A stretch of DNA of 64,000 nt from a virus. Where the stretch lies: the IMG/VR virus record IMGVR_UViG_3300028837_000518, positions 45,320 through 109,319 of that record. The stretch is one strand, 5' to 3'. A program made the position numbers and the translations under genes. Each line of letters begins with the position of its first letter. The stretch's first letter is position 1. Of the stretch, positions 1 through 64,000 are shown piece after piece. Under the pieces are notes generated by a model, which saw nothing but the letters and a program-made list of their open reading frames with translations, made no database searches and was not told where the DNA came from.

Positions 1-3
1 TAC

Positions 4-104
4 GGGTTGGGTCGAAGTATGTCGGTTATCATACATAGTAATAGCATGGGTAAGAGTACGGCTCTACCATGCCCAAACTCGACATACATTCCCTTATCCA
101 ATCC
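4..104 (+). ncRNA. Y RNA candidate 1
   Basis: Hand folding gives a closing stem GGGTTGG (4-10) with CCAATCC (98-104). It is followed by GTCGA on the 5' side opposite CTTAT on the 3' side, then a perfect 8-bp stem GTATGTCG/CGACATAC, then GTTATC. This is the order of the Ro60-binding end of Y RNAs (closing stem, bulged-C helix, second stem, GUUAU). The distal part forms a hairpin, GCATGG/CCATGC extended by TA and GAG pairs with two single bulges. It is the first of five such elements in the tRNA array ahead of the Ro60 gene. No promoter is visible, because the element starts at the window edge. Confidence 0.82.
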
Positions 105-121
105 ATAATACTTAAATTGTT

Positions 122-180
122 GGCTAGGTCGAAGTATGCTGGTTATCCTCTATGATCCCGGCTACAATCCTTATCTAGCC
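122..180 (+). ncRNA. Y RNA candidate 2 (shortest)
   Basis: The closing stem GGCTAG/CTAGCC encloses GTCGAA opposite CTTAT, then a second stem GTA(T)GCTGG/CCGGCTAC, then GTTATC. At 59 nt it is the most compact copy, with almost no distal domain. The 5' strand is close to my memory of the 5' end of human Y1 RNA (GGCUGGUCCGAAGG, later GUUAUC). The phage form has one pair fewer beside the bulged C. It follows candidate 1 with no tRNA between them and precedes tRNA-Val by 3 nt. Confidence 0.82.
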
Positions 181-183
181 TTT

Positions 184-256
184 AGGTAAATAGCTCAGTT
201 GGTAGAGCACTTCTTTTACAAAGAAGAGATCGCAGGTTCGAGTCCTGCTTTGCCTA
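184..256 (+). tRNA. tRNA-Val (anticodon TAC)
   Basis: The acceptor stem is AGGTAAA/TTTGCCT with U8 A9. The D arm is GCTC...GAGC, the anticodon stem is CTTCT/AGAAG around loop TTTACAA, and the T arm is GCAGG-TTCGAGT-CCTGC. The discriminator is A and CCA is not encoded. It is flanked directly by Y RNA candidates 2 and 3. Confidence 0.93.
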
Positions 257-267
257 CTAAAACTTAA

Positions 268-374
268 TAGATTAGGTCGAAGAGTATCGGTTATCAAGGC
301 AAGCCGAGAGGTTGGTCTGGTGAGCCAGACTTAACATCGGTTATGAAAACGATCTCACAAACTTATCTAATCTA
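268..374 (+). ncRNA. Y RNA candidate 3 (longest)
   Basis: An 8-bp closing stem TAGATTAG/CTAATCTA encloses GTCGA opposite CTTAT, a second stem GAG(T)ATCG/CGATCTC, and GTTATC. The distal domain is large and has a GTCTGG/CCAGAC hairpin with loop TGAG, plus a second CGGTTATG copy of the loop motif. An enlarged distal domain is where bacterial Y RNAs carry tRNA-like modules. I could not fold a convincing tRNA mimic by hand. Confidence 0.8.
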
Positions 375-377
375 CAT

Positions 378-449
378 GGGGGCGTAGCTTAACGGGAAAG
401 CACCTCTTTTGCAAGGAGGGTACTGGAGGTTCAATTCCTCCCGTCTCCA
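378..449 (+). tRNA. tRNA-Ala (anticodon TGC)
   Basis: Acceptor GGGGGCG/CGTCTCC (two wobble pairs), D arm GCTT...AAGC, anticodon stem CCTCT/GGAGG around TTTGCAA, T arm GGAGG-TTCAATT-CCTCC, discriminator A. It starts 4 nt after Y RNA candidate 3 and ends 4 nt before candidate 4. Confidence 0.92.
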
Positions 450-452
450 CCT

Positions 453-515
453 CTTGGGTCGAATGCATTGGGTTATTCAAGGTGAAAACTTCCCAACGCA
501 GTTAACTTATCCAAG
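453..515 (+). ncRNA. Y RNA candidate 4
   Basis: The closing stem CTTGG/CCAAG encloses GTCGAA opposite CTTAT, a second stem TGCATTGGG/CCCAACGCA (one A-C mismatch), then GTTATT and a small AAG...CTT hairpin. It is 63 nt long and lies between tRNA-Ala and tRNA-Gly. Base changes in both stems relative to the other copies are mostly compensated, which supports a conserved RNA fold rather than a conserved DNA site. Confidence 0.82.
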
Positions 516-524
516 TAATAATAT

Positions 525-597
525 GCGGGAGTAGCTCAGTTGGTAGAGCATCGCCTTGCCAGGGCGAGGGTCACGAGTTCGAGTCTCGTTTTCCGCT
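525..597 (+). tRNA. tRNA-Gly (anticodon GCC)
   Basis: Acceptor GCGGGAG/TTTCCGC, U8 A9, D arm GCTC...GAGC, anticodon stem TCGCC/GGCGA around TTGCCAG, T arm ACGAG-TTCGAGT-CTCGT, discriminator T. CCA is not encoded. It lies between Y RNA candidates 4 and 5. Confidence 0.92.
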
Positions 598-606
598 TAT
601 GTTGTT

Positions 607-685
607 AAGCCGGGTCGAGTTCAGTGGGTTATTGTGTATAATAATCCTTGTGTGTGTTTTCCCACTGGAAAAGTTAACCTGGCTT
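607..685 (+). ncRNA. Y RNA candidate 5
   Basis: The closing stem AAGCCGG pairs with CTGGCTT (one G-T wobble). The GTCGA strand lies opposite TTAAC. The second stem is TTCAGTGGG/CCCACTGGAA with one bulged C, and it runs into GTTATTGT. The 5' half resembles human Y5 RNA as I recall it (CCGAGUGUUGUGGGUUAUUGU). It ends 47 nt before the Ro60 start codon, so RNA and protein partner are adjacent on the same strand. Confidence 0.83.
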
Positions 686-732
686 TTATCTCTCTGGGAC
701 GCTTTTCCATCCACCACTACTAGGAGGTTATA

Positions 733-2433
733 ATGAGCAATTACGGCCAACACTTCTCTACACAGCAAACCGTCCAGACCGAGCCCATCCCAGGAAAAGA
801 TATGGGAGAAAACTTGGCTGGTGGTTATGCATTCAAGATTGATAAGTGGGCAAGACTTCAGCGTTTTCTTATCCTCGGCGCGGAAGGCACCTACTATGCT
901 AGCGGTCAAGCAATGACCATTGATAATGCTAACGTAGTAGTGGATTGTATTCGGGAAGATGGCCGGCGAGTGGTAGATAGTATTGTTACTACCTCACAAG
1001 AGGGTCGTGCGCCCAAGAATGACTCAGCACTATTTGCCCTTCTCATGTGTATGACACCAGACTTTGCCAATCTTGCAACTCGCCAAGCAGCATTTGCTGC
1101 TCTTCCTGCAGTTGCACGAATTGGTACGCACCTATTTAAGTTCTGCTCTGAGGTTGACTCAATGCGGGGTTGGGGACGTGGGCTACGACGCGCACTCTCT
1201 AGGTGGTACAACTCTAAAGCTCCTGCTCGCCTTGCATACCAAGTTGTAAAGTATCAGCAGCGGCATGGCTGGACCCACAGAGATGTATTGCGCAAGGCTC
1301 ACCCAGTCCCCTTATCGGATGCGCACAAGATTATCTATCACTACATAACTCAAAAGGAGCTACCATGTAGTCTCGCGCAGACAGAGGGTGGTGTGGATAT
1401 GTTGTATGCCTTCGAGTCTATCAAACGGGCCGAGAGTGTTAATCAGGCCACACAACTAATCCGTGAATTCAGACTTCCTCGCGAGGCAGTGCCAACTCGA
1501 TTCTTGAATGATAGTGCTATTTGGCAAGCACTACTAGAATCTATGCCTATGACCGCCATGATTCGCAACCTTGCCAAGATGACCAGTATTGGTCTACTTG
1601 CTCCCTTGTCGTTCGCAGCTAACTTTGTAGTAAAGCAATTAGGTAATGCAGATTATCTGAGACGCGCACGCGTTCACCCATTCTCTGTATTTCTTGCGTT
1701 GCGAACCTACGCGATGGGTTGCGGTATTCGTGGTAAGCTTCGGTGGGAACCAGTACCTGCCATAGTAGATGCGCTTGACAAGGCTTTTTACTTGTGTTTT
1801 GATAATGTTGAGCCAACTGGAAAGCGTATAGTAATCGGCGTTGATGTCTCGGGTAGCATGAGTGCGCCGATACTCGCTGATCCTAATACACAATTCATGG
1901 TACCGGGGCCACCATCAGTCCTGGAGGCCGCTGCTGCAATTGCGTTAGTTACTAACGCTGTGGAACCCAATAGTACTATAGTAGCATTCTCGCATGATAT
2001 AGTACCAATCACTATTACACCGCGCCAGCGGATTGATAACCTTTGCAACGAGCTACGCGGCCTACCAATGGGCAATACAGACTGTGCTCTACCCATGCTT
2101 TGGGCGCTAGGTTATGCGCCCGATGTACGTGGTGGTATTCACAGATGGTTCCGTCACCCCTGCGATTATAAGAAAGTTAGGGACAACGTTATCGAGGCTG
2201 ATGTTTTCATAGTAATTACCGACAACGAGACTTGGTTTGGCAAGATACACCCTGTGCAGGCACTAAACAAGTATCGAAAGCAAACAGGTATTGACGCCAA
2301 GCTAGTTGTTCTCGCTATGACCTCTACCGGATTTTCTATAGCTGACCCCAATGATTCTGGAATGCTTGATATTTGTGGTATGGATAGCGCTGTTCCCACA
2401 CTTATCTCTGACTTTATAAGTGGCAGAGTTTAG
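733..2433 (+). CDS. rsr: Ro60 orthologue (TROVE + vWA)
   Basis: This is the RNA chaperone and RNA quality-control ring protein that binds Y RNAs and misfolded RNAs. The TROVE HEAT-repeat ring spans roughly residues 25-350, with blocks GRAPKNDSALFALLMC (91-106), RGWGRGLRRALSRWYN and THRDVLRKAHP near 181-191; H182 is in the position known to matter for Y RNA binding. The C-terminal von Willebrand A domain has the metal site DVSGSMS (D371, S373, S375) and a later ITDNE. The length of 566 aa is normal for the family, with no truncation. AGGAGG 5 nt upstream fixes the ATG. Five Y RNA candidates and three tRNAs lie directly upstream, so the RNP partners are encoded together. Confidence 0.95.
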   Translation: MSNYGQHFSTQQTVQTEPIPGKDMGENLAGGYAFKIDKWARLQRFLILGAEGTYYASGQAMTIDNANVVVDCIREDGRRVVDSIVTTSQEGRAPKNDSALFALLMCMTPDFANLATRQAAFAALPAVARIGTHLFKFCSEVDSMRGWGRGLRRALSRWYNSKAPARLAYQVVKYQQRHGWTHRDVLRKAHPVPLSDAHKIIYHYITQKELPCSLAQTEGGVDMLYAFESIKRAESVNQATQLIREFRLPREAVPTRFLNDSAIWQALLESMPMTAMIRNLAKMTSIGLLAPLSFAANFVVKQLGNADYLRRARVHPFSVFLALRTYAMGCGIRGKLRWEPVPAIVDALDKAFYLCFDNVEPTGKRIVIGVDVSGSMSAPILADPNTQFMVPGPPSVLEAAAAIALVTNAVEPNSTIVAFSHDIVPITITPRQRIDNLCNELRGLPMGNTDCALPMLWALGYAPDVRGGIHRWFRHPCDYKKVRDNVIEADVFIVITDNETWFGKIHPVQALNKYRKQTGIDAKLVVLAMTSTGFSIADPNDSGMLDICGMDSAVPTLISDFISGRV

Positions 2434-2434
2434 C

Positions 2435-2890
2435 ATGAGCGAGGCGGAAAGACTTGAGGCTCTAATAGATCAGTTAGCAGAGCTAAGAGATATGGTGCAC
2501 TTTCTTCAAAGTGCCGAAGACGATGCGAAAGCAACGCTAGAGCAAGTACAAGAATACCAAATCTATAACAATATAGTAGATGGGCGCAAAAAGCTAAAGC
2601 GACAGGTTAAAGAACACGAAGTAGTAATACGTAACTTAGTTGTTAAAGTCTTTAGTGAAACAGGCATAAGGTATCCGGGGACAGGTCGTGCATATATTCA
2701 AATGGTTAAGACTTGTGTCTACGACGAAACCAATATTCATGCCTGGTGTGTCGAACGCGCCCCCGGCTTTCTCAATCTTAATACTAGAGCAATTGAGAAA
2801 GCAGCAAAGTCGGGTGCAAATGGTATGCCTATAGAAGTTACTGTAGTTCCGCGCGGTTATATCAAGGGCAAGCTAGATGTCCCGGCCTAA
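2435..2890 (+). CDS. coiled-coil protein, Gam/Gp157-like
   Basis: The N-terminal 60 residues are heptad-rich and acidic/basic alternating, predicted coiled coil. They are followed by a compact domain ending in VERAPGFLNLNTRAIEK and VTVVPRGYIKG. This layout recalls phage Gam-like nuclease inhibitors and Gp157 proteins, but the match is weak. I chose the ATG just after the Ro60 stop; a GTG at 2420 overlapping that gene is the alternative. It overlaps the next gene by 14 nt. Confidence 0.75.
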   Translation: MSEAERLEALIDQLAELRDMVHFLQSAEDDAKATLEQVQEYQIYNNIVDGRKKLKRQVKEHEVVIRNLVVKVFSETGIRYPGTGRAYIQMVKTCVYDETNIHAWCVERAPGFLNLNTRAIEKAAKSGANGMPIEVTVVPRGYIKGKLDVPA

Positions 2891-3380
2891 TACACCAAGC
2901 TTTTGGACAACAACACATACTACCAGTGAAAAGGACGAGTGGGAAACACCGCGAAGTCTCGTTAGCTACTTAGCACAGTACTTTTCCTGGGACCTTGATG
3001 TGTGTGCGAGTCGAGCAAATGTCTGCGAGACCTTTCTTACTAAGGCCGATAACGCCCTAAGTTGTAGTTGGACGGGACTGTGCTGGAATAACCCACCATA
3101 CGGAAAAGAGATGCGTCGGTGGATTGCTAAAGCAAAACACGCTGCGCAGTCCCCCGGCACTACAGTAGTCTGTCTAGTGCCGGCTCGCACCGATACTAAG
3201 TGGTGGCATCACAACGTTCCTGAAGCAAGCTTGGTAGTTTTCTTAAAGGGTCGACTTAGCTTTGAACTAGATAACATTGGGCAACCCGCACCATTCCCAT
3301 CAGCTATAATAGTGTTTGGTCCACTAAGTGAACTACAGAAAAATGTTCTAAAACACATGGGCTGGTCACCACTAGGATAG
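2877..3380 (+). CDS. Dam-like N6-adenine DNA methyltransferase
   Basis: The layout matches the phage N6-adenine methyltransferase family (DNA_N6_MTase / Dam of siphophages). It has an N-terminal EWETPRSLVSYL, the SAM-binding start DLDVCASRAN, the catalytic motif NPPYGKEMRRWI near residue 70, and a PARTDTKWWH region. At 167 aa it is family-sized. It would methylate phage DNA, perhaps against restriction. It overlaps the upstream gene and is one of five methyltransferases in the window. Confidence 0.88.
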   Translation: MSRPNTPSFWTTTHTTSEKDEWETPRSLVSYLAQYFSWDLDVCASRANVCETFLTKADNALSCSWTGLCWNNPPYGKEMRRWIAKAKHAAQSPGTTVVCLVPARTDTKWWHHNVPEASLVVFLKGRLSFELDNIGQPAPFPSAIIVFGPLSELQKNVLKHMGWSPLG

Positions 3381-3387
3381 GAGAGAG

Positions 3388-3759
3388 ATGTTACTTAGTA
3401 AAAAGGAAACTAAACAACTGTTGCGCGCACTCTGTGAAGTCACCGACATTGAGCAATGTCAACCTTATACAATGGTGCGAGTAGTTATACCTAAGCTTCC
3501 CAACGTCTTAGGGGCGCATCCCGAGGCAATAACCGCTGCTGGATTCTCTAAAGTTGTATGGCCCGATAAGTGGTCGCCCACGATTGGTATTCGTATTGCT
3601 AAAGTACGCGCTGCCGACCGTATATTTAACGGGCTATGGGATGTTAACTTTCGCGTTACAGTAGAGTGTGCGCAGAAGTGGCGGGAGCAAGTTAAGGCAG
3701 CCCGACCAGAGCTACACACTGATGAGGTAGAACTTCTTCCCGCGAGTGTTCCTGCGTGA
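3388..3759 (+). CDS. uncharacterised protein, 123 aa
   Basis: Not recognised. It is a soluble mixed alpha/beta protein without cysteine motifs or membrane segments. GGAGAG precedes the ATG. Its stop overlaps the GTG of the next gene, which suggests translational coupling. Confidence 0.75.
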   Translation: MLLSKKETKQLLRALCEVTDIEQCQPYTMVRVVIPKLPNVLGAHPEAITAAGFSKVVWPDKWSPTIGIRIAKVRAADRIFNGLWDVNFRVTVECAQKWREQVKAARPELHTDEVELLPASVPA

Positions 3760-4145
3760 AGAAAACACGGTTAGCATTCAATCACTACACGAGTATAGGG
3801 TGGTTACTACGACACCCCAAGGAACTCTTTCAGGAACTAAAGTGGTTTATTCAGCGTGGTCTTTATGGGTATTCTGATAGAGATGTTTGGGGTATATGTG
3901 ACTACCTCGTAGCGTGGATGCCGTCTGCAATTGACCAACTAAGGAAAAATTCCCATAGTTTTCCCACTGAACTATCACATTTTGACTGGCATGTTATTCT
4001 TGCCGAGATAAAGAATGGTTGGCAAGCAGGTGAAAAGTGGCTAGCTTGTGAATATACTAGCGATGACGAGCGTGAAGAGATAGAGAAGACTTTCTACAAA
4101 GGCTTTGCTCTCTTCTATGCGTGGTTCTGGCACCTTTGGGATTGA
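3756..4145 (+). CDS. conserved phage protein with YSDRDVW motif
   Basis: The segment RGLYGYSDRDVWGICDYL, followed by WMPSAIDQLRKNSHSFP, resembles a family of unknown function common in environmental phages. It is rich in aromatic residues. The start is GTG, overlapping the previous stop. No function can be assigned. Confidence 0.8.
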   Translation: MKKTRLAFNHYTSIGWLLRHPKELFQELKWFIQRGLYGYSDRDVWGICDYLVAWMPSAIDQLRKNSHSFPTELSHFDWHVILAEIKNGWQAGEKWLACEYTSDDEREEIEKTFYKGFALFYAWFWHLWD

Positions 4146-4181
4146 CAACGTGATTACTAAAGTAGTAAGTATTCAATTGGG

Positions 4182-4604
4182 ATGCGAGAAATAAAAGGCG
4201 ATTTGTGGCGTTACTACGCAGCCGGCGTACCATGCTGTATTACAGTGAATGGTTTTGTAAAGGCTAATGGTTGTGCTGTGATGGGGCGTGGTAGCGTGTA
4301 TTCCTACTGCGTCCCCATTTGTTTTCTTTTCCAGTTAAAAGAGATCGGGCTACCTGCGTTAGTAATCGTAGTAATGTAGTGCGACACATGCGAAGGAAAT
4401 TTAGGCCCGGTATGGGCACTAAAGGCTGAGCCACTTGTTATCAGGGCAAGCCTTTCATATCTCGATCACATTCGTATAGCAATGGATTGGCGTGTAGTAA
4501 TACTACCAAGGCCAGGATGTGGTGCTGGTGAACTTGACTGGGAAGAAGATGTACGCCCTATTTGTAATAAGTATAAGGAATGGTTATGGATAATCTCGAA
4601 GTGA
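4182..4604 (+). pseudogene. macro-domain-like gene broken by in-frame TAG
   Basis: The start MREIKGDLWRYY...CITVNGFVKANG with MGRG matches the N-terminus of phage macro-domain (ADP-ribose-1''-phosphatase-like) proteins. The end RVVILPRPGCGAGELDW, read in the same frame, matches their C-terminus. A TAG at 4377-4379 separates the halves. The middle (about 4290-4400) does not read like the family in any single frame, so compensating indels are likely. Decay, readthrough or sequence error cannot be told apart here. Confidence 0.65.
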
Positions 4605-4801
4605 TATTAACTATATCGGTGCTTGACAATTTTACCAGTACTTTAGGTGAATCCAAGCTAGCATTGGACGCACTGGTTATTGCTATCCAAAGCTGTAAGC
4701 GCACTCAACTAGAAGTTACCCTTCTACATTGGCACTTTCCTTATGTGCTAGCAGGTTTCATAGCGGATTACTGCCCAACAAAATGGCTATTTTTATTGTA
4801 A
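4586..4801 (+). CDS. small unknown ORF, doubtful
   Basis: A 71-aa ORF from ATG 4586 with a hydrophobic C-terminus (YVLAGFIADY). It overlaps the macro-domain remnant and has no clear ribosome-binding site. It may form one frameshifted gene with the ORF at 4783-4977. Listed because it fills otherwise empty sequence. Confidence 0.3.
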   Translation: MDNLEVILTISVLDNFTSTLGESKLALDALVIAIQSCKRTQLEVTLLHWHFPYVLAGFIADYCPTKWLFLL

Positions 4802-4977
4802 ATTGGAATACTGAGTTAACACGTACTGAGATACTGGCAAGTACGAAGTCACAACTAGGCAATATTGATTTTAGTTATAGCGGCACACATGATGCCCTGT
4901 ATATAGGTTTTGGTGATTTTTGTTGCGGCACAAGGAGTTTTGACGACTACTGTGGTAAACACTTCGCCTGTGGATGA
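4783..4977 (+). CDS. small unknown ORF, doubtful
   Basis: A 64-aa ORF that reads MAIFIVNWNTELTRTEIL and continues in a different frame from the ORF at 4586. Its C-terminus is cysteine-rich and overlaps the start of the next gene. No family recognised; it may be a remnant. Confidence 0.25.
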   Translation: MAIFIVNWNTELTRTEILASTKSQLGNIDFSYSGTHDALYIGFGDFCCGTRSFDDYCGKHFACG

Positions 4978-5497
4978 TACAGATAAACTTATTCGTCACC
5001 TTTATGTAGAGCAAGAACTTAGCTTAGGTACTGTAAGTAAGAACGTGGGTCATAGTAAGTACCAGGTTGAGAAAAGACTTACTCGCATGGGGGTAAAAAT
5101 TCGTAGTCCTGAAGAAGGTGTAAGAATCAGGGAAGAGCGGAAAAAAGAAAGAGTAAAACAAATACTGCGTACAATACCGCAAGATATTCCCGTTGAGCAA
5201 CAAGTCAGGTTAATGCACAAAGCATCTCTGTCGAGAACGATTATTAGTCAACACTCAGGCTTAAGTACCCACTACGTTCATAAAATCATTAACAATATTA
5301 ATGGTTATATTCCAGCCGATGATGACCGACAACGCTGCAAACACTGCACTATTATTCTGGCAGAGTGTGATGATATAGTTCGTGAGCACGAGCGCGATGG
5401 TTATTGTGGGTATTGTGTTAGCGAAGGTATTCCCGAGAGAGTTCTGGCCAAGGAGGATACATGGACCCCCAACAGATCACTGAACCACAACAGATAG
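4940..5497 (+). CDS. HTH protein with C-terminal zinc finger
   Basis: The N-terminal part reads like two helix-turn-helix units: LYVEQELSLGTVSKNVGHSK with VEKRLTRMGVKIRSP, then ISQHSGLSTHYVHKIINNI. The C-terminus has CKHC...CGYC. The tail ILAECDDIVREHERDGYC is closely similar to that of the shorter protein at 28021, so the two are paralogues. TTG 4940 sits 4 nt after AAGGAG; a GTG at 4910 is the alternative. A DNA-binding regulator is likely. Confidence 0.75.
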   Translation: MTTTVVNTSPVDDTDKLIRHLYVEQELSLGTVSKNVGHSKYQVEKRLTRMGVKIRSPEEGVRIREERKKERVKQILRTIPQDIPVEQQVRLMHKASLSRTIISQHSGLSTHYVHKIINNINGYIPADDDRQRCKHCTIILAECDDIVREHERDGYCGYCVSEGIPERVLAKEDTWTPNRSLNHNR

Positions 5498-5516
5498 ATA
5501 AAGGGAGATAGAATAG

Positions 5517-6143
5517 ATGCATCATTGGGGACAAGAAGGTGTTGAGTTACCAGTACCGGCGACTAAGCTGGTTAGTGCCGAGGCCAGTACACCAAAACTG
5601 ACTGTAGAAACAGTAGATAATCACGTGTACTTTTATGCTACTGTTAACAGTGATCGCTGTTTAGCCTTAGTTCGTACCATTCGCGAACTTGATGGAAAAC
5701 TTAGGAACGAACATGCCTCACGTGCATTGCCGGCAGAGCACCCATTAACACCTATTTGGTTGCATGTGAATAGCGATGGGGGCAGTGTGTTTGACGCGCT
5801 TGGTGTTGCCGATCAACTGAAAAGTATTAAGACACCAATATTCTCTGTAGTAGAGGGGTGTGCAGCAAGCTCTGCGACTCTCCTCAGTGTCCCTTGTACG
5901 AAGCGGTTTATTACTTCATCTTCTTTCATGCTTATTCATCAAGTTTCCAGCATTATGTGGGGAACATACGAGCAGTTTAAAGATCAGATGAAGGTACTTG
6001 ACATGATCATGCGTCAACTTGTCAACTTTTACTCGACTCACACAAAGCTGGAGCCATTAAAGCTCGAGGAGCTTCTCAAGCGTGATTCGTGGTTTGCCGC
6101 ACAGCAATGTGTGGATATAGGGTTAGTGGACGCTATTCTATAG
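5517..6143 (+). CDS. ClpP-like serine protease (S14)
   Basis: The ClpP/crotonase-like fold shows LHVNSDGGSVFDALGVADQL, the nucleophile region VEGCAASSATLLSV, and catalytic-His context FMLIHQVSS, with an Asp in RDSWFAAQQCVDIGLVDAI. At 208 aa it has the size of ClpP. Phage ClpP homologues act in prohead maturation or as auxiliary proteases. No capsid genes are nearby, so an auxiliary role is more likely here. Confidence 0.88.
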   Translation: MHHWGQEGVELPVPATKLVSAEASTPKLTVETVDNHVYFYATVNSDRCLALVRTIRELDGKLRNEHASRALPAEHPLTPIWLHVNSDGGSVFDALGVADQLKSIKTPIFSVVEGCAASSATLLSVPCTKRFITSSSFMLIHQVSSIMWGTYEQFKDQMKVLDMIMRQLVNFYSTHTKLEPLKLEELLKRDSWFAAQQCVDIGLVDAIL

Positions 6144-6154
6144 GAGGCGTAAAA

Positions 6155-6328
6155 ATGGGTAGATACAGTGTGAAACCGAAAGATAGTGATATTGACGACG
6201 TTCTAAATATCTGTACTGAGCGTGCGAACTCGGGAAATTCGCCGCTTTGGGGTATGACTTATGAGGAAGGTGTAGAGGCGGGAATTAGGTGGGTTCTTGG
6301 TCAAACTGATGATTCTCCACTAGATTAA
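6155..6328 (+). CDS. small acidic protein, paralogue of 16487
   Basis: A 57-aa protein with AGGAGG ahead of its ATG. The block MTYEEGVEAGIRWVLGQTDDSPL matches MTYEQGVDAALRWVIGLADEHPL of the gene at 16487, so the two are duplicates. Function unknown. Confidence 0.75.
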   Translation: MGRYSVKPKDSDIDDVLNICTERANSGNSPLWGMTYEEGVEAGIRWVLGQTDDSPLD

Positions 6329-6341
6329 ATAAAGGAGAGAA

Positions 6342-6677
6342 ATGAGTAAGGCAGGTACTTATCTTTGCGGCGTACCATTCGAGCACTGTATGGCTCCAAT
6401 GAAAGATTGTTCCGCGTCTCTTCGTGATAGGCATTATCGAACTGGTGCGCTTAAAGCGCACTCATCTCGCGACGAATCATTCCGATGCTGTGTTCACTAC
6501 CTAACTAAAGTGTTAGGATACAAGCGAGTAGGTGGTCGTGAGTTCTCTCCTCCAGACGGTGGACCAATTAGGGTGCTGACTAAAAAGATACGGTTCGGTG
6601 GACGCCTGCGTGGTGGCAAACAAGAAAGAGCAATGCCGTCAGGAATACATACTGGCGGAATGGTCTTTTCAGCCTAG
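6342..6677 (+). CDS. conserved phage protein of unknown function
   Basis: A 111-aa basic protein whose REFSPPDGGPIRVLTKKIRFGG region resembles a phage family I have seen without assigned function. Cysteines are present (YLCG, EHCM, CCVHYL) but without a clear finger. It is preceded by GGAGAG. Confidence 0.72.
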   Translation: MSKAGTYLCGVPFEHCMAPMKDCSASLRDRHYRTGALKAHSSRDESFRCCVHYLTKVLGYKRVGGREFSPPDGGPIRVLTKKIRFGGRLRGGKQERAMPSGIHTGGMVFSA

Positions 6678-6705
6678 TGACTTGGTTAGCCCAGGAGGCT
6701 GGCTA

Positions 6706-7161
6706 GTGAATGTTGAGCGCGTAAACCCTTATGACTTAAATGCAATAGCAGAGGTGAATCTCGCACGCCGACAATCACGTTCTCGAAACCCAAATCCATA
6801 CAGTCTTGACGGTGAAAGAAACCTTCTCTATACTGCAGGAAAGAGTACAATGCTTACTCAGACGAATGATGCGCTAAACCGCTGGGCAGCCCAAGTGGTA
6901 GAAGAGTCCCAAGAAACCTGTGATTCAGAGGGGCTAGAGCCACTCGACTACGTTTGTGATGCTAACGCTTGTCTGCAATTAATGAAAAAGGTGGGTGAAC
7001 GTGGACGGCTTTGGTGGGAGTCAATATGTCAGCGATGGATATACGAGCTACTAGATACAGTAATAGGTACAATTTGGTTTCATTCATCTGAACAAGAACC
7101 TGGTCGTTGCGTTATCGAGGCGCTGATGTATATAAAAGGTGATACTGATGATGATGGCTGA
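6706..7161 (+). CDS. phage ABA-sandwich-like protein
   Basis: The core reads LNRWAAQVVEES, DYVCDANACLQLMKKVG, LWWE and EQEPGRCVIEALMYIKG. This matches the pattern of phage ABA-sandwich (Phage_ABA_S-like) proteins and the neighbour at 7148. I chose GTG 6706 because AGGAGG lies 7 nt upstream; the longer frame back to 6598 overlaps the preceding gene. Function of the family is unknown. Confidence 0.7.
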   Translation: MNVERVNPYDLNAIAEVNLARRQSRSRNPNPYSLDGERNLLYTAGKSTMLTQTNDALNRWAAQVVEESQETCDSEGLEPLDYVCDANACLQLMKKVGERGRLWWESICQRWIYELLDTVIGTIWFHSSEQEPGRCVIEALMYIKGDTDDDG

Positions 7162-7681
7162 GCTACCTTGTTCTATGAACTCTCTCTCGGATGAACAAAG
7201 ATATGAAGATGCCGTGCGACGGGATGCTATTGAACTCGAAGGCGAAATGTTACTAACTGCAGAGCTGTCGGGAATGAGTGCTGCTGACGCAGCAAAGTTT
7301 GCAATGCAATTAGTTGGTTCAGCAAGTGGCGAAACACCTGGCAAAACTAACGCACAACTGAACCGCTGGGCGGCGGAGCTGGTGGGGTGGAAAGAGGCAT
7401 GGCGTGGTTTGTGGTTTTGGCCTGGCACATCGTCACGAGAACAACATGAGCCCATAGAGCCTCCCGACCCCGTCTACGACCTCGGTGCCTGCCCGCCGCT
7501 GTTCCAGATGCTGGGTACGCAAGCCCGCTTTTGGTGGGACGAGGAGGAGGAGACTTGGATATGTGATGTAGACGGTATGCCACACAAGCCCTATGGTATA
7601 TTCTATTCCCCCGAGTCCGAGCCTGGCCGCTGCATCGTCGAGGCGGCGATGTATGTGTTTGGGAAGAAGAGCGATGAGTGA
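7148..7681 (+). CDS. phage ABA-sandwich-like protein, GC-rich
   Basis: It is a homologue of the preceding gene: LNRWAAELVGW, YDLGACPPLFQMLGTQARFWWD and SEPGRCIVEAAMYVFG. The N-terminal 60 residues (EQRYEDAVRRDAIELEGEM...AADAAKFAMQL) are an extra helical part. Three ATGs are possible at 7148, 7151 and 7154. From about 7350 the DNA becomes visibly GC-richer than its surroundings, which suggests a recent import. Confidence 0.75.
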   Translation: MMMAELPCSMNSLSDEQRYEDAVRRDAIELEGEMLLTAELSGMSAADAAKFAMQLVGSASGETPGKTNAQLNRWAAELVGWKEAWRGLWFWPGTSSREQHEPIEPPDPVYDLGACPPLFQMLGTQARFWWDEEEETWICDVDGMPHKPYGIFYSPESEPGRCIVEAAMYVFGKKSDE

Positions 7682-7844
7682 GACATTCCACACTTTCGAG
7701 GAGTACCGACAACGCTTCTTTCCAGAGGAGTGCGAGCAGGAACGCTGAGAGAAGCTGACCGTGGAGGAGCGGGTGCGTGAGTGGGCGGAGAAGCACGCCG
7801 CCAGGATATTCGGGAAGGAGCGCGATGAAGCCGCTGACGGATGA
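7674..7844 (+). pseudogene. small ORF interrupted by in-frame TGA
   Basis: The frame opens at ATG 7674 (overlapping the upstream stop) and reads FEEYRQRFFPEECEQER. It hits TGA at 7746-7748 and then continues open as KLTVEERVREWAEKHAARIF to a stop at 7842. Both halves look like one charged helical protein. Broken gene or readthrough. Confidence 0.5.
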
Positions 7845-8115
7845 GAACGAATTAGACGAGTTGGAAACCTACCAGTTACGCCAGTTAGATGATTGGGAAG
7901 TCAAGGAGCTTCGGACATACCTCATCCGCGCCGTGGCGACGATTCGGGCGCTGAAGTCGCAACTCGATGAAATGGCTGAGGCGGCAATCAGATTGGCAAA
8001 TGCGCTTTGGGAAGTCGGCGCAACCCATCTGCTTACCAATTACGATGACTACGTTGCTCTCGCCGAATCCACGAGAGCGCGGCTGGAGAAGCTGATGGAG
8101 GGAAGCGATGATTGA
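7825..8115 (+). CDS. helical protein, paralogue group A
   Basis: A 96-aa charged helical protein. The segment LIRAVATIRALKSQL matches PRAVATIRKLTAALERL of the gene at 8520 and LLETIRVLRAAL of the gene at 8108, so three neighbouring genes share a module. AAGGAG precedes ATG 7825. Function unknown. Confidence 0.7.
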   Translation: MKPLTDENELDELETYQLRQLDDWEVKELRTYLIRAVATIRALKSQLDEMAEAAIRLANALWEVGATHLLTNYDDYVALAESTRARLEKLMEGSDD

Positions 8116-8539
8116 CGACGCGACGCTGGCCAAGCTGGAGGAAGTCGAAAAGAAGGCGACGGATGGGCCGTGGGATTATGATGGTCAGCACAACGAGATC
8201 ATCGCGCCCACGACCGACGCTGAACAATACTGGCTCATCGTATCTGAGTGCCGGAGTGCTCCTGACCAAACCGCTGAACGAGATCGCTGGGGACACCACT
8301 ACGACGCGAACTATGATCTCATAGTCCGCAGCCGCAACGCCATGCCCGACCTCCTGGAGACGATTCGGGTGCTGAGGGCGGCGCTGGAAAATGTAGCAAT
8401 AGGTTGCGATGAGGCGTTGAAGAACCTGAGAAAAGGGAATCTCACTGACGTTGGTCGGAACCTGGCAGCGACGCAAACCATCTTACGCGCCGCCCTTCAG
8501 GAAGAGGAGGCAGAGCGTAGTGAACCTACTGACGGATGA
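8108..8539 (+). CDS. helical protein, paralogue group A
   Basis: The N-terminus LAKLEEVEKKATDGPW and the middle RNAMPDLLETIRVLRAALE fit a phage family of unknown function, often seen with recombination or early genes. ATG 8108 overlaps the previous stop (GATGA). The DNA is GC-rich compared with the flanks. Confidence 0.75.
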   Translation: MIDDATLAKLEEVEKKATDGPWDYDGQHNEIIAPTTDAEQYWLIVSECRSAPDQTAERDRWGHHYDANYDLIVRSRNAMPDLLETIRVLRAALENVAIGCDEALKNLRKGNLTDVGRNLAATQTILRAALQEEEAERSEPTDG

Positions 8540-8909
8540 GAAGGAGCTGGCCGAGATCGAGGCGCTGTGCGAGGCGGCAACGCCGGGTCCGTGGGTGATT
8601 GGCATTCAGATAGCTGCCCGAAGCTGGCCCGTCTTCTCGTTGCGAGACATGGAGACTGCTACTGAAGATGAGGCGCGGCGAGACGCAGCATTGATTGAAC
8701 GCTGCCGCACCGACTTTCCTCGCGCCGTGGCGACGATTCGGAAGTTGACGGCGGCGCTGGAGCGACTCACAAAACTGGCCTCAGAGAGTTTGCCAGTAGC
8801 TCAAGGAGGGGTCTCTGCCCGCCTAGATTGGGAGCTAGGAGTTGATGCTGGTCGCTACGAGGCTGCCGAGATTGCGCAAACCGTCCTTCGCAGCGAGGAG
8901 GCCCCATGA
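8520..8909 (+). CDS. helical protein, paralogue group A
   Basis: It begins LLTDEKELAEIEALCEAATPGPW and contains FPRAVATIRKLTAALERL, so it duplicates the architecture of the gene at 8108. The start is GTG 8520, with GAGGAGG about 10 nt upstream; it overlaps the previous gene by 20 nt. Function unknown. Confidence 0.72.
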   Translation: MNLLTDEKELAEIEALCEAATPGPWVIGIQIAARSWPVFSLRDMETATEDEARRDAALIERCRTDFPRAVATIRKLTAALERLTKLASESLPVAQGGVSARLDWELGVDAGRYEAAEIAQTVLRSEEAP

Positions 8910-9292
8910 GCCACGAATACAAACCTGGCAGCCCTTACGGTAGACCAGTTGATCCTAAGCGATGCAAAGCATCCGTTTCCGAGAGTGGACGCTCACTATG
9001 GTATAACCAGTGTAGCCGCAAGCCCTGGAAGGATGGCTGGTGCAAGCAACACCACCCCGATACTACAGCGGCACGGCGGGCGCAGGCCCAAGAGCGCTAT
9101 GAGACAAAGCACCGAAACAGCCCATCAGTACAACTGCGGCGAGCCAATGCAGAGATTGTTCAACTGAAGGAACGTGTAGCGGAGTTGGAACAAATACATA
9201 ATGTTCCTTCAAACTGCCGTGTGATGATTGTGCCACTTGGAGGCCATGATGTTGAAGAGTTCTATAAGGAGGATACCTCGTGCCTGAATTGA
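8906..9292 (+). CDS. zinc-binding phage protein with CKQHHP motif
   Basis: The motif order PKRCKASV, QCSRKPWKDGWCKQHHP, then a basic helix RRAQAQERYE and a C-terminal coiled coil, matches a common phage family. The Cys/His set should bind one zinc. ATG 8906 overlaps the previous TGA. A DNA- or RNA-binding role is plausible but unproven. Confidence 0.75.
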   Translation: MSHEYKPGSPYGRPVDPKRCKASVSESGRSLWYNQCSRKPWKDGWCKQHHPDTTAARRAQAQERYETKHRNSPSVQLRRANAEIVQLKERVAELEQIHNVPSNCRVMIVPLGGHDVEEFYKEDTSCLN

Positions 9293-9480
9293 CCGATACA
9301 GAACTACTCACTCTAGCAATAAATGTGCTAGAGGGAACACAGATGGCAGTATCGCCGCAATCAACAATAGACCGACTAGAGCAGTTAGGCTGGGTACATT
9401 GTCCCTTTTGTGGAAACTGGACATCGGACGATGAACTTAGGCTGAGTGGCGAGAACGATGGCTGCAACTGGTGTCTGTAA
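9280..9480 (+). CDS. zinc-ribbon protein, 66 aa
   Basis: A short helical N-terminus (LTDTELLTLAINVLEG) is followed by a CPFCGNW...CNWC zinc ribbon. GTG start 7 nt after AAGGAGG. Function unknown. Confidence 0.72.
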   Translation: MPELTDTELLTLAINVLEGTQMAVSPQSTIDRLEQLGWVHCPFCGNWTSDDELRLSGENDGCNWCL

Positions 9481-9489
9481 GGAGGCCGT

Positions 9490-9930
9490 ATGACCAAGCG
9501 AGTGACGTGGGACGAAACAAAAGAGCTTAAGGATCATATTCGTACACTGCGAGCACAAATCTCAGTCTGGCAAGGCATAGAACTTATTTGGACTAAGCAG
9601 AAGGCAGAGCTACAAGAGGAACTTGCCACTACAGCAGCACGCATTGAAGAGTTGGAATCTGAGGCGGCTGCCATTCGTGGTTCTCTCGGTGCAGTTGTCT
9701 TAGCCGGCTCTATTATTCAGGAAGCTCGGGCCTCAGTTAGGCTCGATAAGAATAAGGATGGGTCATCAGTAACACAATCTGCATGGGACTTGCCTGAAAA
9801 AGAAGATGAGTGGGGTCAGAGTTATGGACGCTGCGATATTTGCGGAACCCCCATTAATATTGTACGCCCGGGGAAGGGACAACTAGCATGTGATTGTCAA
9901 CAAGAGGGTGCCATATGCCCGGACTATTAA
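9490..9930 (+). CDS. coiled-coil plus zinc-ribbon protein
   Basis: Residues 10-65 are a strong coiled coil (ELKDHIRTLRAQISVW, ELQEELATTAARIEELE). The C-terminus carries CDIC...CDC for metal binding. GGAGG precedes the ATG. Its TAA overlaps the ATG of the next frame. Confidence 0.75.
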   Translation: MTKRVTWDETKELKDHIRTLRAQISVWQGIELIWTKQKAELQEELATTAARIEELESEAAAIRGSLGAVVLAGSIIQEARASVRLDKNKDGSSVTQSAWDLPEKEDEWGQSYGRCDICGTPINIVRPGKGQLACDCQQEGAICPDY

Positions 9931-10256
9931 TGACTCAGGTGAATGTTAGGGATAGGCTAAAGTTTTGGGCTAAACTTCCCTACCATCTTCGCCAAGGTAC
10001 ATAGGAACGTTTAAATGCTCTTCATACCGCCGACGTTCTCTATAACCGTGTTACCGCATTTAATGATTGGGCCTGGGAGTACCTTCTCAGTACGCGGCGT
10101 AGGATGTTTGACCGTAATTACGGTAGGATAGTATGGCGCTGCGTTAGATGTTGGGCATTGGTTGACTGTAACCCAAACCCAGAATTGCACGCACCTGGAT
10201 GTTATGTAGGTCGTTTAGAGAGACTGATGGGTAAGGTTTCTAATGCCAGTCCTTAA
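9930..10256 (+). pseudogene. small zinc protein gene with in-frame TAG
   Basis: The frame runs from ATG 9930 to a TAG at 10002-10004, then stays open for 83 codons to 10256. The second part ends CVRCWALVDCNPN...HAPGCYVGRLERL. That signature (CxxC, then H and C before GRL) recurs at 10990 and 18071. The single stop splits an otherwise intact protein. Confidence 0.6.
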
Positions 10257-10536
10257 CACAATCAACGCTAAGATAGCATTGGCGAAGGGGTGGAAAGTTG
10301 ATATTTTCCCCGCTATTAACCTGCTAACTGGCGAGCGCATCACTAAGGAAGGCAAGCCGGTCCAGCAATGTTTTTGGTATTCGCCCAGTGGTCAATTTTA
10401 CGACGAGTATCCTCCCGACTGGGTGGGTACGCTGACGGGAGTAATGGAACTACTGTGGGACTTACTACCCACATGGAGTTTAGAACGAACAGTTAATGAG
10501 TGGGGTCTAGTTGATGGCACTAGGTTGCCACGATAG
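10243..10536 (+). CDS. phage ABA-sandwich-like protein
   Basis: INAKIALAKGWK, WVGTLTGVMELLWDLLPTW and a closing EWGLVDG fit the small ABA-sandwich-type phage proteins. 97 aa. It starts inside the tail of the interrupted frame upstream. Function unknown. Confidence 0.65.
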   Translation: MPVLNTINAKIALAKGWKVDIFPAINLLTGERITKEGKPVQQCFWYSPSGQFYDEYPPDWVGTLTGVMELLWDLLPTWSLERTVNEWGLVDGTRLPR

Positions 10537-10612
10537 TTCTTCTATGCACCACACGACAAGTTAGGTGAGTGTGTAGGTAGAGCCTGGTTAAGTGAATTTG
10601 GTGGAGAATAAT

Positions 10613-10993
10613 ATGGTACAACAGAATCCTGTTACGAATGATCGTTCTAGAGATGTTACACCTGTCGCAGAGCAAGAGTTTGTGAAGGCCATTCGCGAGA
10701 GAGAGCAAGTGGGAATAGCAACTTATGGAGTCTCCCTCCAGACTCATAACGGAAGGGATGCTATTCAAGACGCGATGGAGGAAGTAGTTGATTTGTGGCA
10801 GTATATCGTACAGATCAAAATGGAAGCAGCTGACTTAAAACAACAGTTATCAATTGACCGCGACGAGTTGGTTGAACAGATTATGGGTGTAGTAAAGGCT
10901 ATGACACAGGCCCATCCCACACTTATTGATACGACTGCATGGAGAACAATACTTCGGCAGCGTATTGAAGCAATTTGGGAGAAGGTTCCATGA
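10613..10993 (+). CDS. MazG-like nucleotide pyrophosphohydrolase candidate
   Basis: The segment REREQVGIATYGVSLQTHNGRDAIQDAMEEVVDLWQYI matches phage MazG-superfamily proteins, where EExxDL supplies acidic metal ligands. The C-terminal half is an extra helical tail. Likely role: hydrolysis of (d)NTPs to (d)NMPs. GGTGGAG lies ahead of ATG 10613. Confidence 0.7.
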   Translation: MVQQNPVTNDRSRDVTPVAEQEFVKAIREREQVGIATYGVSLQTHNGRDAIQDAMEEVVDLWQYIVQIKMEAADLKQQLSIDRDELVEQIMGVVKAMTQAHPTLIDTTAWRTILRQRIEAIWEKVP

Positions 10994-11538
10994 CCGAGCG
11001 AATGATGACGCGGAACGAATTGCATGTGGCATTACTATGCAAGGATGCTCCCCTTACAGAGAGTTTCCTATACCCTGTGATGAGCAAAGACGCAGCCCAA
11101 CTTGCTCTAGCTCGTTACAAGAAAGCACTCCATACTGCCCTCGCCCTCTATGAGCGCGTGGAGGCCTTCAAAGAGTGGGGGCGGGAGTATCTGGCTATAC
11201 CTACTAGGAGTGGCGCGGTTATTTCCTCTCTCTACGGATCTCTATTTTGCAGCTTATGTGGCAGTGCCCTTCACAAAGATGAGCCACACACACCTGACTG
11301 CCTCGTGGGACGCCTGAAGGAGATAGTAGAGGAGGTTTCTAATGCCAATTCCTGTAGCGCTGACCGGGGGGTGAAAGGACGAGATACAAGAACTATTTCT
11401 CGGACGCCGGAGGAGCGGCAAAGCCTGCGCGAGTGGATCGACAGTATAATGGGTCCCCGGCGCCGGGCGCGCGAGGAGGAGAATCGCAGAACGCGGCGAC
11501 CGAACCCCGGGGTTTTCAATCAACCAATGACATACTAG
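10990..11538 (+). CDS. helical protein with CxxC...HxxxC-GRL signature
   Basis: The central helix region (ALARYKKALHTALALYERVEAF) is followed by SLCGSALHKDEPHTPDCLVGRLKEIV, the same metal-binding signature as at 9930 and 18071. The C-terminal 60 residues are Arg-rich, and the DNA there (11380-11520) is unusually GC-rich, perhaps an appended segment. ATG overlaps the previous TGA. Confidence 0.68.
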   Translation: MTERMMTRNELHVALLCKDAPLTESFLYPVMSKDAAQLALARYKKALHTALALYERVEAFKEWGREYLAIPTRSGAVISSLYGSLFCSLCGSALHKDEPHTPDCLVGRLKEIVEEVSNANSCSADRGVKGRDTRTISRTPEERQSLREWIDSIMGPRRRAREEENRRTRRPNPGVFNQPMTY

Positions 11539-11550
11539 CGAGATGGGGAA

Positions 11551-11730
11551 ATGAGCATTAGCGGGGCGCTGGCTGATGCGCGGCGATATGTGATGATAGC
11601 GGCTGATACACTACAATGCTATGTTGATAATTACCGTTCAGCTACTGATCATGGTGTGCCCTGGCGCTACGTTAGAGAAGTGGCAACGGACCTGTATATC
11701 ATTACGGAGACCCTTGATGCAAACCCTTAA
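11551..11730 (+). CDS. small helical protein, 59 aa
   Basis: ATG 11551 follows GATGGGGA. The product (GALADARRYVMIAADTL, VPWRYVREVATDLYIITETL) is amphipathic and ends where the next membrane peptide begins. Function unknown. Confidence 0.6.
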   Translation: MSISGALADARRYVMIAADTLQCYVDNYRSATDHGVPWRYVREVATDLYIITETLDANP

Positions 11731-11818
11731 ACGCATTGCCTGGTTCATCGTTCTCGCTTTGTGGATATTAGTACTCATGCTAATCACAAGTCAATTATTC
11801 CTAGCGACGAAATTATAA
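11717..11818 (+). CDS. single-pass membrane peptide, 33 aa
   Basis: ATG 11717 overlaps the preceding stop. The peptide is almost entirely one membrane helix (WFIVLALWILVLMLITSQLFL) behind a short basic N-terminus. One of several tiny membrane proteins in the window. Confidence 0.5.
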   Translation: MQTLKRIAWFIVLALWILVLMLITSQLFLATKL

Positions 11819-12063
11819 TGAGTACTACTAAGCGCAGTCGACTACTTGAGATTGCTGGAATGCCCACGATTGTAGGGGCACAACACACTACATATAGGAT
11901 AGGCGAGAAGTCTTCCGTTTACTTCCTAGAGCATAATGGTGCGCAAGTATACGAAAGTGTCTGTCGTGCTTATCATATCCTAGAGCAGGTGAAGGATTGG
12001 CTCAAGCGCGGCGTGCCCCTAGAGACTATCCTAGAACTGGTAGAGTTCATGGAATCAGGATGA
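11818..12063 (+). CDS. uncharacterised protein, 81 aa
   Basis: ATG 11818 overlaps the preceding TAA. It has a beta-rich start (GMPTIVGAQHTTYRIG) and a helical end (AYHILEQVKDWL, TILELVEFME). Not recognised. Confidence 0.65.
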   Translation: MSTTKRSRLLEIAGMPTIVGAQHTTYRIGEKSSVYFLEHNGAQVYESVCRAYHILEQVKDWLKRGVPLETILELVEFMESG

Positions 12064-12236
12064 CAAGAGGGGTAAAAGTAATGCTAGCACAATTTATTCG
12101 GTGGATAGGCTGTACGTCTGGTCTCTTTCACTTACGGTGTCTCTGGAAAGAAGAAGGTATCTATTGTGTAGACTGCGAGTTTTTTAAGAGCAAGGCAGCG
12201 CATCTAGCAGATTTGCACGCAGGCGGTGGGTGGTAA
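12060..12236 (+). CDS. cysteine-containing small protein
   Basis: ATG 12060 overlaps the previous TGA; ATG 12081 after GAGGGG is an alternative. The product contains GCTSG, RCLWKEEGIYCVDC and a final HLADLHAGGGW, a possible one-zinc module. Not recognised. Confidence 0.55.
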   Translation: MTRGVKVMLAQFIRWIGCTSGLFHLRCLWKEEGIYCVDCEFFKSKAAHLADLHAGGGW

Positions 12237-12246
12237 AGGCCGCAAA

Positions 12247-12456
12247 ATGACAATCACTGAGAAATCAGTACTTCTAGGATTCGCCATAACTTATCGTTTT
12301 GAGAATCAAGGATTCAACGAACACGGTAAAAAAGTCTATACACACTCTGCTATCCGTCTTGCGCCACGGATAATTCAGGCAAATGCGCTACCGAAAGAGT
12401 TGGTCGTTTCTATTGCGCGTTTTCTACAAGAGCATATCGAGCAAATAGACGAGTAA
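12247..12456 (+). CDS. uncharacterised protein, 69 aa
   Basis: MTITEKSVLLGFAITYRFEN, then a beta segment and a C-terminal helix LVVSIARFLQEHIEQI. ATG 12247 is preferred over an upstream GTG. Not recognised. Confidence 0.55.
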   Translation: MTITEKSVLLGFAITYRFENQGFNEHGKKVYTHSAIRLAPRIIQANALPKELVVSIARFLQEHIEQIDE

Positions 12457-12469
12457 GAGGAGGTATAAA

Positions 12470-12526
12470 GTGTCTATTAGCTATCTCGTACTCTTAATGA
12501 TTGGAGCTATTAATAATGGTGTTTAA
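12470..12526 (+). CDS. possible 18-aa hydrophobic peptide
   Basis: A GTG with a good GAGGAGG upstream opens a very short frame, SISYLVLLMIGAINNGV. The strong ribosome-binding site is the only support. Confidence 0.25.
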   Translation: MSISYLVLLMIGAINNGV

Positions 12527-12720
12527 GCAAGGGAGGTGATGTGGAGTGCCAGACGGTTATCACTATGTTTATAGTCCTAGCGGTCGAGAATTAGTGCTAG
12601 TTGCGGTCGAGGGGTCGATAACGAGCGTATAGACAGAAACTTGACCCTACGGAATGACGCGCTGACCGCAACTTAGACATTCAATGACAGGCTATTCGAC
12701 TCAGCCACAAGGTAAAAGAA
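12527..12720 (+). other. gene-poor stretch with ORF remnants
   Basis: GGGAGG at 12532 precedes a GTG at 12547 that opens only 28 codons (PDGYHYVYSPSGRELVLVAVEG). A second frame then reads ERIDRNLTLRNDALTAT to 12675. The two look like one small gene broken by a frameshift and stops. Nothing else is visible here. Confidence 0.35.
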
Positions 12721-13056
12721 ATGCCATTGCCGAATACTATTGATCCTGAATGCATAATCCCATGTAGGGCAATGAATCGCCTACCCGGAATCACAACCGT
12801 AGAATCATGTTGTGACCATAACAAACGGGCATTCAAGATATGGTTTGTTGTTGATAACCTAGCAGCCCTACCACCTCTTTTGTACTGGATTGATTCTTGA
12901 CATTCCGGCATTCCCGGATGGTCGGTGACCGTTCTAACGGACTGTGCGATGTATCCAACCTTCTTTCGTCTGACTGGCGGCTTAGGTGAAGTAGCCTATG
13001 ATGGTGCCAGGCAGATTGCCAAAGCAATAGATGAATACTTAGATACTATTCAATGA
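12721..13056 (+). pseudogene. conserved phage gene with in-frame TGA
   Basis: ATG 12721 opens a frame reading INRLPGITTVESCC-like sequence (actual start MPLPNTIDPECIIPCRAMN), then WFVVDNLAALPPLLYWIDS. It reaches TGA at 12898-12900 and then continues HSGIPGWSVTVLTDCAMYPTFF to a stop at 13054. The whole frame resembles one phage family of unknown function, with the stop inside the conserved core. Confidence 0.6.
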
Positions 13057-13068
13057 TGGGAGGTATTA

Positions 13069-13254
13069 ATGCGTTATCCAGATGTTACAGTACCGGTATG
13101 TCTGGCCGGGCCAGAGGGCAATGCTATGGCCATTATGGGTTTAGTAGCACAGTCATTGAGACGAGCAGGCGTACCACGAGCCGAGATAGATGAGTTCTAC
13201 AAAGATGCAACAAGTGGTGATTACGAGCATTTGCGCGCTGTGTGTGATGAGTGA
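13069..13254 (+). CDS. conserved phage protein, 61 aa
   Basis: MRYPDVTVPVCLAGPEGNAM...LRRAGVPRAEIDEFYKDATSGDYEHL is a widespread phage family without known function. GGGAGG fixes the ATG. Confidence 0.8.
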   Translation: MRYPDVTVPVCLAGPEGNAMAIMGLVAQSLRRAGVPRAEIDEFYKDATSGDYEHLRAVCDE

Positions 13255-13282
13255 GTAGATATGGAGTGGGAGTACTAGAAAG

Positions 13283-13510
13283 ATGTCAAAGTTTCGCAAG
13301 AAACCAGTAGTAGTTGAGGCAGTGCAGTTAACACATCGCGTTGTTATTCGGACCCTTGAGGGTGAAATGGTGGGAGAGCCTGGGGATTGGCTTATCACTG
13401 GCCTTAGAGGTGAGCAATATCCCTGTAAGGATGATATTTTTCAAGCGACGTATGAACCAGTGGGAGAAATAACACCTATAACACCCTTTCTTGGGCCTTG
13501 TAGGTACTAA
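13283..13510 (+). CDS. PGDYG-type phage protein
   Basis: FRKKPVVVEAVQLT, TLEGEMVGEPGDWLITGLRGEQYPCKDDIFQATYEPV fits the PGDYG family of small phage proteins. 75 aa. Function unknown. Confidence 0.85.
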   Translation: MSKFRKKPVVVEAVQLTHRVVIRTLEGEMVGEPGDWLITGLRGEQYPCKDDIFQATYEPVGEITPITPFLGPCRY

Positions 13511-13518
13511 GCAATAAC

Positions 13519-13589
13519 GCCGGAGTAGCTTAATGGAAAGCGGTGCTCTTGTAAAGCACAAGTAGTGGGTTCGAATCCCATCCTCGGCT
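13519..13589 (+). tRNA. tRNA-Thr (anticodon TGT)
   Basis: Acceptor GCCGGAG/CCTCGGC (one A-C mismatch), U8 A9, short D arm GCTT...AAGC, anticodon stem GTGCT/AGCAC around CTTGTAA, T arm GTGGG-TTCGAAT-CCCAT, discriminator T. No Y RNA-like element flanks this one. Confidence 0.88.
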
Positions 13590-13646
13590 CTGGTGCGCTC
13601 CGCGTGAGGGGCGCATGGCATGGATCACAGTAGAAAGGAGAGCATC

Positions 13647-13799
13647 ATGGAAAAGCTGTGGACTTGGGTGTCGTGGAAGTTGCCCAGGAAGCTGGTGTAC
13701 TGGGCTTCCGTGCGTCTCATGGCTTATGCAACCACGGGTGAGCACGCCAGCAAAGAAGCACCGAAAGTTACTATACTCGACGCGCTTCAAGCCTGGTAA
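13647..13799 (+). CDS. small conserved phage protein, 50 aa
   Basis: MEKLWTWVSWKLPRKLVYWA, then VRLMAYATTGEHASKEAP and LDALQAW match a small phage family seen in actinobacterial and environmental phages. It is amphipathic and may be membrane-associated. GGAGAG precedes the ATG. The DNA is GC-richer than its surroundings. Confidence 0.72.
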   Translation: MEKLWTWVSWKLPRKLVYWASVRLMAYATTGEHASKEAPKVTILDALQAW

Positions 13800-13809
13800 G
13801 GCGCACGGC

Positions 13810-13947
13810 ATGACAGCGGGAAAAGACCCGCGTGGCTGGATAGGAGGTTATGACGGGCCGTTCGACTCGGCCACCAGCCATTGGAGGGAGCAGATGGTTG
13901 TGCAATCGTTCGTGGGGGGACTGCCCCCACACATTCGGGCTATTTAG
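13810..13947 (+). CDS. short ORF ending at TAG, possibly a gene fragment
   Basis: A 45-aa frame (GKDPRGWIGGYDGPFD...) that ends at TAG 13945-13947. Translation in the same frame immediately after the TAG gives the MazG-like segment at 13990. The pair may be one broken or readthrough gene. Confidence 0.35.
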   Translation: MTAGKDPRGWIGGYDGPFDSATSHWREQMVVQSFVGGLPPHIRAI

Positions 13948-13989
13948 GACAATGCTACGAGACACGAAAACAAAACGCCTTCACTAGCA

Positions 13990-14124
13990 ATGCTTTTGGA
14001 GGAAGTCGCTGAACTTGCAGCCGCGCTTGAAGGGAAGCATGAGCACTCTCCAGAAATCGAACTGGTACAAATTGGTGGTATCGCCGCGAACTGGCTAAGG
14101 CTTCAGGCGGCGGGGCGAGACTAA
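13990..14124 (+). CDS. MazG-like fragment
   Basis: MLLEEVAELAAALEGKHEHS...ELVQIGGIAANWLRL is the typical EExxEL helix and following helix of a MazG-type pyrophosphohydrolase. At 44 aa it is too short to be complete. The frame extends upstream to a TAG at 13945. Confidence 0.5.
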   Translation: MLLEEVAELAAALEGKHEHSPEIELVQIGGIAANWLRLQAAGRD

Positions 14125-14143
14125 CAAAGAAAGGAGCAAGGAT

Positions 14144-14329
14144 ATGTTCGACCTATGCGCAGAAATGTGGAGAGCTGTCGGCGGAGAGCCGTCCGTTGTG
14201 GTCGCCAGGTTGACGGATGAGGAAGCTCAGCAACTAATCGCTCAATCCGAGCGAGACCTCAAGAGAGACATAGAGAAAATGCGAGCGAGAGTCGAGCCGA
14301 CTGCTGAATCCTGGATTCGTCTGTACTGA
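14144..14329 (+). CDS. small charged helical protein, 61 aa
   Basis: AAGGAG precedes the ATG. Residues 25-50 are a charged helix (DEEAQQLIAQSERDLKRDIEKM). Not recognised. Confidence 0.6.
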   Translation: MFDLCAEMWRAVGGEPSVVVARLTDEEAQQLIAQSERDLKRDIEKMRARVEPTAESWIRLY

Positions 14330-14371
14330 CCTACGGGCGGCGGGGCGCAACATCTAGCGACGGGAGGAATC

Positions 14372-14572
14372 ATGCGCGAAATTGCATCTGATGAAATGTA
14401 TAAAGCTCTGAGTGATCTTCTTGCAGAAGAAAAGGAGACTGAAGAACTACCCGACGATCTAGAAGAAGCAGTCAAACGCATCAAGGAGAGCCTTGAGAAA
14501 CCGGACGTGGAGGCAGTGTTGGTATTTCCTACGTCCCGACGACACTTTCCAATCCCACCACGTAAGTTATAA
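14372..14572 (+). CDS. small acidic helical protein, 66 aa
   Basis: GGGAGG precedes the ATG. It is rich in Glu/Lys (LAEEKETEELPDDLEEAVKR) with a short C-terminal strand. Not recognised. Confidence 0.6.
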   Translation: MREIASDEMYKALSDLLAEEKETEELPDDLEEAVKRIKESLEKPDVEAVLVFPTSRRHFPIPPRKL

Positions 14573-14609
14573 TGTGTGCTACAGCAACACGCAACCGAAC
14601 CGGAGGATA

Positions 14610-14662
14610 GGTGTGGAAAGCCGATAGGCTCTCGCTGAGGCAGGGTTTTGACAGGCCACACC
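14610..14662 (+). other. stem-loop in gene-free gap
   Basis: The 14573-14731 gap has no ORF with support. It contains a 7-bp stem GGTGTGG/CCACACC enclosing a small AGCC/GGCT hairpin. This resembles a tRNA-derived remnant without a T arm. Purpose unknown. Confidence 0.3.
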
Positions 14663-14731
14663 ATGTGTTGCTTAATCTCTGACTACGAGTTTGATTCCGA
14701 ACCCGGTTATACAATCAGTTAGGAGGGTCGC

Positions 14732-14839
14732 GTGGGAGCTTGGCTTGTAGTATCTCTTGGGATTATATTGGCGTGCAGGCTAGTGAAGCTGGTGGTTTGG
14801 TTGCGTGGTTTCTCCGAACCATACTCAGGAGCTTGCTAA
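14732..14839 (+). CDS. single-pass membrane peptide, 35 aa
   Basis: GTG 14732 lies 5 nt after AGGAGGG. The peptide is one hydrophobic helix (AWLVVSLGIILACRLV) followed by a short polar tail. Confidence 0.5.
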   Translation: MGAWLVVSLGIILACRLVKLVVWLRGFSEPYSGAC

Positions 14840-14883
14840 GGAAACCAAGCAAAGCCCTGATGACATCTCGGAAAGACGAGAAG

Positions 14884-15022
14884 AATGGTGCGGCGTGGAG
14901 GACACGCTAGGTTGGGGTTATCTGACTAGGCACTAGTAGGTACTGGAGTTCTAGAGTGACAGCCGAATAGCTAATAGTCCCTGGTTTAAGGTCAGAAGCG
15001 GGTTCAAATCCCGCCACCATTC
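14884..15022 (+). ncRNA. tRNA-like RNA with expanded middle, 139 nt
   Basis: The ends form a 7-bp acceptor-like stem AATGGTG/CACCATT, extendable by one G-C pair. A canonical T arm GCGGG-TTCAAAT-CCCGC abuts the 3' strand. The 5' side has a GCGTG/CACGC hairpin in D-arm position. Between them lie about 90 nt with a TCTGAC/GTCAGA stem and no plausible anticodon arm, so this is not a normal tRNA. An insertion, a tRNA mimic or a decayed tRNA are possible. Confidence 0.5.
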
Positions 15023-15061
15023 TTGGACGGTGCGGCATAGTGCGATGAAAGGAGAGTGAAT

Positions 15062-15616
15062 ATGCAAACTGACAAGAACAACAAAGATTGTCCAGCCACA
15101 CTCGGAGAGTATCGGCGTCTTTGCATAGCCTTATCACCATATCGCGAGAATTGTGAGGCAGTCGCCCTTCTCGACCGCAAGATTGCAAATTCCCCAATCG
15201 GTGCTGACGACTTAGTGATAGCGCCAGACAGTCAGATGAGAATACTGCTTATGCCTATGTTGACACGCGAGCATTGCTCACAGCCTACCGAGACTTCGGC
15301 GTCAGAGGTAGGTTCTTGTCCCAAGTGCGGATACAAGGGCCTAACTAAAAAAGGGGGAGTTCTTACGCAACGGCTGGGAGAATTTGGTGACGGACGAATA
15401 AAGCAGTGCCCCACTTGCGACGCTTGGCTCTTCATTGGTCCAAGTGGTACTGTAGAAGAGAGCAATGCCGGAGTATGTATTGGCGGTATGTTACGTGGCG
15501 AGCAAGCACTGTACTCGTTAGATAGCGGGCTAAACCGAGTTGATGCTCACATTGAGGAACTTAGCACTAATCGTGATGTTGTCAGACGGGAGATAGAAAG
15601 GCGTGGCATAGCATAA
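15062..15616 (+). CDS. zinc-ribbon protein, 184 aa
   Basis: The N-terminal half is helical (LGEYRRLCIALSPYRENC). The middle carries CPKCGYKGLTKKGG...CPTCDAW, a zinc ribbon. The C-terminus is a helix rich in charges (RVDAHIEELSTNRDVVRREI). ATG 15062 is 8 nt after AGGAG. Function unknown. Confidence 0.72.
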   Translation: MQTDKNNKDCPATLGEYRRLCIALSPYRENCEAVALLDRKIANSPIGADDLVIAPDSQMRILLMPMLTREHCSQPTETSASEVGSCPKCGYKGLTKKGGVLTQRLGEFGDGRIKQCPTCDAWLFIGPSGTVEESNAGVCIGGMLRGEQALYSLDSGLNRVDAHIEELSTNRDVVRREIERRGIA

Positions 15617-15915
15617 TGCACAAGAAACCTCGTCGCTGGGCGGTTCGTACAGTTAAGAATGGACGAGTTCTAATCTTCGGCTACTGGTATAGGCCATCCA
15701 ATACTCATCTAAAGTATGATGGTAGGTTTGAAAACTGGCGACTAATCTTTGGTCTATACGCAAGGTATGATGAGGATGGCTGGTGTGGTTACGAACCTTT
15801 TGTCTACCTCTGGGGAACTGAACACCGGTTCCGTGAACGAAATCCTCATGCTGTAGACACTACCGCTGTAAATGGAACGCTACCATGGAGTTTCTGGAGA
15901 CGTGATGATAACTAA
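15616..15915 (+). CDS. aromatic-rich uncharacterised protein, 99 aa
   Basis: ATG overlaps the preceding TAA. The product is basic and Trp/Tyr-rich (GYWYRPSNTHLKYDGRF, LWGTEHRFRERNPH, LPWSFWRR). It resembles small environmental phage proteins of unknown function. It overlaps the SLOG gene by 11 nt. Confidence 0.65.
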   Translation: MHKKPRRWAVRTVKNGRVLIFGYWYRPSNTHLKYDGRFENWRLIFGLYARYDEDGWCGYEPFVYLWGTEHRFRERNPHAVDTTAVNGTLPWSFWRRDDN

Positions 15916-16318
15916 ACGTATCGGCTTTACTGGTACACGTCAAGGTATGACGGCACGGCAAAAGGCAGAACTTACACTCATCTTGTCTGAGGTTGAAGGC
16001 GGCCACAGCGAGCACCAATTTATTCACGGCGACTGTATTGGTGCCGATGCGCGAGCACATAATATTGCCCTAGCATTAGGTTATCATATAGTGATATATC
16101 CCTGTACTATTCATAAGCAACGCGCTTACTGTCAGGATGCGGACAAAGTTCACCGCCCTCAAAACCCTCTTGCTCGGAATAGAGACATTGTAAATGCGGC
16201 ACAACAACTTATAGCCGCTCCCGGCATGGTATATGAGGTTGTTCGCTCTGGAACATGGTACACGGTTCGGTACGCTCGGCGAGTTGGCGTGCCAATGACT
16301 ATTCTAAAACCATGGTAA
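15905..16318 (+). CDS. SLOG (DprA/LOG-like) Rossmann protein
   Basis: RIGFTGTRQGMTARQ, then FIHGDCIGADARAHNIA, and a late YEVVRSGTWYTVRYAR show the SLOG fold, which binds nucleotides or nucleotide-derived signals. The GADARAH helix is typical of DprA/LOG proteins. At 137 aa it is a stand-alone domain. In phages such proteins may sense or hydrolyse host signalling nucleotides; the ligand cannot be told from sequence. Confidence 0.8.
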   Translation: MITKRIGFTGTRQGMTARQKAELTLILSEVEGGHSEHQFIHGDCIGADARAHNIALALGYHIVIYPCTIHKQRAYCQDADKVHRPQNPLARNRDIVNAAQQLIAAPGMVYEVVRSGTWYTVRYARRVGVPMTILKPW

Positions 16319-16397
16319 CGTGTCATTTATAATTATAGTTGTGTTAATAGTTATAATAGTAGTTATCTTTCACGATGAAGAACTCTAACTGTGCTAT
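16319..16397 (+). other. AT-rich gap ahead of tRNA-Trp
   Basis: This short gap holds TATAAT at 16352-16357 and TGTGCTATAC just before the tRNA. Either could be a -10 element, but no good -35 is visible. Confidence 0.25.
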
Positions 16398-16471
16398 ACG
16401 GCGGTAGCTTAACAGGCTAGAGCAACGATCTCCAAAATCGTAAGGTGTAGGTTCAACCCCTACCCGCCGTG
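16398..16471 (+). tRNA. tRNA-Trp (anticodon CCA)
   Basis: Acceptor ACGGCGG/CCGCCGT, U8 A9, D arm GCTT...GAGC, anticodon stem ACGAT/ATCGT around CTCCAAA, T arm GTAGG-TTCAACC-CCTAC, discriminator G as expected for tRNA-Trp. The anticodon CCA reads UGG only by normal pairing. Confidence 0.9.
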
Positions 16472-16486
16472 TATAGGAGGAAAAGA

Positions 16487-16675
16487 ATGAGTCGCTTTAT
16501 AGTTGCAGTATCGGATAATGATGTTGAGAACTTGCTAGACGAGTGTATAGAGCAAGATATAATTGGTGGGTCCAGGTTCGCGCAAATGACCTACGAGCAG
16601 GGTGTTGATGCGGCCTTGCGTTGGGTTATAGGGCTTGCTGATGAGCACCCTCTACACCCTCTATCAAACACGTAG
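16487..16675 (+). CDS. small acidic protein, paralogue of 6155
   Basis: VSDNDVENLLDECIEQ and MTYEQGVDAALRWVIGLADEHPL align with the gene at 6155. AGGAGG lies upstream of ATG 16487. Function unknown. Confidence 0.75.
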   Translation: MSRFIVAVSDNDVENLLDECIEQDIIGGSRFAQMTYEQGVDAALRWVIGLADEHPLHPLSNT

Positions 16676-16682
16676 GTAGCAA

Positions 16683-16832
16683 GCTCGGGTAGCTGGTGCT
16701 ACTGTAGCTCACTTTCTCAGTCGGCTTCATTAAAGTACGACGACTTAACGAGACACGGGGGGATGTGAGACCGTAAAATGGCACCAAGCGTCGTGAACAG
16801 GTGTCAAGCTGGTTCGATTCCGGCCCCGGGCT
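16683..16832 (+). ncRNA. tRNA-like RNA with expanded middle, 150 nt
   Basis: Acceptor-like stem GCTCGGG/CCCGGGC, U8 A9 and T arm GCTGG-TTCGATT-CCGGC are canonical. The central 90 nt contain no clear anticodon arm. They show CTCAC/GTGAG pairing, a GTCG...CGAC hairpin, and crossing helices (CGACG with CGTCG, GACAC with GTGTC) that would make a pseudoknot. The arrangement recalls tmRNA-like or intron-bearing tRNA genes but has no tag ORF. Function unknown. Confidence 0.5.
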
Positions 16833-16853
16833 ATAGCATAAAGGAGGAGTGAT

Positions 16854-17261
16854 GTGGCAGAACTACTTATCAACACTGATGAGGTTAGTGCAGCATTTCT
16901 TGACTGTCTTTACAGTATGGAAGAAACAGGTAATTATATGCCGGCCGATGCTGTTGTCGTGAAGGGAATCTTAGGTAAATATGGGTTTCATCCTGCTCGC
17001 TTAGAGGCGAATCGTGCGCGAGTTGCAGAATGGTTAGTTACTCTTCCCAATGCCTTTCGATCAAGTGCAAGCGATGGGTGGGGTTGGACTTTTCTAAAAG
17101 CCTGTTATCAAGAGAATGGTGTACAGTGGACGAGCTTTCACCGCCACATGGAGCAACTCTTTTGCCTCGGGCTTGGCCTCGGCCCAGTTCGCTCTACTAT
17201 AGAACGCCGATACTGGCCTTATCTCGCCGGCGGAATGCCATACTATGTGATTAATCTATAA
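16854..17261 (+). CDS. uncharacterised phage/plasmid-type protein
   Basis: 135 aa, mostly helical (EVSAAFLDCLYSMEETG, EANRARVAEWLVTLP). The start is GTG 16854 after GGAGGAG. Not recognised with confidence. Its TAA overlaps the next ATG. Confidence 0.7.
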   Translation: MAELLINTDEVSAAFLDCLYSMEETGNYMPADAVVVKGILGKYGFHPARLEANRARVAEWLVTLPNAFRSSASDGWGWTFLKACYQENGVQWTSFHRHMEQLFCLGLGLGPVRSTIERRYWPYLAGGMPYYVINL

Positions 17262-17443
17262 TGATTAAGTTTATACGGTTTAGAACTACGCGACTATTTA
17301 CCATCGGCGTCACCTGGTATAAGCGCGCAAACTATTGGGATAAAGGGAATCTAACTTTAGCCCTTGGGCACTTACGACTGGGTATTCAATATGGTCACAC
17401 CTTTTTCCCCACTTTCCCTTGGGGGTTTGACCACTTTAGATAA
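17261..17443 (+). CDS. small basic protein, 60 aa
   Basis: ATG overlaps the preceding TAA. The product is basic and aromatic (RFRTTRLFTIGVTWYKRANYW). No family recognised. Confidence 0.5.
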   Translation: MIKFIRFRTTRLFTIGVTWYKRANYWDKGNLTLALGHLRLGIQYGHTFFPTFPWGFDHFR

Positions 17444-17454
17444 GGAGATAGAGT

Positions 17455-18045
17455 GTGAAGGTTACGCTTCTTCATATTACTGCAAATGCTACAGAGTTAA
17501 TTGAGGATGCCGGACGAACAGCATGGGCATCATCCGGCCGAAAATCCGAGGGAAGTGATAGTGTCTTTATAGGAAGGCTGATACATCTGGGGCATCTTAG
17601 TGTTTTGGAACATGCAACAGCCACGTTTAGAATTGAGGATATCTCACGAGCATGTTCGCATCAAGTCGTCCGTCATAGACTTTGTTCATGCACTCAGCGT
17701 TCACAACGATATGTTAACGAGCAGTCATTTGAATATGTTATGCCCGCGAGTATAGCATCTCATCTGACGGCCTGTACTAGTTTTACACGGGCAATGAATT
17801 ATGCGAGGATGATGTATCGCGAACTACGTCGTATGGGGATTCCCAAGGAGGACGCTCGATTTGTTTTACCAAATGCAACACGTACTGAGATTGTAATAAC
17901 TGCCAACCTTCGACAGTGGCGACACATGATTGAGCTACGAACCAGCAAACACGCACAGTGGGAGATTAGAGAAGTTATGATGGCAGTGTTGCGGATACTA
18001 AAAGATGAAGTTCCTGCTGTCTTTCTTGACTTTGGAATAGTGTAG
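17455..18045 (+). CDS. thyX: flavin-dependent thymidylate synthase ThyX
   Basis: It converts dUMP to dTMP using methylene-tetrahydrofolate, FAD and NADPH. The ThyX signature RHRxxSxxxxSxR is present as RHRLCSCTQRSQR near residues 73-85. The segments LGHLSVLEHATATFRI and VLPNATRTEIVITANLRQW are also typical. The length of 196 aa is normal to slightly short. GTG start after AAGGAG. It supplies dTTP for phage replication together with the RNR at 40285. Confidence 0.95.
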   Translation: MKVTLLHITANATELIEDAGRTAWASSGRKSEGSDSVFIGRLIHLGHLSVLEHATATFRIEDISRACSHQVVRHRLCSCTQRSQRYVNEQSFEYVMPASIASHLTACTSFTRAMNYARMMYRELRRMGIPKEDARFVLPNATRTEIVITANLRQWRHMIELRTSKHAQWEIREVMMAVLRILKDEVPAVFLDFGIV

Positions 18046-18070
18046 CCATCGCGGGAGGATTTCTACCAAA

Positions 18071-18313
18071 ATGACAACAGTAATAACACGCAGAGAGCTT
18101 GAAGTGATAATGGCAGAATCAGATTCATACTCTATTGGGGAACGCGCTACTTGGATGGAATCTCTCATTCATACAGTATCAGTACTGTATGAACAGCTGA
18201 AAAAACTAGAGTGGTCTAGCCAGACAGGTTTCATATATTTTTGCCCTGTATGCAACCGCTTACCTTCCTCTGGACACAGTAAACATTGCGGACTAGGAAA
18301 GCTGCTGGCGTGA
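18071..18313 (+). CDS. small protein with CxxC...HxxxC-GKL signature
   Basis: The N-terminus is helical; the C-terminus FCPVCNRLPSSGHSKHCGLGKLL shares the metal-binding signature seen at 9930 and 10990. 80 aa. Function unknown. Confidence 0.7.
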   Translation: MTTVITRRELEVIMAESDSYSIGERATWMESLIHTVSVLYEQLKKLEWSSQTGFIYFCPVCNRLPSSGHSKHCGLGKLLA

Positions 18314-18652
18314 ATGGGTAGAACATTAAATACCTTTAAGGAATACCTGCAGTGCTGTCGTTGCGAGGAACGTGCAGGGGCGCACGCCAGAGCTTTGCGC
18401 GAGAACTCTTGGCGGACTGACCGAGCAGTAGAGTGGGTGTGCTATACAATACGAATACCACATCTCATCTCTATATGGGCAGAGAACGAATTGGATGCTC
18501 GTTATAGAGTTTTGCAACAGCTAATGGATGATGGCCGGTGGTGGGCATACTGGGTCTGTACGCGAAAAGGATATGGAGTGAGTAGAGTGGGTTGTCCTAA
18601 AGACAACATATGGCTACCTATAGATTGGTGTTATGTTTTTAGATCGGAGTAA
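18314..18652 (+). CDS. uncharacterised protein, 112 aa
   Basis: It contains QCCRCEERAGAH near the N-terminus and an aromatic C-terminus. A helix (ENELDARYRVLQQLMDDGRW) could be the core. ATG directly after the previous TGA. Not recognised. Confidence 0.65.
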   Translation: MGRTLNTFKEYLQCCRCEERAGAHARALRENSWRTDRAVEWVCYTIRIPHLISIWAENELDARYRVLQQLMDDGRWWAYWVCTRKGYGVSRVGCPKDNIWLPIDWCYVFRSE

Positions 18653-18685
18653 AAAATAACGCGACTTCGCACAGCAGCACGGTTG

Positions 18686-18880
18686 ATGCGTGAACTGAAT
18701 AATAATAGTCATGGTGATACGTGGGAATGGGGCTATGCGCCAGTACCTTATTCACCTGTTCATTACATAGAACATTGTAACCGTGATGGTATTTTCCTGG
18801 AAGTCTTTGAGTCGCCAGAGGAACATCCTGCGAAGTGTATAATGGATGCGTGGCAGAGTGTATTTGGTGGAAGAGCATGA
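18686..18880 (+). CDS. ABA-sandwich-like small protein, start uncertain
   Basis: The end SPEEHPAKCIMDAWQSVFGG matches the C-terminal motif of the ABA-sandwich-like genes at 6706 and 7148. The frame stays open upstream to the previous TAA (TRLRTAARLMREL). No ATG or ribosome-binding site is found there, so the true start may be non-standard. It overlaps the next gene. Confidence 0.55.
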   Translation: MRELNNNSHGDTWEWGYAPVPYSPVHYIEHCNRDGIFLEVFESPEEHPAKCIMDAWQSVFGGRA

Positions 18881-19218
18881 CAGATCATCTTGTTGAGTTC
18901 CGTTGTACAGCTTGTGGCCGCATTCAGGAAGGGTATAATAATCTTCGTCTATGCCTCTATTGCAGCGGTGGTATACTTGTGCGCTGGCCATTATCAAAAG
19001 ATACTTTGATACAGTGGTTTGGCGGTATAGCCATGATACGAAGTTGGTTAAGAGAAGCTGCCGGCGAAGAGTTAGTAAGACGAAGTTTAAGAGACCGCAT
19101 TACTGATATATTCCGACCATGGTTCATACGACAGCAAGGCCAGGTACTTTTCCCTAAGTGTGAACTGGATAATATTGTAAGTGACATCTTAATAATTATA
19201 GGGAGTGAAAATAACTAA
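18877..19218 (+). CDS. zinc-ribbon protein, 113 aa
   Basis: FRCTACGRIQEGYNNLRLCLYC is an N-terminal zinc ribbon. The rest is helical (WFGGIAMIRSWLREAAGEEL). ATG overlaps the preceding TGA. Function unknown. Confidence 0.7.
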   Translation: MTDHLVEFRCTACGRIQEGYNNLRLCLYCSGGILVRWPLSKDTLIQWFGGIAMIRSWLREAAGEELVRRSLRDRITDIFRPWFIRQQGQVLFPKCELDNIVSDILIIIGSENN

Positions 19219-19232
19219 AGGGAGAATGTCAA

Positions 19233-19901
19233 ATGAAATACCATAAGATAAAGACAGTGTATAAGCGAAACCCAGATGACAAGTACCGCACTCTTATCGA
19301 GGGCGTATATAGTACGGAGACGCTAGAGTATTTGGCCGACAACAGATGGGAATGGACAGAGAAAGTTGATGGAACAAACATTCGAGTAGTGTGGGATGGA
19401 AAACTGGCGCGGTTTGCGGGACGAACAGATAAGGCGCAATTATACGCACCTCTCGTTAGTCGTTTACAGGATTTGTTTACAGCAGAGAAGTTAGGTATAT
19501 TCGGTGCTGGCGATATACCTGCTGTCTTTCATCTCTTTGGCGAGGGATATGGGGCTAGAATACAGAATGGTGGCGGTAATTACATTCCAGATGGCGTGGA
19601 CTTTATACTCTTCGACGTGCTAGTTACACCTAGTCCAGGTGTACCGGGCACTGTCCTCTGGTTAAGTCGCTTTAACATTGAGAATATAGCAGAGAAGCTG
19701 GGCATTCAAGCTGTTCCTATAGTGGGGCGCGGCACACTATCAGAGGCTATAAATCTTGCACGAACAGGGTTTGAATCACTTATTGCAGCCACATCAACCA
19801 TAGCTGAAGGATTAGTAATGCGTCCAGCCGTAGAGTTAATTGATCGTCGCGGAGACAGGGTTATGTGCAAGATTAAGCACAAGGACTTTCCTGTGGAATG
19901 A
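19233..19901 (+). CDS. RNA ligase, Rnl2-like family
   Basis: An ATP-dependent nucleotidyltransferase of the RNA_ligase (Rnl2-type) family. Motif I is EKVDGTNIRVVW (lysine nucleophile near residue 47), motif III lies in VDFILFDVLV, motif IV is AEGLVMRP and motif V is VMCKIKHKDF. The 222 aa cover the catalytic domain without a large C-terminal domain. It seals nicked RNA, for example cleaved tRNAs. A second, unrelated ligase follows at 22680. Confidence 0.88.
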   Translation: MKYHKIKTVYKRNPDDKYRTLIEGVYSTETLEYLADNRWEWTEKVDGTNIRVVWDGKLARFAGRTDKAQLYAPLVSRLQDLFTAEKLGIFGAGDIPAVFHLFGEGYGARIQNGGGNYIPDGVDFILFDVLVTPSPGVPGTVLWLSRFNIENIAEKLGIQAVPIVGRGTLSEAINLARTGFESLIAATSTIAEGLVMRPAVELIDRRGDRVMCKIKHKDFPVE

Positions 19902-20671
19902 GCACAAGTCATAGAAACATTTTCTGCGAGGATTGCCTAGAGACTATGGAGCGACTAAGTGATGGTGAAGTTAATTGCATTGTTACTAGCCCTCCGTACT
20001 GGAACACTAAGCCCTATTCACATTGGCCAACTTATGCAGAGTACATGCAAGACGTAAGTTTATGGCTAAGTGGTTTGTTTCGTGTCCTTGAGCCTGGCCG
20101 TCACTGCTTCTGGGTTATCCCCGACAAACTACCCTATCCGCCTAAGGTGAGTGGGGTGAAGGAGCGACTATATCTTTCCATCTATGCTGACACTGAACGT
20201 ACTGCGGCTGAGGCTGGGTTCGTTTGCAAGTATCCTATTGTGTGGAAGAAGCCGCACGGAACACAAAAAATGTTCGGGTCATATCCTTTCCCACCTACCG
20301 TAATCCATACTCCTATGACTGAGCGAATCTGTATATGGAGAAAACCAGGAAAGTATATTAGAAGGTCAGGGGAAGTCAAGGAATCAAGCCGTTTTACCAA
20401 GGAACAATGGGTAGCTTGGGCACAGGATGTATGGGAAATAAGGCCGACAAGTCGAAAAGATCATCCCGCTCCCTTTCCCGAGGAACTAGTGGTAAGGATT
20501 CTCACCCTATGGTCTTTTAGAGGAGATTTAATTTATGATCCCTTTATTGGTTCTGGTACTACTGCTGTAGTGGCAACTAGAATGGGTCGCAAGTTTATCG
20601 GCAGTGATATTCACCAAGAGTATATTGACGCGGCGAAGAATAGGTTGACTTTTACACCTAACATGGTATAG
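19898..20671 (+). CDS. beta-class DNA methyltransferase
   Basis: Catalytic motif IV is TSPPYWNTKPY near residue 31 and the SAM motif DPFIGSGTTAVVA is near residue 210, the order of beta-class enzymes. TSPPY is common in N4-cytosine enzymes, but N6-adenine cannot be excluded. The target region lies between (VWKKPHGTQKMFGSYPFPP). ATG overlaps the ligase stop. Confidence 0.88.
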   Translation: MSTSHRNIFCEDCLETMERLSDGEVNCIVTSPPYWNTKPYSHWPTYAEYMQDVSLWLSGLFRVLEPGRHCFWVIPDKLPYPPKVSGVKERLYLSIYADTERTAAEAGFVCKYPIVWKKPHGTQKMFGSYPFPPTVIHTPMTERICIWRKPGKYIRRSGEVKESSRFTKEQWVAWAQDVWEIRPTSRKDHPAPFPEELVVRILTLWSFRGDLIYDPFIGSGTTAVVATRMGRKFIGSDIHQEYIDAAKNRLTFTPNMV

Positions 20672-20677
20672 AGAAAT

Positions 20678-21070
20678 ATGACTGACACAGAATATATCAA
20701 GCGCATGAAAGAGTGTGCTATTCGGGCATACATGAAGTCATGCAATATGCTTCTCGCCCAAGACCCAACGGGCGAAACTTTCTTGGCGAAACGCAGTAGG
20801 CTTTACAGACGAGAGCAAAACGCAATCAAACGGGGGGTTATGCCCTTTGTGGAATTGCAAGACAGTCGCACAAAGAGATGGAAAGTTTATTCTGTACTAG
20901 GAATGGATGCGACTATAGGTGTAGAAGCTCGCAAGAATCGGTGTGGGTACAATGATTGGGACGTTCGGCTTGCGGAAAAGCGGTTAGCTACAGGTTTTTC
21001 GGAAGGCCATTGGACGGGTGTAGCCGATGCCTTGATTGCCTACTGGAAATTTGTGTCCGACAACGCGTGA
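20678..21070 (+). CDS. uncharacterised protein, 130 aa
   Basis: A basic N-terminal helix (MKECAIRAYMKSCNMLLAQ) and a central strand region. No motif recognised. It lies between the methyltransferase and the three-copy paralogue set. Confidence 0.68.
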   Translation: MTDTEYIKRMKECAIRAYMKSCNMLLAQDPTGETFLAKRSRLYRREQNAIKRGVMPFVELQDSRTKRWKVYSVLGMDATIGVEARKNRCGYNDWDVRLAEKRLATGFSEGHWTGVADALIAYWKFVSDNA

Positions 21071-21087
21071 AAGGTTGTCTTGTAACT

Positions 21088-21423
21088 ATGACTAATGATT
21101 GGACTAAAACAGAGTTAGAGAGATTAGTTGATATAGCAATACACAAGCTACATGTATGGATGAACCTACCTGCACAACATACATACAAAACACCTATATC
21201 AATGATACACGGTATCGCCGCAACTGTAGCGCCTAAAGATGCCACAAAGATTCTACGCCTACTAACCAACAACATACAGTTGGTGTTTAAAGATACTGAA
21301 TCATACGTACAGGGCAAATACTCTACAATATATACAATGGGAACTGCTCTACTTCGAGAACATATCTTTGAACTACTTTGGGCAGAGTACTTAAAGATAA
21401 GGGGGACAGAAATAATTGGCTAA
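21088..21423 (+). CDS. tandem paralogue 1 of 3
   Basis: AIHKLHVWMNLPAQH, IHGIAATVAPKDATKILRLLTNNI and LLREHIFELLWAEYL align with the genes at 21423 and 21898. All-helical, about 110 aa. ATG 21088 is chosen because upstream sequence lies within another gene. Function unknown. Confidence 0.75.
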   Translation: MTNDWTKTELERLVDIAIHKLHVWMNLPAQHTYKTPISMIHGIAATVAPKDATKILRLLTNNIQLVFKDTESYVQGKYSTIYTMGTALLREHIFELLWAEYLKIRGTEIIG

Positions 21424-21728
21424 TGCTAGATAAACTAATTGCTAACGCAAAAGAATCTCTGCATTTATGGATGAACAAACCGTTCGTAGAGCAAAGTAGG
21501 GATAACGCACGTCATAGCGCGATACGTCAGATTGCTATAGCAGCGGTAGGAAACAGTGATGTTCTGCATATTGTACTTAATAACCCGCACTTAGCAACAC
21601 GCAGTGCAGCAGAATACATACAACAATCAAGAATGCCAACAGTGTATAATCTAAGTCTTGTGGTGCTTCAAGAGTATATAGAACATTTACTTATGCAGGA
21701 GTATCGAATGAGTGGAGGAATACAATGA
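21423..21728 (+). CDS. tandem paralogue 2 of 3
   Basis: ANAKESLHLWMNKPFV, RQIAIAAVGNSDVLHIVLNN and VVLQEYIEHLLMQEY give the same helical layout as its neighbours. ATG overlaps the previous TAA. Function unknown. Confidence 0.75.
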   Translation: MLDKLIANAKESLHLWMNKPFVEQSRDNARHSAIRQIAIAAVGNSDVLHIVLNNPHLATRSAAEYIQQSRMPTVYNLSLVVLQEYIEHLLMQEYRMSGGIQ

Positions 21729-21901
21729 CAATGCAAGAAAATCTTGATAATCTTTCCTACCTATTGGATGATATTTGGGACTCTGCCAAAGAGGCGCCTT
21801 CCAGTGCCCTAGAAGATACTCTGGATACCCTTAGTAATATCGTTGTTGATGCTGACCGAGCACGACGCATTCTCGTGCAGGTTCGTGAGGAAATGTCATG
21901 A
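21725..21901 (+). CDS. small acidic helical protein, 58 aa
   Basis: ATG overlaps the previous TGA and the stop overlaps the next ATG. The product is one long acidic helix region (NLDNLSYLLDDIWDSAKEA, ADRARRILVQVREEM). It sits between paralogues 2 and 3. Confidence 0.6.
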   Translation: MTMQENLDNLSYLLDDIWDSAKEAPSSALEDTLDTLSNIVVDADRARRILVQVREEMS

Positions 21902-22209
21902 GTGAGAGCCTATCAGTTCTAATTGACGGTGCAAAGGCCGACCTACATACGTGGATGACACTACCCGCGCGATATACTCGTGGCTCCATTCCCTCGCAAG
22001 TAATACACGACATTGCTTGCGCCATAGTGCCGGAGGACAATGACAGGGTTCTACGAATGTTTCTTGGTAATATAGGACTGGCTTCTGAGTCTATACCATG
22101 CGCAGGCGATCCTTCAGTGCATGAGTTAGCAAAATTCGTACTTCAGCACTACATTGAGAAAATACTTTGGACAGAGTACGTAGACGTGGGTTCAGGAGGA
22201 ACACCATGA
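21898..22209 (+). CDS. tandem paralogue 3 of 3
   Basis: DGAKADLHTWMTLPARY, IHDIACAIVPEDNDRVLRMFLGNI and VLQHYIEKILWTEYV match paralogues 1 and 2. The copies have diverged strongly outside these blocks, so the duplication is old. Confidence 0.75.
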   Translation: MSESLSVLIDGAKADLHTWMTLPARYTRGSIPSQVIHDIACAIVPEDNDRVLRMFLGNIGLASESIPCAGDPSVHELAKFVLQHYIEKILWTEYVDVGSGGTP

Positions 22210-22304
22210 CCACTCTTCTTTTAGCCGCAGTCATCGCACTTGGTTTGGGGGCTATCGTTCTTGGAATTCGCCTATTGCAAATATCAGGGAGGAATAGAAC
22301 ATGA
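22206..22304 (+). CDS. membrane peptide, 32 aa
   Basis: ATG overlaps the previous TGA. One hydrophobic helix (LLLAAVIALGLGAIVLGIRL) with a basic tail. Confidence 0.5.
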   Translation: MTTLLLAAVIALGLGAIVLGIRLLQISGRNRT

Positions 22305-22486
22305 CTGACGCATTCATGGACGCTCCGAATTGGGCACAGTGGATTATAGTGGCTTTTGGGCTAATCGGCACTCTAGTTTCAGCTATCCCTGCGGATGGGT
22401 GGGAGTGGTGCATACTGCGGAATGCGACGGCTTTTGCATTGTTTGCTTTTGGTGCCTTACTTTTTTACAACATTTACTTGAGCTAG
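22301..22486 (+). CDS. two-helix membrane protein, 61 aa
   Basis: Two membrane helices (WIIVAFGLIGTLVSAIP and TAFALFAFGALLFYNIYL) separated by a short polar turn. GGGAGG lies upstream. Holin-like in size, but not near the lysis genes. Confidence 0.6.
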   Translation: MTDAFMDAPNWAQWIIVAFGLIGTLVSAIPADGWEWCILRNATAFALFAFGALLFYNIYLS

Positions 22487-22495
22487 GTGGAGGGT

Positions 22496-22678
22496 ATGAT
22501 GGAAGATATAGGTGTGGCGTATTTAGCAGCGGTGATGTTTGCGGGGGTGGTTGCTAGTATAGCAATAATGGTCGATGAAAGACGTGGCACTTTCTCTAGG
22601 TTTTTTGCTATCCTAACAACAATTGCTTGTTACGCGGGAATGTTCCGTTATCTACGCCAGTTCTTCAAGGGAGGGTGA
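22496..22678 (+). CDS. two-helix membrane protein, 60 aa
   Basis: Two membrane helices (VAYLAAVMFAGVVASIAIMV and FFAILTTIACYAGMF) with a basic C-terminus. ATG 22496 is preferred, with GGAGGG just upstream. Confidence 0.55.
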   Translation: MMEDIGVAYLAAVMFAGVVASIAIMVDERRGTFSRFFAILTTIACYAGMFRYLRQFFKGG

Positions 22679-22679
22679 G

Positions 22680-24239
22680 ATGAAGGTAGGGATAACCAAT
22701 TTTGTTAAACTTGGCGCGCTAGTACGCGATGGTGTTACAGACTGGTTAGAGTACGGGAATGTGCGTGCCGTGTACCACGAGGGACTAGTTCTGTTTAACT
22801 ATACAGCAAAAGCACAGTTCCAGAATCGCTGGAACTGGTTTGAGCGTGTGAGTCGCGGGCTAATTTTAGACGCAACCACTGGCAAGGTTATAGCTCGCCC
22901 CTTCGACAAGTTCTGGAACTGGGGTGCATTCGGGCGGACGACTGACGCGGACTTGATTGAGGTAACAGAGAAGCTAGATGGGTGTTTTACTGGCTATACA
23001 AAACTAAATCTATGGGGTGGTGGTACAATTCCTATTAGGGAAGTAGTAAAAAAGCAACTAGCAGTAACACTTATAGGGATAAATAAGAGTGGGCAAGTTG
23101 TTCCTGCAAAAGTTGTTGACTGGTTCAACAACGGTACAAAAACTGAGTGGCTTTTACTGACGGTAGATTGTGATGTCTCTAAGCTATCAGGAACTCGGAC
23201 AGGGAACCATATTGTTGTTACACCTAATCACCATATACTCCTAAACGGACGATACCAACCAGTAGTTAATGCAAGACCAGGTGATTATGTTTTAAACTAT
23301 GGATGGTGGCCAGATGATCGTCAGCAAGGCAAACTTATACGGCGAGTAAAAGAGGTGAAAGTTCTTGACATACAGCATCTTAAACATGATGGTTCACACT
23401 CACACTTTTCCGCTGGGCGTGTTGGTTTCGATGTAGAGACAACGACGGGAAATTATTTTGCTAAGGGTGTCTTAGTACATAATTCGCTTGGCATTATGTA
23501 CTGGCATGAAGGCAAGTACAAGATTGCCACACGCGGATCATTCACAAGCGAACAGGCGTTGTGGGCGACAGAGTATTTGAATACGAACTATGATCTTAGT
23601 ACTTGTGATTTTCCTGGCACATTGCTTTTTGAGATAATCTACCCAGAAAATCGTGTCGTGGTGGATTATGGTAGGCAGCATGAAGACTTGGTGTTAATCG
23701 GAATACGGCTGCGTGAATCAGATTATGATGCCCTTTATCCTCATTTGGAATATTTTGCTCAGAAATACGGATTTACTTTGCCTCAGACCTATGAATTCTC
23801 TGACATAGCCAGCATTCTCGCCGCCCGCGAAGAGATTGTAGGCACTGAGCAAGAGGGCTGGGCACTACGGTTTGCTGATGGGCAACGATTTAAAGTGAAG
23901 GGAACGTCCTACCTAACACTACATCGTTTGGTTAGTCGTGCAACATATCCTGCTGTAGTTAAGGCTATGATGCGAGGCGAGTTGGACGAAACATTGCAAG
24001 ATTTGCCCAGCGAGCTATCGGGCGAGATCGTAGAATGGCGGGACATAACTAATGAGAGAGTGGCGCACATAAAACGGTGCGTTGAGCTGAACTTTGCCAT
24101 TGCGCCACAGGGAAGTCGGAAAGAGTTTGCTATATGGGCTAATACGGTTTTCCCAAGTCTCGCTCCATATCTATTCAGGCGGCTAGATGGGTGCGACTAT
24201 ACACAGTTGATCTATAAGAATATTCTAAAGGAGTGCTAG
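22680..24239 (+). CDS. rnlA: T4 Rnl1-like RNA ligase with mini-intein
   Basis: Extein parts match the T4 RnlA-type ligase that repairs tRNA broken in the anticodon loop. The N-terminus contains SRGLILDATTGKVIARPFDKFWNWG. Motif I EKLDG (lysine 98) is followed after the intein by SLGIMY, and FPGTLLFEIIYPENRVV and EGWALRF are later motifs. The 167-aa intein (residues 102-268) begins with Cys and ends HN before Ser. The enzyme cannot be active until it is spliced out. GGGAGGG fixes ATG 22680. Mature ligase is about 352 aa, near the T4 size. Confidence 0.88.
   Translation: MKVGITNFVKLGALVRDGVTDWLEYGNVRAVYHEGLVLFNYTAKAQFQNRWNWFERVSRGLILDATTGKVIARPFDKFWNWGAFGRTTDADLIEVTEKLDGCFTGYTKLNLWGGGTIPIREVVKKQLAVTLIGINKSGQVVPAKVVDWFNNGTKTEWLLLTVDCDVSKLSGTRTGNHIVVTPNHHILLNGRYQPVVNARPGDYVLNYGWWPDDRQQGKLIRRVKEVKVLDIQHLKHDGSHSHFSAGRVGFDVETTTGNYFAKGVLVHNSLGIMYWHEGKYKIATRGSFTSEQALWATEYLNTNYDLSTCDFPGTLLFEIIYPENRVVVDYGRQHEDLVLIGIRLRESDYDALYPHLEYFAQKYGFTLPQTYEFSDIASILAAREEIVGTEQEGWALRFADGQRFKVKGTSYLTLHRLVSRATYPAVVKAMMRGELDETLQDLPSELSGEIVEWRDITNERVAHIKRCVELNFAIAPQGSRKEFAIWANTVFPSLAPYLFRRLDGCDYTQLIYKNILKEC
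22983..23483 (+). other. mini-intein in RNA ligase motif I
   Basis: A 167-aa intein with N-terminal Cys (CFTGYTKLNLWGGGTIPI), block B TPNHHILLNG, block F VGFDVETTTGNYFAKG and C-terminal VLVHN before Ser. There is no LAGLIDADG or HNH homing nuclease. It sits one residue after the catalytic KLDG, so it separates the nucleophile motif from the rest of the active site. Confidence 0.9.
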
Positions 24240-24244
24240 ACTGC

Positions 24245-24715
24245 ATGGAACACTCAGATTTAGCTGCAAGCCTTCACGTACTTCATCCTAGCCCCGAGTG
24301 GGTATTTGTAACAGAAGTGCGGGTTAGGGCAGGATGGGCTGACTATAGCGAGCGCAATCAGGCTAATGCCGAGCGAATAATAGATGCGTTTGCCATGAAT
24401 ACTTGGCCATCGCGTGGTCACTTGCGCATTGCCTATGAAGTGAAAACATCTCGTTCGGACTGGCTTAGAGAACTTCGCGACCAAATGAAGAGTGTGCCGG
24501 CATACTATCTCAGTCACCGTTTCTACTACGTACTAGCCGAGGGGGTATGGCGTCCCCAAGATAGGTCAAATCCCGCACTACGAAGCGCAGGAATTATTCT
24601 GGTAAGGCAGGGTAATTTTGAGAGGTTAAGAATTGCTACTAAACGAGTAGCCTGGCCAATGCCCGAGGGGTTTGTCGCCATGCTACTAAGGCGAATGCAG
24701 GACGTGTCAACATGA
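24245..24715 (+). CDS. MmcB-like PD-(D/E)XK nuclease
   Basis: IAYEVKTSRSDWLRELRD followed by YLSHRFYYVLAEG matches the MmcB family (DNA repair-associated, PD-(D/E)XK fold), with the ExK pair in YEVKTS as catalytic residues. 156 aa. ATG 24245 lies 11 nt after AGGAG; a GTG at 24233 is possible. Confidence 0.75.
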   Translation: MEHSDLAASLHVLHPSPEWVFVTEVRVRAGWADYSERNQANAERIIDAFAMNTWPSRGHLRIAYEVKTSRSDWLRELRDQMKSVPAYYLSHRFYYVLAEGVWRPQDRSNPALRSAGIILVRQGNFERLRIATKRVAWPMPEGFVAMLLRRMQDVST

Positions 24716-24876
24716 ACCTTACTACATTAGGACGACTACTTAGAGCCTCACCTGGATTGCTTGTCGGGTTGGCCGGCGATATTATAGTCGGTGTGGGCTG
24801 GTGGCTGTTAGATATAGGCGGAGCATTGTTACGCTGGAGTTGGAAGCAGTACGATCAGTTATCCTGGAAGCAATAA
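24712..24876 (+). CDS. membrane-associated peptide, 54 aa
   Basis: ATG overlaps the previous TGA. It has hydrophobic segments (GLLVGLAGDIIVGVGWWLLDIGG) and a Trp-rich end. Unknown. Confidence 0.5.
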   Translation: MNLTTLGRLLRASPGLLVGLAGDIIVGVGWWLLDIGGALLRWSWKQYDQLSWKQ

Positions 24877-24889
24877 GTGGAGGTTTGCA

Positions 24890-25381
24890 ATGATGTTGGT
24901 TTACCTTGTTGGTCCAATTAGTGGTATGACGTGGGAGGAGTCAACAACTTAGCGACGTTATGTTGAACACGCACTTAGCATAAGTAATATTGGTGTCCTC
25001 GACCCACTGCGCGGTAAACAATTTCTAGAGAAGCGAACAACTAATGGTGTTATCACGGGCACTTATGAAGATGACGCCATTACAACAGCACAGGGTATTG
25101 CCGGGCGAGACATTAACGATGTACGGCGTTGCGACGCAGTGCTTGCTAACTTTCTAGGCGCACGCAAAGCCAGTCAGTTCTCGCTTATAGAAATAGGTAT
25201 AGCATTCGAGTGCCGGAAGCCCATTATAATTGTAGTAGATAAAACAGGCAATCCGCACAACCACTCATTAATAGAGGAACGCATTGCCACTTATACAACC
25301 GATAACCTCGATGAGGCTATAGATTTGACAAAACATCTTCTCGCGCCTATTCCAACGACCACCCTCACTATTATGGGTTAA
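24890..25381 (+). pseudogene. nucleoside 2-deoxyribosyltransferase-like gene, in-frame TAG
   Basis: It starts MLVYLVGPISGMTWEEST, hits TAG at 24950-24952, and continues in frame RRYVEHALSISNIGVLDPLRGK ... RDINDVRRCDAVLANFLGA and GIAFECRKPIIIV to 25381. This is the nucleoside 2-deoxyribosyltransferase-like fold. As I recall the family, the stop falls at a position often occupied by Trp, so a TGG to TAG change is plausible. The rest of the frame is intact. Confidence 0.7.
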
Positions 25382-25392
25382 TATGGAGTTCA

Positions 25393-26073
25393 ATGCTAAC
25401 ACTAGGACCTTACACCTTGGGACCTAATGACACACCCGAGAACGGGGTGTATGTAGGTGATGCACGGGAGTTAGCGCGTGCTATTCCTGACGAGTCAGTA
25501 GACCTAATTTTCACAGACCCACCATGGGATAACAATAGCGTAGTTTTATATGATGACTTAGCACAAATGGCTATACGTATTCTCAAGCCTGGTAGTCTCG
25601 TCTTTGCATATACAGGAAATGACTGGCTGCCTCGCATAATGCAGGCCATGAGTAATGCTGGCCTATCTTGGCTTCGTATGTTTGCAGGCATACAACTTGC
25701 TAGCAATAATAGATATTTTCGCAAGCGTTTGTTTGTAAAGTGGCGACCAATTGTAGTCTATGTTAAAGGTGAATATAATCCCAAGAGTTGGCTCCCTGAT
25801 GCTCTGCCAACTAACCGTGATAAACGGTATCATCCCCGGGGCCAAGGTGCAAAGCCTGTCCTTCGATGGATTCAGAATGCAAGTCCACCAAACGCTATCG
25901 TATTAGACCCGTTTGTAGGTGGTGGAACATTTATCGCCGTGTGTAAAATGCTTAGTCGGCGTTTTCTAGCTTTTGATATTGACTCAAGCGCGGCAGACAT
26001 AGCTCGTCAGCACGTGCGCGATACTCAACCACCACTATTTGTACTGAAGCCAAAGCAGGGGGACTTACTGTGA
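25393..26073 (+). CDS. DNA methyltransferase, paralogue set B
   Basis: LGPYTLGPNDTPENGVYVGDAREL, catalytic FTDPPWDNNSVV and SAM motif DPFVGGGTFIAV define a beta-class methyltransferase. It is closely related to the genes at 26070 and 43420. DPPW favours N6-adenine as target. Confidence 0.85.
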   Translation: MLTLGPYTLGPNDTPENGVYVGDARELARAIPDESVDLIFTDPPWDNNSVVLYDDLAQMAIRILKPGSLVFAYTGNDWLPRIMQAMSNAGLSWLRMFAGIQLASNNRYFRKRLFVKWRPIVVYVKGEYNPKSWLPDALPTNRDKRYHPRGQGAKPVLRWIQNASPPNAIVLDPFVGGGTFIAVCKMLSRRFLAFDIDSSAADIARQHVRDTQPPLFVLKPKQGDLL

Positions 26074-26750
26074 GTATTGGACCGTATCAACTCGGCCCAA
26101 ACAATACAGCTGAGAATGGAATATATACGGGAGATGCACGCGATCTTGCACGTGCTATCCCTGATGAGTCGGTGGACCTCATCTTTACCGACCCCGTGTA
26201 TCAAAACATTGATGATTACCGGTGGTTGACAGAGATGGGGGCGAGAGTGTTAGTGGATGGTGGAAGTTGTATTGCGCAAATTGGACCAGAGTATATGCCA
26301 GAGGTTCTGGCTGCAATGACACCCGCACTAGATTGGGTTTGGGAGTTAATGGAATGGTATGGCTCTGGCGCGGGCAAAATCTGGTACAAACGTATCTTTT
26401 TAGCTCATAAGCCGTGGCTTTGGTTTAGTAAGGGGCCACGAGCGGGCAAGTGGGTTAGAACTGGTGGGCAATCAGTAAGAGACAAAAACCACCATCGGTG
26501 GGGAGACAGTGCGGGATTTATGCTCCCCTATATTCGTGCCCTATGTCCCCAAGATGGGGTTACCCTCGACCCATTCACCGGAGGCGGTACTGTTCCCGCC
26601 GCCTGTAAAATGCTGAATCGCTGTTACTTGGCTTTTGAGATTGAACCAGATACGGCAGATGATGCACGTCAGCGTATACGTGAAACTCAACCACCGCTGC
26701 CACTAGAGATACCGACACAAGGAAAGCCACTAAATGAGTGTCTACGTTGA
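26070..26750 (+). CDS. DNA methyltransferase-like, altered motif IV
   Basis: The N-terminus and the DPFTGGGTVPAA SAM motif match the preceding paralogue. Motif IV reads FTDPVYQNIDD instead of DPPY/W, so activity may be changed or lost. GTG start overlaps the upstream stop, which suggests tandem duplication. Confidence 0.8.
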   Translation: MSIGPYQLGPNNTAENGIYTGDARDLARAIPDESVDLIFTDPVYQNIDDYRWLTEMGARVLVDGGSCIAQIGPEYMPEVLAAMTPALDWVWELMEWYGSGAGKIWYKRIFLAHKPWLWFSKGPRAGKWVRTGGQSVRDKNHHRWGDSAGFMLPYIRALCPQDGVTLDPFTGGGTVPAACKMLNRCYLAFEIEPDTADDARQRIRETQPPLPLEIPTQGKPLNECLR

Positions 26751-27003
26751 TGAGCTAAGAACTTATATCATTCACCAGCGACATGGCCCGCAGTGGTGTC
26801 ATTTACTAGCTGACAGTGTAGCAGAATTACACGTCTTTGCAACTCGTCTTGGTCTAAAACGTCACTGGTTCCAAGACGGGCGCTGGCCTCATTATGACCT
26901 AACAGTAAATAAGCGTGCACTGGCTATTCAATTAGGGGCTAAAGAGATACATAGTCGAGACTGGATAACAGCTCATAGTGAAGAATTACCGGGGAGGAGT
27001 TAG
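26734..27003 (+). CDS. DUF4031 family protein
   Basis: VYVDELRTYI, HLLADSVAELHVFATRLGL, WFQ...PHYDLTVNKRALAIQLGA fits DUF4031, a small family found in phages and bacteria with unknown function. ATG overlaps the methyltransferase end. Confidence 0.82.
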   Translation: MSVYVDELRTYIIHQRHGPQWCHLLADSVAELHVFATRLGLKRHWFQDGRWPHYDLTVNKRALAIQLGAKEIHSRDWITAHSEELPGRS

Positions 27004-27028
27004 CGACAATGCTAAATAGCAGGGAATA

Positions 27029-27133
27029 ATGAAACTTAACGAGCACAGTGGTAGATTGTATTGGCGCTGTCCACGATGCGGTAATCGGTATACTCTGTCT
27101 ATGTGCTTGCAACGCGAGCCGAAGAACCCGTGA
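27029..27133 (+). CDS. tiny zinc-ribbon-like peptide, 34 aa
   Basis: MKLNEHSGRLYWRCPRCGNR has one CPxCG knuckle. The stop overlaps the GTG of the next gene. Too short for a full zinc site alone. Confidence 0.4.
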   Translation: MKLNEHSGRLYWRCPRCGNRYTLSMCLQREPKNP

Positions 27134-27570
27134 GACTAGAATTACAGCCTATCTCATACCCAGAAGCTTGCGCATTCATCAAAGAGCATCATAGCCATCA
27201 CCTGCCACCGCAGGGATGGAAGTTCGGAATCGCTGTCAATGATGGTGAGAAAATCGTCGGCGTTGTAACGGTGGGGCGTCCAGTGGCGCGACACCATGAT
27301 GATGGGTGGACGCTTGAAGTCACTCGTTGTTGTACGGATGGAACTAAAAACGCAGCAAGTAAACTCTACGCGGCGGCGAGTCGTGCGTGTCATGCACTAG
27401 GCTATAAGCGTCTCATTACTTATACACTTCTAGAGGAGCCGGGAACATGTCTTCGTGTGGCAGGATGGAAGGTCATTAGTATCTCGCATGGTGGCACGTG
27501 GAACCGAAAGGCCAGACCTAGGATAGATAAGCACCAAACTGGTCAGAAACGGCTTTGGGAGGGGCCATGA
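27130..27570 (+). CDS. XF1762 family (GNAT-like) protein
   Basis: LELQPISYPEACAFIKEHHSHH, VGVVTVGRPVARHHDDGWTLEVTRCCTDG and LITYTLLEEPGTCLRVAGWK match the XF1762 family, distant relatives of GNAT acetyltransferases common in phages and mobile elements. The start is GTG 27130. The substrate is unknown. Confidence 0.82.
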   Translation: MRLELQPISYPEACAFIKEHHSHHLPPQGWKFGIAVNDGEKIVGVVTVGRPVARHHDDGWTLEVTRCCTDGTKNAASKLYAAASRACHALGYKRLITYTLLEEPGTCLRVAGWKVISISHGGTWNRKARPRIDKHQTGQKRLWEGP

Positions 27571-28037
27571 TTATTCTTTTACTACTTCTACTCATCTTCC
27601 CCCCATTATTGCCATGCGCGTTTCACGGTATAGTGACTATTAATGGTGTCAATGCACCTGAAGGTACATTCATTACTATGGGAGGGGATGGGGAGACAGT
27701 TTATGCCCGAACTACAGTATTCCCATATGAGGATATATCAGTTTACCGCATTAATATACCGGGTGATGATCCCGATACACCCGAGCGCGAAGGCGGTATA
27801 GAGAGTGAAGAAATATGGGCCAAAGTATCTGATGATATTCAGATCGAGGAAACGCGAACTTGGAGCTCTGGCGAGCCGTCAGAGTATTGGGATTTAGTTA
27901 TAACAGGAGGTGCCACAGTAACGCCGACTATACCACCACCACCGGCGACTGTGTTTCTCCCGCTGATTATGAATAATTACCCCCAAGTGGTCAGCGGGGG
28001 AAGTAGTATGGGGGATAAATATGAAGAGGGGACCTAA
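27567..28037 (+). CDS. secreted/lipid-anchored protein with FLPLIMNN tail
   Basis: A strongly hydrophobic signal peptide (MIILLLLLLIFPPLLPC) is followed by a beta-rich domain starting FHGIVTINGVNAPEGTFIT. The C-terminus is a Pro/Thr linker TVTPTIPPPPATVFLPLIMNN. A TPTP-like linker with a (V/Y)(F/Y)LPLIM-type motif is what I associate with exported proteins of Anaerolineae. It was likely taken from, or is shown to, a Chloroflexota host. Confidence 0.75.
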   Translation: MIILLLLLLIFPPLLPCAFHGIVTINGVNAPEGTFITMGGDGETVYARTTVFPYEDISVYRINIPGDDPDTPEREGGIESEEIWAKVSDDIQIEETRTWSSGEPSEYWDLVITGGATVTPTIPPPPATVFLPLIMNNYPQVVSGGSSMGDKYEEGT

Positions 28038-28329
28038 ACCTCGAAAGCTACCTGTAATGATCGCACAGCAGATTATCACTCGCTATCAAGCCGGCGAGAT
28101 AGGCACCGACCTTTGCAGTGAGTACCATATAGGTTATGATAGGTTTCGCAATATCCTAGCAGTACATAGTGTCAAGATACGCCCGTATAGGCGAAGGCGC
28201 AGAACAAAGGACACACGGGAGCGGTGCAGGAGTTGTGGCATCATATTGGAAGAATGTGAGGACTGGGAGCGAGCACTGGAGCGCGATGGGCTGTGCGGGG
28301 GGACTGTGTGCCGAAAGATTATATTATGA
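28021..28329 (+). CDS. HTH plus zinc-finger protein, paralogue of 4940
   Basis: The N-terminus has a helix-turn-helix-like region (QQIITRYQAGEIGTDLCSEY, YDRFRNILAVHSVKI) and a basic linker (RPYRRRRRTK). The C-terminus RCRSCGIILEECEDW...ERDGLC matches the gene at 4940. ATG overlaps the secreted-protein gene by 17 nt. Confidence 0.75.
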   Translation: MKRGPKPRKLPVMIAQQIITRYQAGEIGTDLCSEYHIGYDRFRNILAVHSVKIRPYRRRRRTKDTRERCRSCGIILEECEDWERALERDGLCGGTVCRKIIL

Positions 28330-28376
28330 GGAGGGGAGACAATGAGAATACTGCTAGCATGGAAGAAGGTCGCGAC

Positions 28377-28574
28377 ATGAGAACCAAAAGAGTGTTGTGG
28401 TCTCTAGCTCTAGCAATCATCTTTAGCCTGAGCTTGCTTACTGTTCAGGCTTGGCGACACTATACCATCTACCTGCCATTAGTGATAGGGGGTGGTAGAG
28501 AAAGCGGGCAAGTCAAACCAACTCCCACTGCGATACCTATACTAACAGATATGACCAAAAGTAAAGGAGAATAA
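28377..28574 (+). CDS. membrane-anchored protein with YLPLVIGG motif
   Basis: 65 aa: a basic N-terminus, one membrane/signal helix (LWSLALAIIFSLSLLTVQAW), then TIYLPLVIGG and a Pro/Thr tail TPTAIP. Same Chloroflexota-type export motif as at 27567. A strong GAGGAGGGGAG at 28329 precedes a separate 12-codon frame (28342-28380) whose stop overlaps this ATG, perhaps a coupled leader. Confidence 0.65.
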   Translation: MRTKRVLWSLALAIIFSLSLLTVQAWRHYTIYLPLVIGGGRESGQVKPTPTAIPILTDMTKSKGE

Positions 28575-28577
28575 GAT

Positions 28578-28733
28578 ATGAAACTACAGTGTCCAACATG
28601 CAAAAGAGAATTGAAGGTAAACCCCAAACGTGAAGCGTGTCTTGCATGTGGAGTTATTGATCACAAAACATGCGCCACATGTGGAACCACGGTAACTCTG
28701 CGCTTTCCACCATCTTTGCTTGTGCTGCAGTAA
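28578..28733 (+). CDS. double zinc-knuckle peptide, 51 aa
   Basis: LQCPTCKRELKVNPKREACLACG and TCATCGTTV give three CxxC pairs. AAGGAG precedes the ATG. Function unknown. Confidence 0.6.
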   Translation: MKLQCPTCKRELKVNPKREACLACGVIDHKTCATCGTTVTLRFPPSLLVLQ

Positions 28734-28763
28734 TCTTCTACAATGTATTTATGAGGTAGAGAA

Positions 28764-29012
28764 ATGGGACTTAGTCGACCGATGAAGTGGGTACTTTTCT
28801 TAATGCAAACAGAGAACGTTAGCATTGAGCGCTTCCTGCGAACTTACCGTTTCTACCCATGGCTCCAAAGTACTAAAGCACATCCAAGCCGAGTCACAGT
28901 ACGAGCACTAGAAAACAAAGGGTATATCGTGCTAGAACGCAGAGGCGAACGAAATCTCTGGGTTCTTACTGATAGCGGCAGAAGACAACCCGTAATAAAG
29001 GAGAAGGCATGA
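28764..29012 (+). CDS. winged-helix regulator, MarR-like
   Basis: VTVRALENKGYIVLERRGERNLWVLTDSG is the recognition helix plus wing of a winged-helix DNA-binding protein; helices precede it. 82 aa, single domain. Probable phage or host gene regulator. Confidence 0.7.
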   Translation: MGLSRPMKWVLFLMQTENVSIERFLRTYRFYPWLQSTKAHPSRVTVRALENKGYIVLERRGERNLWVLTDSGRRQPVIKEKA

Positions 29013-29179
29013 GAGTCGTAACTATGTTTTGTTTGTTTAATGCTACGTGTTTGTTTTGGGCGCGAAAGCTGGGTTACATTGGCAATAAAGATATATGGGG
29101 TTTTGTAGCATTCGTAGCATTTGGCGTAATTTCTGCAATGACTGAATATGGTCAGAAATACAGTCAATCAATAACATAA
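29009..29179 (+). CDS. membrane protein, 56 aa
   Basis: Hydrophobic segments (MFCLFNATCLFWA, WGFVAFVAFGVISAM) with a polar tail. ATG overlaps the previous TGA. Unknown. Confidence 0.5.
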   Translation: MRVVTMFCLFNATCLFWARKLGYIGNKDIWGFVAFVAFGVISAMTEYGQKYSQSIT

Positions 29180-29210
29180 TACTATTACAACTACTACCTG
29201 GAGGAACAAG

Positions 29211-30626
29211 ATGAAACCACTTAACGTGTTTAATGTTAGACTTGGACTAGCAACTAATAGTAGTAGTTCGCACAGTATTATATTCACTGAGCAGCGCGTT
29301 CGAGATAGCTATGATAACTTAGAAGGGTTTGGCTGGGATTTCTTTACACTTGCGTCGCAACAAGCAAAGGAATCGTACTTTCAAGTCGCACTATATCAAA
29401 CCCTACGCCATACCGTAGGCAAAGACATTGCAAGGATGGTTGCACAGTCATTTGTGATGGAGCCACACCACCTCACAGAATCAGCTAACTATCTATTCCC
29501 CTACATTGATCATCAGAGTGCGCCGACAATTCCTAGTGACTGGGGTGGGCATGGGATAGACATGGAGTTTGCACAGGACTTCTACAACTTCCTCATGCAA
29601 GATAACTTAGTAGTGCTTGGCGGTAATGATAACGACGGAAAGGTTCACCCCCTAGCTATTAATGGTGCCGTAACATTACCATTTGCTAACTGGGGAAGTT
29701 CAGCGGCATGGGTGGCACGCAAAGACCACGCACATAACTACTGGACACTTTTCAGCCGCACATCAGGTGCAAAGCTTAGATTTGGTTTCAATGAAGACAT
29801 GACAGCGCCAGCCCGGGCTTCTGTACCTGAACTAGTAGATATAAAGATTACAGACTACTGCGACCACAATTGTCCTTGGTGCTACCAAAGCTCGTCTGTT
29901 GACGGTAAACATGCTGATTATATCCACCCAATTACAAAGGCACTAGGCGAGCTAAAAGTCTTTGAAGTTGCGCTAGGTGGTGGCGAGCCAACCCTACATC
30001 CTAGATTTACCTCAATACTCCGAGACTTTCAATATTGCGGTGTAGTGCCAAACTTCACCACCCATAAACTAGCTTGGCTTCGTGATGATAGCCTGAGACA
30101 AGAGGTTCTTGCATCCTGTGGTGCATTCGCATACACTCCAGATAATATAGAGCAAGCACGAGCACTATGCTCTCTAGTAGACGTACATGAAATTAACCCA
30201 CGGCGAGTATCAATACAACTTATTGCTGGATTTTGGGAAGGGCCAGTCTTTGAGAAACTTCTTAGTCTAGCCCATGTTCACAATATTGGTGTTACACTTC
30301 TAGGCTATAAGGCTACAGGTCGTGGTGCTAACTATAGATACCAACCGACACGTGAAAGCCTCGATGAAATGTGGACGGTAATTCTTAAGTTGCGAGCAGT
30401 GTATGGTGCTCCGCGAATTTCCATAGATACCGTACTGGCCGAGCAGCTAAAAGATAAACTTGTAGAGACCGAGATTCCGCACTGGCTATACCATACGAGT
30501 GATGGTACATTCTCCTACTACATTGACGCCGTAAGTAAAAAGATAGGACCGTCGTCTTACTGTCCAACTTATCGACTTATTGATATGAGCGCGGACTTAA
30601 CGGCGCAAATAGCACGAGTATTTTAA
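29211..30626 (+). CDS. radical SAM protein with N-terminal extension
   Basis: An N-terminal domain of about 210 residues begins NVRLGLATNSSSSHSIIF. The radical SAM domain follows: CDHNCPWCYQ (CxxxCxxC) near residue 220 and GGGEPTLHP for SAM binding. The C-terminus YCPTYRLIDM may hold an auxiliary Cys. It binds a [4Fe-4S] cluster and cleaves SAM to a radical; the substrate is unknown. GGAGG precedes the ATG. The small genes 30631 and 30848 follow directly. Confidence 0.88.
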   Translation: MKPLNVFNVRLGLATNSSSSHSIIFTEQRVRDSYDNLEGFGWDFFTLASQQAKESYFQVALYQTLRHTVGKDIARMVAQSFVMEPHHLTESANYLFPYIDHQSAPTIPSDWGGHGIDMEFAQDFYNFLMQDNLVVLGGNDNDGKVHPLAINGAVTLPFANWGSSAAWVARKDHAHNYWTLFSRTSGAKLRFGFNEDMTAPARASVPELVDIKITDYCDHNCPWCYQSSSVDGKHADYIHPITKALGELKVFEVALGGGEPTLHPRFTSILRDFQYCGVVPNFTTHKLAWLRDDSLRQEVLASCGAFAYTPDNIEQARALCSLVDVHEINPRRVSIQLIAGFWEGPVFEKLLSLAHVHNIGVTLLGYKATGRGANYRYQPTRESLDEMWTVILKLRAVYGAPRISIDTVLAEQLKDKLVETEIPHWLYHTSDGTFSYYIDAVSKKIGPSSYCPTYRLIDMSADLTAQIARVF

Positions 30627-30630
30627 TATA

Positions 30631-30855
30631 ATGGATATTACATCAACAAGTTGGATTGAGTACGGCTTGGGTCAGAGCGCTACCCCCTTTGCGTGCGCAA
30701 AGGAAAAAGCACTATCCTGGTATCGCTTTATAATATCGGTAATCTACTCCGGACAATATGATGATGTAATAGTAGGTGAGTTAAGAGAGGGAGTTCTTGC
30801 ACAAATGAATGATGAAGTGCGTGCCGAGTTTGATAAACTAGTACAAAGTGGCTAA
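30631..30855 (+). CDS. small acidic protein beside radical SAM gene
   Basis: 74 aa, Trp/Tyr-rich N-terminus and an acidic C-terminal helix (EVRAEFDKLVQSG). It could be the peptide substrate or partner of the radical SAM enzyme upstream, but no recognisable precursor motif is present. Confidence 0.6.
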   Translation: MDITSTSWIEYGLGQSATPFACAKEKALSWYRFIISVIYSGQYDDVIVGELREGVLAQMNDEVRAEFDKLVQSG

Positions 30856-30976
30856 GTGTAAGCATAATAGCCTTAAACTAAAAGAACCATATGTGAAGGG
30901 TGAGCCCATGATCTTCATATGCCTAGACTGCGATCAAGAAATTACAAGAAGCAAGCACAAGAGAGGGGCAAAATGA
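30848..30976 (+). CDS. tiny metal-binding peptide, 42 aa
   Basis: GTG 30848 overlaps the previous TAA. CKHN...FICLDCDQEI gives one C-x-H plus CxxC set. The stop overlaps the next ATG. Function unknown. Confidence 0.45.
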   Translation: MAKCKHNSLKLKEPYVKGEPMIFICLDCDQEITRSKHKRGAK

Positions 30977-31332
30977 CTCACCAATATCCTGAATCAGTTA
31001 ATATTCTTGGCGTAAATTACGCTATAGCGTATCACGACAATCCTGCGGAGGTAGACATATATAAACGCGAGTCGTTATGGGGGCAAATAGATTACTGGAC
31101 ACGTACTATTCGCATCTATGATAATGAACGTCCCAAGCAGGATGTTTGGCAAACGATTCTTCATGAGGTAATGCATGGCATTATGAATATGTTACACTTG
31201 AACAAGCTGCATGATGACGCTGCGCATAGTGAAATGGATTCATTAGCACTGGCTCTCACGGATGTATTTGTAAGAAATGGATGGTTGGTAGGAGTGCGGG
31301 AGGATGACGCGGATGACGTGGAAAGAATCTAG
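30973..31332 (+). CDS. HExxH metallopeptidase-like protein
   Basis: TILHEVMHGIMNMLHL contains HExxH for zinc, in the context seen in ImmA/IrrE-like and other small phage metallopeptidases. The N-terminal domain YWTRTIRIYDNERPK is beta-rich. 119 aa. ATG 30973 overlaps the previous stop. Confidence 0.78.
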   Translation: MTHQYPESVNILGVNYAIAYHDNPAEVDIYKRESLWGQIDYWTRTIRIYDNERPKQDVWQTILHEVMHGIMNMLHLNKLHDDAAHSEMDSLALALTDVFVRNGWLVGVREDDADDVERI

Positions 31333-32179
31333 CATTTCTTGGACAGATTACTCAGGTGGTGCCGCAAACTTTGTGTTGGGCTGTACGCCTATATCGTTGG
31401 GATGCAAGAACTGTTATGCTCATCGTAATTTCAGGCGGTTTGGCAAAGACTTTTCCAAGGTAGTTTGTAGTCCAAAGAAGCTCAGGGGACTAGCTAGTAC
31501 CAGATTTCCAGTATTCAGCCCTAAGCGTGGTGCACCACATAAACCCATGGTGTTTGTAGTAAACATGGGAGACCTCTTTCACACATCAGTTACAGACGAG
31601 TTTCTCTTAGATGTGTTTAGAATGTTTCAGGCTCGCCCGAATGTAGTTTGGCAAGTACTAACAAAACGCGCAGATCGAATGCGACGATTCATACTTAAGT
31701 ATCTAGCGCATCCCTATAGTGAATTTGGACGCTGTACCACAAAGCATCCCTGGCCCTTCCCTCATGTCTGGCTTAACGTGTCAGTAGAGTCACCACAGTA
31801 TCTCTGGCGAGTTCGAGAATTGCTAGACACACCAGCCGCTATACGGGGTGTAAGTTTAGAACCACTACTTGCTCCCGTAGATTTGCGACCTTGGATGTTT
31901 GATGGTATGGGGCATGATAATCACCCCAAATATAAAAGGTATGAGTACCCCACGGGTGCAATTGACTGGGTTGTTGTTGGCGGCGAGTCAGGTCCAAATC
32001 ATCGCGCCTTTAATAAACAGTGGGCAATAGACATTCGTAATCACTGTATCGGCCATACACCATTCTTCTTTAAGCAGTCTGCCGGTCTCTACCCCGGTAC
32101 AGACCCTACGCTTAATGGACAAATCTATCAGCAATGGCCAGGATATAAAGCAATTAGACACAATAACTGGACACAATAA
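31313..32179 (+). CDS. DUF5131 (phage Gp37/Gp68) family protein
   Basis: ISWTDYSGGAANFVLGCTPISLGCKNCYA is the N-terminal signature of DUF5131 proteins, which have a radical-SAM-like cysteine set. VNMGDLFH, VWQVLTKR and WVVVGGESG are further family motifs. 288 aa is typical. ATG 31313 is preferred over 31304 because of spacing to GGGAGG. Function unknown; often in phages. Confidence 0.9.
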   Translation: MTWKESSISWTDYSGGAANFVLGCTPISLGCKNCYAHRNFRRFGKDFSKVVCSPKKLRGLASTRFPVFSPKRGAPHKPMVFVVNMGDLFHTSVTDEFLLDVFRMFQARPNVVWQVLTKRADRMRRFILKYLAHPYSEFGRCTTKHPWPFPHVWLNVSVESPQYLWRVRELLDTPAAIRGVSLEPLLAPVDLRPWMFDGMGHDNHPKYKRYEYPTGAIDWVVVGGESGPNHRAFNKQWAIDIRNHCIGHTPFFFKQSAGLYPGTDPTLNGQIYQQWPGYKAIRHNNWTQ

Positions 32180-32213
32180 TTGGACACCTTGCTAATAAAA
32201 AGGAAAGCACAAC

Positions 32214-32441
32214 ATGACAAGGCGCAACGTGGCAGAGTCAAATTGGTTACGGTGCGAGCAATGCACGCACTGGCATTACGTAGATGGTATGGCATGGCAT
32301 AGCAGGCAAAACAGACCTATTAATGGCATCTGCGTTAACCCAGAGTCAGATCACTGTGGCCATGTACTTGATAGACAGCACCATATTTGCAACCCAGACC
32401 ATTACCTTCCGTTAGTTAAAGCTCGCTGGTGGGAAAAATAA
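32214..32441 (+). CDS. cysteine/histidine-rich small protein
   Basis: RCEQCTHWHYVDG, GICVNPESDHCGH and HHICNPDHYLP give enough Cys/His for one or two metals. 75 aa. AAAGG precedes the ATG. Function unknown. Confidence 0.65.
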   Translation: MTRRNVAESNWLRCEQCTHWHYVDGMAWHSRQNRPINGICVNPESDHCGHVLDRQHHICNPDHYLPLVKARWWEK

Positions 32442-32794
32442 TGTCATGGCAAGCAACACTAAGCATAATTAAGAAGTCAATAAGGGCTGAAGGCTGGCGA
32501 ATACTCTACAAGGACCTAGAAAAAATCAGGACACCAGATGGCATACGTGCTGTTACAGAATCCATTGACTTTGTTGGTAGAATAATCTATCTCCCCAAGG
32601 CGACACAGGGCACAGAGGAAACCCTGCAACAATTGGCAGATGTGTGGTTGAGCATACAGGGTGTTATTGCGTTTGAGAATCGAATGAAATCAACAATTAA
32701 TGAAAGAACTGATGAGCCCAAGGAAATAACAGCAATAACACTACCGCTCTCTCTATTGGACAAAAACACAAAAGTGTGCTATGATGACGGATAG
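32441..32794 (+). CDS. uncharacterised protein, 117 aa
   Basis: ATG overlaps the previous stop. AIIKKS-type N-terminal helix (SIIKKSIRAEGWRILYKDLEK), then IDFVGRIIYLPKATQG and a helix. It looks like a degenerate small peptidase-like domain without HExxH. Not recognised. Confidence 0.6.
   Translation: MSWQATLSIIKKSIRAEGWRILYKDLEKIRTPDGIRAVTESIDFVGRIIYLPKATQGTEETLQQLADVWLSIQGVIAFENRMKSTINERTDEPKEITAITLPLSLLDKNTKVCYDDG
32756..32785 (+). promoter_or_regulatory. promoter, extended -10 type
   Basis: TTGGAC, 18 nt, then TATGAT with TG one base upstream (TGCTATGAT). It lies at the end of the preceding gene and 44 nt before the glycosyltransferase start. It shares GACAAAAA and TGTGCTA with the promoter at 45724. 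Confidence 0.6.
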
Positions 32795-32828
32795 TATTAG
32801 TCATATAGCAAAAAGGAGAGATTGGTAA

Positions 32829-34004
32829 GTGCTTAGAATACTTTGGCATTCCAATGCGGTTTGGGCAAGAAGTGGTTATGGTGGTCAGAGCAAGATAAAT
32901 GGTGAAGCGATAGCACAACTGGGTCATACAGTACATTATAGCGCTAACTGGGGACTACAGGGTTCCATAGTTGACCTCGATGCGAATACGAAGGTTTATC
33001 CGTCGCTACGTGCTGAATCTGGTGATGACCTATTACTTCCCAGTCATGCCGAAGCCATGAAGGCTGATATTGTTATTACTCTATATGATGCTTGGACTTT
33101 TGATCCAGTAATTACAAAGCAGTTTTGTTGGATTCCATGGTTGCCAATTGACATGGATAGAATATCAAAACAGCACTATCAGGCATTAGCACCGGCATAT
33201 CGGGTAATTGCATTCACGCGGTATGGCCAAAAGAAGCTTAAGGAAGTAGGTATAGAGTCAAGTTATGTTCCCCACTCACTAGACACTCGTATATGGCGAC
33301 CACTTGACAAAGCCGAAGCCCGTGAAGGCCTTGGTTTTCCGCCTGATAAATTTATAGTATTAGTAACGGCAATGAATAAGGGCTACCCAGCGCGAAAGGC
33401 ATTTCCCGAGATATTATGGGCGTGGAAAGCATTTGCCGAGGGTAAGAAAGATAAAGTTCTGCTTCACTTCCACTCTAATGATGGCCCTGCTATCGGTGGC
33501 CCCAGTATCAGGGGAATGGCCAGCGAACTAGGCATTACGCCCGAGACACTTTCTATTGCTGATCAGTACTCGTACTTTCTGGGTTACAAAACATCCTATA
33601 TGGTTGGACTTACTAACGCGGCTGATGTGCTACTTCTTCCCAGCTATGGTGAAGGATTTGGGATTCCCCTCATCGAAGCGCAAAGCGTAGGCGTACCTGT
33701 AATCACCAGCGACTTTGGCGCTATGAAGGAACTATGCAATGCTGGTTGGTTGGTAGAGGGGCAGCCCTTTCTTAATGTGTTGGCCGGTTTTTACCAAGTC
33801 CCCTTCATTGACAGTATTGTGGCTGCACTTGAGGAATCATATAAGTGCCGCGGTGATACTAGCTTGTCGGAACAGGCTATAGAAAGTATGAAGCAGTATG
33901 ATATTCGTTATGTTACCCAAGAGCATTGGACACCAGTGTTAGATGAGATTGAAGAGTCTTTGAGTACCGGTGGCGAGCTAAATCTCTTTGAGGGGCTAGA
34001 GTGA
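32829..34004 (+). CDS. glycosyltransferase, GT-B (GT4-like)
   Basis: The N-terminal domain starts LRILWHSNAVWARSGYGGQ. The C-terminal donor domain has FIVLVTAMNKGYPARKAF and LLPSYGEGFGIPLIEAQSVGVPVI with the conserved E-x7-E helix. 391 aa is a full GT-B enzyme. The donor and acceptor are unknown. It pairs with the second glycosyltransferase at 39296 and the epimerase at 36509, suggesting sugar modification of DNA, virion or host envelope. Confidence 0.88.
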   Translation: MLRILWHSNAVWARSGYGGQSKINGEAIAQLGHTVHYSANWGLQGSIVDLDANTKVYPSLRAESGDDLLLPSHAEAMKADIVITLYDAWTFDPVITKQFCWIPWLPIDMDRISKQHYQALAPAYRVIAFTRYGQKKLKEVGIESSYVPHSLDTRIWRPLDKAEAREGLGFPPDKFIVLVTAMNKGYPARKAFPEILWAWKAFAEGKKDKVLLHFHSNDGPAIGGPSIRGMASELGITPETLSIADQYSYFLGYKTSYMVGLTNAADVLLLPSYGEGFGIPLIEAQSVGVPVITSDFGAMKELCNAGWLVEGQPFLNVLAGFYQVPFIDSIVAALEESYKCRGDTSLSEQAIESMKQYDIRYVTQEHWTPVLDEIEESLSTGGELNLFEGLE

Positions 34005-34129
34005 TAGACTTCATATTTATGCGTAAAGCATTAGTTACAGATTTCACCATAGCTTCCGGTGTAATGTCTGTTTTCATTCTCTTCTGGTTAATAGGTAAAG
34101 TAGCACGCCGGTTGTTCACCAGTGAGTAA
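34001..34129 (+). CDS. single-pass membrane protein, 42 aa
   Basis: GTG overlaps the glycosyltransferase stop; the 3' end overlaps the next gene. One membrane helix (ASGVMSVFILFWLIGKVA) flanked by basic residues. Confidence 0.5.
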   Translation: MIDFIFMRKALVTDFTIASGVMSVFILFWLIGKVARRLFTSE

Positions 34130-36494
34130 AATACTTCTCCTTAATCCTCCCGTCCATCACTACACAGGTTTTCAGTTTAAGATTAACCCCACTCTTGGCC
34201 TAGCTATTATAGCGTCACTATTGGATACAGCAGGACACTCAGTGAAGGTAATAGACTTAGAAGCTGTCGGAATAACGCCCAATAAACTACATGCCTACTT
34301 TAAAAATAACAAAGATAATTGGCCAGACATAGTAGGATTTACTGCGTTATCAGTAGCTGCGCGTGGATGTAAAGAATCTATCAGTGCTATACGTGCAGCA
34401 GGATACAATAAAAAAGTTATGGTTGGCGGTATATATGCTACGCTATCCCCACAAGAGCTGATAAACGAGGGCGCTGACTTAGTTGTTACGGGTGAATGTG
34501 AGGGGAATATTGTTGAAGTAGTAGATAATGATATTGTTGGTGTAGTAAGCGGTACAGCAGCACCTATTGCAGATATTCCCATACCTCTTTGGAATAAGCA
34601 TGTTCCCACAATCAATACCTACCAGGGTAATCAACCTCATATTGGCTGGCCCGAAACCGTAACCATGTTTACACGCGGATGTCCACATCGTTGTATCTTC
34701 TGCGTAACCGGTGATACACGTATAGAGACGCTTGCAGGTAGTAAAACCATTATTGAAATTAGCAAGGGTGACGAGGTGCTTACCGCCAATGGTGTAGCTG
34801 CTATACAAGACAAGCAAATACTAAAAGCTACAAACGGTCTTATAGAGATAAATGTCCAAGGTATGTTTAACAACTTAAGACTTACACCAGACCATAAAGT
34901 ATTAGCCATTCGATATAAAGCACTTAACCGTATGGCCTCGGCAGCCAATGTAAAACACCGACCGGCATGGATACAGGAAGAGACGCCGCATTTCGTGCAA
35001 GCCGGTAAGTTACAGAAGGGTGACTTTTTAATTGCCCCCTATCCCACTAAAACTGTTCCAACCCACTATTCTGAAAGTGACTTTGAGCTTTTCGGACTAT
35101 ATATAGCAGAGGGACATATAAGTAAACAATTGCATCGCAAGAATTACTATATGCTTGTATTAACTTTATCAGCTCGTGAAGGGGCTTTGGCTAACCATGC
35201 ATTAAAACTACTACGTAAATTCCTTGCAACAGATAAGGGAAGCATCTATCATAATCAGTGCAACAATACACTACAGGTTACAATAGGAGGGCGCAATAAG
35301 ATTCTATGGTTTAGGGAAACGTTCAGAACAGGCGCAAAACACAAGACACTTCCACCTTGGGCGCTTTTAGCACCTAGGGCACATCAGATTGCCCTACTAC
35401 GAGGTATGTTTTGGGGTGACGGACATAATTCCCATAGCGGCATTCGTTACACAACCGTATCACGAGTTCTTGCAGAGCAATTGCGACTGATACTATTGCG
35501 TACAGGCGGTGTTCCTAATCTTTTTCAGACTCCTGCCAATAAACGACCTAATCAGATACAAGGACGAACTGTAAATGTAAGTGATACTTACGTTGTTACC
35601 CTATTTGGACCGGTAGCCGATGAAATGCGTCATGAGTTCAATTGGGTTATTCGTAACGATAGTGCTAACCGGCGTTTTAATCGAGCTTATAACGTAGCGG
35701 GCAAGGGTTATGCGCTCTATCCTATTCAAGCTATTAACAAAACGCCGTATGAAGGTGTAGTGTATGACTTAACTACTAATGGAACATTTGTTGCAAATGG
35801 AGTGGCTATCTCGAACTGCGCCAATACTATATTCGGACACCAACCCATTAGGTTTCGACCGCCCGAGAACATTGAGCAAGAACTTAGATTCGACAAGGAC
35901 CAGTTTGGAATTCAGTCACTGTTTGTTTATGATGATGAACTCTTTGGCTGCAAGTACTCAAGTGGTTGGTTTGCGGAAGTGATGGAGCGAATAACACCAC
36001 TAGAACTCACGTGGAAAGCACAGGGTCGGTGCTCGGAGCGCTATGTAACCTCCGATGTTTTAGAAAAAGCATACGCAGCCGGTTGTCGTGCTATCATGTG
36101 GGGCATTGAAAGTTTCAGTCCTAAAGTCCTAGATGCTATAAAGAAAGATACAAAAGTTAGCGACATATGGGCAACTCTTAAGCGAGCCAAAGCCGCAGGT
36201 ATTAAAAACTGGGCTTTCACAATGATTGGTAACTATAAGGAGACTGAGCGTGACTTGGCCATAACAGCTGCCGCTCTAGAGAAAGCTAAGGGTATGGGGT
36301 TAATTGACTGGCGTCAAACTACTATCGTTACTTCGTGGCCGGGAACAGAACTGTGGGATATTCAAGAACGTGAGGGTTGGCTGACACCGCCACCTGATAC
36401 AGGACCGCAGACACAGCAAGTATATGCCGATACACCTTGGTTAACTAAAAAACAGATGTTATATTGGCTGGGAAAGTTTTCTACCATTTGTTAG
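34122..36494 (+). CDS. B12-binding radical SAM protein with intein
   Basis: The N-terminal half is a cobalamin-binding-like Rossmann domain (KILLLNPPVHHYTGF, INPTLGLAIIASLLDTAGHSVKVIDLE, DIVGFTALSVAARG, VVTGECEG). The radical SAM motif is TRGCPHRCIF|C, interrupted by a 372-aa intein exactly before the third cluster cysteine. It resumes as CANTIFGHQPIRFRPPENI and continues with LFVYDDELFG and CRAIMWGIESFSPKVLDAIKK. The spliced enzyme is about 418 aa. GTG start overlapping the membrane peptide. The substrate is unknown. Confidence 0.9.
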   Translation: MSKILLLNPPVHHYTGFQFKINPTLGLAIIASLLDTAGHSVKVIDLEAVGITPNKLHAYFKNNKDNWPDIVGFTALSVAARGCKESISAIRAAGYNKKVMVGGIYATLSPQELINEGADLVVTGECEGNIVEVVDNDIVGVVSGTAAPIADIPIPLWNKHVPTINTYQGNQPHIGWPETVTMFTRGCPHRCIFCVTGDTRIETLAGSKTIIEISKGDEVLTANGVAAIQDKQILKATNGLIEINVQGMFNNLRLTPDHKVLAIRYKALNRMASAANVKHRPAWIQEETPHFVQAGKLQKGDFLIAPYPTKTVPTHYSESDFELFGLYIAEGHISKQLHRKNYYMLVLTLSAREGALANHALKLLRKFLATDKGSIYHNQCNNTLQVTIGGRNKILWFRETFRTGAKHKTLPPWALLAPRAHQIALLRGMFWGDGHNSHSGIRYTTVSRVLAEQLRLILLRTGGVPNLFQTPANKRPNQIQGRTVNVSDTYVVTLFGPVADEMRHEFNWVIRNDSANRRFNRAYNVAGKGYALYPIQAINKTPYEGVVYDLTTNGTFVANGVAISNCANTIFGHQPIRFRPPENIEQELRFDKDQFGIQSLFVYDDELFGCKYSSGWFAEVMERITPLELTWKAQGRCSERYVTSDVLEKAYAAGCRAIMWGIESFSPKVLDAIKKDTKVSDIWATLKRAKAAGIKNWAFTMIGNYKETERDLAITAAALEKAKGMGLIDWRQTTIVTSWPGTELWDIQEREGWLTPPPDTGPQTQQVYADTPWLTKKQMLYWLGKFSTIC
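34701..35816 (+). other. intein with LAGLIDADG endonuclease in radical SAM gene
   Basis: 372 aa: block A CVTGDTRIETLAGSKTI, block B LTPDHKVLAI, LAGLIDADG-like helices LFGLYIAEGHI and LRGMFWGDGHN, block F YEGVVYDLTTNGTFVANG, and end ISN before Cys. The +1 nucleophile of the extein is the third [4Fe-4S] cysteine, so splicing restores the cluster motif CPHRCIFC. Confidence 0.93.
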
Positions 36495-36508
36495 TTAAAG
36501 GAGAGAAT

Positions 36509-37210
36509 ATGAGTGATAATATCCTCGTAACAGGTTCGGCCGGGTTCTTTGGTGAATGGGTAATACCGGCACTGGAGGGAGCAGGGTATAATGTTATACC
36601 ATACGATATTGTAGACGGTGATGATGTTGGTAATAGGAGACGTCTAGCCGGCAGACTGCGCTCCTGTCTTGGTGTTGTGCACTTAGCTGGTGTGGGAATG
36701 TTGGCTAAGGGACAAGACTACGGATGGCATCACGCCACCATTTACGAAACGTTTACAAGTACATTTCTGACATTCGTTGCGAGTCGAAGTGCCACCCACT
36801 TTATTCATATGTCGTCTGGTGCTATCTATGGGTTTGGACCCGAGCAAATGAATGGTTGGCTTACAGAGAATGATATGCCAATAAGTGAGTTATTGATCCC
36901 CGACACTCAAGCGCGAATAGATATGCTCAATGCGTACTCGAAAAACAAATGGGAGATTGAAGAGTACTTAAGCAATGCCGACTTGAAAACAAAAGTTGCA
37001 GTCTCTCTGCGCGTAAACTGCATCGAGCCTCATAACGCGGGTGCAGTACAACGCGGTGATCATTGGGGCTGGTGGTGCTCGCAGCGGTTAGTATGTGATG
37101 CTATACTGGCTGGGTTGCGGCGGCAGGAATCTGGTTTCTTTCCTGTAAATGTAGGCGAGGATAACCCTAACCTTGACAAGGAAAACTTAACGGAGCTTTT
37201 ACGCTCATGA
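36509..37210 (+). CDS. NAD-dependent epimerase/dehydratase (extended SDR)
   Basis: ILVTGSAGFFGEW is the NAD-binding GxxGxxG motif. VVHLAGVG, IHMSSGAIYGFG and the catalytic YSKNKWEIEEY (YxxxK) follow. 233 aa is short, missing part of the usual substrate domain. It probably makes an activated sugar for the two glycosyltransferases. GGAGAG precedes ATG 36509. Confidence 0.88.
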   Translation: MSDNILVTGSAGFFGEWVIPALEGAGYNVIPYDIVDGDDVGNRRRLAGRLRSCLGVVHLAGVGMLAKGQDYGWHHATIYETFTSTFLTFVASRSATHFIHMSSGAIYGFGPEQMNGWLTENDMPISELLIPDTQARIDMLNAYSKNKWEIEEYLSNADLKTKVAVSLRVNCIEPHNAGAVQRGDHWGWWCSQRLVCDAILAGLRRQESGFFPVNVGEDNPNLDKENLTELLRS

Positions 37211-37716
37211 CAAATAAAGAGTGGTTGCTGTGTGCTATTGACATGGCCGGATACGACGGTGTATCGCTGCGACAACTCGAAGTAATAATGTTTCTTATCT
37301 ACCACGATAGCCCAATATACCTTCGGGGCGAGGGAAGCAAGGATACATTACCTGAATTAAACTTTCGTCCCGGACTGTTGGGCCCTATCAGTTACGATCT
37401 ACGCGATATGCTCAGAATATTGGTAGACAAGAAATTAATTCAGACAAAAATGCTCTACGAGGGAGACACAGTTCTTCTCTACACAATGTTATACTTTGTA
37501 ACTAATGCGGGACATCATAGAGCTCTGGGTATACGCGGAAGGTATTTGGCCCGAACATTCACTGTACGAACACTCGAAATTACTTTCCCTATTACTTGGC
37601 TGACAAAGTTCCGTATAGTGCTAAAAGAAGTACAATCACAACAATTCTTGAAAGTAATTAAGGCACTTAGTCATAAGTACCCGAACTTTGCATCACCACT
37701 TTTCAGTGTGAACTAG
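37207..37716 (+). CDS. winged-helix-like protein
   Basis: VSLRQLEVIMFLIYHD, PGLLGPISYDLRDMLRILVDKKLIQTK reads like a winged-helix domain with the F-x-GP-S region of SocA/Panacea-type or Paa-type proteins, but similarity is weak. 169 aa. ATG overlaps the epimerase stop. Confidence 0.6.
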   Translation: MTNKEWLLCAIDMAGYDGVSLRQLEVIMFLIYHDSPIYLRGEGSKDTLPELNFRPGLLGPISYDLRDMLRILVDKKLIQTKMLYEGDTVLLYTMLYFVTNAGHHRALGIRGRYLARTFTVRTLEITFPITWLTKFRIVLKEVQSQQFLKVIKALSHKYPNFASPLFSVN

Positions 37717-37740
37717 AACTACTACAATTTATTCCTCATT

Positions 37741-37769
37741 ATAACTACTACCATTTCTGTAGTAGTTAT
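37741..37769 (+). terminator. perfect 11-bp hairpin, terminator or operator
   Basis: ATAACTACTAC pairs fully with GTAGTAGTTAT around the 7-nt loop CATTTCT, in the intergenic gap after 37716. No T-run follows, so intrinsic termination is doubtful. Extra ACTACTAC and CTACTACT copies on both sides suggest a protein-binding site. Confidence 0.5.
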
Positions 37770-37799
37770 ACCTATTCTACTACTAAGTTAAGGAGATAA

Positions 37800-38048
37800 A
37801 TGTTTATCTGTGATAAAGCCGGTTGTAATGTAAGAGTAGATGAATCCGAAGTAATTGAGGTGAGCAGAGATGGTAGTTATTTTCACTTCTGCTGCTACGC
37901 CCATCTCTACGATTGGGCCAAAACCCAAATGTATAATGAGTCAGGCTTAGGCGATAATACCCTCAGTATAACAATATATCAAGCAAGGCGTTTTAGGAAA
38001 TGTCCCATTAACTGGCATATATCTAATTACTTTGCGAGCAGGGAATAG
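37800..38048 (+). CDS. small treble-clef-like protein, 82 aa
   Basis: FICDKAGCNVRV and SYFHFCCYAHLYDWA suggest a MYM/FCS-type zinc fold. AAGGAG precedes the ATG. Function unknown. Confidence 0.68.
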   Translation: MFICDKAGCNVRVDESEVIEVSRDGSYFHFCCYAHLYDWAKTQMYNESGLGDNTLSITIYQARRFRKCPINWHISNYFASRE

Positions 38049-38053
38049 GCGAA

Positions 38054-38260
38054 ATGATTACTGTTAAGTGTCCCAATTGTCAAACAATGATGGATGCGTA
38101 TGACCCTAAGAACTGGCCCGGTCGTGAACCTGATGCTGAGTGTCCGAATTGTGGCGCGCTAGTAACTAGTTTGGGAAATGGAAGCACCTTTGCTCGTACT
38201 GGGGTAGGCTTCGTAGCGGTCTTATCTACACCTATTGCGCAAGAGGACCTTCATCAATGA
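38054..38260 (+). CDS. zinc-ribbon protein, 68 aa
   Basis: ITVKCPNCQTMMDAY...CPNCGALVTSLGNG is a classical zinc ribbon, followed by a short hydrophobic tail. GTG-type overlaps link it to the radical SAM gene downstream. Confidence 0.7.
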   Translation: MITVKCPNCQTMMDAYDPKNWPGREPDAECPNCGALVTSLGNGSTFARTGVGFVAVLSTPIAQEDLHQ

Positions 38261-39078
38261 CACACATACTTCTTAACCCAACATGGTCATGTGTAAATAA
38301 GTGCGCTTATTGTTGGCTTAATAGCACTATAAGGAAAAGACCTGAACTATTAAATGCCAAGACTCGACCATTTGACGACTGGCTAAGTGCTGTTAAAAGA
38401 GAGTTAGTTAAGATAGAAACTACCACTGGTCGCACACCACTCGTCATAGATATTGCCGGCGGCGAACCATTTCTTCTTCCCTGGATTGTAGAGTTCATCG
38501 CGCACTTTCCTGAAGTACCCGTTGGTTTATCTACTAATGGATTACCTGATCACGTACTTCAATTGGTGCGAAGGCCCAAGTTACCCAACCTAATATCAAT
38601 CAATATGAGCTATCACCCCGGCACAACAGAACGCTACCCTGACTACGAGCAATTCTTTCGCAATAGAGTACTAGACATTTTAGGTACTGGATACCCGCTG
38701 CATATAAGCGCTGTAGGTTATGGAGAGGGCGCACGGCTTGTACGCGACCTAGCTGGTTGGGCAACAGACATAGGAATTGACGTATATGTATCTCCCTATG
38801 AGGATATGGCTATGTTGGCAGATAAACAAGAACAAGGTCTCGTGTGTAAAGGTGGAATAAACCATATCGTGGTTGCGCCTGACGGCACTTCATGGCCCTG
38901 TCTCTCTACCTTGCGTTCACCATTCTGGCGCGAGTCAATATTGGGAAACTGGCTAGATGATAACATTGATATAAGCAAGAAGGAACAACCATGCCATATC
39001 TACTGCGTGGATTATTACTTTCTCAAACATCACCATAGAGATGGTGACATGTGGGGCGTGGAGGCACGAGAAGCATGA
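38257..39078 (+). CDS. radical SAM protein with C-terminal cysteines
   Basis: PTWSCVNKCAYCWLN holds the CxxxCxxC cluster motif at residues 12-19, and IDIAGGEPFLLPWI binds SAM. The C-terminal part GLVCKGGINHIVVAPDGTSWPC ... CHIYCVDYY resembles a SPASM/twitch auxiliary cluster region. 273 aa. A peptide- or nucleotide-modifying enzyme is likely; the substrate is unknown. Confidence 0.87.
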   Translation: MTHILLNPTWSCVNKCAYCWLNSTIRKRPELLNAKTRPFDDWLSAVKRELVKIETTTGRTPLVIDIAGGEPFLLPWIVEFIAHFPEVPVGLSTNGLPDHVLQLVRRPKLPNLISINMSYHPGTTERYPDYEQFFRNRVLDILGTGYPLHISAVGYGEGARLVRDLAGWATDIGIDVYVSPYEDMAMLADKQEQGLVCKGGINHIVVAPDGTSWPCLSTLRSPFWRESILGNWLDDNIDISKKEQPCHIYCVDYYFLKHHHRDGDMWGVEAREA

Positions 39079-39299
39079 GAATAGGAAACTTGGAGGTTAC
39101 TTTTGAGCAACTACAACAGGCGCTCGGCTTACCGTCGGGTACGAGAATAGTCAGCATTGATTGTGGCGCACGAGAATCAGCTTGCCGGGTAGTGCATATC
39201 TATGTAGAACATCGGGCACTTAGTGATATTCAGAGTACAACCATACCGCGCGTAATACACAAAACCGTTTGGCATAATACGGATGGTACAAGAGCGTGA
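39075..39299 (+). CDS. uncharacterised protein, 74 aa
   Basis: MRIGNLEVTFEQLQQALGLPSG, then two strands and VVHIYVEHRALSDI. ATG overlaps the previous TGA. Not recognised. Confidence 0.62.
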   Translation: MRIGNLEVTFEQLQQALGLPSGTRIVSIDCGARESACRVVHIYVEHRALSDIQSTTIPRVIHKTVWHNTDGTRA

Positions 39300-40282
39300 T
39301 AATACTACTCGTCCACTATAATCCTCAGCATTACGGTGGCGCAGAAAGTAATCTGCACGACCAGGCCAAGGCACTCACGCTTGCTGGTCACACCGTCATA
39401 ATTGAGCATAAAGACCCAGTGGCAGCATATGAAAAGCACCAGCCAGATATAGTACACTTTCACACTATTCATCTTGGCATAGGCGTAGGTATACTCACGT
39501 GGGCACAAAATCTAGGTATCCCTCATTGCATCAGTATGCATGATTACTGGCCCTTTAGCCGCAACAGACTACTAATCATTGACTTCGATCAGTCCTGTCC
39601 CGGTGTCACGGGAGTCTGCGATAGAGATTGTATACGCTTTAACAATTGTCCGTATGGCCCAGCGCACACCGCGATTCGAGACGCCGTTAACAACACACCA
39701 ACTATTGCGTTTAATACCTACTCGGCTGAAATCTATACAAGAAATGGTATTCGAGTAGATGCTGTTATTCCACACGGCATTGATACCGATTACTTTTGCC
39801 CTGAAGGCGAGAAGGACTGGGGAAAAGTAGTAACAAGCGCAGCATGGGCAAATCAACCACATAAAGGCGTGCATATTCTCAAGGCGGCTCTGCGTCGCGC
39901 AAAGGTAGATGCTACACTTATAGTAGGCACAACACGCGATAACGTTAGAAAAGTATTACAACGATCAGGAATTTGGGTGGGAAGTAGCGTATATGAGGAA
40001 ACATTTTGGCTAAGTTTAACAGAGGCAATGGCGGTTGGTTGTGCTGTTATTGCTACGGATGTAGCAGGTGGTAAGTTTCAAGTTCGACATGGCGCAACAG
40101 GACTAATAGTTCCCAAACTCGATATTCAAGCTATGGCTGACGCAATCACCCACCTCGTTAGTGATCGTGAGCGTGCTATGATTCTCGGCAAGAACGCTAG
40201 GAAATGGGCAGCAGAAAACTATAGCTTCGCACGCTGGGGTCAGAACCTCTTACAATTCTATGAAAAACTTCTACAAGGATAG
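39296..40282 (+). CDS. glycosyltransferase, GT4 family
   Basis: ILLVHYNPQHYGGAESNLHDQAKALTLAGH is the classic GT4 N-terminus. VIPHGIDTDYFCPEG, SVYEETFWLSLTEAMAVGCAVIATDVAGG and ATGLIVPKLDIQAMADAI are the donor-binding region. 328 aa. The start is GTG 39296. An unusual cysteine cluster (CPGVTGVCDRDCIRFNNC) lies in the acceptor domain. Confidence 0.9.
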   Translation: MIILLVHYNPQHYGGAESNLHDQAKALTLAGHTVIIEHKDPVAAYEKHQPDIVHFHTIHLGIGVGILTWAQNLGIPHCISMHDYWPFSRNRLLIIDFDQSCPGVTGVCDRDCIRFNNCPYGPAHTAIRDAVNNTPTIAFNTYSAEIYTRNGIRVDAVIPHGIDTDYFCPEGEKDWGKVVTSAAWANQPHKGVHILKAALRRAKVDATLIVGTTRDNVRKVLQRSGIWVGSSVYEETFWLSLTEAMAVGCAVIATDVAGGKFQVRHGATGLIVPKLDIQAMADAITHLVSDRERAMILGKNARKWAAENYSFARWGQNLLQFYEKLLQG

Positions 40283-40284
40283 TC

Positions 40285-43200
40285 ATGGTAAACTCCGTTG
40301 TAAAACGCGATGGGCGTACTGTGCCCTTCAAACAAGAAAGAATTACAAATGCCATTTTTAAGGCTGCGCAAGCCGTAGGTGGTGAAGATCGTGAACGTGC
40401 AGTTCTAATTTCTACTGCCGTAGTAGATAGTCTTAATGCGCAGTTTACTGACGATAACATACCAAGTGTTGAGCAGATTCAAGATACCGTAGAGAAGATA
40501 CTTGTTGCGTATGGTCACGCAAAGACAGCAAAGGCGTTTATTCTCTATCGTGACCTGCACAGTAAATTGCGTGATATTCACGCACTAATAGATGCTAACG
40601 AGCTAGTACAAGGGTACTTAGATCGCCTAGACTGGCGAGTTAATGAGAACTCGAACATGAGTTACTCGCTACAGGGGCTCAATAACCATATTTTTACTGC
40701 TGTGAATAATGCTTACTGGCTCAATCAACTATATCCTCGCAATATCCGTAATGCACACATGAATGGCGATATTCACATCCATGACCTCTACCTACTGGCA
40801 GCATATTGTTGTGGCTGGAGCTTAGAGGACTTGTTGCTTCGTGGCTTTGGTGGTGTGCCGGGTAAGCTAGAGTGTAGTCCGCCTCGGCACTTTCGCTCCG
40901 CTTTGGGTCAAATTGCTAACTTTCTTTATACTGTTCAGGGCGAGGTGGCGGGCGCAGTAGCAATTAGTAGTTTTGATACACTGCTTGCACCTTATGTTTG
41001 GGCTGATGACTTGGAATATGATGAAGTCAAACAAGCTATGCAAGAGTTCATCTTTAACATGAACGTGCCTACGCGAGTAGGGTTTCAGTGCTTCTCAGAG
41101 GATACTGAGATTCTAACTAGTTATGGGTGGCGAAGTTACCAAGATGTAAAAGTTGACGACGCTATAGCTACATATAATCCCGATACTGAAATAATAGAGT
41201 ATCTCCCGGTACTACGAATGTTTAGTGCACCATACTCGGGAATAATGTACAACCTAAAAAACAGAGTGAATGACCAGCTTATATCACCTGGGCATAGAGT
41301 TGTAAGGCGGGGGTTCAACAATAACAAGAAGATTACTATTCAGCCAATTGAGCAAGTACTAGAGTATAATTCGCCAGTTTGCATACCACTCCTGACAGGC
41401 GGAAACTCTATGGGTAGCAGCGAGCTAAATAATGACCTCGTTCGTATTGCTGCATGGATTATCTCAGATGGAACTTGGGATAAAACTGGTAGAGGTTTTG
41501 GAAGAATAACCATTTTCCAAAATAAAGACAAACACCCCGATGCATACCAGGAGATTATAGAAATCCTTGACAGACTTGAATTGGTCTACTCTATTAATGA
41601 TAGCACTACTGGGTTTGGCTCAGTAACTCAAATACGTATTGACACACCTGGCTCACGACAGTTGGTAGAGAGTTTATGGAAAACTAGCAAAGACCAGGGC
41701 CTAAAGTTTATTCCAGAATGTATATTAAACGCAGATACCCGCCTTTCACGTCTTTTCATAGAAACTTACTTAAAAGGTGATGGCGATACCATCAGAGTAA
41801 GAACATCTACAGCGAGTAAAGAAATCAGGGATGGCTTGATCCATGTAGGAATAAATGCGGGCTTTATGTGTACAGTCTTTACGCGGGAATTTGATGGTCA
41901 TTCGACCAATAAACAGGACTTATATGTTATTAATTTCCTCCGTTCAGAAAATACATATATTCAGGGAGTACGAGAAGTTCCTTATGAAGGTATAATTTGG
42001 TGTCCAACTACTAAGAACGATACTGTTATAGCGCGACGAAATGGAAAGACATTTATCACGGGAAACACACCATTCTCAAATATTACTATGGATGTACAGG
42101 TTCCCGCACACTTAGCTGATGGTAGTGTTGTCTTAGCTGGTGCATATAATCCACATACATATGGCGAGTTTCAAGAACAGGTTAATATGATTAATCGTGC
42201 ATTCGCCGAGGTAATGCTGGAAGGCGATGCCAGCGGGCGAGTGTTTACTTTTCCTATACCTACATACAATATCACAGCTGACTTTGAATGGAATAATCCT
42301 AGCCTTGACGCTATGTGGCAAATGACGGGTAAGTATGGCATTCCCTACTTTGCCAACTTTGTCAACTCTAATATGAATTTAGAAGATACGCGTTCTATGT
42401 GTTGCCGGCTTCATATCAATACCAGTGAGCTAAACAAGCGTGGCGGTGGGCTTTTTGGTTCAAATCCGCTAACGGGAAGCCTGGGTGTAGTTACGCTGAA
42501 TATGGCACGCATAGGATACACAAGCGATACGGACGAGGAGTTTCTAAATCGCGTAGCCGAACTAATGGATATAGCGCGCGACAGCCTACTCCTCAAGCGA
42601 CAGGTTATAGAGGGCTTTACAGAAAAAGGGTTGTATCCCTACTCTAAGTATTACCTCAATAATGTAAAGAGGCGTTTTGACTCCTACTGGGCCAATCACT
42701 TTAACACCATCGGCGTCATTGGTATGAACGAGGCGCTACGTAACTTTATGAATGTAGACTTAACTAGTGAAGTTGGTCGCGCCTTTACATTGCACGTTCT
42801 TGACTTTATGCGTAAACGGCTACTGGCATATCAAGAAGAAACTGGCCAGATGTTTAACCTTGAAGCCACACCGGGGGAAGGCGCATCCTATCGCCTTGCA
42901 CTACTAGATAAAGAAAGATTCCCCAATGCCTTCACGGCTGGACAAAATGTGCCATACTACACCAACTCTACGCAGTTGCCTGTAGATGCAACTGATGACC
43001 TATTTGAGGCGCTTGGCTGGCAGGATGAGATTCAAACTCAGTACACTGGCGGCACAGTCTTTCACGCTTATCTGGGCGAAAGCCTATCAAATACAACTCT
43101 GATTAAGCAAGTTGTCAGGACTATAGCTCTTCGATTTCGTCTGCCATACTTTACTATTACACCAACATTTAGTATCTGTCCCGAGCATGGATATATCACG

Positions 43201-43365
43201 GGGGAACACTTTACTTGCCCAACGTGCGAATCTGACTGTGAAGTTTACTCAAGGGTGGTTGGTTATATACGACCGGTGAAGCAGTGGAATAGAGGTAAGC
43301 AAGCTGAGTTTGCCGAGAGGAAAAGCTTTGAGACAATGCGTGTCGCCGCCGTTCCCAAGGAGTAA
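40285..43365 (+). CDS. nrdD: anaerobic ribonucleotide reductase NrdD with intein
   Basis: Class III RNR reduces NTPs to dNTPs using a glycyl radical. The ATP cone is at residues 1-90 (VVKRDGRTVPFKQERI). The catalytic barrel includes NGDIHIHDLYLLAAYCCGWSL and TRVGFQ|TPFSNITMD, split by a 326-aa intein. The C-terminus has a zinc site CPEHGYITGEHFTCPTC and the glycyl radical loop YSRVVGYIRPV. The spliced protein is about 700 aa, a normal size. No activase NrdG is recognisable in the window. It implies replication in an anoxic host. Confidence 0.95.
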   Translation: MVNSVVKRDGRTVPFKQERITNAIFKAAQAVGGEDRERAVLISTAVVDSLNAQFTDDNIPSVEQIQDTVEKILVAYGHAKTAKAFILYRDLHSKLRDIHALIDANELVQGYLDRLDWRVNENSNMSYSLQGLNNHIFTAVNNAYWLNQLYPRNIRNAHMNGDIHIHDLYLLAAYCCGWSLEDLLLRGFGGVPGKLECSPPRHFRSALGQIANFLYTVQGEVAGAVAISSFDTLLAPYVWADDLEYDEVKQAMQEFIFNMNVPTRVGFQCFSEDTEILTSYGWRSYQDVKVDDAIATYNPDTEIIEYLPVLRMFSAPYSGIMYNLKNRVNDQLISPGHRVVRRGFNNNKKITIQPIEQVLEYNSPVCIPLLTGGNSMGSSELNNDLVRIAAWIISDGTWDKTGRGFGRITIFQNKDKHPDAYQEIIEILDRLELVYSINDSTTGFGSVTQIRIDTPGSRQLVESLWKTSKDQGLKFIPECILNADTRLSRLFIETYLKGDGDTIRVRTSTASKEIRDGLIHVGINAGFMCTVFTREFDGHSTNKQDLYVINFLRSENTYIQGVREVPYEGIIWCPTTKNDTVIARRNGKTFITGNTPFSNITMDVQVPAHLADGSVVLAGAYNPHTYGEFQEQVNMINRAFAEVMLEGDASGRVFTFPIPTYNITADFEWNNPSLDAMWQMTGKYGIPYFANFVNSNMNLEDTRSMCCRLHINTSELNKRGGGLFGSNPLTGSLGVVTLNMARIGYTSDTDEEFLNRVAELMDIARDSLLLKRQVIEGFTEKGLYPYSKYYLNNVKRRFDSYWANHFNTIGVIGMNEALRNFMNVDLTSEVGRAFTLHVLDFMRKRLLAYQEETGQMFNLEATPGEGASYRLALLDKERFPNAFTAGQNVPYYTNSTQLPVDATDDLFEALGWQDEIQTQYTGGTVFHAYLGESLSNTTLIKQVVRTIALRFRLPYFTITPTFSICPEHGYITGEHFTCPTCESDCEVYSRVVGYIRPVKQWNRGKQAEFAERKSFETMRVAAVPKE
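41089..42066 (+). other. intein with LAGLIDADG endonuclease in NrdD
   Basis: 326 aa: CFSEDTEILTSYGWRSY, block B ISPGHRVV, LAGLIDADG-like helices RIAAWIISDGTW and LFIETYLKGDGDT, block F YEGIIWCPTTKNDTVIARRNG, and end KTFITGN before Thr. The insertion lies in the conserved Q-TPFSN motif of the catalytic barrel. Confidence 0.93.
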
Positions 43366-43419
43366 GTAGATGAAAGTATTATTACAAATGAGTGGTTACT
43401 CATGGAGATTATGTCATAA

Positions 43420-44100
43420 ATGAAGATAGGGCCGTACACTTTGGGTTATAATGACGAGAATCAGGGAATATATATGGGTGATTCTCAGGTTTTAAGTCAA
43501 GAGTTGCCCGATGAAAGTATAGATTACATTGTTACGGACCCCCCATATCCTCGAAAGTATCTGCACCTCTATGAGTGGCTGGCAAAGGAAGCTAGTCGTG
43601 TTCTAAAACCTGGCGGTCTTTGTTTGGCCATGAGTGGTCATTACCACCTACCCACCGTTATAGATTTAATGGGTAAGTACTTATCCTACCACTGGATATT
43701 TGCAATATATCTCCCGGGACCAAAGAATAGTGTTTTCCCACGAAAGATTCTGGCTAGTTGGAAACCAGTTCTCTCCTTTTCCAAGGGCAAGTATACGGGA
43801 CCCTGGTGGGTGAAAGATATTTTCTTCTCACCAGCGCGAGAAAGCGGACTTCATATATGGCAACAATCGGTAGCAATGATGGAGTGGTTCGTTTGTCGCT
43901 TACCGCCTGACAGTATTATTCTCGATCCGTTCTGCGGGTCAGGAACTACCTGTGTGGCTAGTCGTATGAATAATCGAACATACCTAAGCTTTGATAATGA
44001 TGAAGTGGCTGTGCATACAGCACGCGAGCGACTTAAGACAGTGCAACCTTATCCTATTATGGTAGAATATGAGCAGCCCATGATAGGGAATTTATTATAG
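43420..44100 (+). CDS. DNA methyltransferase, paralogue set B
   Basis: The N-terminus IGPYTLGYNDENQGIYMGDSQVL, catalytic VTDPPYPRKYLHLYEW and SAM motif DPFCGSGTTCVASRM mark it as a paralogue of the genes at 25393 and 26070, with an intact DPPY. ATG overlaps a possible 17-codon ORF (43370-43423). Confidence 0.87.
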   Translation: MKIGPYTLGYNDENQGIYMGDSQVLSQELPDESIDYIVTDPPYPRKYLHLYEWLAKEASRVLKPGGLCLAMSGHYHLPTVIDLMGKYLSYHWIFAIYLPGPKNSVFPRKILASWKPVLSFSKGKYTGPWWVKDIFFSPARESGLHIWQQSVAMMEWFVCRLPPDSIILDPFCGSGTTCVASRMNNRTYLSFDNDEVAVHTARERLKTVQPYPIMVEYEQPMIGNLL

Positions 44101-44120
44101 AAGAGGATAAGAAAGTTCGA

Positions 44121-44263
44121 CATTCATTATGAATTCGGCCCGAATATTCAATGTTTACAGTATACAGCAATACACGTATACTACTTAAGTAGTACTGGTA
44201 TACATGTATTACTGTTTGCAGTAAACAAATAAGATTCGGACCGAATTCTGAATGAATTCATAA
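44121..44263 (+). promoter_or_regulatory. long nested inverted-repeat region
   Basis: A gene-free 187-nt gap holds nested dyads centred near 44189.5. GTTTAC (44153) pairs with GTAAAC (44221), ACAG with CTGT, AATAC with GTATT, GTATAC with GTATAC. Inside is a 14-bp palindrome ACTACTTAAGTAGT (44180-44193). Outside are two TTCGGNCCGAA palindromes and TTATGAATTC/GAATTCATAA. It precedes a run of ribbon-helix-helix genes, so an operator array is likely. A replication origin is the other option. Confidence 0.7.
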
Positions 44264-44287
44264 CTTTTGAAGGGGAGCTATAACGTA

Positions 44288-45235
44288 ATGAAAAATGATC
44301 GCTCGCTTATGTTTAGAATGCCTGAAAATCTTTTTCAGGTTCTCGAAAATTATGCCAGCGAATTACACGTAAGTAAATCAGAGTTCATGCGAGGTATGCT
44401 ACGAACTTTAGCATCCAATAAGGCTATAGAACCAGAAGACTTTGCCAAAGAAATTAAAGCTGATATTGTGTCTACCAAAGAACCTCCCAACATAGAGGGT
44501 CATATCGTCTCAACACGGGTACCACTCGGGCACCATGATATAATTTCTAGTTATGCTGATACAAAAAATACCTCAGTTTCAGCCATTGTACGCGCTTTAA
44601 TCAGGGCTTTTGCTGAGGGTAAAACCACAATTTCTAGTAACTTGCCAGTCAGACAACATGTTCGGAAACAAACGAATCCAGATAGCGAAGGAGTTTATAG
44701 AAGTCAAAGTAAGTGGGCTAATGCAGTAAAATCACGCGATAACTATTGCTGTGTTGAATGTGGAGATCAAGGGCCAGTTGTAGCTCATCATATCATTTTT
44801 ATTGAGAGTGGTGGGGAACACACATTAGAAAATGGCATGACTCTCTGTCATCCCTGTCATAGCAAGAAACATACAGTTGACGACTACATAGGCATAGACG
44901 TTCCCAATGCCTGGAAAACCAGGGAGAGAAATTATAAAGGTAACCATGGTGGCGAGACAGAAGCATTCTGGAAGGAGCAATTGGCCCGTCTAAACACTCG
45001 CCGATGTATCAAGTGGACAAGGATAACTAAGAGGTATATTAACACGTTTCTACAAGATATACCTGAACACGTTGTCAAAAGAACAGTCATTACGCTGTGT
45101 CCAGACCCGCGCGCTATTAAACAGAAACCCGTAGAGTCATTCATACCTTATAAGGAAGAGCTTACGCCACCAACTTTGATTTGGTTAGAGGGAGAACAAG
45201 ATGCGAGCACCAAGGAAGAATCTATCAATACATAA
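44288..45235 (+). CDS. ribbon-helix-helix / HNH endonuclease fusion
   Basis: Two N-terminal ribbon-helix-helix-like units (LMFRMPENLFQVLENYASELHVSKSEFMRGML; and STRVPLGHHDIISSYADTKNTSVSAIVRAL) precede an HNH domain: YCCVECGDQGPVVAHHIIF ... LCHPCHSKKH. The HNH part cuts DNA and the RHH units could target it to operator-like repeats. A homing endonuclease is the usual role. AAGGGGAG precedes ATG 44288. The dyad-rich region lies directly upstream. Confidence 0.85.
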   Translation: MKNDRSLMFRMPENLFQVLENYASELHVSKSEFMRGMLRTLASNKAIEPEDFAKEIKADIVSTKEPPNIEGHIVSTRVPLGHHDIISSYADTKNTSVSAIVRALIRAFAEGKTTISSNLPVRQHVRKQTNPDSEGVYRSQSKWANAVKSRDNYCCVECGDQGPVVAHHIIFIESGGEHTLENGMTLCHPCHSKKHTVDDYIGIDVPNAWKTRERNYKGNHGGETEAFWKEQLARLNTRRCIKWTRITKRYINTFLQDIPEHVVKRTVITLCPDPRAIKQKPVESFIPYKEELTPPTLIWLEGEQDASTKEESINT

Positions 45236-45386
45236 AGACACCCATAAGTTACTAAAAGTCATTGCGCTATTCCAAGAGGAAACAATCACGAGTCTTATAC
45301 ATCGACTGGCGCTAAAGGAAGCTAGAAGAATCGGCGAAGAAACAATCCTTCAGCATCTAGCATCACTTCTTCCGAGGGAGATATAA
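45201..45386 (+). CDS. small ribbon-helix-helix protein, 61 aa
   Basis: NLSIHKDTHKLLKVIALFQEETITSLIHRLALKEA is a typical strand-helix-helix DNA-binding unit. It overlaps the end of the HNH gene by 35 nt and the next ATG by one base. Probable repressor binding DNA as a dimer. Confidence 0.75.
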   Translation: MRAPRKNLSIHKDTHKLLKVIALFQEETITSLIHRLALKEARRIGEETILQHLASLLPREI

Positions 45387-45673
45387 TGCAGTATGAGGAC
45401 GTAAAAGTAAGACCTGCGACACATCAGAAACTTCTAATGTTGCGCAAAGCTACTAGTTTACCCATGGTAAGAATTATTGATGCAATGACTGATAAAGCTA
45501 TGCTGATGGTAATGGGCGAGATCGCACCAGAGCTACAGATCAATTGGGGTCGGCAAACGAAAAATGCGCTAGAAGCTCTTGCGGAAGCACAAAAAGAATC
45601 AATTGAGACCAAAGAGCCGCTAATGTGGATTTTTATGAAAAAGATGGGTATGAACAGGAATGAAGATGAATAA
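45386..45673 (+). CDS. ribbon-helix-helix-like protein, 95 aa
   Basis: VKVRPATHQKLLMLRKATSLPMVRIIDAMTDKA has the RHH pattern; the remainder is helical. ATG overlaps the previous TAA. Probably co-regulated with its neighbours. Confidence 0.65.
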   Translation: MQYEDVKVRPATHQKLLMLRKATSLPMVRIIDAMTDKAMLMVMGEIAPELQINWGRQTKNALEALAEAQKESIETKEPLMWIFMKKMGMNRNEDE

Positions 45674-45723
45674 ACAGCAAGGCTTGCTTGACAATAACGA
45701 ACACATACGGTCTTTGCGAATTT

Positions 45724-45752
45724 TTGACAAAAAGAGGACAATGTGCTAGAAT
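45724..45752 (+). promoter_or_regulatory. sigma70-type promoter
   Basis: TTGACA (45724), a 17-nt spacer and TAGAAT (45747) with the extended -10 TGCTAGAAT. It lies 40 nt ahead of ATG 45793 and would drive the RHH/DinG/recombination genes. It supports choosing ATG 45793 over the longer frame from 45688. Confidence 0.75.
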
Positions 45753-45792
45753 CATTCCCCCTGCTTTATCCCGCACCAACAAGTGGGCGCTT

Positions 45793-46392
45793 ATGGTACA
45801 ATCACAAGAAGTAGAACAAGATCGGAAACTTCATCTCTTTAGCCCCGCAGCTAGTCCTGGCGGGGCATCTATACCTGTGGCTAGTAGAGTATCAACGGAA
45901 CTATACGACACTATCACACGGCTCGTAGAACATCCCAACAGTCCCTGGGATACAAAGGCCGAGTTTATGCGCGATGCACTTGATAACTTCATAGACTTTG
46001 TGGCCGGCGGTGTTAGTGATGGAACAGCAATACCGCAAATCATAATGTTAGTCAGAGTACTACGAGATCGTAGCGAACAATCCACAACACTTAGAAAGCT
46101 ATCAAGGAGCGTTTATGATACTCTTGAAGAACTAGAAATCTATTATAGAGATAGGGACCTTGCCAAGCTAGCTATACGAATGGAAGAGACTGCCGAAACA
46201 ATACAGGCAATAGAGGATTACTTCTGGTTCAGACGAGCTATAGAAGGGTTATTTTCCAGTTCTATAACAGTTAAGATTATGGAGGCATTGGAACGCAGCA
46301 ACAATATCGGTCCAAGTGCAAAAGCTATTTGGCAGACCTGGCAAAATCTGAGGGAGGAAATACCCAGTGAAGCCACCGCAAAAACCGAGTGA
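45793..46392 (+). CDS. ribbon-helix-helix domain protein, 199 aa
   Basis: PVASRVSTELYDTITRLVEHPNSPWDTKAEFMRDALDNFIDF is an RHH-type DNA-binding unit; the C-terminal 130 residues are helical (YDTLEELEIYYRDRDLAKLAI). The frame is open back to 45688, but the promoter lies there. It overlaps the helicase start by 26 nt. Confidence 0.7.
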   Translation: MVQSQEVEQDRKLHLFSPAASPGGASIPVASRVSTELYDTITRLVEHPNSPWDTKAEFMRDALDNFIDFVAGGVSDGTAIPQIIMLVRVLRDRSEQSTTLRKLSRSVYDTLEELEIYYRDRDLAKLAIRMEETAETIQAIEDYFWFRRAIEGLFSSSITVKIMEALERSNNIGPSAKAIWQTWQNLREEIPSEATAKTE

Positions 46393-47935
46393 TTTAGGTT
46401 TTCCAGAGTTTGAGGAATTCAGACCTGGTCAAGCTGAGATTATTGCCGAGATTGTTAACATTTTCCAAAGCGGCAAAAGAATCATAATCTTAGAAGCGCC
46501 GACTGGTAGTGGTAAAAGTCTCATTGCTATGTCGGTTATTGCCGCACTGAATCAACGTGCGGTAATAACAACACAGACTAAACAACTGGCTTCGCAGTAT
46601 CACGACGCTCACCCGACCACTACCGTTATTCAGGGGCGAGAGAATTACCAGTGTGCACTACAGCCCGAGTTACCTTGCGCTATAGGTCCATGTATAGCAG
46701 CAAGTTTTGAGTGTGCAAGCAAGAAGTCAATTTGCCCCTACTACCTTGCCAAACAAGACGCACTAAAGTCACCATGTGCCATTATGAACATTTGGTACTT
46801 TATGTATGAAGCCAACTACGTGGGCGGATTCTCTAATAGAGACTTGTTAGTAATAGATGAGGGGCACTTGCTAGAGAGTGCACTAATGAGTTTTATTTCC
46901 ATCGAACTATCTAAGCGGCAGCTTACGCTTCTCGGCTGCGAACTGCCGTCGTTACAAACTACGCAGCAAGTAAGTATGTGGGCAGAGAACGTAATGCCCA
47001 AACTCCAAAGTATGCTTGCTGATGCTATTTACGAAGATAACCCACGGCGATATAGAAACTTACAAACACAGAATAAAAGAGTACAAAGTATAGCAAGCAC
47101 TGACTTAAGTAAGTGGATACTAACGAAGACCTATCATGGTTACACGTTAAAGCCGGTTTGGGTTACAACTTATGGTAACCCGGCTATCTTTCAACACGCT
47201 AGTAAAATCCTAATAATGTCAGCTACAATTAGAGACGCCAAGCAGTACTGTAAGTGCTTGGGTATACCACAAAGTTCACTGCATTACATGGAAGCCCCAT
47301 CACACTTTCCCAAAGAACACAGACCAATAAACTTTTGGCCTGTTGCCAAGATAGGTTATAAGTCAACCCCACGTGACTATAGTAAGCTTGTAAAAGCTAT
47401 TGATACTATTTTGGAACTTCATAGGGGCGATAAGGGAATCTTGCACACTGTCTCATATAAACTGCTAAAGAAAATTGTAGCTGCTTCACGACATAATGGC
47501 CGTATACTAACACATGATTATAAAAATAGGGAGGAAGTTATAAGAAGGTTTAAAGAGTCTAAGAGAAACCCTGTTCTAGCATCACCATCTATTGGTATTG
47601 GATTGGACTTACCAGATGATGAATCACGATTTTGTATTATTGCCAAAGTGCCCTGGCAAGATATGTCGGATGAACAAGTAAAGAAACGTGTTAATGATGA
47701 TCGTGGCTGGTACTCTTGGAATACAGCTTGTGCAATGATACAAATGAGTGGGCGGTGTATAAGGTCGGATACCGATTACGCCACCACTTATCTACTTGAC
47801 GGACATGCTGGATGGTTTATGCAAAGGAATGCACGACTATTCCCAATTTGGTGGAGGGAATCTGTATACCATGTAGAAAAACCGTCGCAGTTTGTTCTTC
47901 CTCGCACTGTAATGCAACCCAAACTAGCCTGGTAG
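46367..47935 (+). CDS. DinG/XPD-like Fe-S helicase
   Basis: An SF2 helicase with Walker A EAPTGSGKSLIAMS (near residue 44), a four-cysteine Fe-S region (YQCALQPELPCAIGPC ... CPYY), Walker B VIDEGHLLE, MSATIRDAKQY, and motif VI IQMSGRCIRS. It unwinds DNA 5' to 3' by family knowledge. 522 aa is compact. GTG start. It heads a recombination/replication set with nucleases at 48697 and 49726. Confidence 0.9.
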   Translation: MKPPQKPSDLGFPEFEEFRPGQAEIIAEIVNIFQSGKRIIILEAPTGSGKSLIAMSVIAALNQRAVITTQTKQLASQYHDAHPTTTVIQGRENYQCALQPELPCAIGPCIAASFECASKKSICPYYLAKQDALKSPCAIMNIWYFMYEANYVGGFSNRDLLVIDEGHLLESALMSFISIELSKRQLTLLGCELPSLQTTQQVSMWAENVMPKLQSMLADAIYEDNPRRYRNLQTQNKRVQSIASTDLSKWILTKTYHGYTLKPVWVTTYGNPAIFQHASKILIMSATIRDAKQYCKCLGIPQSSLHYMEAPSHFPKEHRPINFWPVAKIGYKSTPRDYSKLVKAIDTILELHRGDKGILHTVSYKLLKKIVAASRHNGRILTHDYKNREEVIRRFKESKRNPVLASPSIGIGLDLPDDESRFCIIAKVPWQDMSDEQVKKRVNDDRGWYSWNTACAMIQMSGRCIRSDTDYATTYLLDGHAGWFMQRNARLFPIWWRESVYHVEKPSQFVLPRTVMQPKLAW

Positions 47936-47964
47936 GTTGCTTTGCAGATATATAAGGAGTAATA

Positions 47965-48636
47965 ATGACCGATCAGAACGCAGTACCGAAGAAATGGTTT
48001 GAAGAGACACCTGATAGTATTGTTGTGCTTGTTTCGGGCCTTGATATTATCCCCACACAACGCTTCAATAGAGAGGGTGAGCAGGAGCTCATGGACACCA
48101 TTGTTCTGCAATGCGATGACCTCACTGGGCGATTTCCTGATGGCACCACACAGTGGTTTACGCCCAGCAACCACCCTAACAGTAAGTGGCAGAAGTGGCT
48201 CAAGGTTGTAAAGGCCAAGAGTGGAGTGAAGGTGCGGAGCTCTAAGGACCTAGTGGGCCGATACTTCATAGCCGAGTTCCATCAGTGGGAGTGGGGTGGC
48301 GGCCTGCCAGCTAGTCGCGTACTTGAACTTGTCGAGGAGTTGCCGGGCCTAGAAGTCGCTGAGACTAAGGCTCGTGAGTTCGGTGGAGGTTCTACAACGA
48401 GTTCAACAGGAGCTACTTTCGATGACCTTACAGATGAACAGAAAGTAGTTATCGAGCTTATTGACGGCAAGACCTACGAGGCATTTTTAACCGAAGCCGT
48501 CACTGACGCAAGGGTTTCCAGTAACCCAGCGCTGCTAACACGACTTGTAGACCCTCAGAGACTATTGGTTGAGGCGATGATTGACCTTGGTTACCTCAAC
48601 CTCAATGATGACGAGACATATTCGGCATCACAGTAG
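47965..48636 (+). CDS. uncharacterised DNA-metabolism-associated protein
   Basis: 223 aa with a beta-rich N-terminal half (DSIVVLVSGLDIIPTQRF, GRYFIAEFHQWEWGG) that could be an OB-fold, then a linker and a helical C-terminus. Its place between helicase and nuclease suggests an ssDNA-binding role, but I see no diagnostic motif. GGAG precedes the ATG. Confidence 0.65.
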   Translation: MTDQNAVPKKWFEETPDSIVVLVSGLDIIPTQRFNREGEQELMDTIVLQCDDLTGRFPDGTTQWFTPSNHPNSKWQKWLKVVKAKSGVKVRSSKDLVGRYFIAEFHQWEWGGGLPASRVLELVEELPGLEVAETKAREFGGGSTTSSTGATFDDLTDEQKVVIELIDGKTYEAFLTEAVTDARVSSNPALLTRLVDPQRLLVEAMIDLGYLNLNDDETYSASQ

Positions 48637-48643
48637 TTTACCA

Positions 48644-48682
48644 TTCATCCTCTCGTCAAACCAGGCTTGGCGAGAGGATGAA
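48644..48682 (+). terminator. 16-bp stem-loop between genes
   Basis: TCATCCTCTCGTCAA pairs with TTGGCGAGAGGATGA (one G-T pair), loop ACCAGGC. It fills the gap between the 47965 and 48697 genes. No T-run follows, so it may act as an RNA-stability or rho-type element rather than an intrinsic terminator. Confidence 0.6.
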
Positions 48683-48696
48683 AACATAGGAGATTA

Positions 48697-49359
48697 ATGA
48701 TCCTTGTAGATAAGTTTGAACCACAAGAAGTACTAGAGGCCCTAAGCGAACACGCCCGGCAAGCATCAATGGATACAGGTGATTACGCCTTTACTACATG
48801 TAGTGGGCAAAGCGTACTTATAGAGCGCAAGCAAGTTAGTGACCTTCTACACTCTCTAAGCACAGGCCGACTAATGGATCAATTACGCCGCATCATCATA
48901 GAAAGTGATATTCCCATCCTACTCGTCGAGGGATTCATCACAATTACTAAAGATGGCTTTGTACGATACAGGGCTGGTAAGTCAAGGTGGCGCTATACCT
49001 CCGTACAAAATCTAATCTTAACAGCACAGTTATCAGGTGTTTATCTTATTCAGTCACCAAGTCAATATAATACGCCGCGAATAATTCTTAGTCTTTATAA
49101 GTACTTTCAGAAGCCAGAACATACTAGCTTAGTACGGCAGAAAGTCTTTACCGTTTTCCCCAAAGATAGAGATTATAAGCGTGCTGAAATGCTTATGAGT
49201 TTACCAGGTGTGGGCGTAGAAATTGCTACACGGATGGTAGAGAGATTTGGTACGCCAATGACAGCATTTAGCGCATCAGATGAAGAGCTAAATGAAGTAG
49301 GTGGTCTTGGCCCTAAAAAAATCAAAGCCATAAGAAAGTTTCTCGATGACCCTCGATAG
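48697..49359 (+). CDS. XPF/ERCC4-type nuclease
   Basis: ILVDKFEP, MDTGDYAF and VLIERKQVSDLL supply the D...GD...ERKxxxD active site of XPF/MUS81 nucleases. The C-terminal tandem helix-hairpin-helix is LPGVGVEIATRMVERFG ... VGGLGPKKIKAI. It cuts branched DNA at forks or junctions. 220 aa, nuclease plus (HhH)2, without helicase domain. Confidence 0.92.
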   Translation: MILVDKFEPQEVLEALSEHARQASMDTGDYAFTTCSGQSVLIERKQVSDLLHSLSTGRLMDQLRRIIIESDIPILLVEGFITITKDGFVRYRAGKSRWRYTSVQNLILTAQLSGVYLIQSPSQYNTPRIILSLYKYFQKPEHTSLVRQKVFTVFPKDRDYKRAEMLMSLPGVGVEIATRMVERFGTPMTAFSASDEELNEVGGLGPKKIKAIRKFLDDPR

Positions 49360-49732
49360 GCCCGATAACTATAATGAACGCCTTCACTACCTTGTGGCTA
49401 AGTATGTAATGGGATGGGAACTAAAACATATACAAGAAGGGTGTCCTAATTACACGGATTATGGAATGTGGTGGCACTACCTTACATTTCCGTATAAACA
49501 TAAGAGTTGGTGGAGACCCACGCATGAAGATGGCGACACGGAGGAAGTACTAAAAAGACTACACAAGCTAGGTTATGACGTACACATAGTTCGATTTGCT
49601 GAATCACATTACTGGGAGTGTATTATACACATACCGGCAGGACTTAGTTTTACTGCAAGACATAAAATAAGAGGACATGCTATCTGTCTTGCAGCATGTT
49701 TGGCAGTGGGGTTAAAGGTAACTACATGTTAG
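49346..49732 (+). CDS. phage ABA-sandwich domain protein
   Basis: VAKYVMGWELKH, THEDGDTEEVLKRLHKLGYDVHIVRF, and HAICLAACLAVGL follow the ABA-sandwich layout of small phage proteins. 128 aa. It overlaps the genes on both sides. Confidence 0.78.
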   Translation: MTLDRPDNYNERLHYLVAKYVMGWELKHIQEGCPNYTDYGMWWHYLTFPYKHKSWWRPTHEDGDTEEVLKRLHKLGYDVHIVRFAESHYWECIIHIPAGLSFTARHKIRGHAICLAACLAVGLKVTTC

Positions 49733-51465
49733 ACCACCTCTCGTACTCTAGTATAGTAAGATTTATTATGTGTCCTAGGTCATGGGAATACCACTATATT
49801 CACCGTATCGCACGCCCAGTTTCTAGCGCACTCTTTGTGGGAAGTTGTACGCACGGTGCCCTAGAGCATAACTATAAACAGAAAGTGTTAACGCATGAGG
49901 ACTTGCCAGTAGATGAAGTTCTACAGTGGTTCTCAGATCGGTGGGACACTTTGGACCCATCAGTGGGGCGTCCCGCAAGCAGTACCGGCGCTGAATCATT
50001 GGGTATAGACTGGAAAAACAAAGACCCAGGCCTTGAGAAAGACATGGGTGTAGCCATGGTTGGTAAGTATCAGAAAACAATAGCCAAGACCGTACAGCCT
50101 GTAGTTGCTGAACTTGGCTGGAGTCGGAAAGTAGATGATATGAAAATCATCGGTCGCGTAGACCTTATTGATGATAACGCTATCGTTACAGACTTTAAAA
50201 CAGCAAGCCGGCGACCGCGAAGAGGTAGCTGGCATACAGACTTACAACCAACATTCTATGCACTTGGTATGAAAAGCGCAATAGTTTTTGAGTATCATTA
50301 CATGCTTAAGTTAAAATCGCCAGCTGTAGAAAAGTACCGCACGCAACGAACGAAATCTGACATAGAATGGATAGTGAAAGTACTTATACCGCCAATCGTA
50401 AAAAGCATTCGCCGAGGTATATTCTTCCCTAACACGCAAACATGGAAGTGTTTCTCGCTAGATACTGAAGTACTAACTAATAATGGATGGAAGGGGTATA
50501 ATAGCTTATCTTATCAGGATGATGTTTTAACCCTAAATCAGCAGACGGGTTTTCTAGAGTGGCAAAAACCCTATGCCATCTTTACACGGAAGTATAATCA
50601 ACCTAAGCGAATAGTATCATTCGATGGTAGGACAATTAGCTTTAGTGTTACACCAGATCACCTAATGCTGAGTCGTTCCTGCGGTGCTAAGCAGTATAAC
50701 CATCCTTGGCAACTTAAGACTGCACAGTCTATCGCCGGCGTAAGTTCGAGAGTTTTCCGAATAAGCGGGATAATGGAGCGAGATAACTACCCTATCTCTA
50801 ACGACCTACTACAACTGACAGCGTGGGCACTAACCGAGGGTCACTTTCGACAGTGCTCTCAAGCCATAGAAATAGCACAGAAAACTGGTACAAGATATGT
50901 TAATGACATTCAGGATATATTAAATAGATTATCGTACTCATATACACGAAGAGATAGAAAAGATGGCTGCACTATATTCTATATTAAGGCAAGATCAGGT
51001 AGACAACTTAGACAGATACAGCCCGATAAGAGTGCGCAGCCTTGGTTATGGAAACTATCCAAAAAGCAGTTTGACCTATGGCTAGAAACTTTTGTAAAAG
51101 GAGATGGTAGTGCTCGTAGGGGTGGCTATATAATTAGTCAAAGAATTGAAAATACTATTGATCTTATTCAAGGTGTATGTATCTCGCATGGTTATAGTGC
51201 TATAAAAAATCCAGTACCAAAACATTCTAGTTTCGGTGGTTCTGCATATTCTTTATCCATCACTAAAAACAGACAGGAGTATAAAATGGGTGTTGGTCCG
51301 GCAACAAAGTTTTATCATAATGAATCAGCCAGTGCCGTTTGGGATTGCGCAGTCCCTAATGGACTTATTGTAACAAGAAGAAATGGTAGGCCACTAATAA
51401 CGCATAATTGTTCACCATCATACTGTGAATACTATGACATATGCCGAAGGGAGAAACAGTTGTGA
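49726..51465 (+). CDS. RecB/Cas4-like Fe-S nuclease with intein
   Basis: PD-(D/E)XK exonuclease. The N-terminus SYSSIVRFIMCPRSWEYHYI carries the first cluster cysteine. GRVDLIDDNAIVTDFKTA holds the catalytic D...DxK. The C-terminal cluster CSPSYCEYYDIC is separated from the rest by a 320-aa intein inserted directly before its first cysteine. The spliced protein is about 259 aa. It probably processes DNA ends for recombination, alongside the protein at 51462. Confidence 0.9.
   Translation: MLDHLSYSSIVRFIMCPRSWEYHYIHRIARPVSSALFVGSCTHGALEHNYKQKVLTHEDLPVDEVLQWFSDRWDTLDPSVGRPASSTGAESLGIDWKNKDPGLEKDMGVAMVGKYQKTIAKTVQPVVAELGWSRKVDDMKIIGRVDLIDDNAIVTDFKTASRRPRRGSWHTDLQPTFYALGMKSAIVFEYHYMLKLKSPAVEKYRTQRTKSDIEWIVKVLIPPIVKSIRRGIFFPNTQTWKCFSLDTEVLTNNGWKGYNSLSYQDDVLTLNQQTGFLEWQKPYAIFTRKYNQPKRIVSFDGRTISFSVTPDHLMLSRSCGAKQYNHPWQLKTAQSIAGVSSRVFRISGIMERDNYPISNDLLQLTAWALTEGHFRQCSQAIEIAQKTGTRYVNDIQDILNRLSYSYTRRDRKDGCTIFYIKARSGRQLRQIQPDKSAQPWLWKLSKKQFDLWLETFVKGDGSARRGGYIISQRIENTIDLIQGVCISHGYSAIKNPVPKHSSFGGSAYSLSITKNRQEYKMGVGPATKFYHNESASAVWDCAVPNGLIVTRRNGRPLITHNCSPSYCEYYDICRREKQL
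50449..51408 (+). other. intein with LAGLIDADG-like domain in RecB/Cas4 nuclease
   Basis: 320 aa: CFSLDTEVLTNNGWKGY, block B VTPDHLMLS, DOD-type helices LLQLTAWALTEGHF and LWLETFVKGDGSA, block F-like WDCAVPNGLIVTRRNG, and end PLITHN before Cys. It shares start and end motifs with the NrdD intein. The +1 residue is an Fe-S cysteine. Confidence 0.93.
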
Positions 51466-52409
51466 GTGATGAAGTTATTGAGGGTGTAGTTAAGGAAGTT
51501 AATGGCACGCCCTCTGTGCAAGACATATCTCTAATACCAGCATTCAAGTCCCGGGTTGTTAGCCCAATTATGACTGTTGACGAAGCACAGGAGGCGTGGG
51601 CGCAATATCAAGAGCTAGAGAATACGCTTCTTACCGACGATGACTACATTTACTTTGTCCAATGCAAGATTAAGGACCGAACACAAAGCGCTACTTATAT
51701 GACTAAGGCTGATGCTGACCGTGGCGCAGATACTTGGAAGGCTATGGGTTACCCTGTAACTCTAACAAGACGAAAGAAAAAGTCAGCCTTTCGCAAGATG
51801 GCAAGGTTCTTTGGCTTGTCTATTCCACAGCAAAATGATAGCGCAATAATCACTATTGAGCCTCTTGGTAATAGTCACTTTGTAAAGACAGAGAAGGGTG
51901 AAGGTTACTCCGTTATCACTTACATGGATGAGGACATGGATACTGTCAAGTGCGAAGCATCTGTATCTGTTATGCATCCGGGCGGAGCTACTATGGTTGG
52001 ACTTGGTACGTGTTCAGCAAGAGAAAGAGGATTTACACATCCCGACCACGACATTATAGCCACTAGTTGGACACGCGCACTTAACCGCGCAATCTCTGAC
52101 ATGGTGGGATGGGGTGAGGTTTCGGCAGAGGAAATAGATGCAATAACGGAGTCGAATACTAAGCCTAAAGCGCAAGGCGAACCTGACAAAGGTAAGTCCG
52201 AAGAGTCAAAGAGCAAGGTCGAGGAGTCTGTAGATGAAAAAATGGGACTAGCGACATTCTTGGCCAGCGCCTTTAAGCTTGGCGAAACTGCCGAGAGTCT
52301 TGCTGAAAGCTATGGAAGTCTCTCGGAGATCGAGGACTATGCCGCGACTCTTAATAGTATAAAAGATGGAAAGGAGACTAAGGCATCAGCTGAATCATCA
52401 GTTGGTTAG
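51462..52409 (+). CDS. putative annealing/recombination protein
   Basis: 315 aa. Residues around 205-235 read THPDHDIIATSWTRALNRAISDMVGWGEVSAEEI, a motif I have seen in phage recombination-linked proteins next to RecB-like nucleases. The C-terminus is a charged linker (PKAQGEPDKGKSEESKSK) and a helical tail, as in annealing proteins. GTG 51462 fits AGGGAG; an ATG lies at 51441. Rad52-like function is inference only. Confidence 0.6.
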   Translation: MSDEVIEGVVKEVNGTPSVQDISLIPAFKSRVVSPIMTVDEAQEAWAQYQELENTLLTDDDYIYFVQCKIKDRTQSATYMTKADADRGADTWKAMGYPVTLTRRKKKSAFRKMARFFGLSIPQQNDSAIITIEPLGNSHFVKTEKGEGYSVITYMDEDMDTVKCEASVSVMHPGGATMVGLGTCSARERGFTHPDHDIIATSWTRALNRAISDMVGWGEVSAEEIDAITESNTKPKAQGEPDKGKSEESKSKVEESVDEKMGLATFLASAFKLGETAESLAESYGSLSEIEDYAATLNSIKDGKETKASAESSVG

Positions 52410-52413
52410 AACA

Positions 52414-52767
52414 TCAATCAGTGCCAGTGGGTAATATCGTTATGTGACCAATCGCTGGCTTCACAGCACGACCGAGGGTATCTACTCCCTTTAGTTCATG
52501 GTAGTAGGTGCCCTCTATACTCAGGGTATCGGCAGAACCAAGCGGGACAGTTAGCTTGCCAGAGCCCGCGTCTGTAATAGTTATAGTTAAACTACCACTT
52601 GTCTTTATAATGGTGGGTACGGCACTACGCTCATTAGGCTGCATAATCCAAGTAAAATCGTAGTTATTTATATTCTTTCGCGTCGTATCGGTATCATCTT
52701 CCCAAATAGTGAAGTTAATATCTCTATCTTCACCGGCCAGCATAGTAAAGTCTTGTTGAGTACGCAT
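52414..52767 (-). CDS. phage Ig-like structural protein
   Basis: RTQQDFTMLAGEDRDINFTIWEDD, then strands, TYYHELKGVDTLGRAVKPAIGHITIL. This is the layout of small beta-sandwich baseplate or tail proteins (BppU-N-like). 117 aa. Last gene of the minus-strand block. Confidence 0.72.
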   Translation of the reverse strand: MRTQQDFTMLAGEDRDINFTIWEDDTDTTRKNINNYDFTWIMQPNERSAVPTIIKTSGSLTITITDAGSGKLTVPLGSADTLSIEGTYYHELKGVDTLGRAVKPAIGHITILPTGTD

Positions 52768-52769
52768 CG

Positions 52770-54374
52770 CTATACTTCTCCATCCAGGTCTACGTCTATC
52801 ATATGTGATCCATCAAGCCCCGTACTTATAGTCCATGAACCATCTGCTGCTATACTCAAAATCCAGGAACCCTTTAGCGCCACAGGGATAACCGCTATAC
52901 CCTCTGCAAGGGTGAGAAGATATATTTCATTCAGTATTGAAAATGTCACTGATGCCAGGGTAGATACTGAAGCACTTTCGTCTACGTCTAGGGTTAGTGC
53001 TAGTGATATGTCGGCCAAAGCTGAAGATAATGCAGCCTCCGTTACCCCTGCCTCGCGCACTAGAGACATAGCAGCTAATGTAGCGGCTGCACTTGATGAA
53101 CTTAATCCTACAAATCTGTCTAAGGTAAATGCAACATTAATATTCTGACCTGTAGCGACAGTTATTGCATTAAATATCTCTGTAAGGGTATTGGCCAAAG
53201 TACCGGCTAATGCTGACAATGCTACTTCATCAGAGCGCGAAAGTGTTGTAGATGCTAGAGTTGCCGCCTCGCCCGTCGGTGTTATCGCGGCTAACCGACT
53301 TAGGCTCAGTACCACTAGTCGATCTGCTACTCCCGTAGTACTAACCGCCGCACTTCTTGTCAATGTGGTATTGGCTAGGGCAGCAGCTAAAGCCGAGGCT
53401 GACACTCCTGCATCACGCTCTAATACTAACGACGTAAGTCCCGCCGTCATACCCGTGCTTGTTGTCCCCACTTGTCTTGCTAGAGACGTGGCGGCTAATA
53501 CGGTAGCCAGCGCTGAAGTTGATATTGCACTGTCTCTGGTAAGTGTTAAAGTGGCTAGATTTGCTGCCTGACTACTACTCGCCAAAGCCGCAGACCTTGT
53601 TAGGGATACGTTGGCTAGAATTGCCGCTAGTGCTGAAGTCGAGATTCCTCCTTCACGCCCAAGTGTTACCTCACCCATGTATACCGTGCCGCGCATAGCA
53701 ACTATAGCGGCACTCCTCGACAGCGAAGTATCTGCCAATGTTACGGATGTACCTGCGCTAGTTAATTCTGCAACCCGCGCCAGAGAAGCACCTACCAACG
53801 TTGCCGCCAAAGCTATGGTTGCAATTGCACTATCGCGGTTTAAACTTAGGTCGCTCGTTCCAGCTGCTAATGCTAGTGCTGAAATTGCATTATCCCTGGC
53901 CAAACTCACGTCGGCTAACCCTGCCGCCTGACTTGTACCAGTCAACCCTACCGACTTAGCCAATGACGTAGCGGCTAATGCGGCAGATAGTCCCTCTAGG
54001 GCGACACCAGCACCCCGCGCCAAAGTTATATCGGTGTTTCTTGTAGCCTGACTTGCATTTATTAGTCCCGCTAACCGATTTAGTAATGTACTAGCCAGCG
54101 CAACACCCTGTCCGCCACCGCTAACACCAATGGCACGACTTAGTGATGTAGCACCGAGGGCACCAGCTTGACCGGCTGACGTTACCGCGGCTACACGCGA
54201 GAGCGTTAAAGACACGTCGTAGTTTTGACCAGGCGTTAGCCCACTATACACCCAAACAATATGTTGTCTATCACCTTGGTCAAGTGTACCGTCGGGCAAC
54301 ACCAACGTAAGTACAGATGGTGATAGTATCTGCGTAGACGAAGCCCGTTTAGAGCGTGTGTCTAAGTTAGCCAT
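52770..54374 (-). CDS. virion-like protein with twenty 20-aa repeats
   Basis: 534 aa. After an N-terminal beta domain (SPSVLTLVLPDGTLDQGDRQHIVWVYSGL), residues 57-477 consist of about 20 units of about 20 residues with consensus LxRxxA(I/V)xxxALAAxLAxxS. The C-terminus has short GSW-type strands (LKGSWILSIAADGSWTIS). Ala/Ser-rich regular repeats suggest a solenoid or fibrous tail component. ATG overlaps the stop of the upstream gene. Confidence 0.8.
   Translation of the reverse strand: MANLDTRSKRASSTQILSPSVLTLVLPDGTLDQGDRQHIVWVYSGLTPGQNYDVSLTLSRVAAVTSAGQAGALGATSLSRAIGVSGGGQGVALASTLLNRLAGLINASQATRNTDITLARGAGVALEGLSAALAATSLAKSVGLTGTSQAAGLADVSLARDNAISALALAAGTSDLSLNRDSAIATIALAATLVGASLARVAELTSAGTSVTLADTSLSRSAAIVAMRGTVYMGEVTLGREGGISTSALAAILANVSLTRSAALASSSQAANLATLTLTRDSAISTSALATVLAATSLARQVGTTSTGMTAGLTSLVLERDAGVSASALAAALANTTLTRSAAVSTTGVADRLVVLSLSRLAAITPTGEAATLASTTLSRSDEVALSALAGTLANTLTEIFNAITVATGQNINVAFTLDRFVGLSSSSAAATLAAMSLVREAGVTEAALSSALADISLALTLDVDESASVSTLASVTFSILNEIYLLTLAEGIAVIPVALKGSWILSIAADGSWTISTGLDGSHMIDVDLDGEV
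52944..54208 (-). repeat. 60-bp coding repeats, about 20 units
   Basis: Each unit encodes 20 residues starting L-x-R/K. Units such as LTRDSAISTSALATVLAATS, LGREGGISTSALAAILANVS and LERDAGVSASALAAALANTT differ in many positions, so the repeats are old or selected for pattern rather than exact sequence. One unit near residue 420 is expanded. Confidence 0.85.
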
Positions 54375-56035
54375 TAGGGACCAGTTTCAATCTCGCCCCG
54401 AGTAAAGGTGGTATCATCATCTGAGACAGTTGCTTTCTGATCAACAGTGTCTCCAGCATCATTATAGACGCTTAGAGTCGTGGCAGTCTGTGTAAGCTTG
54501 TTGCGAAGAAACTTGTAAAGATAGCCGACCTTCGCCACAAGTGATGCTGTGGCTGCTGGGGCACCTTGACCTGGTTCGGCATAAGTATCAGTGCTCAACG
54601 CATCTACGACCTGACTATTGACTTCGGTAGGGGTAGCATGTGATTGTATCTCTTCGCCAAAACTTCCCCCTGCTGTGTGACCAGAGATTGGCTCGTCAAA
54701 TACTGTATCTGCAATCAATAGACGGTGAGTGGCTTGTGAAAGAATATCAACTGTATCACCAACCGCCATAACAAATACACCGGGGTCTGCTATAAGTGTG
54801 ATGGTTTTAGAAGACCCAACATAGTTCAAAACGTGACCAGTACAGTATCGAAACACCGTCGTAGTATCGTGTATGATAATACACATATCATTATATGCGT
54901 CATCATCAGATGACCCGTTTGCTAAAGTGAAACTGGTCTGCGAAGCTAATGTAGCGATAGTTGTTGATACCATGGTGAATGGCACAGACTCAGCTGCCAC
55001 CCTCCCTTGAGGTATGATAATGAATATACTTGTATCATTAGGATTCGTTGCCCATGCCCTTTGCACCGATACTACCTTAGTACTCCCAACATAGTTCTTG
55101 ATTCGCCGAGATTGCCCCGCACCAGTTCCGCCAATGATGCAAATTATAGCATCAATGTAGAGGTCATCAACTGCAGATGCGCCAGAGTCAAGTGTGATAG
55201 ACCGAGCCTCTCCTGCCTGAGCAGTGCCATCCCGTATCAAGTGAGCAAAGCGACCAAAGGAGCCCGCTGCTACGTGGTCTGCTCGTGGCTCGTCCATGAC
55301 TGCATCTGCTATTGCGGCAGCCGTCGGATCATTTAGTCCGGCAATCGAATCGTCAACTTCGGATTCAACTTCTGCTTTCATACCATCAGACATACCGCCC
55401 AAGTCACTCAATCCAGCACCAGCCGTACCAATCTCACCTGTATCAGTGCGTATCTCGTCCACCTGGTTCGCCATTTTGCCAACGGTCCCTGCATCAAGTT
55501 CACTCAAGCGTGCAGCAGTAACTTCGTGAGTATTCGCTAGTTTAGTATCCAGGTCAAGCTCGCCAGCGTCACTAATCGGAAGACCCCCAGCTGCGTCTGC
55601 TGCCGCCGCAGGAAGTGCGGTTCCAGTAAGTCCGCGCGTCGCAGAATATGCCAAATCAATCAAAACATTATTCAGTCCAGCAGCCCGGAACCCAACAACT
55701 GGTCCACGCCAAGGCAAAACGCCAGTGGCAAAACCAGTGAACCATCCAAATCCCTCAGTGTCATTATCAATCGTTCCACCACTAGCCGGTATCTCTAGCG
55801 TATACATACCATCGCCCTGATGTGCCCAGTCATGAATACCGCTGGTTGTTGGGGTTACAGCAGTCTGTGTAAATGCGCCTGCCGTGGTGACAAAGTTCCA
55901 CACCAGGTCCATACCAGCCTGGTCATAGGTAATAGCAACTTCCCTGGTTTTAAAGTCAGTATCATCGGTAAGAGCCAAAACATTCACTGGCACCTCGGCC
56001 AGTGCCGCATCTACATCATACCAAATATCAGGCAT
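54374..56035 (-). CDS. phage tail/baseplate-type structural protein
   Basis: 553 aa. The N-terminus PDIWYDVDAALAEVPVNVLALTDDTDF and YTLEIPASGGTIDNDTEG, then Asp-rich spacer helices (ATAAAIADAVMDEPRADH) and SIT-type strands are seen in environmental phage virion proteins. A central repeated pattern (YVGSTKVVSV, YVGSSKTITL) suggests two similar beta domains. GAGGTGAG precedes the ATG. Confidence 0.75.
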   Translation of the reverse strand: MPDIWYDVDAALAEVPVNVLALTDDTDFKTREVAITYDQAGMDLVWNFVTTAGAFTQTAVTPTTSGIHDWAHQGDGMYTLEIPASGGTIDNDTEGFGWFTGFATGVLPWRGPVVGFRAAGLNNVLIDLAYSATRGLTGTALPAAAADAAGGLPISDAGELDLDTKLANTHEVTAARLSELDAGTVGKMANQVDEIRTDTGEIGTAGAGLSDLGGMSDGMKAEVESEVDDSIAGLNDPTAAAIADAVMDEPRADHVAAGSFGRFAHLIRDGTAQAGEARSITLDSGASAVDDLYIDAIICIIGGTGAGQSRRIKNYVGSTKVVSVQRAWATNPNDTSIFIIIPQGRVAAESVPFTMVSTTIATLASQTSFTLANGSSDDDAYNDMCIIIHDTTTVFRYCTGHVLNYVGSSKTITLIADPGVFVMAVGDTVDILSQATHRLLIADTVFDEPISGHTAGGSFGEEIQSHATPTEVNSQVVDALSTDTYAEPGQGAPAATASLVAKVGYLYKFLRNKLTQTATTLSVYNDAGDTVDQKATVSDDDTTFTRGEIETGP

Positions 56036-56043
56036 AACTCACC

Positions 56044-57291
56044 TCATTGTTGCTGTGCATAGTAGTACCAGGGATTACCTTCCGCTGCCGCCTCTCCCTC
56101 TATCGCCACAGCCCACATATACTTGGCCGCAGGTTTGACCGCCGTGTAGTTGAGCGTCCAGCCATTCGCGTCGAGCGACACAAAGCTAGCCGTCAGCCCC
56201 GCGCTGCCGTCGTCGTCGGGCAACTGAACAGGCACATCATCGCTCAGTGACTGGGTGTCCGTGGTCGCTGCGCCATCATCAGCGCATCCAGACGTGGCGT
56301 AGGCATCGTCCTCATCAAACGCGCTCACCATCAGGGAGCCACCCAGAGCATCGGTATAGACCGTGTTCACCGCCTCGGCCATTGTACCGTGCAGAATCAC
56401 CGCTTGGGGCGTGAAACTTGGTCCGATCTCTGCATCATTGCCTGTCTCGGTGGGAGTCGTGTGATCGCCTACCCAAGAGGCGACCGCCGGACCCGAACCG
56501 AAACGCAGGGCCAAATAGGCCCAAACCTTCGTAGTTTCTTCGCTTGCCGTGGCCGTAAATCCGTTAGCATCAAAAGTCCCCAAGGACACAGAGAGCCCTA
56601 TCGCATCATAAATGAAGGCGCCTGTGACATAGGCATTCGAGTAGTAAACCGTCGTCTGCGCATCTGCACGGTTGTCCCGGTTGAATCCCAAAACACACCG
56701 TTGCGTGATACCGCTGGCCCTGTCGTTATGACAGACCCCGAAGCCCCACTTCATGTTGCTGCTCGAAATAGGCCAGGAGTTGTGATCATTGCCCAAGACG
56801 AATACCAAGTCTGGCTCAAATCCTGGCGCAGTAACGTCCACGGTATCGGTGCCAGGGAACTTGATTATGTCCACGTCGGCGGAAACATCCGTGCCTGCGA
56901 AGAACGTCACGGTTAGAAGCAACGCGCTGGTCGGGGCATCAGTGATGTTGATTGTGACGCCATTCGTAATCCAAGCGGAGAACGCCGCCTGACAGTCCAC
57001 TGACCCCGTGGCTGGATCAACGACGTAGATAGGCACATCCTGGTTGCTGTAGCCAGTATTCGAAGTGGCGAGGTTATGTTGGTCCCAGCCGTTATGACAC
57101 TTGCTGACTACGCCATCGGTGATTCCTACCATGAGCGAGAGACCGTCTGCGGCTACGCCGTCGGTAACGGCCCAAGACAGAAAGAGCATCGCCGCCTTGG
57201 GGGTCAAGCCACCCAAGTCGTCCGTGGTGATATTCTGTTCCCCTGTGTCCGTGTTCAGAGCGACACGGGTCGTGGCAACCGTCACACCCAC
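56044..57291 (-). CDS. virion-like beta-domain protein, GC-rich
   Basis: 415 aa of two similar halves: GGLTPKAAMLFLSWAVT / PSFTPQAVILHGTMAEA, and later SLGTFDANGFTATAS / SFVSLDANGWTLNYT. Probable internal duplication of a capsid-decoration or tail domain. The DNA is clearly GC-richer than neighbouring genes. GTG start after TAGGAG. Confidence 0.75.
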   Translation of the reverse strand: MGVTVATTRVALNTDTGEQNITTDDLGGLTPKAAMLFLSWAVTDGVAADGLSLMVGITDGVVSKCHNGWDQHNLATSNTGYSNQDVPIYVVDPATGSVDCQAAFSAWITNGVTINITDAPTSALLLTVTFFAGTDVSADVDIIKFPGTDTVDVTAPGFEPDLVFVLGNDHNSWPISSSNMKWGFGVCHNDRASGITQRCVLGFNRDNRADAQTTVYYSNAYVTGAFIYDAIGLSVSLGTFDANGFTATASEETTKVWAYLALRFGSGPAVASWVGDHTTPTETGNDAEIGPSFTPQAVILHGTMAEAVNTVYTDALGGSLMVSAFDEDDAYATSGCADDGAATTDTQSLSDDVPVQLPDDDGSAGLTASFVSLDANGWTLNYTAVKPAAKYMWAVAIEGEAAAEGNPWYYYAQQQ

Positions 57292-57300
57292 CCTGAACTC

Positions 57301-57636
57301 CTAGATCGCATTGAGCTGCGCCCGAATCTCTGCGGCAGACATATAGCTGGGCACATCGCCCTGCTCCCAGAAGGTCAGGATGCTGCGGATACGATGCACG
57401 GCGCGGTCGCGGTGGTAGTCATCTGCATGTGCCGTGACCCGCCCCACTAGCGTGTCAAACTCGGCTTCGTCCTCGACGGTCATCGCGTAGAACGCCTTGA
57501 CCTCGGTGACGGTGTGATAGCCGCCCAGCAGGCTGAACATCGCCTCGCAGAAGGGATTGAGCGCGATGTGCCGCGCGTTTGGCTCCCCTCCAGGATCATC
57601 CGATGGTATCTGACACAATCGCTCTACCAACGCCAT
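57301..57636 (-). CDS. uncharacterised protein in structural block, 111 aa
   Basis: All-helical acidic protein (VTEVKAFYAMTVEDEAEFDTLVGRV, AEIRAQLNAI). GGAGGAG precedes the ATG. GC-rich like its downstream neighbour. Its location suggests a virion or assembly role. A possible overlapping 42-codon frame lies at 57596-57724. Confidence 0.7.
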   Translation of the reverse strand: MALVERLCQIPSDDPGGEPNARHIALNPFCEAMFSLLGGYHTVTEVKAFYAMTVEDEAEFDTLVGRVTAHADDYHRDRAVHRIRSILTFWEQGDVPSYMSAAEIRAQLNAI

Positions 57637-57730
57637 ATGACTCTCCTCCCATAATGGCCGTCGTGCTGATCGTCTTCTCGTCTACCCGTATATCATCTGG
57701 CTTTGTACTGATAATTCTAGGCATTTAGGA

Positions 57731-58309
57731 TTAGCTAGCGCTGGCTGTACAAGTAATTGTCAGAGTGAGAGTATCGTCGTCATCAATAGTCTTGTCCCCA
57801 GCCGTGAATGCACCGCCACCGTAGAGCGTATCTACAGTTGCACCTTTGACTGATGCGGTACTAAGAAAAGCTCCACCAATAGTTGTATCGTCGGAAGAGA
57901 TAGTAAAGACTGCTTTAGACGCTGTATTATCTACCGACTGTCCCGAAACTGCTCCCAGCACCAATGTCTGCCGAGCTGCCTCATCGTAGGCAGTAACCTC
58001 AACCCAACCCGCATGGCCTGATTCTTGGTCGCCCGCTGCAAAGGACGGCGTACCATCAGTCAAACCTATATACCAGGCAGCTGTGTAACCGCTACCCTTA
58101 AGGTGCTTATCTAAACTATCGTCCAATCCAGCATTCACTACCAGATTAAAGATAAAGTCTGTCCAGATAAGATCAAGCATCTCGGACGGAACTGACTGAC
58201 CAAGTGCGCGAAGCTGACGTACCTGAAGCAGGTACTCCGGCTTAGGTCTATGACACACAACATCATAGCGAGTGGTCAATTGTCGTGCCAATATCGTTTG
58301 TGTATTCAT
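57731..58309 (-). CDS. virion structural protein, 192 aa
   Basis: The N-terminus is helical. The C-terminal beta domain (GSGYTAAWYIGLTDGTPSF, TAYDEAARQTLVLG, IGGAFLSTASVKGATVDTLYGGGAFT, KTIDDDDTLTLTITC) is typical of phage tail or decoration proteins. ATG 58309 follows AGAGGA; a longer frame to 58345 lacks a good site. Confidence 0.78.
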   Translation of the reverse strand: MNTQTILARQLTTRYDVVCHRPKPEYLLQVRQLRALGQSVPSEMLDLIWTDFIFNLVVNAGLDDSLDKHLKGSGYTAAWYIGLTDGTPSFAAGDQESGHAGWVEVTAYDEAARQTLVLGAVSGQSVDNTASKAVFTISSDDTTIGGAFLSTASVKGATVDTLYGGGAFTAGDKTIDDDDTLTLTITCTASAS

Positions 58310-58313
58310 TTCT

Positions 58314-58628
58314 CTAATTCCTCTTTGATAGTACTTTACGTCCATGCAACAACTGACCAGCTATGATAGCACCAGCAGCAATCTCAAACAATGCCTCCAC
58401 CCACTCCTGCCAACCACTCGGTATCACGGCTATCTCGACATAGTTGAAGATTGTTACCGCCACTGCGAAAACAATACATGCTATAACTGCTGATAGCGCA
58501 AATGCAACTATTCGCTTCGCTTCAGCAGCAAGGCCGGCCAGAACACGCCATCTCTCGACAAGTTGGAAAGCGAGATATGCTGCTCCACCATCACTAATTA
58601 TCCAGGTAATCGCACTAATCAATGTCAC
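58314..58628 (-). CDS. three-helix membrane protein, holin candidate
   Basis: 104 aa with hydrophobic segments TLISAITWIISDGGAAYLAF, IVAFALSAVIACIVFAVAVTIF and LFEIAAGAIIAGQLL, and a basic tail KVLSKRN. GTG 58628 lies 6 nt after GAGGAGG. Size and location in the lysis/structural block fit a holin. Confidence 0.65.
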   Translation of the reverse strand: MTLISAITWIISDGGAAYLAFQLVERWRVLAGLAAEAKRIVAFALSAVIACIVFAVAVTIFNYVEIAVIPSGWQEWVEALFEIAAGAIIAGQLLHGRKVLSKRN

Positions 58629-58887
58629 TTTGAGCCTCCTCATTCAGGTTAAATCTATACCCCGTGACTTTACAGCGCCGCCCATCTATTCTCTCGCGTT
58701 GTAACTGCGCCCTATCTACAACGCCATTATCTAAGCCTTCACGGATTAGAATTCGTGCACTTTTTACACCAACACCAAGCTCTTGCGCCCATTCTCTAGC
58801 AGTCTTAAAACCCATTGGCTCAACTTCATCATTCTGATCAATGAATTCTATTAATTCCTCAAGCGTAAAGCTCGGCCTAGCATTCAT
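58615..58887 (-). CDS. winged-helix DNA-binding protein, 90 aa
   Basis: SFTLEELIEFIDQNDEVE, TAREWAQELGVGVKSARILIREGL and a strand pair KVTGYRFNL form a winged helix-turn-helix. ATG overlaps the phosphoesterase stop. May regulate the structural block. Confidence 0.72.
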   Translation of the reverse strand: MNARPSFTLEELIEFIDQNDEVEPMGFKTAREWAQELGVGVKSARILIREGLDNGVVDRAQLQRERIDGRRCKVTGYRFNLNEEAQSDID

Positions 58888-59695
58888 TTGACAACTTCCT
58901 TACACTTGGCAACGGCAAGGGGAACTTTTCCTCATCCACTTCAAAGCGCTTGCCATTATGAGTAATCTTAACATAGCCAATGTGAGGTAGCATTGAAGTG
59001 GCTTTACGGTAACCAAACGCTGTTTTTAATTGCCATGCCGGCGTTACAACTACACCTACATCTTCTCTAACGTATACGTGCCGATGCCTGTGCGAACGCA
59101 CTACCAGTTTAACATTAGGCATTTCGTCCTGATATTCGCGAACCAACTCTGACAAAAGTAAAAGCGTATCACGTAGAGGTACTGTAGCCTCATACCATGG
59201 AACACTAGATGTGCCTATGTGATGTGCGAAATGAATTACATCTGTATTGTCCGCCCACTCTAAAAATAGTTCCCATTGAGTGTATTGACCAGTAGTTGGA
59301 TTTTGTACAGCACCAATAGAACGTGCTAGCCGACTAACATCCTCAGAGCAGCGCCCCTCATGCCACTCCGTACCTCTAATCACATAGCGCTCACCAACTA
59401 ATTCCATCAACGGTGCCAGTAGAAGTTCGGCAGCATTAGCCTGAATATCACCTCTATTAGTAATTAATTGACCGTCCCTCCAGCTTTTCCCCTGAATAAT
59501 ATCACCATTAATAACTAGTGTGGGCTTAGGCGAAATTGTTGCAATGTCCTCACACATCGCCTGCCAACATTCCATTAACCACTCTTGATACTTATTGAGT
59601 TGATAACGCCCGCCACCCTCCAATATGGCACCCACAGGCCATAGCCCTACAACTGAACCGACATGAAGATCACTAATTACAACTACACAAGTCAT
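58877..59695 (-). CDS. calcineurin-like metallophosphoesterase
   Basis: VVVISDLHVGSVVG (DxH), VINGDIIQG (GD), VIRGTEWHEGRC (the GNHE-like position), HFAHHIG and VVRSHRHRHVY are the metal-binding motifs in order. 272 aa. Acts on phosphodiesters; the substrate is unknown. First gene after a strong minus-strand promoter. Confidence 0.87.
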   Translation of the reverse strand: MTCVVVISDLHVGSVVGLWPVGAILEGGGRYQLNKYQEWLMECWQAMCEDIATISPKPTLVINGDIIQGKSWRDGQLITNRGDIQANAAELLLAPLMELVGERYVIRGTEWHEGRCSEDVSRLARSIGAVQNPTTGQYTQWELFLEWADNTDVIHFAHHIGTSSVPWYEATVPLRDTLLLLSELVREYQDEMPNVKLVVRSHRHRHVYVREDVGVVVTPAWQLKTAFGYRKATSMLPHIGYVKITHNGKRFEVDEEKFPLPLPSVRKLSNEC

Positions 59696-59729
59696 AGATA
59701 ATCTGCCTTTCTCGGCTAATTGATGCGTG

Positions 59730-59758
59730 ATTATAGCATAGTTTGCTCACGGTGTCAA
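59730..59758 (-). promoter_or_regulatory. consensus sigma70 promoter, minus strand
   Basis: On the minus strand TTGACA, a 17-nt spacer and TATAAT with TGC before it (extended -10). It fills the gap between 59774 and 59695 and would transcribe the phosphoesterase and the structural genes towards 52414. Confidence 0.85.
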
Positions 59759-59773
59759 TGTCTGCTTGCGACG

Positions 59774-60028
59774 TTAATTACTGGCATCATCATCACTAAC
59801 TTGTTCTATAACATAATTTAGCTTGGTTTCAAGGCGCTCCATGCCAACGAGAATCTCTAACCTATCTTTTCTTGCTTCATCATTGGCAGATTCTAGTGTT
59901 GTGATTCGTCGCCTATCATTTTGTATATCGGCTTGCGTTGTACCCCATGCAATGCCCATTGTTACAAATAAAGCTATGATAGTTATTACAGTAGCCAGCA
60001 ACTTAACATGACTATGATTGTTTAGCAT
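59774..60028 (-). CDS. membrane-anchored coiled coil, lysis accessory candidate
   Basis: One membrane helix (LLATVITIIALFVTMGIAW) followed by a coiled coil (DIQNDRRRITTLESANDEARKDR, MERLETKLNYVIEQV). Such XhlA/spanin-like layouts often sit beside endolysins, as here. 84 aa. Confidence 0.65.
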   Translation of the reverse strand: MLNNHSHVKLLATVITIIALFVTMGIAWGTTQADIQNDRRRITTLESANDEARKDRLEILVGMERLETKLNYVIEQVSDDDASN

Positions 60029-60034
60029 ATTGTT

Positions 60035-61582
60035 TTATCCCACTGTGATTTCCGCTACTAGTTTCCACGTATCAGACTCAATCTTTAGAGCTACAAAACA
60101 CTTCTCGCTAGGCTTATAAGCAAGACAGTATGCAAAAGCTGCACCCGACACATAGCGTTCCTGAAGCCATATGTAACCAAGGGCAAGGCATACCTTCCTA
60201 GTGGCGGGAAATACATAGTAGTCATTACGCATTAAGGCTGATTCAGTGGCCGTAAATTTTTGCCCGGATTCTTGACCGTAGTAGTGATTAAGGATTTGAC
60301 GGTAATTCGCTCCTCGCCTCGCCATTTCCCTAGCACCATACTGGCACATGCGTCCAGGCCATTGCTTATCCAAGTGCCCATTCTCACCTTTACAGAAAGG
60401 ACAGTTAGATAAACCACACTTGTTAACGTACATTCCACTACTTAGCCAAAGTTCGCCCGTAGTTTCACGAACGGCTTGATCGCTGCGGTCGTGAATTGTT
60501 GCTACGTTATAAACCTGGCAATGTGTTGTATTACAAAGATGTGCTTCAGTACCATGACGCGGAGATTTCATTGCACGATCAGCGTAAGTTCGTGCGGCCA
60601 CAGCTTGGGCCTTTAGGGCTTCCATGTGCCAAGAAGCAGGCATCTCGGCAGGCACAACGGCACGCAGATACTCCTCTAATCGTATACTTGTAACAATAGA
60701 CCCTTGTAAGAGCAGAACCTTGTCCTCACGATAAGCGTTACGAACGTACTCAGCTAGTTGGTTCTCGATCCTACTCCCTACAATATCAAAGGTTTGCCAG
60801 TCCCTCTTTGCTCCAGTCTGGAATATGGCGGCCCACTCAATCTTGCTATCCAACTCAAGTTGACCATCATACTCTACCAACCAATGAAAGTATGCGCCCT
60901 GATCTTCGACACTCCAGAAGCCAGCATTAGAAGCATTTTTCTCAGCCAGAGCTACATCCCAACCAATCTCAGTTAGAAAGATTGTTGGTATTCTATATCC
61001 CAAGTCTTTCAGAATCTCTATATCGCGCCGATAAACAAAAACACACCATGGACTCCACTCCAGCCCCGGCTTTGCATATTCATGTTTACCTAAGATTGCG
61101 TTTGGTTGTGCCAGTGGCTCCTCGTAGAACCGCCATAATTCCGGCAACGGACGTGTAGGGGCAAAGTTGCCAATGATAACATCGAACTCCTCACGCGCCA
61201 TCAATCGGCATAGTTCAGCCTCACATGCTGCCAAGCCCTTCATTTCATCAGCATCGTGAATAATTCTCTCATTTACACTCTCAAGAGTGTTAACGCCCAG
61301 TACATTTCGCCAGTGATTTGCGTCACCAATTAGTGCATCAAAGAGACGACGTGCGCCACTCGTACCATTCCTGATACATTCAGAAGCAATATTATCTGTC
61401 CAGGTGCGGTGCCAGACAAAGGGTCGGTTAAAGCCAACATCATCATATGCTGAGTAAATGTCATCACGAATAAACTCAGGCGAGGTAGTTCCCATACATT
61501 TAAGCGCCGGGTATAAAGCATGACGTAGGTGATTCTTGCATTCATCACTAGGCAATTGTATATGTCCCGCTAACTTTGTCAC
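60035..61582 (-). CDS. SpoIID-type peptidoglycan hydrolase (endolysin)
   Basis: Residues 300-425 form a SpoIID/LytB lytic transglycosylase domain: VTSIRLEEYLRAVVPAEMPASWHMEALKAQAVAARTYA, CNTTHCQVYN, and CQYGAREMARRGANYRQILNHYY. The glutamate of PAEM is the likely catalytic residue. The N-terminal 280 residues look like a TIM-barrel glycosidase domain (FDVIIGNFAPTRPLPELW, TEIGWDVAL). The C-terminus may bind cell wall. 515 aa. Beside a membrane protein, it is the best lysis enzyme candidate. Confidence 0.85.
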   Translation of the reverse strand: MTKLAGHIQLPSDECKNHLRHALYPALKCMGTTSPEFIRDDIYSAYDDVGFNRPFVWHRTWTDNIASECIRNGTSGARRLFDALIGDANHWRNVLGVNTLESVNERIIHDADEMKGLAACEAELCRLMAREEFDVIIGNFAPTRPLPELWRFYEEPLAQPNAILGKHEYAKPGLEWSPWCVFVYRRDIEILKDLGYRIPTIFLTEIGWDVALAEKNASNAGFWSVEDQGAYFHWLVEYDGQLELDSKIEWAAIFQTGAKRDWQTFDIVGSRIENQLAEYVRNAYREDKVLLLQGSIVTSIRLEEYLRAVVPAEMPASWHMEALKAQAVAARTYADRAMKSPRHGTEAHLCNTTHCQVYNVATIHDRSDQAVRETTGELWLSSGMYVNKCGLSNCPFCKGENGHLDKQWPGRMCQYGAREMARRGANYRQILNHYYGQESGQKFTATESALMRNDYYVFPATRKVCLALGYIWLQERYVSGAAFAYCLAYKPSEKCFVALKIESDTWKLVAEITVG

Positions 61583-61905
61583 TTATCTTCCACCTTTCTT
61601 AAACATACTTGCAGGTGCCAATGATTCTGAATTGAATGACGGTTGGTATCAATTTCTACTAATTTATAACCCCTCTCGCGACATAGTGCACGCGCTACAC
61701 CCATAGCTATATTTTGCGTATAAAGTACTACACCATCAGAAACTCTATTACAACTCACGTGCTCGTTTGGTACAGCCAGTAGGCGCAGATCAAACTCTTT
61801 CTTATCTAAATCTACAGCTACGACAATATCAGGTGAAACATATAACCACTCTGTTAAGTGAGCCTCGGGCAAGTGCGTGGCCAACATACAAAGGGGGCAG
61901 TCCAT
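61579..61905 (-). CDS. HIT-like domain protein
   Basis: CPLCMLATHLPEAHLTEW, LLAVPNEHVSCN and QNHWHLQVCLRKV fit a HIT-type fold, with HxH (HWH) near the C-terminus as the nucleotide-binding histidines, though one histidine of the triad is missing. 108 aa. GTG overlap with the endolysin. Confidence 0.68.
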   Translation of the reverse strand: MDCPLCMLATHLPEAHLTEWLYVSPDIVVAVDLDKKEFDLRLLAVPNEHVSCNRVSDGVVLYTQNIAMGVARALCRERGYKLVEIDTNRHSIQNHWHLQVCLRKVEDK

Positions 61906-61909
61906 TATA

Positions 61910-62161
61910 TTAACCTTTCTTTATAGTTTCTATACTTGCTTCTAGTATCTTTATGAAGGCTTCGTTGGTACCATTACTTGTTAATATTCTAATGTGGTCA
62001 TTTACACATAGAATTGTTATCATAATCTCAGCTTCATTTGGTAATATGTGCTGCTTTACTTGCTCGCGCAGCTGTGAGTTCTCACGCAGCAAACCAATCA
62101 TTTCCTCATTAGTCGTCTGTAACTCACTAGTTAACAACTCGCATTGTTTACATTCTGGCAT
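61910..62161 (-). CDS. coiled-coil protein, 83 aa
   Basis: An N-terminal CKQC is followed by a coiled coil (SELQTTNEEMIGLLRENSQLREQV) and a C-terminal helix. Unknown role in the structural/lysis block. Confidence 0.62.
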   Translation of the reverse strand: MPECKQCELLTSELQTTNEEMIGLLRENSQLREQVKQHILPNEAEIMITILCVNDHIRILTSNGTNEAFIKILEASIETIKKG

Positions 62162-62647
62162 TTAAGTAACCTTTCCCGCGCAAGCATCAATGAGGTCCAT
62201 GATCGCTTCCTTCTGTGCCAGATTTAGCGGTACAGGGTTATCCTCACTATCTGGCCCTTCAGTAGCAGACCAGTCGTGATGTAGCATTAGCCCGTGTGCC
62301 CACTTTAGCATGTCATCACTAATGCTATATTCAGTCACTGCAGCACTATTACCAGTATTAAGATCATCCCAAGTAATACCACGTGGACGACGCGGTGCCT
62401 TCTCATCATCCTTGTGCTCATCGCCCCAAACCTTCATGGCGTCTTGCCACTCGCGCATTTCCTCCATTGATTCCTCGGCCAACTTGTCAAATTCTTCCCA
62501 AGCCTGCCGAACCTGGAATCCACGCCGTATAGCACGAATGTTGGAAAGTTCTACACTCGTTAACTTCTCATCAGTTTTCGCCCCTATTGACATCAAAAAG
62601 TTTCGTAACATACAACGTTGTGCGATACTAAGTGAAATTTGCGACAC
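62162..62647 (-). CDS. uncharacterised helical protein, 161 aa
   Basis: Helical throughout (LSIAQRCMLRNFLMSIG, RQAWEEFDKLAEESMEEMREW). It could be a tail-assembly chaperone-like or regulatory protein. ATG overlaps the fibre gene stop. Not recognised. Confidence 0.68.
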   Translation of the reverse strand: MSQISLSIAQRCMLRNFLMSIGAKTDEKLTSVELSNIRAIRRGFQVRQAWEEFDKLAEESMEEMREWQDAMKVWGDEHKDDEKAPRRPRGITWDDLNTGNSAAVTEYSISDDMLKWAHGLMLHHDWSATEGPDSEDNPVPLNLAQKEAIMDLIDACAGKVT

Positions 62648-64000
62648 TATGCTACTCCTAATCTAACTTCATAAAAATCATCCGACTTCGCCCATAACTC
62701 ACCTACTGCTGCACCAGCATTTGCTTGACTTGTGCCGGTCTTCATGGCTGGCATTAGGTGGCCACCATCTTTCAAGATCGTCTCTCGCAGTGTGTTTTCA
62801 GTGTAAAGTTCAATTATGCCACCAGCTATGTTTCCTGCTACCAGTCTCACTTTCCCCGGATGTGCACCATGTTCGTTACCGGAGACGATGATCGAAGCCC
62901 CACGAGTCGCGTCGCTGGTGCCACCGCCGGTCAGAGCGGTCTGTTTAGTGTCCGATCCGTCCGCAGTGTCGGCTTTCATAGAGAAGGTGGCTGCGCTGTA
63001 GGAGATGGCTCCTGCAAGGACAAGATTCAGCGCGACGGTCAAACCGTCATCAGTCTTGAGCATGTTCGCTGCGCTACGGTACAGGTTCACGTCTGACCAG
63101 TGAAGATCTTTGCCGTCCGCGATAATGATGTCGTCGCCGACGTCGAGACCACCATCGATCTTTACATTGTCCGGCGTTCGCATCAGATTAGCCGCAGAAC
63201 GATACCAAAGCGCGTCTCCACCAAGTAACAGTCCTGCAGTAGATCCTTGTAACGGAAGAGCCAACTGACCAGCACGACCTAGACCGAGAATCTCGGAGTC
63301 GTCCGCTTTGAGAACCTGAAATCGCGAGGCTGCGAAATCCTCGATTATGTTACTAATCGTGTAGCTATCCAACTGGATATAACCAGTTGCATCATTAGGC
63401 TCTCTGAAACATTCAATAAAACTCATACCTCCGCCTAGCGAGTGGGCTTCGAGGCGGATGGTGCTCTCATGTGTGGGATAAGAGTCTGCTTCAATGTAGA
63501 TATTTGAGTTTGTATCGTGATCAGGATGAAGAACATACAAACTCACGTATGAATCAGTTTCAGTTATCAACCCCCGGAGCCTCCCAAACACGTCCCCCGT
63601 ACTATCCCTAAACTTGTAGGCCCTAGTATCACTATAAGTGTCTGAGACTTCGATTCCGATCCCGCCGGAATTGAGAAAAACCACGCCAGCGCCAGCTTCA
63701 ATAGCGCCTGTCACTGCATCGAATTTCGCCTGCAATACATCAACGAGCAGACCATACATCCCCGTGCGATCAATCCAGATACCCGTACCTGTTGCAGGCA
63801 GGCCGTTTGGATCAGCTATAGGTGGCGTCGAGCCGATGCTGATAGCACTGTTCTCACCAGGCATGGTCAACTTCTTGGTGATCTCGGCCCCTAGGGCGGC
63901 GTCGAGTGTGATGACCGCATTTCCGCCGCTATCCTTCACCGTCAGGATGCCAGCCGAGGTAAGCCCTATCCGTTCTTGCGAATCTGCCCATAGTCCAAGG
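62647..64000 (-). CDS. tail-fibre-like protein, partial at window edge
   Basis: The reading frame is open through 64000, so the start lies outside; a GTG at 63939 is an internal alternative. It contains glycine-rich beta repeats such as LWYRSAANLMRTPDNVKIDGGLDV and LHWSDVNLYRSAANMLKTDDGLTV, common in phage fibre or receptor-binding proteins. The C-terminus ends KSDDFYEVRLGVA. At least 451 aa. GC-rich in its central part. Confidence 0.78.
   Translation of the reverse strand, partial: LGLWADSQERIGLTSAGILTVKDSGGNAVITLDAALGAEITKKLTMPGENSAISIGSTPPIADPNGLPATGTGIWIDRTGMYGLLVDVLQAKFDAVTGAIEAGAGVVFLNSGGIGIEVSDTYSDTRAYKFRDSTGDVFGRLRGLITETDSYVSLYVLHPDHDTNSNIYIEADSYPTHESTIRLEAHSLGGGMSFIECFREPNDATGYIQLDSYTISNIIEDFAASRFQVLKADDSEILGLGRAGQLALPLQGSTAGLLLGGDALWYRSAANLMRTPDNVKIDGGLDVGDDIIIADGKDLHWSDVNLYRSAANMLKTDDGLTVALNLVLAGAISYSAATFSMKADTADGSDTKQTALTGGGTSDATRGASIIVSGNEHGAHPGKVRLVAGNIAGGIIELYTENTLRETILKDGGHLMPAMKTGTSQANAGAAVGELWAKSDDFYEVRLGVA

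Follow-up and report, generated by a model that had tools for sequence, protein, structure and literature searches.

The window analysed here is a stretch of 64,000 nucleotides within a 109-kb phage record, and it carries four inteins, of which two sit exactly at cysteines of predicted iron-sulfur (Fe-S) clusters, one in a B12-binding radical SAM protein (RadSAM) and one in a RecB-like nuclease (RecB). Both are most probably (about 0.8 by our estimate) ordinary class 1 LAGLIDADG inteins lodged in highly conserved motifs with a cysteine at +1, and conservation of the motif, the cost of losing the intein and the need for a nucleophile would best account for the insertion. The junctions, the domains, the recurrence of the site and the kinship of the inteins are observed here, and splicing, homing activity and redox control are inferred. 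This type of intein is already known, and the RadSAM and RecB inteins are new examples of it.

The RadSAM gene is organised as follows.

34122..36494, + strand: precursor of the B12-binding radical SAM protein, 790 aa (418 aa once spliced); Pfam B12-binding 8e-14 and Radical_SAM 2e-14, PDB relatives 9ccb and 6fd2
34680..34694, + strand: first (34680-34682) and second (34692-34694, the Cys-3 from the splice site) cluster cysteines; from the translation and the alignment with the intein-free SF3 homologue
34701..35816, + strand: intein of 372 aa, class 1 (Cys1, Asn last), with LAGLIDADG motifs LFGLYIAEG and LLRGMFWGDG; from the junctions, Pfam, model and fold search and a 100/99 clade
35817..35819, + strand: +1 Cys, the putative splicing nucleophile and third CX3CX2C cysteine once spliced; from junction reading

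The RadSAM reading frame is open, with exact class 1 junctions (TRGCPHRCIF/C1VTGDTRIE...VANGVAISN/C+1ANTIFGHQ, slashes marking the splice sites), and Pfam recognised B12-binding, Radical_SAM, LAGLIDADG_3 and Intein_splicing domains in the precursor. The spliced protein would combine CX3CX2C with the B12-binding domain, as in B12-type radical SAM proteins. The intein itself has block A (CVTGDTRIE, with the aligned Cys invariant in 21 inteins), a block B TxxH (TPDH, with the His invariant in its alignment) and a last Asn before the +1 Cys (AISN/C), while in block G a Ser replaces the penultimate His, a substitution shared with its relatives L054 and L162 (VSN/C). Its AlphaFold model (pLDDT 77.9, pTM 0.75) matched the solved LAGLIDADG inteins TliVMA, PI-PfuI and PI-SceI in a fold search (E down to 7e-18), which points to a class 1 intein with a predicted Hint fold and homing endonuclease domain.

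The features of the RecB gene are the following.

49696..51465, + strand: precursor of the RecB-like PD-(D/E)XK nuclease, 589 aa (269 aa once spliced); PDDEXK_1 1.3e-19, exonuclease PHROGs, phage homologues
49771..49773, + strand: N-terminal cluster Cys (MCPRSWEYHY), kept in intein-free homologues
50449..51408, + strand: intein of 320 aa, class 1, with LAGLIDADG-like motifs ALTEG and FVKGDG; from the junctions and its position as sister of the NrdD intein
51409..51444, + strand: C-terminal cluster CSPSYCEYYDIC, whose first Cys (51409-51411) is the putative +1 nucleophile; from the junctions and intein-free homologues

This reading frame is also open with exact class 1 junctions (NTQTWK/C1FSLDTEVL...RPLITHN/C+1SPSYCEYYDIC), Pfam found PDDEXK_1 and Hint in the precursor, and the intein shows the Cys1 (CFSLDTEV), the block B His (TPDH) and the LITHN/C ending of class 1. 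The nuclease has C26 and a C-terminal CX4CX5C (CX2CX5C in homologues), giving the four-cysteine pattern of AddB and Cas4, so that it fits the Fe-S type of PD-(D/E)XK nuclease with a predicted cluster. A search of the spliced sequence against the PDB gave no match at E up to 1.

The earlier note had placed the end of the RadSAM intein before the third cysteine of CPHRCIFC and that of the RecB intein before the first cysteine of the C-terminal cluster; both are exact to the base, and its outer limits mark where the RadSAM intein begins (34701) and where the RecB intein ends (51408). Its claim that the cluster cysteine doubles as splicing nucleophile agrees with the +1 Cys at each junction and with the intein-free homologues, which keep these cysteines in Streptomyces phage SF3 for RadSAM (SRGCPYDCGFC) and in Geobacillus phage TP-84 and two other phages for RecB (CPR... 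and CGYCSFKDIC). We propose that an intein would enter a highly conserved motif in which a Cys can serve as +1 nucleophile, and that splicing would excise it, the +1 Cys then completing the cluster motif; therefore, no working enzyme would be expected until splicing has taken place. In the RadSAM precursor, the intein Cys1 fills the motif position, so that a CX3CX2C string is present before splicing.

We also looked at the other inteins and cluster-motif proteins of this phage, scanning the three remaining stretches of the record besides the window. The NrdD and RNA ligase inteins were absent from the earlier note.

41089..42066, + strand: NrdD intein (ORF 40285-43365), GFQ/C...FITGN/TPFSN, +1 Thr, no cluster cysteine; from Pfam and junction reading
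22983..23483, + strand: RNA ligase mini-intein of 167 aa (T4 Rnl1-like, ORF 22623-24239), after the KLDG motif, +1 Ser, no cluster cysteine
38257..39078, + strand: radical SAM-like protein without intein, CVNKCAYC, in-genome control
29211..30626, + strand: radical SAM protein without intein, CDHNCPWC, in-genome control
31304..32179, + strand: DUF5131 protein without intein, GCTPISLGCKNC, in-genome control

Near-identical phage contigs carried the RadSAM gene in three cases (with the intein whole in two and partial in one) and the RecB gene in one, and no empty intein site was found among these few contigs. A back-translation search for viral relatives of either extein returned near-identical ones only, and the RecB-site pattern HN/CxPx[YF]Cx5C matched only the window's own phage.

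The intein trees agree with the view that the two insertions are independent cases, as RadSAM and RecB inteins belong to different lineages. The RecB intein groups with the NrdD intein as its sister (100/98), and its site would have been entered separately by a phage intein of the NrdD type. The RadSAM intein forms a clade (100/99) with inteins that occupy the third Cys in two further radical SAM hosts (L162; L054/L068), the L054 host being an AmmeMemoRadiSam enzyme (TIGR04337); its lineage is found at this position both in AmmeMemoRadiSam enzymes and in another B12-radical SAM protein. The AmmeMemoRadiSam inteins (L054, L068 and L342, from Chloroflexota and Gammaproteobacteria) are its closest relatives (E 7e-18 to 3e-15) and share its third-Cys site, whereas their hosts belong to another radical SAM family and are cellular rather than phage. 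In L203, whose extein is the closest to that of the window RadSAM, this Cys carries a distinct mini-intein. That all third-Cys inteins arose once was not rejected (p-AU 0.23). The DNA flanking the site differs strongly between families (23 of 54 bases for the window RadSAM against L054), which counts against our preferred reading, since the crossing of one intein lineage between families is then hard to account for.

Inteins recur at the third Cys of the radical SAM CX3CX2C, a position used by at least two lineages of them. A pattern search detected third-Cys inteins in at least nine viral groups as well as at about 118 of 120 bacterial loci. In different phages, each of the three motif cysteines is occupied by an intein. 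The third seems a commoner site than the other two, as counted with search patterns of unequal sensitivity for the three positions, and conservation alone gives no reason for this. Second-Cys pattern matches resembling TerL (L174/175/179/181) and matches resembling head proteins (L173/L180/L185) were excluded from the Fe-S count. The intein also starts at the third Cys in the intein-containing Rv2578c family radical SAM proteins (NF038136) and in PA0069/SPL-like proteins (NPYRGCxHxCxY/C...SHN/CFAR); the window RadSAM protein matches the NF038136 model across the N-junction, although these proteins represent another radical SAM family and another intein lineage. Mycobacteriophage inteins adjoin conserved motifs as a rule, and some lie, as here, in a phage RecB-like PD-(D/E)XK nuclease, but at the PD-(D/E)XK motif instead of the C-terminal Fe-S cysteine (PMC5050341).

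The earlier note had suggested that cluster cysteines are favoured sites, which holds in part. In a host-blind census of about 120 viral inteins, the +1 residue was Thr in 54, Ser in 43 and Cys in 23, and an Fe-S Cys in one; because of this single case Fe-S cysteines are not favoured in general, and for viruses we reject such a preference on this census. What stands is the recurrence at the radical SAM motif, together with bacterial aconitase (L334) and UDG family 4 (L335) inteins exactly at cluster cysteines. A general attraction across proteins, through Cys chemistry or cluster-driven selection, thus appears distinctly improbable to us: the many radical SAM families, aconitase and UDG point towards it, and two MAGs (G007 and G008) each carry several inteins at Fe-S cysteines (3 of 6 beyond the selecting one), which might reflect a genuine preference, but besides the census, no Fe-S Cys was recognised among the distinct Chloroflexota junctions that were read (DnaB, RtcB, GyrB and RNR accounting for most), and the cultured-phage relatives of both inteins reside in nucleotidyltransferase, portal, methyltransferase, helicase and phosphoesterase proteins. 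It is possible, if doubtful, that finding two cluster cysteines among the four inteins of the phage is a coincidence within a preference for conserved motifs. The NrdD and ligase (KxDG) inteins likewise lie at conserved motifs and three cluster-motif proteins of the window have no intein; however, several hosts carry an intein of the RadSAM lineage at the third Cys of this motif, so its case is no site accident. Chance is already disfavoured for RadSAM and may apply to RecB.

The earlier note had also raised redox-gated splicing in an anaerobic host. In the Pyrococcus abyssi MoaA intein, a native Cys-3/Cys1 disulfide blocks splicing (Callahan et al. 2011, as reported in PMC10663303 and PMC3922620); both MoaA and RadSAM are oxygen-labile radical SAM hosts with Cys-3 and Cys1, at a spacing that fits third-Cys insertion, whereas MoaA is archaeal with the control measured and RadSAM is a phage B12-radical SAM protein in which such control is predicted. 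Considering its CIF/C junction, with the N-extein Cys-3 beside Cys1 in MoaA-type geometry, redox gating is plausible for the RadSAM intein, and oxygen may stall enzyme maturation through an insert at the radical SAM site. The RecB junction is TWK/C, the nearest N-extein Cys lying far upstream. The M. tuberculosis SufB intein is reportedly sensitive to oxidative stress and also sits in an Fe-S pathway protein (PMC6195587, PMC8891592), but SufB is an Fe-S scaffold, and the likeness is one of pathway and of oxidative response.

That Fe-S-site inteins are kept as adaptive switches, the disulfide holding the precursor unspliced so that the oxygen-labile enzyme forms only under reducing conditions, is in our opinion unlikely. 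The MoaA precedent argues for it, as do the Cys at -3 in every third-Cys intein (true by construction), the Cys-3 created by the aconitase insertion (GYGCTT/C) and the lack of an empty site among the few near-identical contigs. Against it, Cys-3 is absent from the first-Cys insertions L164 and L167, RecB shows no Cys near that position, the second-Cys case L176 has its nearest Cys at -4, and the NrdD and ligase inteins of the same genome lie away from clusters. Moreover, third-Cys inteins are common in Amycolatopsis, Micromonospora and Lentzea, actinomycete genera known to be aerobic; an anaerobic host is not needed as an explanation because similar inteins live in many aerobes. We consider it quite unlikely that some intein lineages are specialised on the radical SAM motif, moving between families at the third Cys and acting as oxygen gates for maturation, with Cys1 masked by the Cys-3 disulfide or by a precursor cluster. 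Under ordinary insertion into conserved motifs, which we prefer, a MoaA-type switch would come free with third-Cys insertion and may operate in RadSAM.

Inteins may be pure parasites or useful sensors, a question of long standing, and among radical SAM enzymes the redox-switch claim rests so far on MoaA within the literature found. At the third-Cys site nature has repeated the experiment many times, across several enzyme families, at least two intein lineages and hosts both aerobic and anaerobic, and the Cys-3/Cys1 pair is common to them all; therefore, the claim is directly testable, and the first-Cys insertions and the RecB intein provide built-in controls without Cys-3.

The whole virus record has 109,319 bases, of which the window covers 45320-109319, and its terminase, portal and tail-type genes identify a tailed phage. 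It carries four inteins (slashes mark splice junctions), the last two overlooked in the earlier note; a scan of the remainder of the record gave no further intein.

34701-35816, RadSAM intein, in a B12-binding radical SAM protein (34122-36494): TRGCPHRCIF/C1VTGDTRIE ... VANGVAISN/C+1ANTIFGHQ
50449-51408, RecB intein, in a RecB-like PD-(D/E)XK nuclease (49696-51465): NTQTWK/C1FSLDTEVL ... RPLITHN/C+1SPSYCEYYDIC
41089-42066, NrdD intein, in an anaerobic ribonucleotide reductase: GFQ/C...FITGN/TPFSN, +1 Thr
22983-23483, RNA ligase mini-intein, in a T4 Rnl1-like ligase: EKLDG/C...VLVHN/SLGIMY, +1 Ser

The earlier note had placed the first two exactly at iron-sulfur cluster cysteines, and this is borne out by the junctions, by Pfam, which backs all domains, and by intein-free homologues, as a Streptomyces phage SF3 homologue of the radical SAM protein (SRGCPYDCGFC) and Geobacillus/Bacillus phage homologues of the nuclease (CPR... 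CGYCSFKDIC) retain the cysteines. Once spliced, the +1 Cys would become the third radical SAM cysteine and the first C-terminal cluster cysteine, respectively; splicing of both inteins, endonuclease activity and cluster binding are predicted from sequence. Cluster cysteines are thus the site of two of the four inteins and conserved motifs of all four, the mini-intein directly following the KxDG nucleotidyl-transfer motif. The radical SAM kind is already established by MoaA and Rv2578c. RecB-like inteins are known in mycobacteriophages, inserted there in the PD-(D/E)XK motif (PMC5050341) and not, as here, at a C-terminal cluster Cys, so this insertion point looks new.

No intein interrupts three further proteins of the window that have cluster motifs:

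29211-30626, CDHNCPWC
31304-32179, DUF5131 protein, GCTPISLGCKNC
38257-39078, CVNKCAYC

A further feature is a long protein with degenerate repeats rich in alanine, leucine and serine:

52770-54374, minus strand, LADVSLARDNAISALALAAGT...

We searched for third-Cys inteins with a DNA pattern that joins CX3CX[YFW]C to a subsequent intein block A; it matched 35 viral loci and at least 120 bacterial ones. With two exceptions, the bacterial loci listed, once translated, run from the radical SAM motif into a third-Cys intein. These are of two types, Rv2578c/PA0069/SPL-like proteins, mainly of actinomycetes and proteobacteria (NPYRGCxHxCxY/C...SHN/CFAR), and AmmeMemoRadiSam proteins (LTFGMLGCDxHCxY/CFTGDT...VSN/CQNW; TIGR04337 by family search for the host at locus L054). 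The true viral matches form nine groups, the window's own included, and the remainder are chance. The NCBIfam "exception" model NF038136, which covers the Rv2578c case, matches the window protein across its N-junction. When viral sequences were scanned twice more, this time at the C-junction, radical SAM inteins also turned up with the first Cys (L164, L166, L167, L171) or the second (L176, L187) as their site. In a radical SAM gene of L164 (2825-5670, with identical copies in L165, L168 and L170), one CX3CX2C motif bears two inteins, at the first and third Cys (HN/CPFACIY/CFPSDTK). The second is spread over two overlapping ORFs, with an endonuclease-like stretch opening the second ORF, and is either naturally split or disrupted by a frameshift. 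In L187 (11634-13979), a MTES_1575 (Vsr-like) nuclease domain replaces LAGLIDADG.

We also asked whether cluster cysteines are favoured in general, as the earlier note had suggested. A block-G pattern blind to host and +1 residue matched at least 120 viral loci; among the matches listed, +1 residues were Thr (54), Ser (43), Cys (23) and Leu (1), rough proportions, since samples are the matches listed and patterns are biased to canonical inteins. Only L203 lay, by inspection, at an Fe-S Cys; other sites among those listed include terminases, Walker A, DEAD-box, RNR and ThyX, host classes being assigned by eye save those backed by family search. Cultured-phage relatives (361 records for the RecB intein, 79 for the RadSAM intein) lie in nucleotidyltransferase, portal, methyltransferase, helicase and phosphoesterase genes, and most distinct junctions read in Chloroflexota genomes lie in DnaB, RtcB, GyrB and RNR. 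Bacteria are more mixed than viruses. Two gammaproteobacterial MAGs, picked for their radical SAM intein, carry further inteins in aconitase AcnA at a CxxC Cys (L334, 1-3258; GYGCTT/C...SVHN/CIGNSG) and in a family-4 uracil-DNA glycosylase (L335, 1-1935; NILK/CRPPQNR), both host families confirmed, as well as in AmmeMemoRadiSam (L342); all three +1 cysteines ligate clusters. Inteins at Fe-S cysteines thus recur, but as a minority: cluster cysteines are not favoured in general, on the viral matches listed, but the radical SAM motif is a recurrent site. In L319, L321 and L371, the +1 Cys resembles the N-terminal catalytic Cys of glutamine amidotransferases such as PurF (HN/CGMMSARSEV); if this reading is true, splicing or C-cleavage would unmask it.

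The earlier note had also proposed redox-gated splicing in an anaerobic host. Some hosts of third-Cys inteins belong to genera known to be aerobic. A Cys-3/Cys1 pair is present in every third-Cys insertion by construction, and first-Cys radical SAM inteins are without it. According to reviews, a native Cys-3/Cys1 disulfide blocks splicing in the Pyrococcus abyssi MoaA intein (PMC10663303, PMC3922620). The RadSAM intein has the same pair (CIF/C), whereas the RecB intein is without Cys-3 (TWK/C). Gating is thus plausible for the former, by analogy, and unlikely by this route for the latter.

A tree of full inteins groups the RadSAM intein (100/99) with those of a viral B12-radical SAM protein (L162) and of Chloroflexota AmmeMemoRadiSam (L054/L068); the L342 intein matches it at 1e-16. 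A second clade (100/99) unites Rv2578c-like inteins with L141, L144, L148 and L157, and a single origin of all third-Cys inteins was not rejected (p-AU 0.227). DNA flanking the third Cys shows only moderate likeness between the families, which one lineage appears to have crossed. In L203, the closest extein to the window protein (26% identity, E 3e-26), the corresponding Cys is occupied by a mini-intein distinct from the RadSAM intein, suggesting repeated occupation of the site; we found no open-access paper on this Cys as a cross-family shared intein site. The NrdD intein is sister to the RecB intein (100/98), so that both belong to one phage lineage, with the RadSAM intein outside it. The two cases that the earlier note called independent are thus of different lineages. 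Finally, the inteins of L150 and L176 group as sisters (SH-aLRT 97); their hosts are related radical SAM/SPASM proteins, interrupted at the third and second Cys, respectively, as if the intein had slid along the motif.
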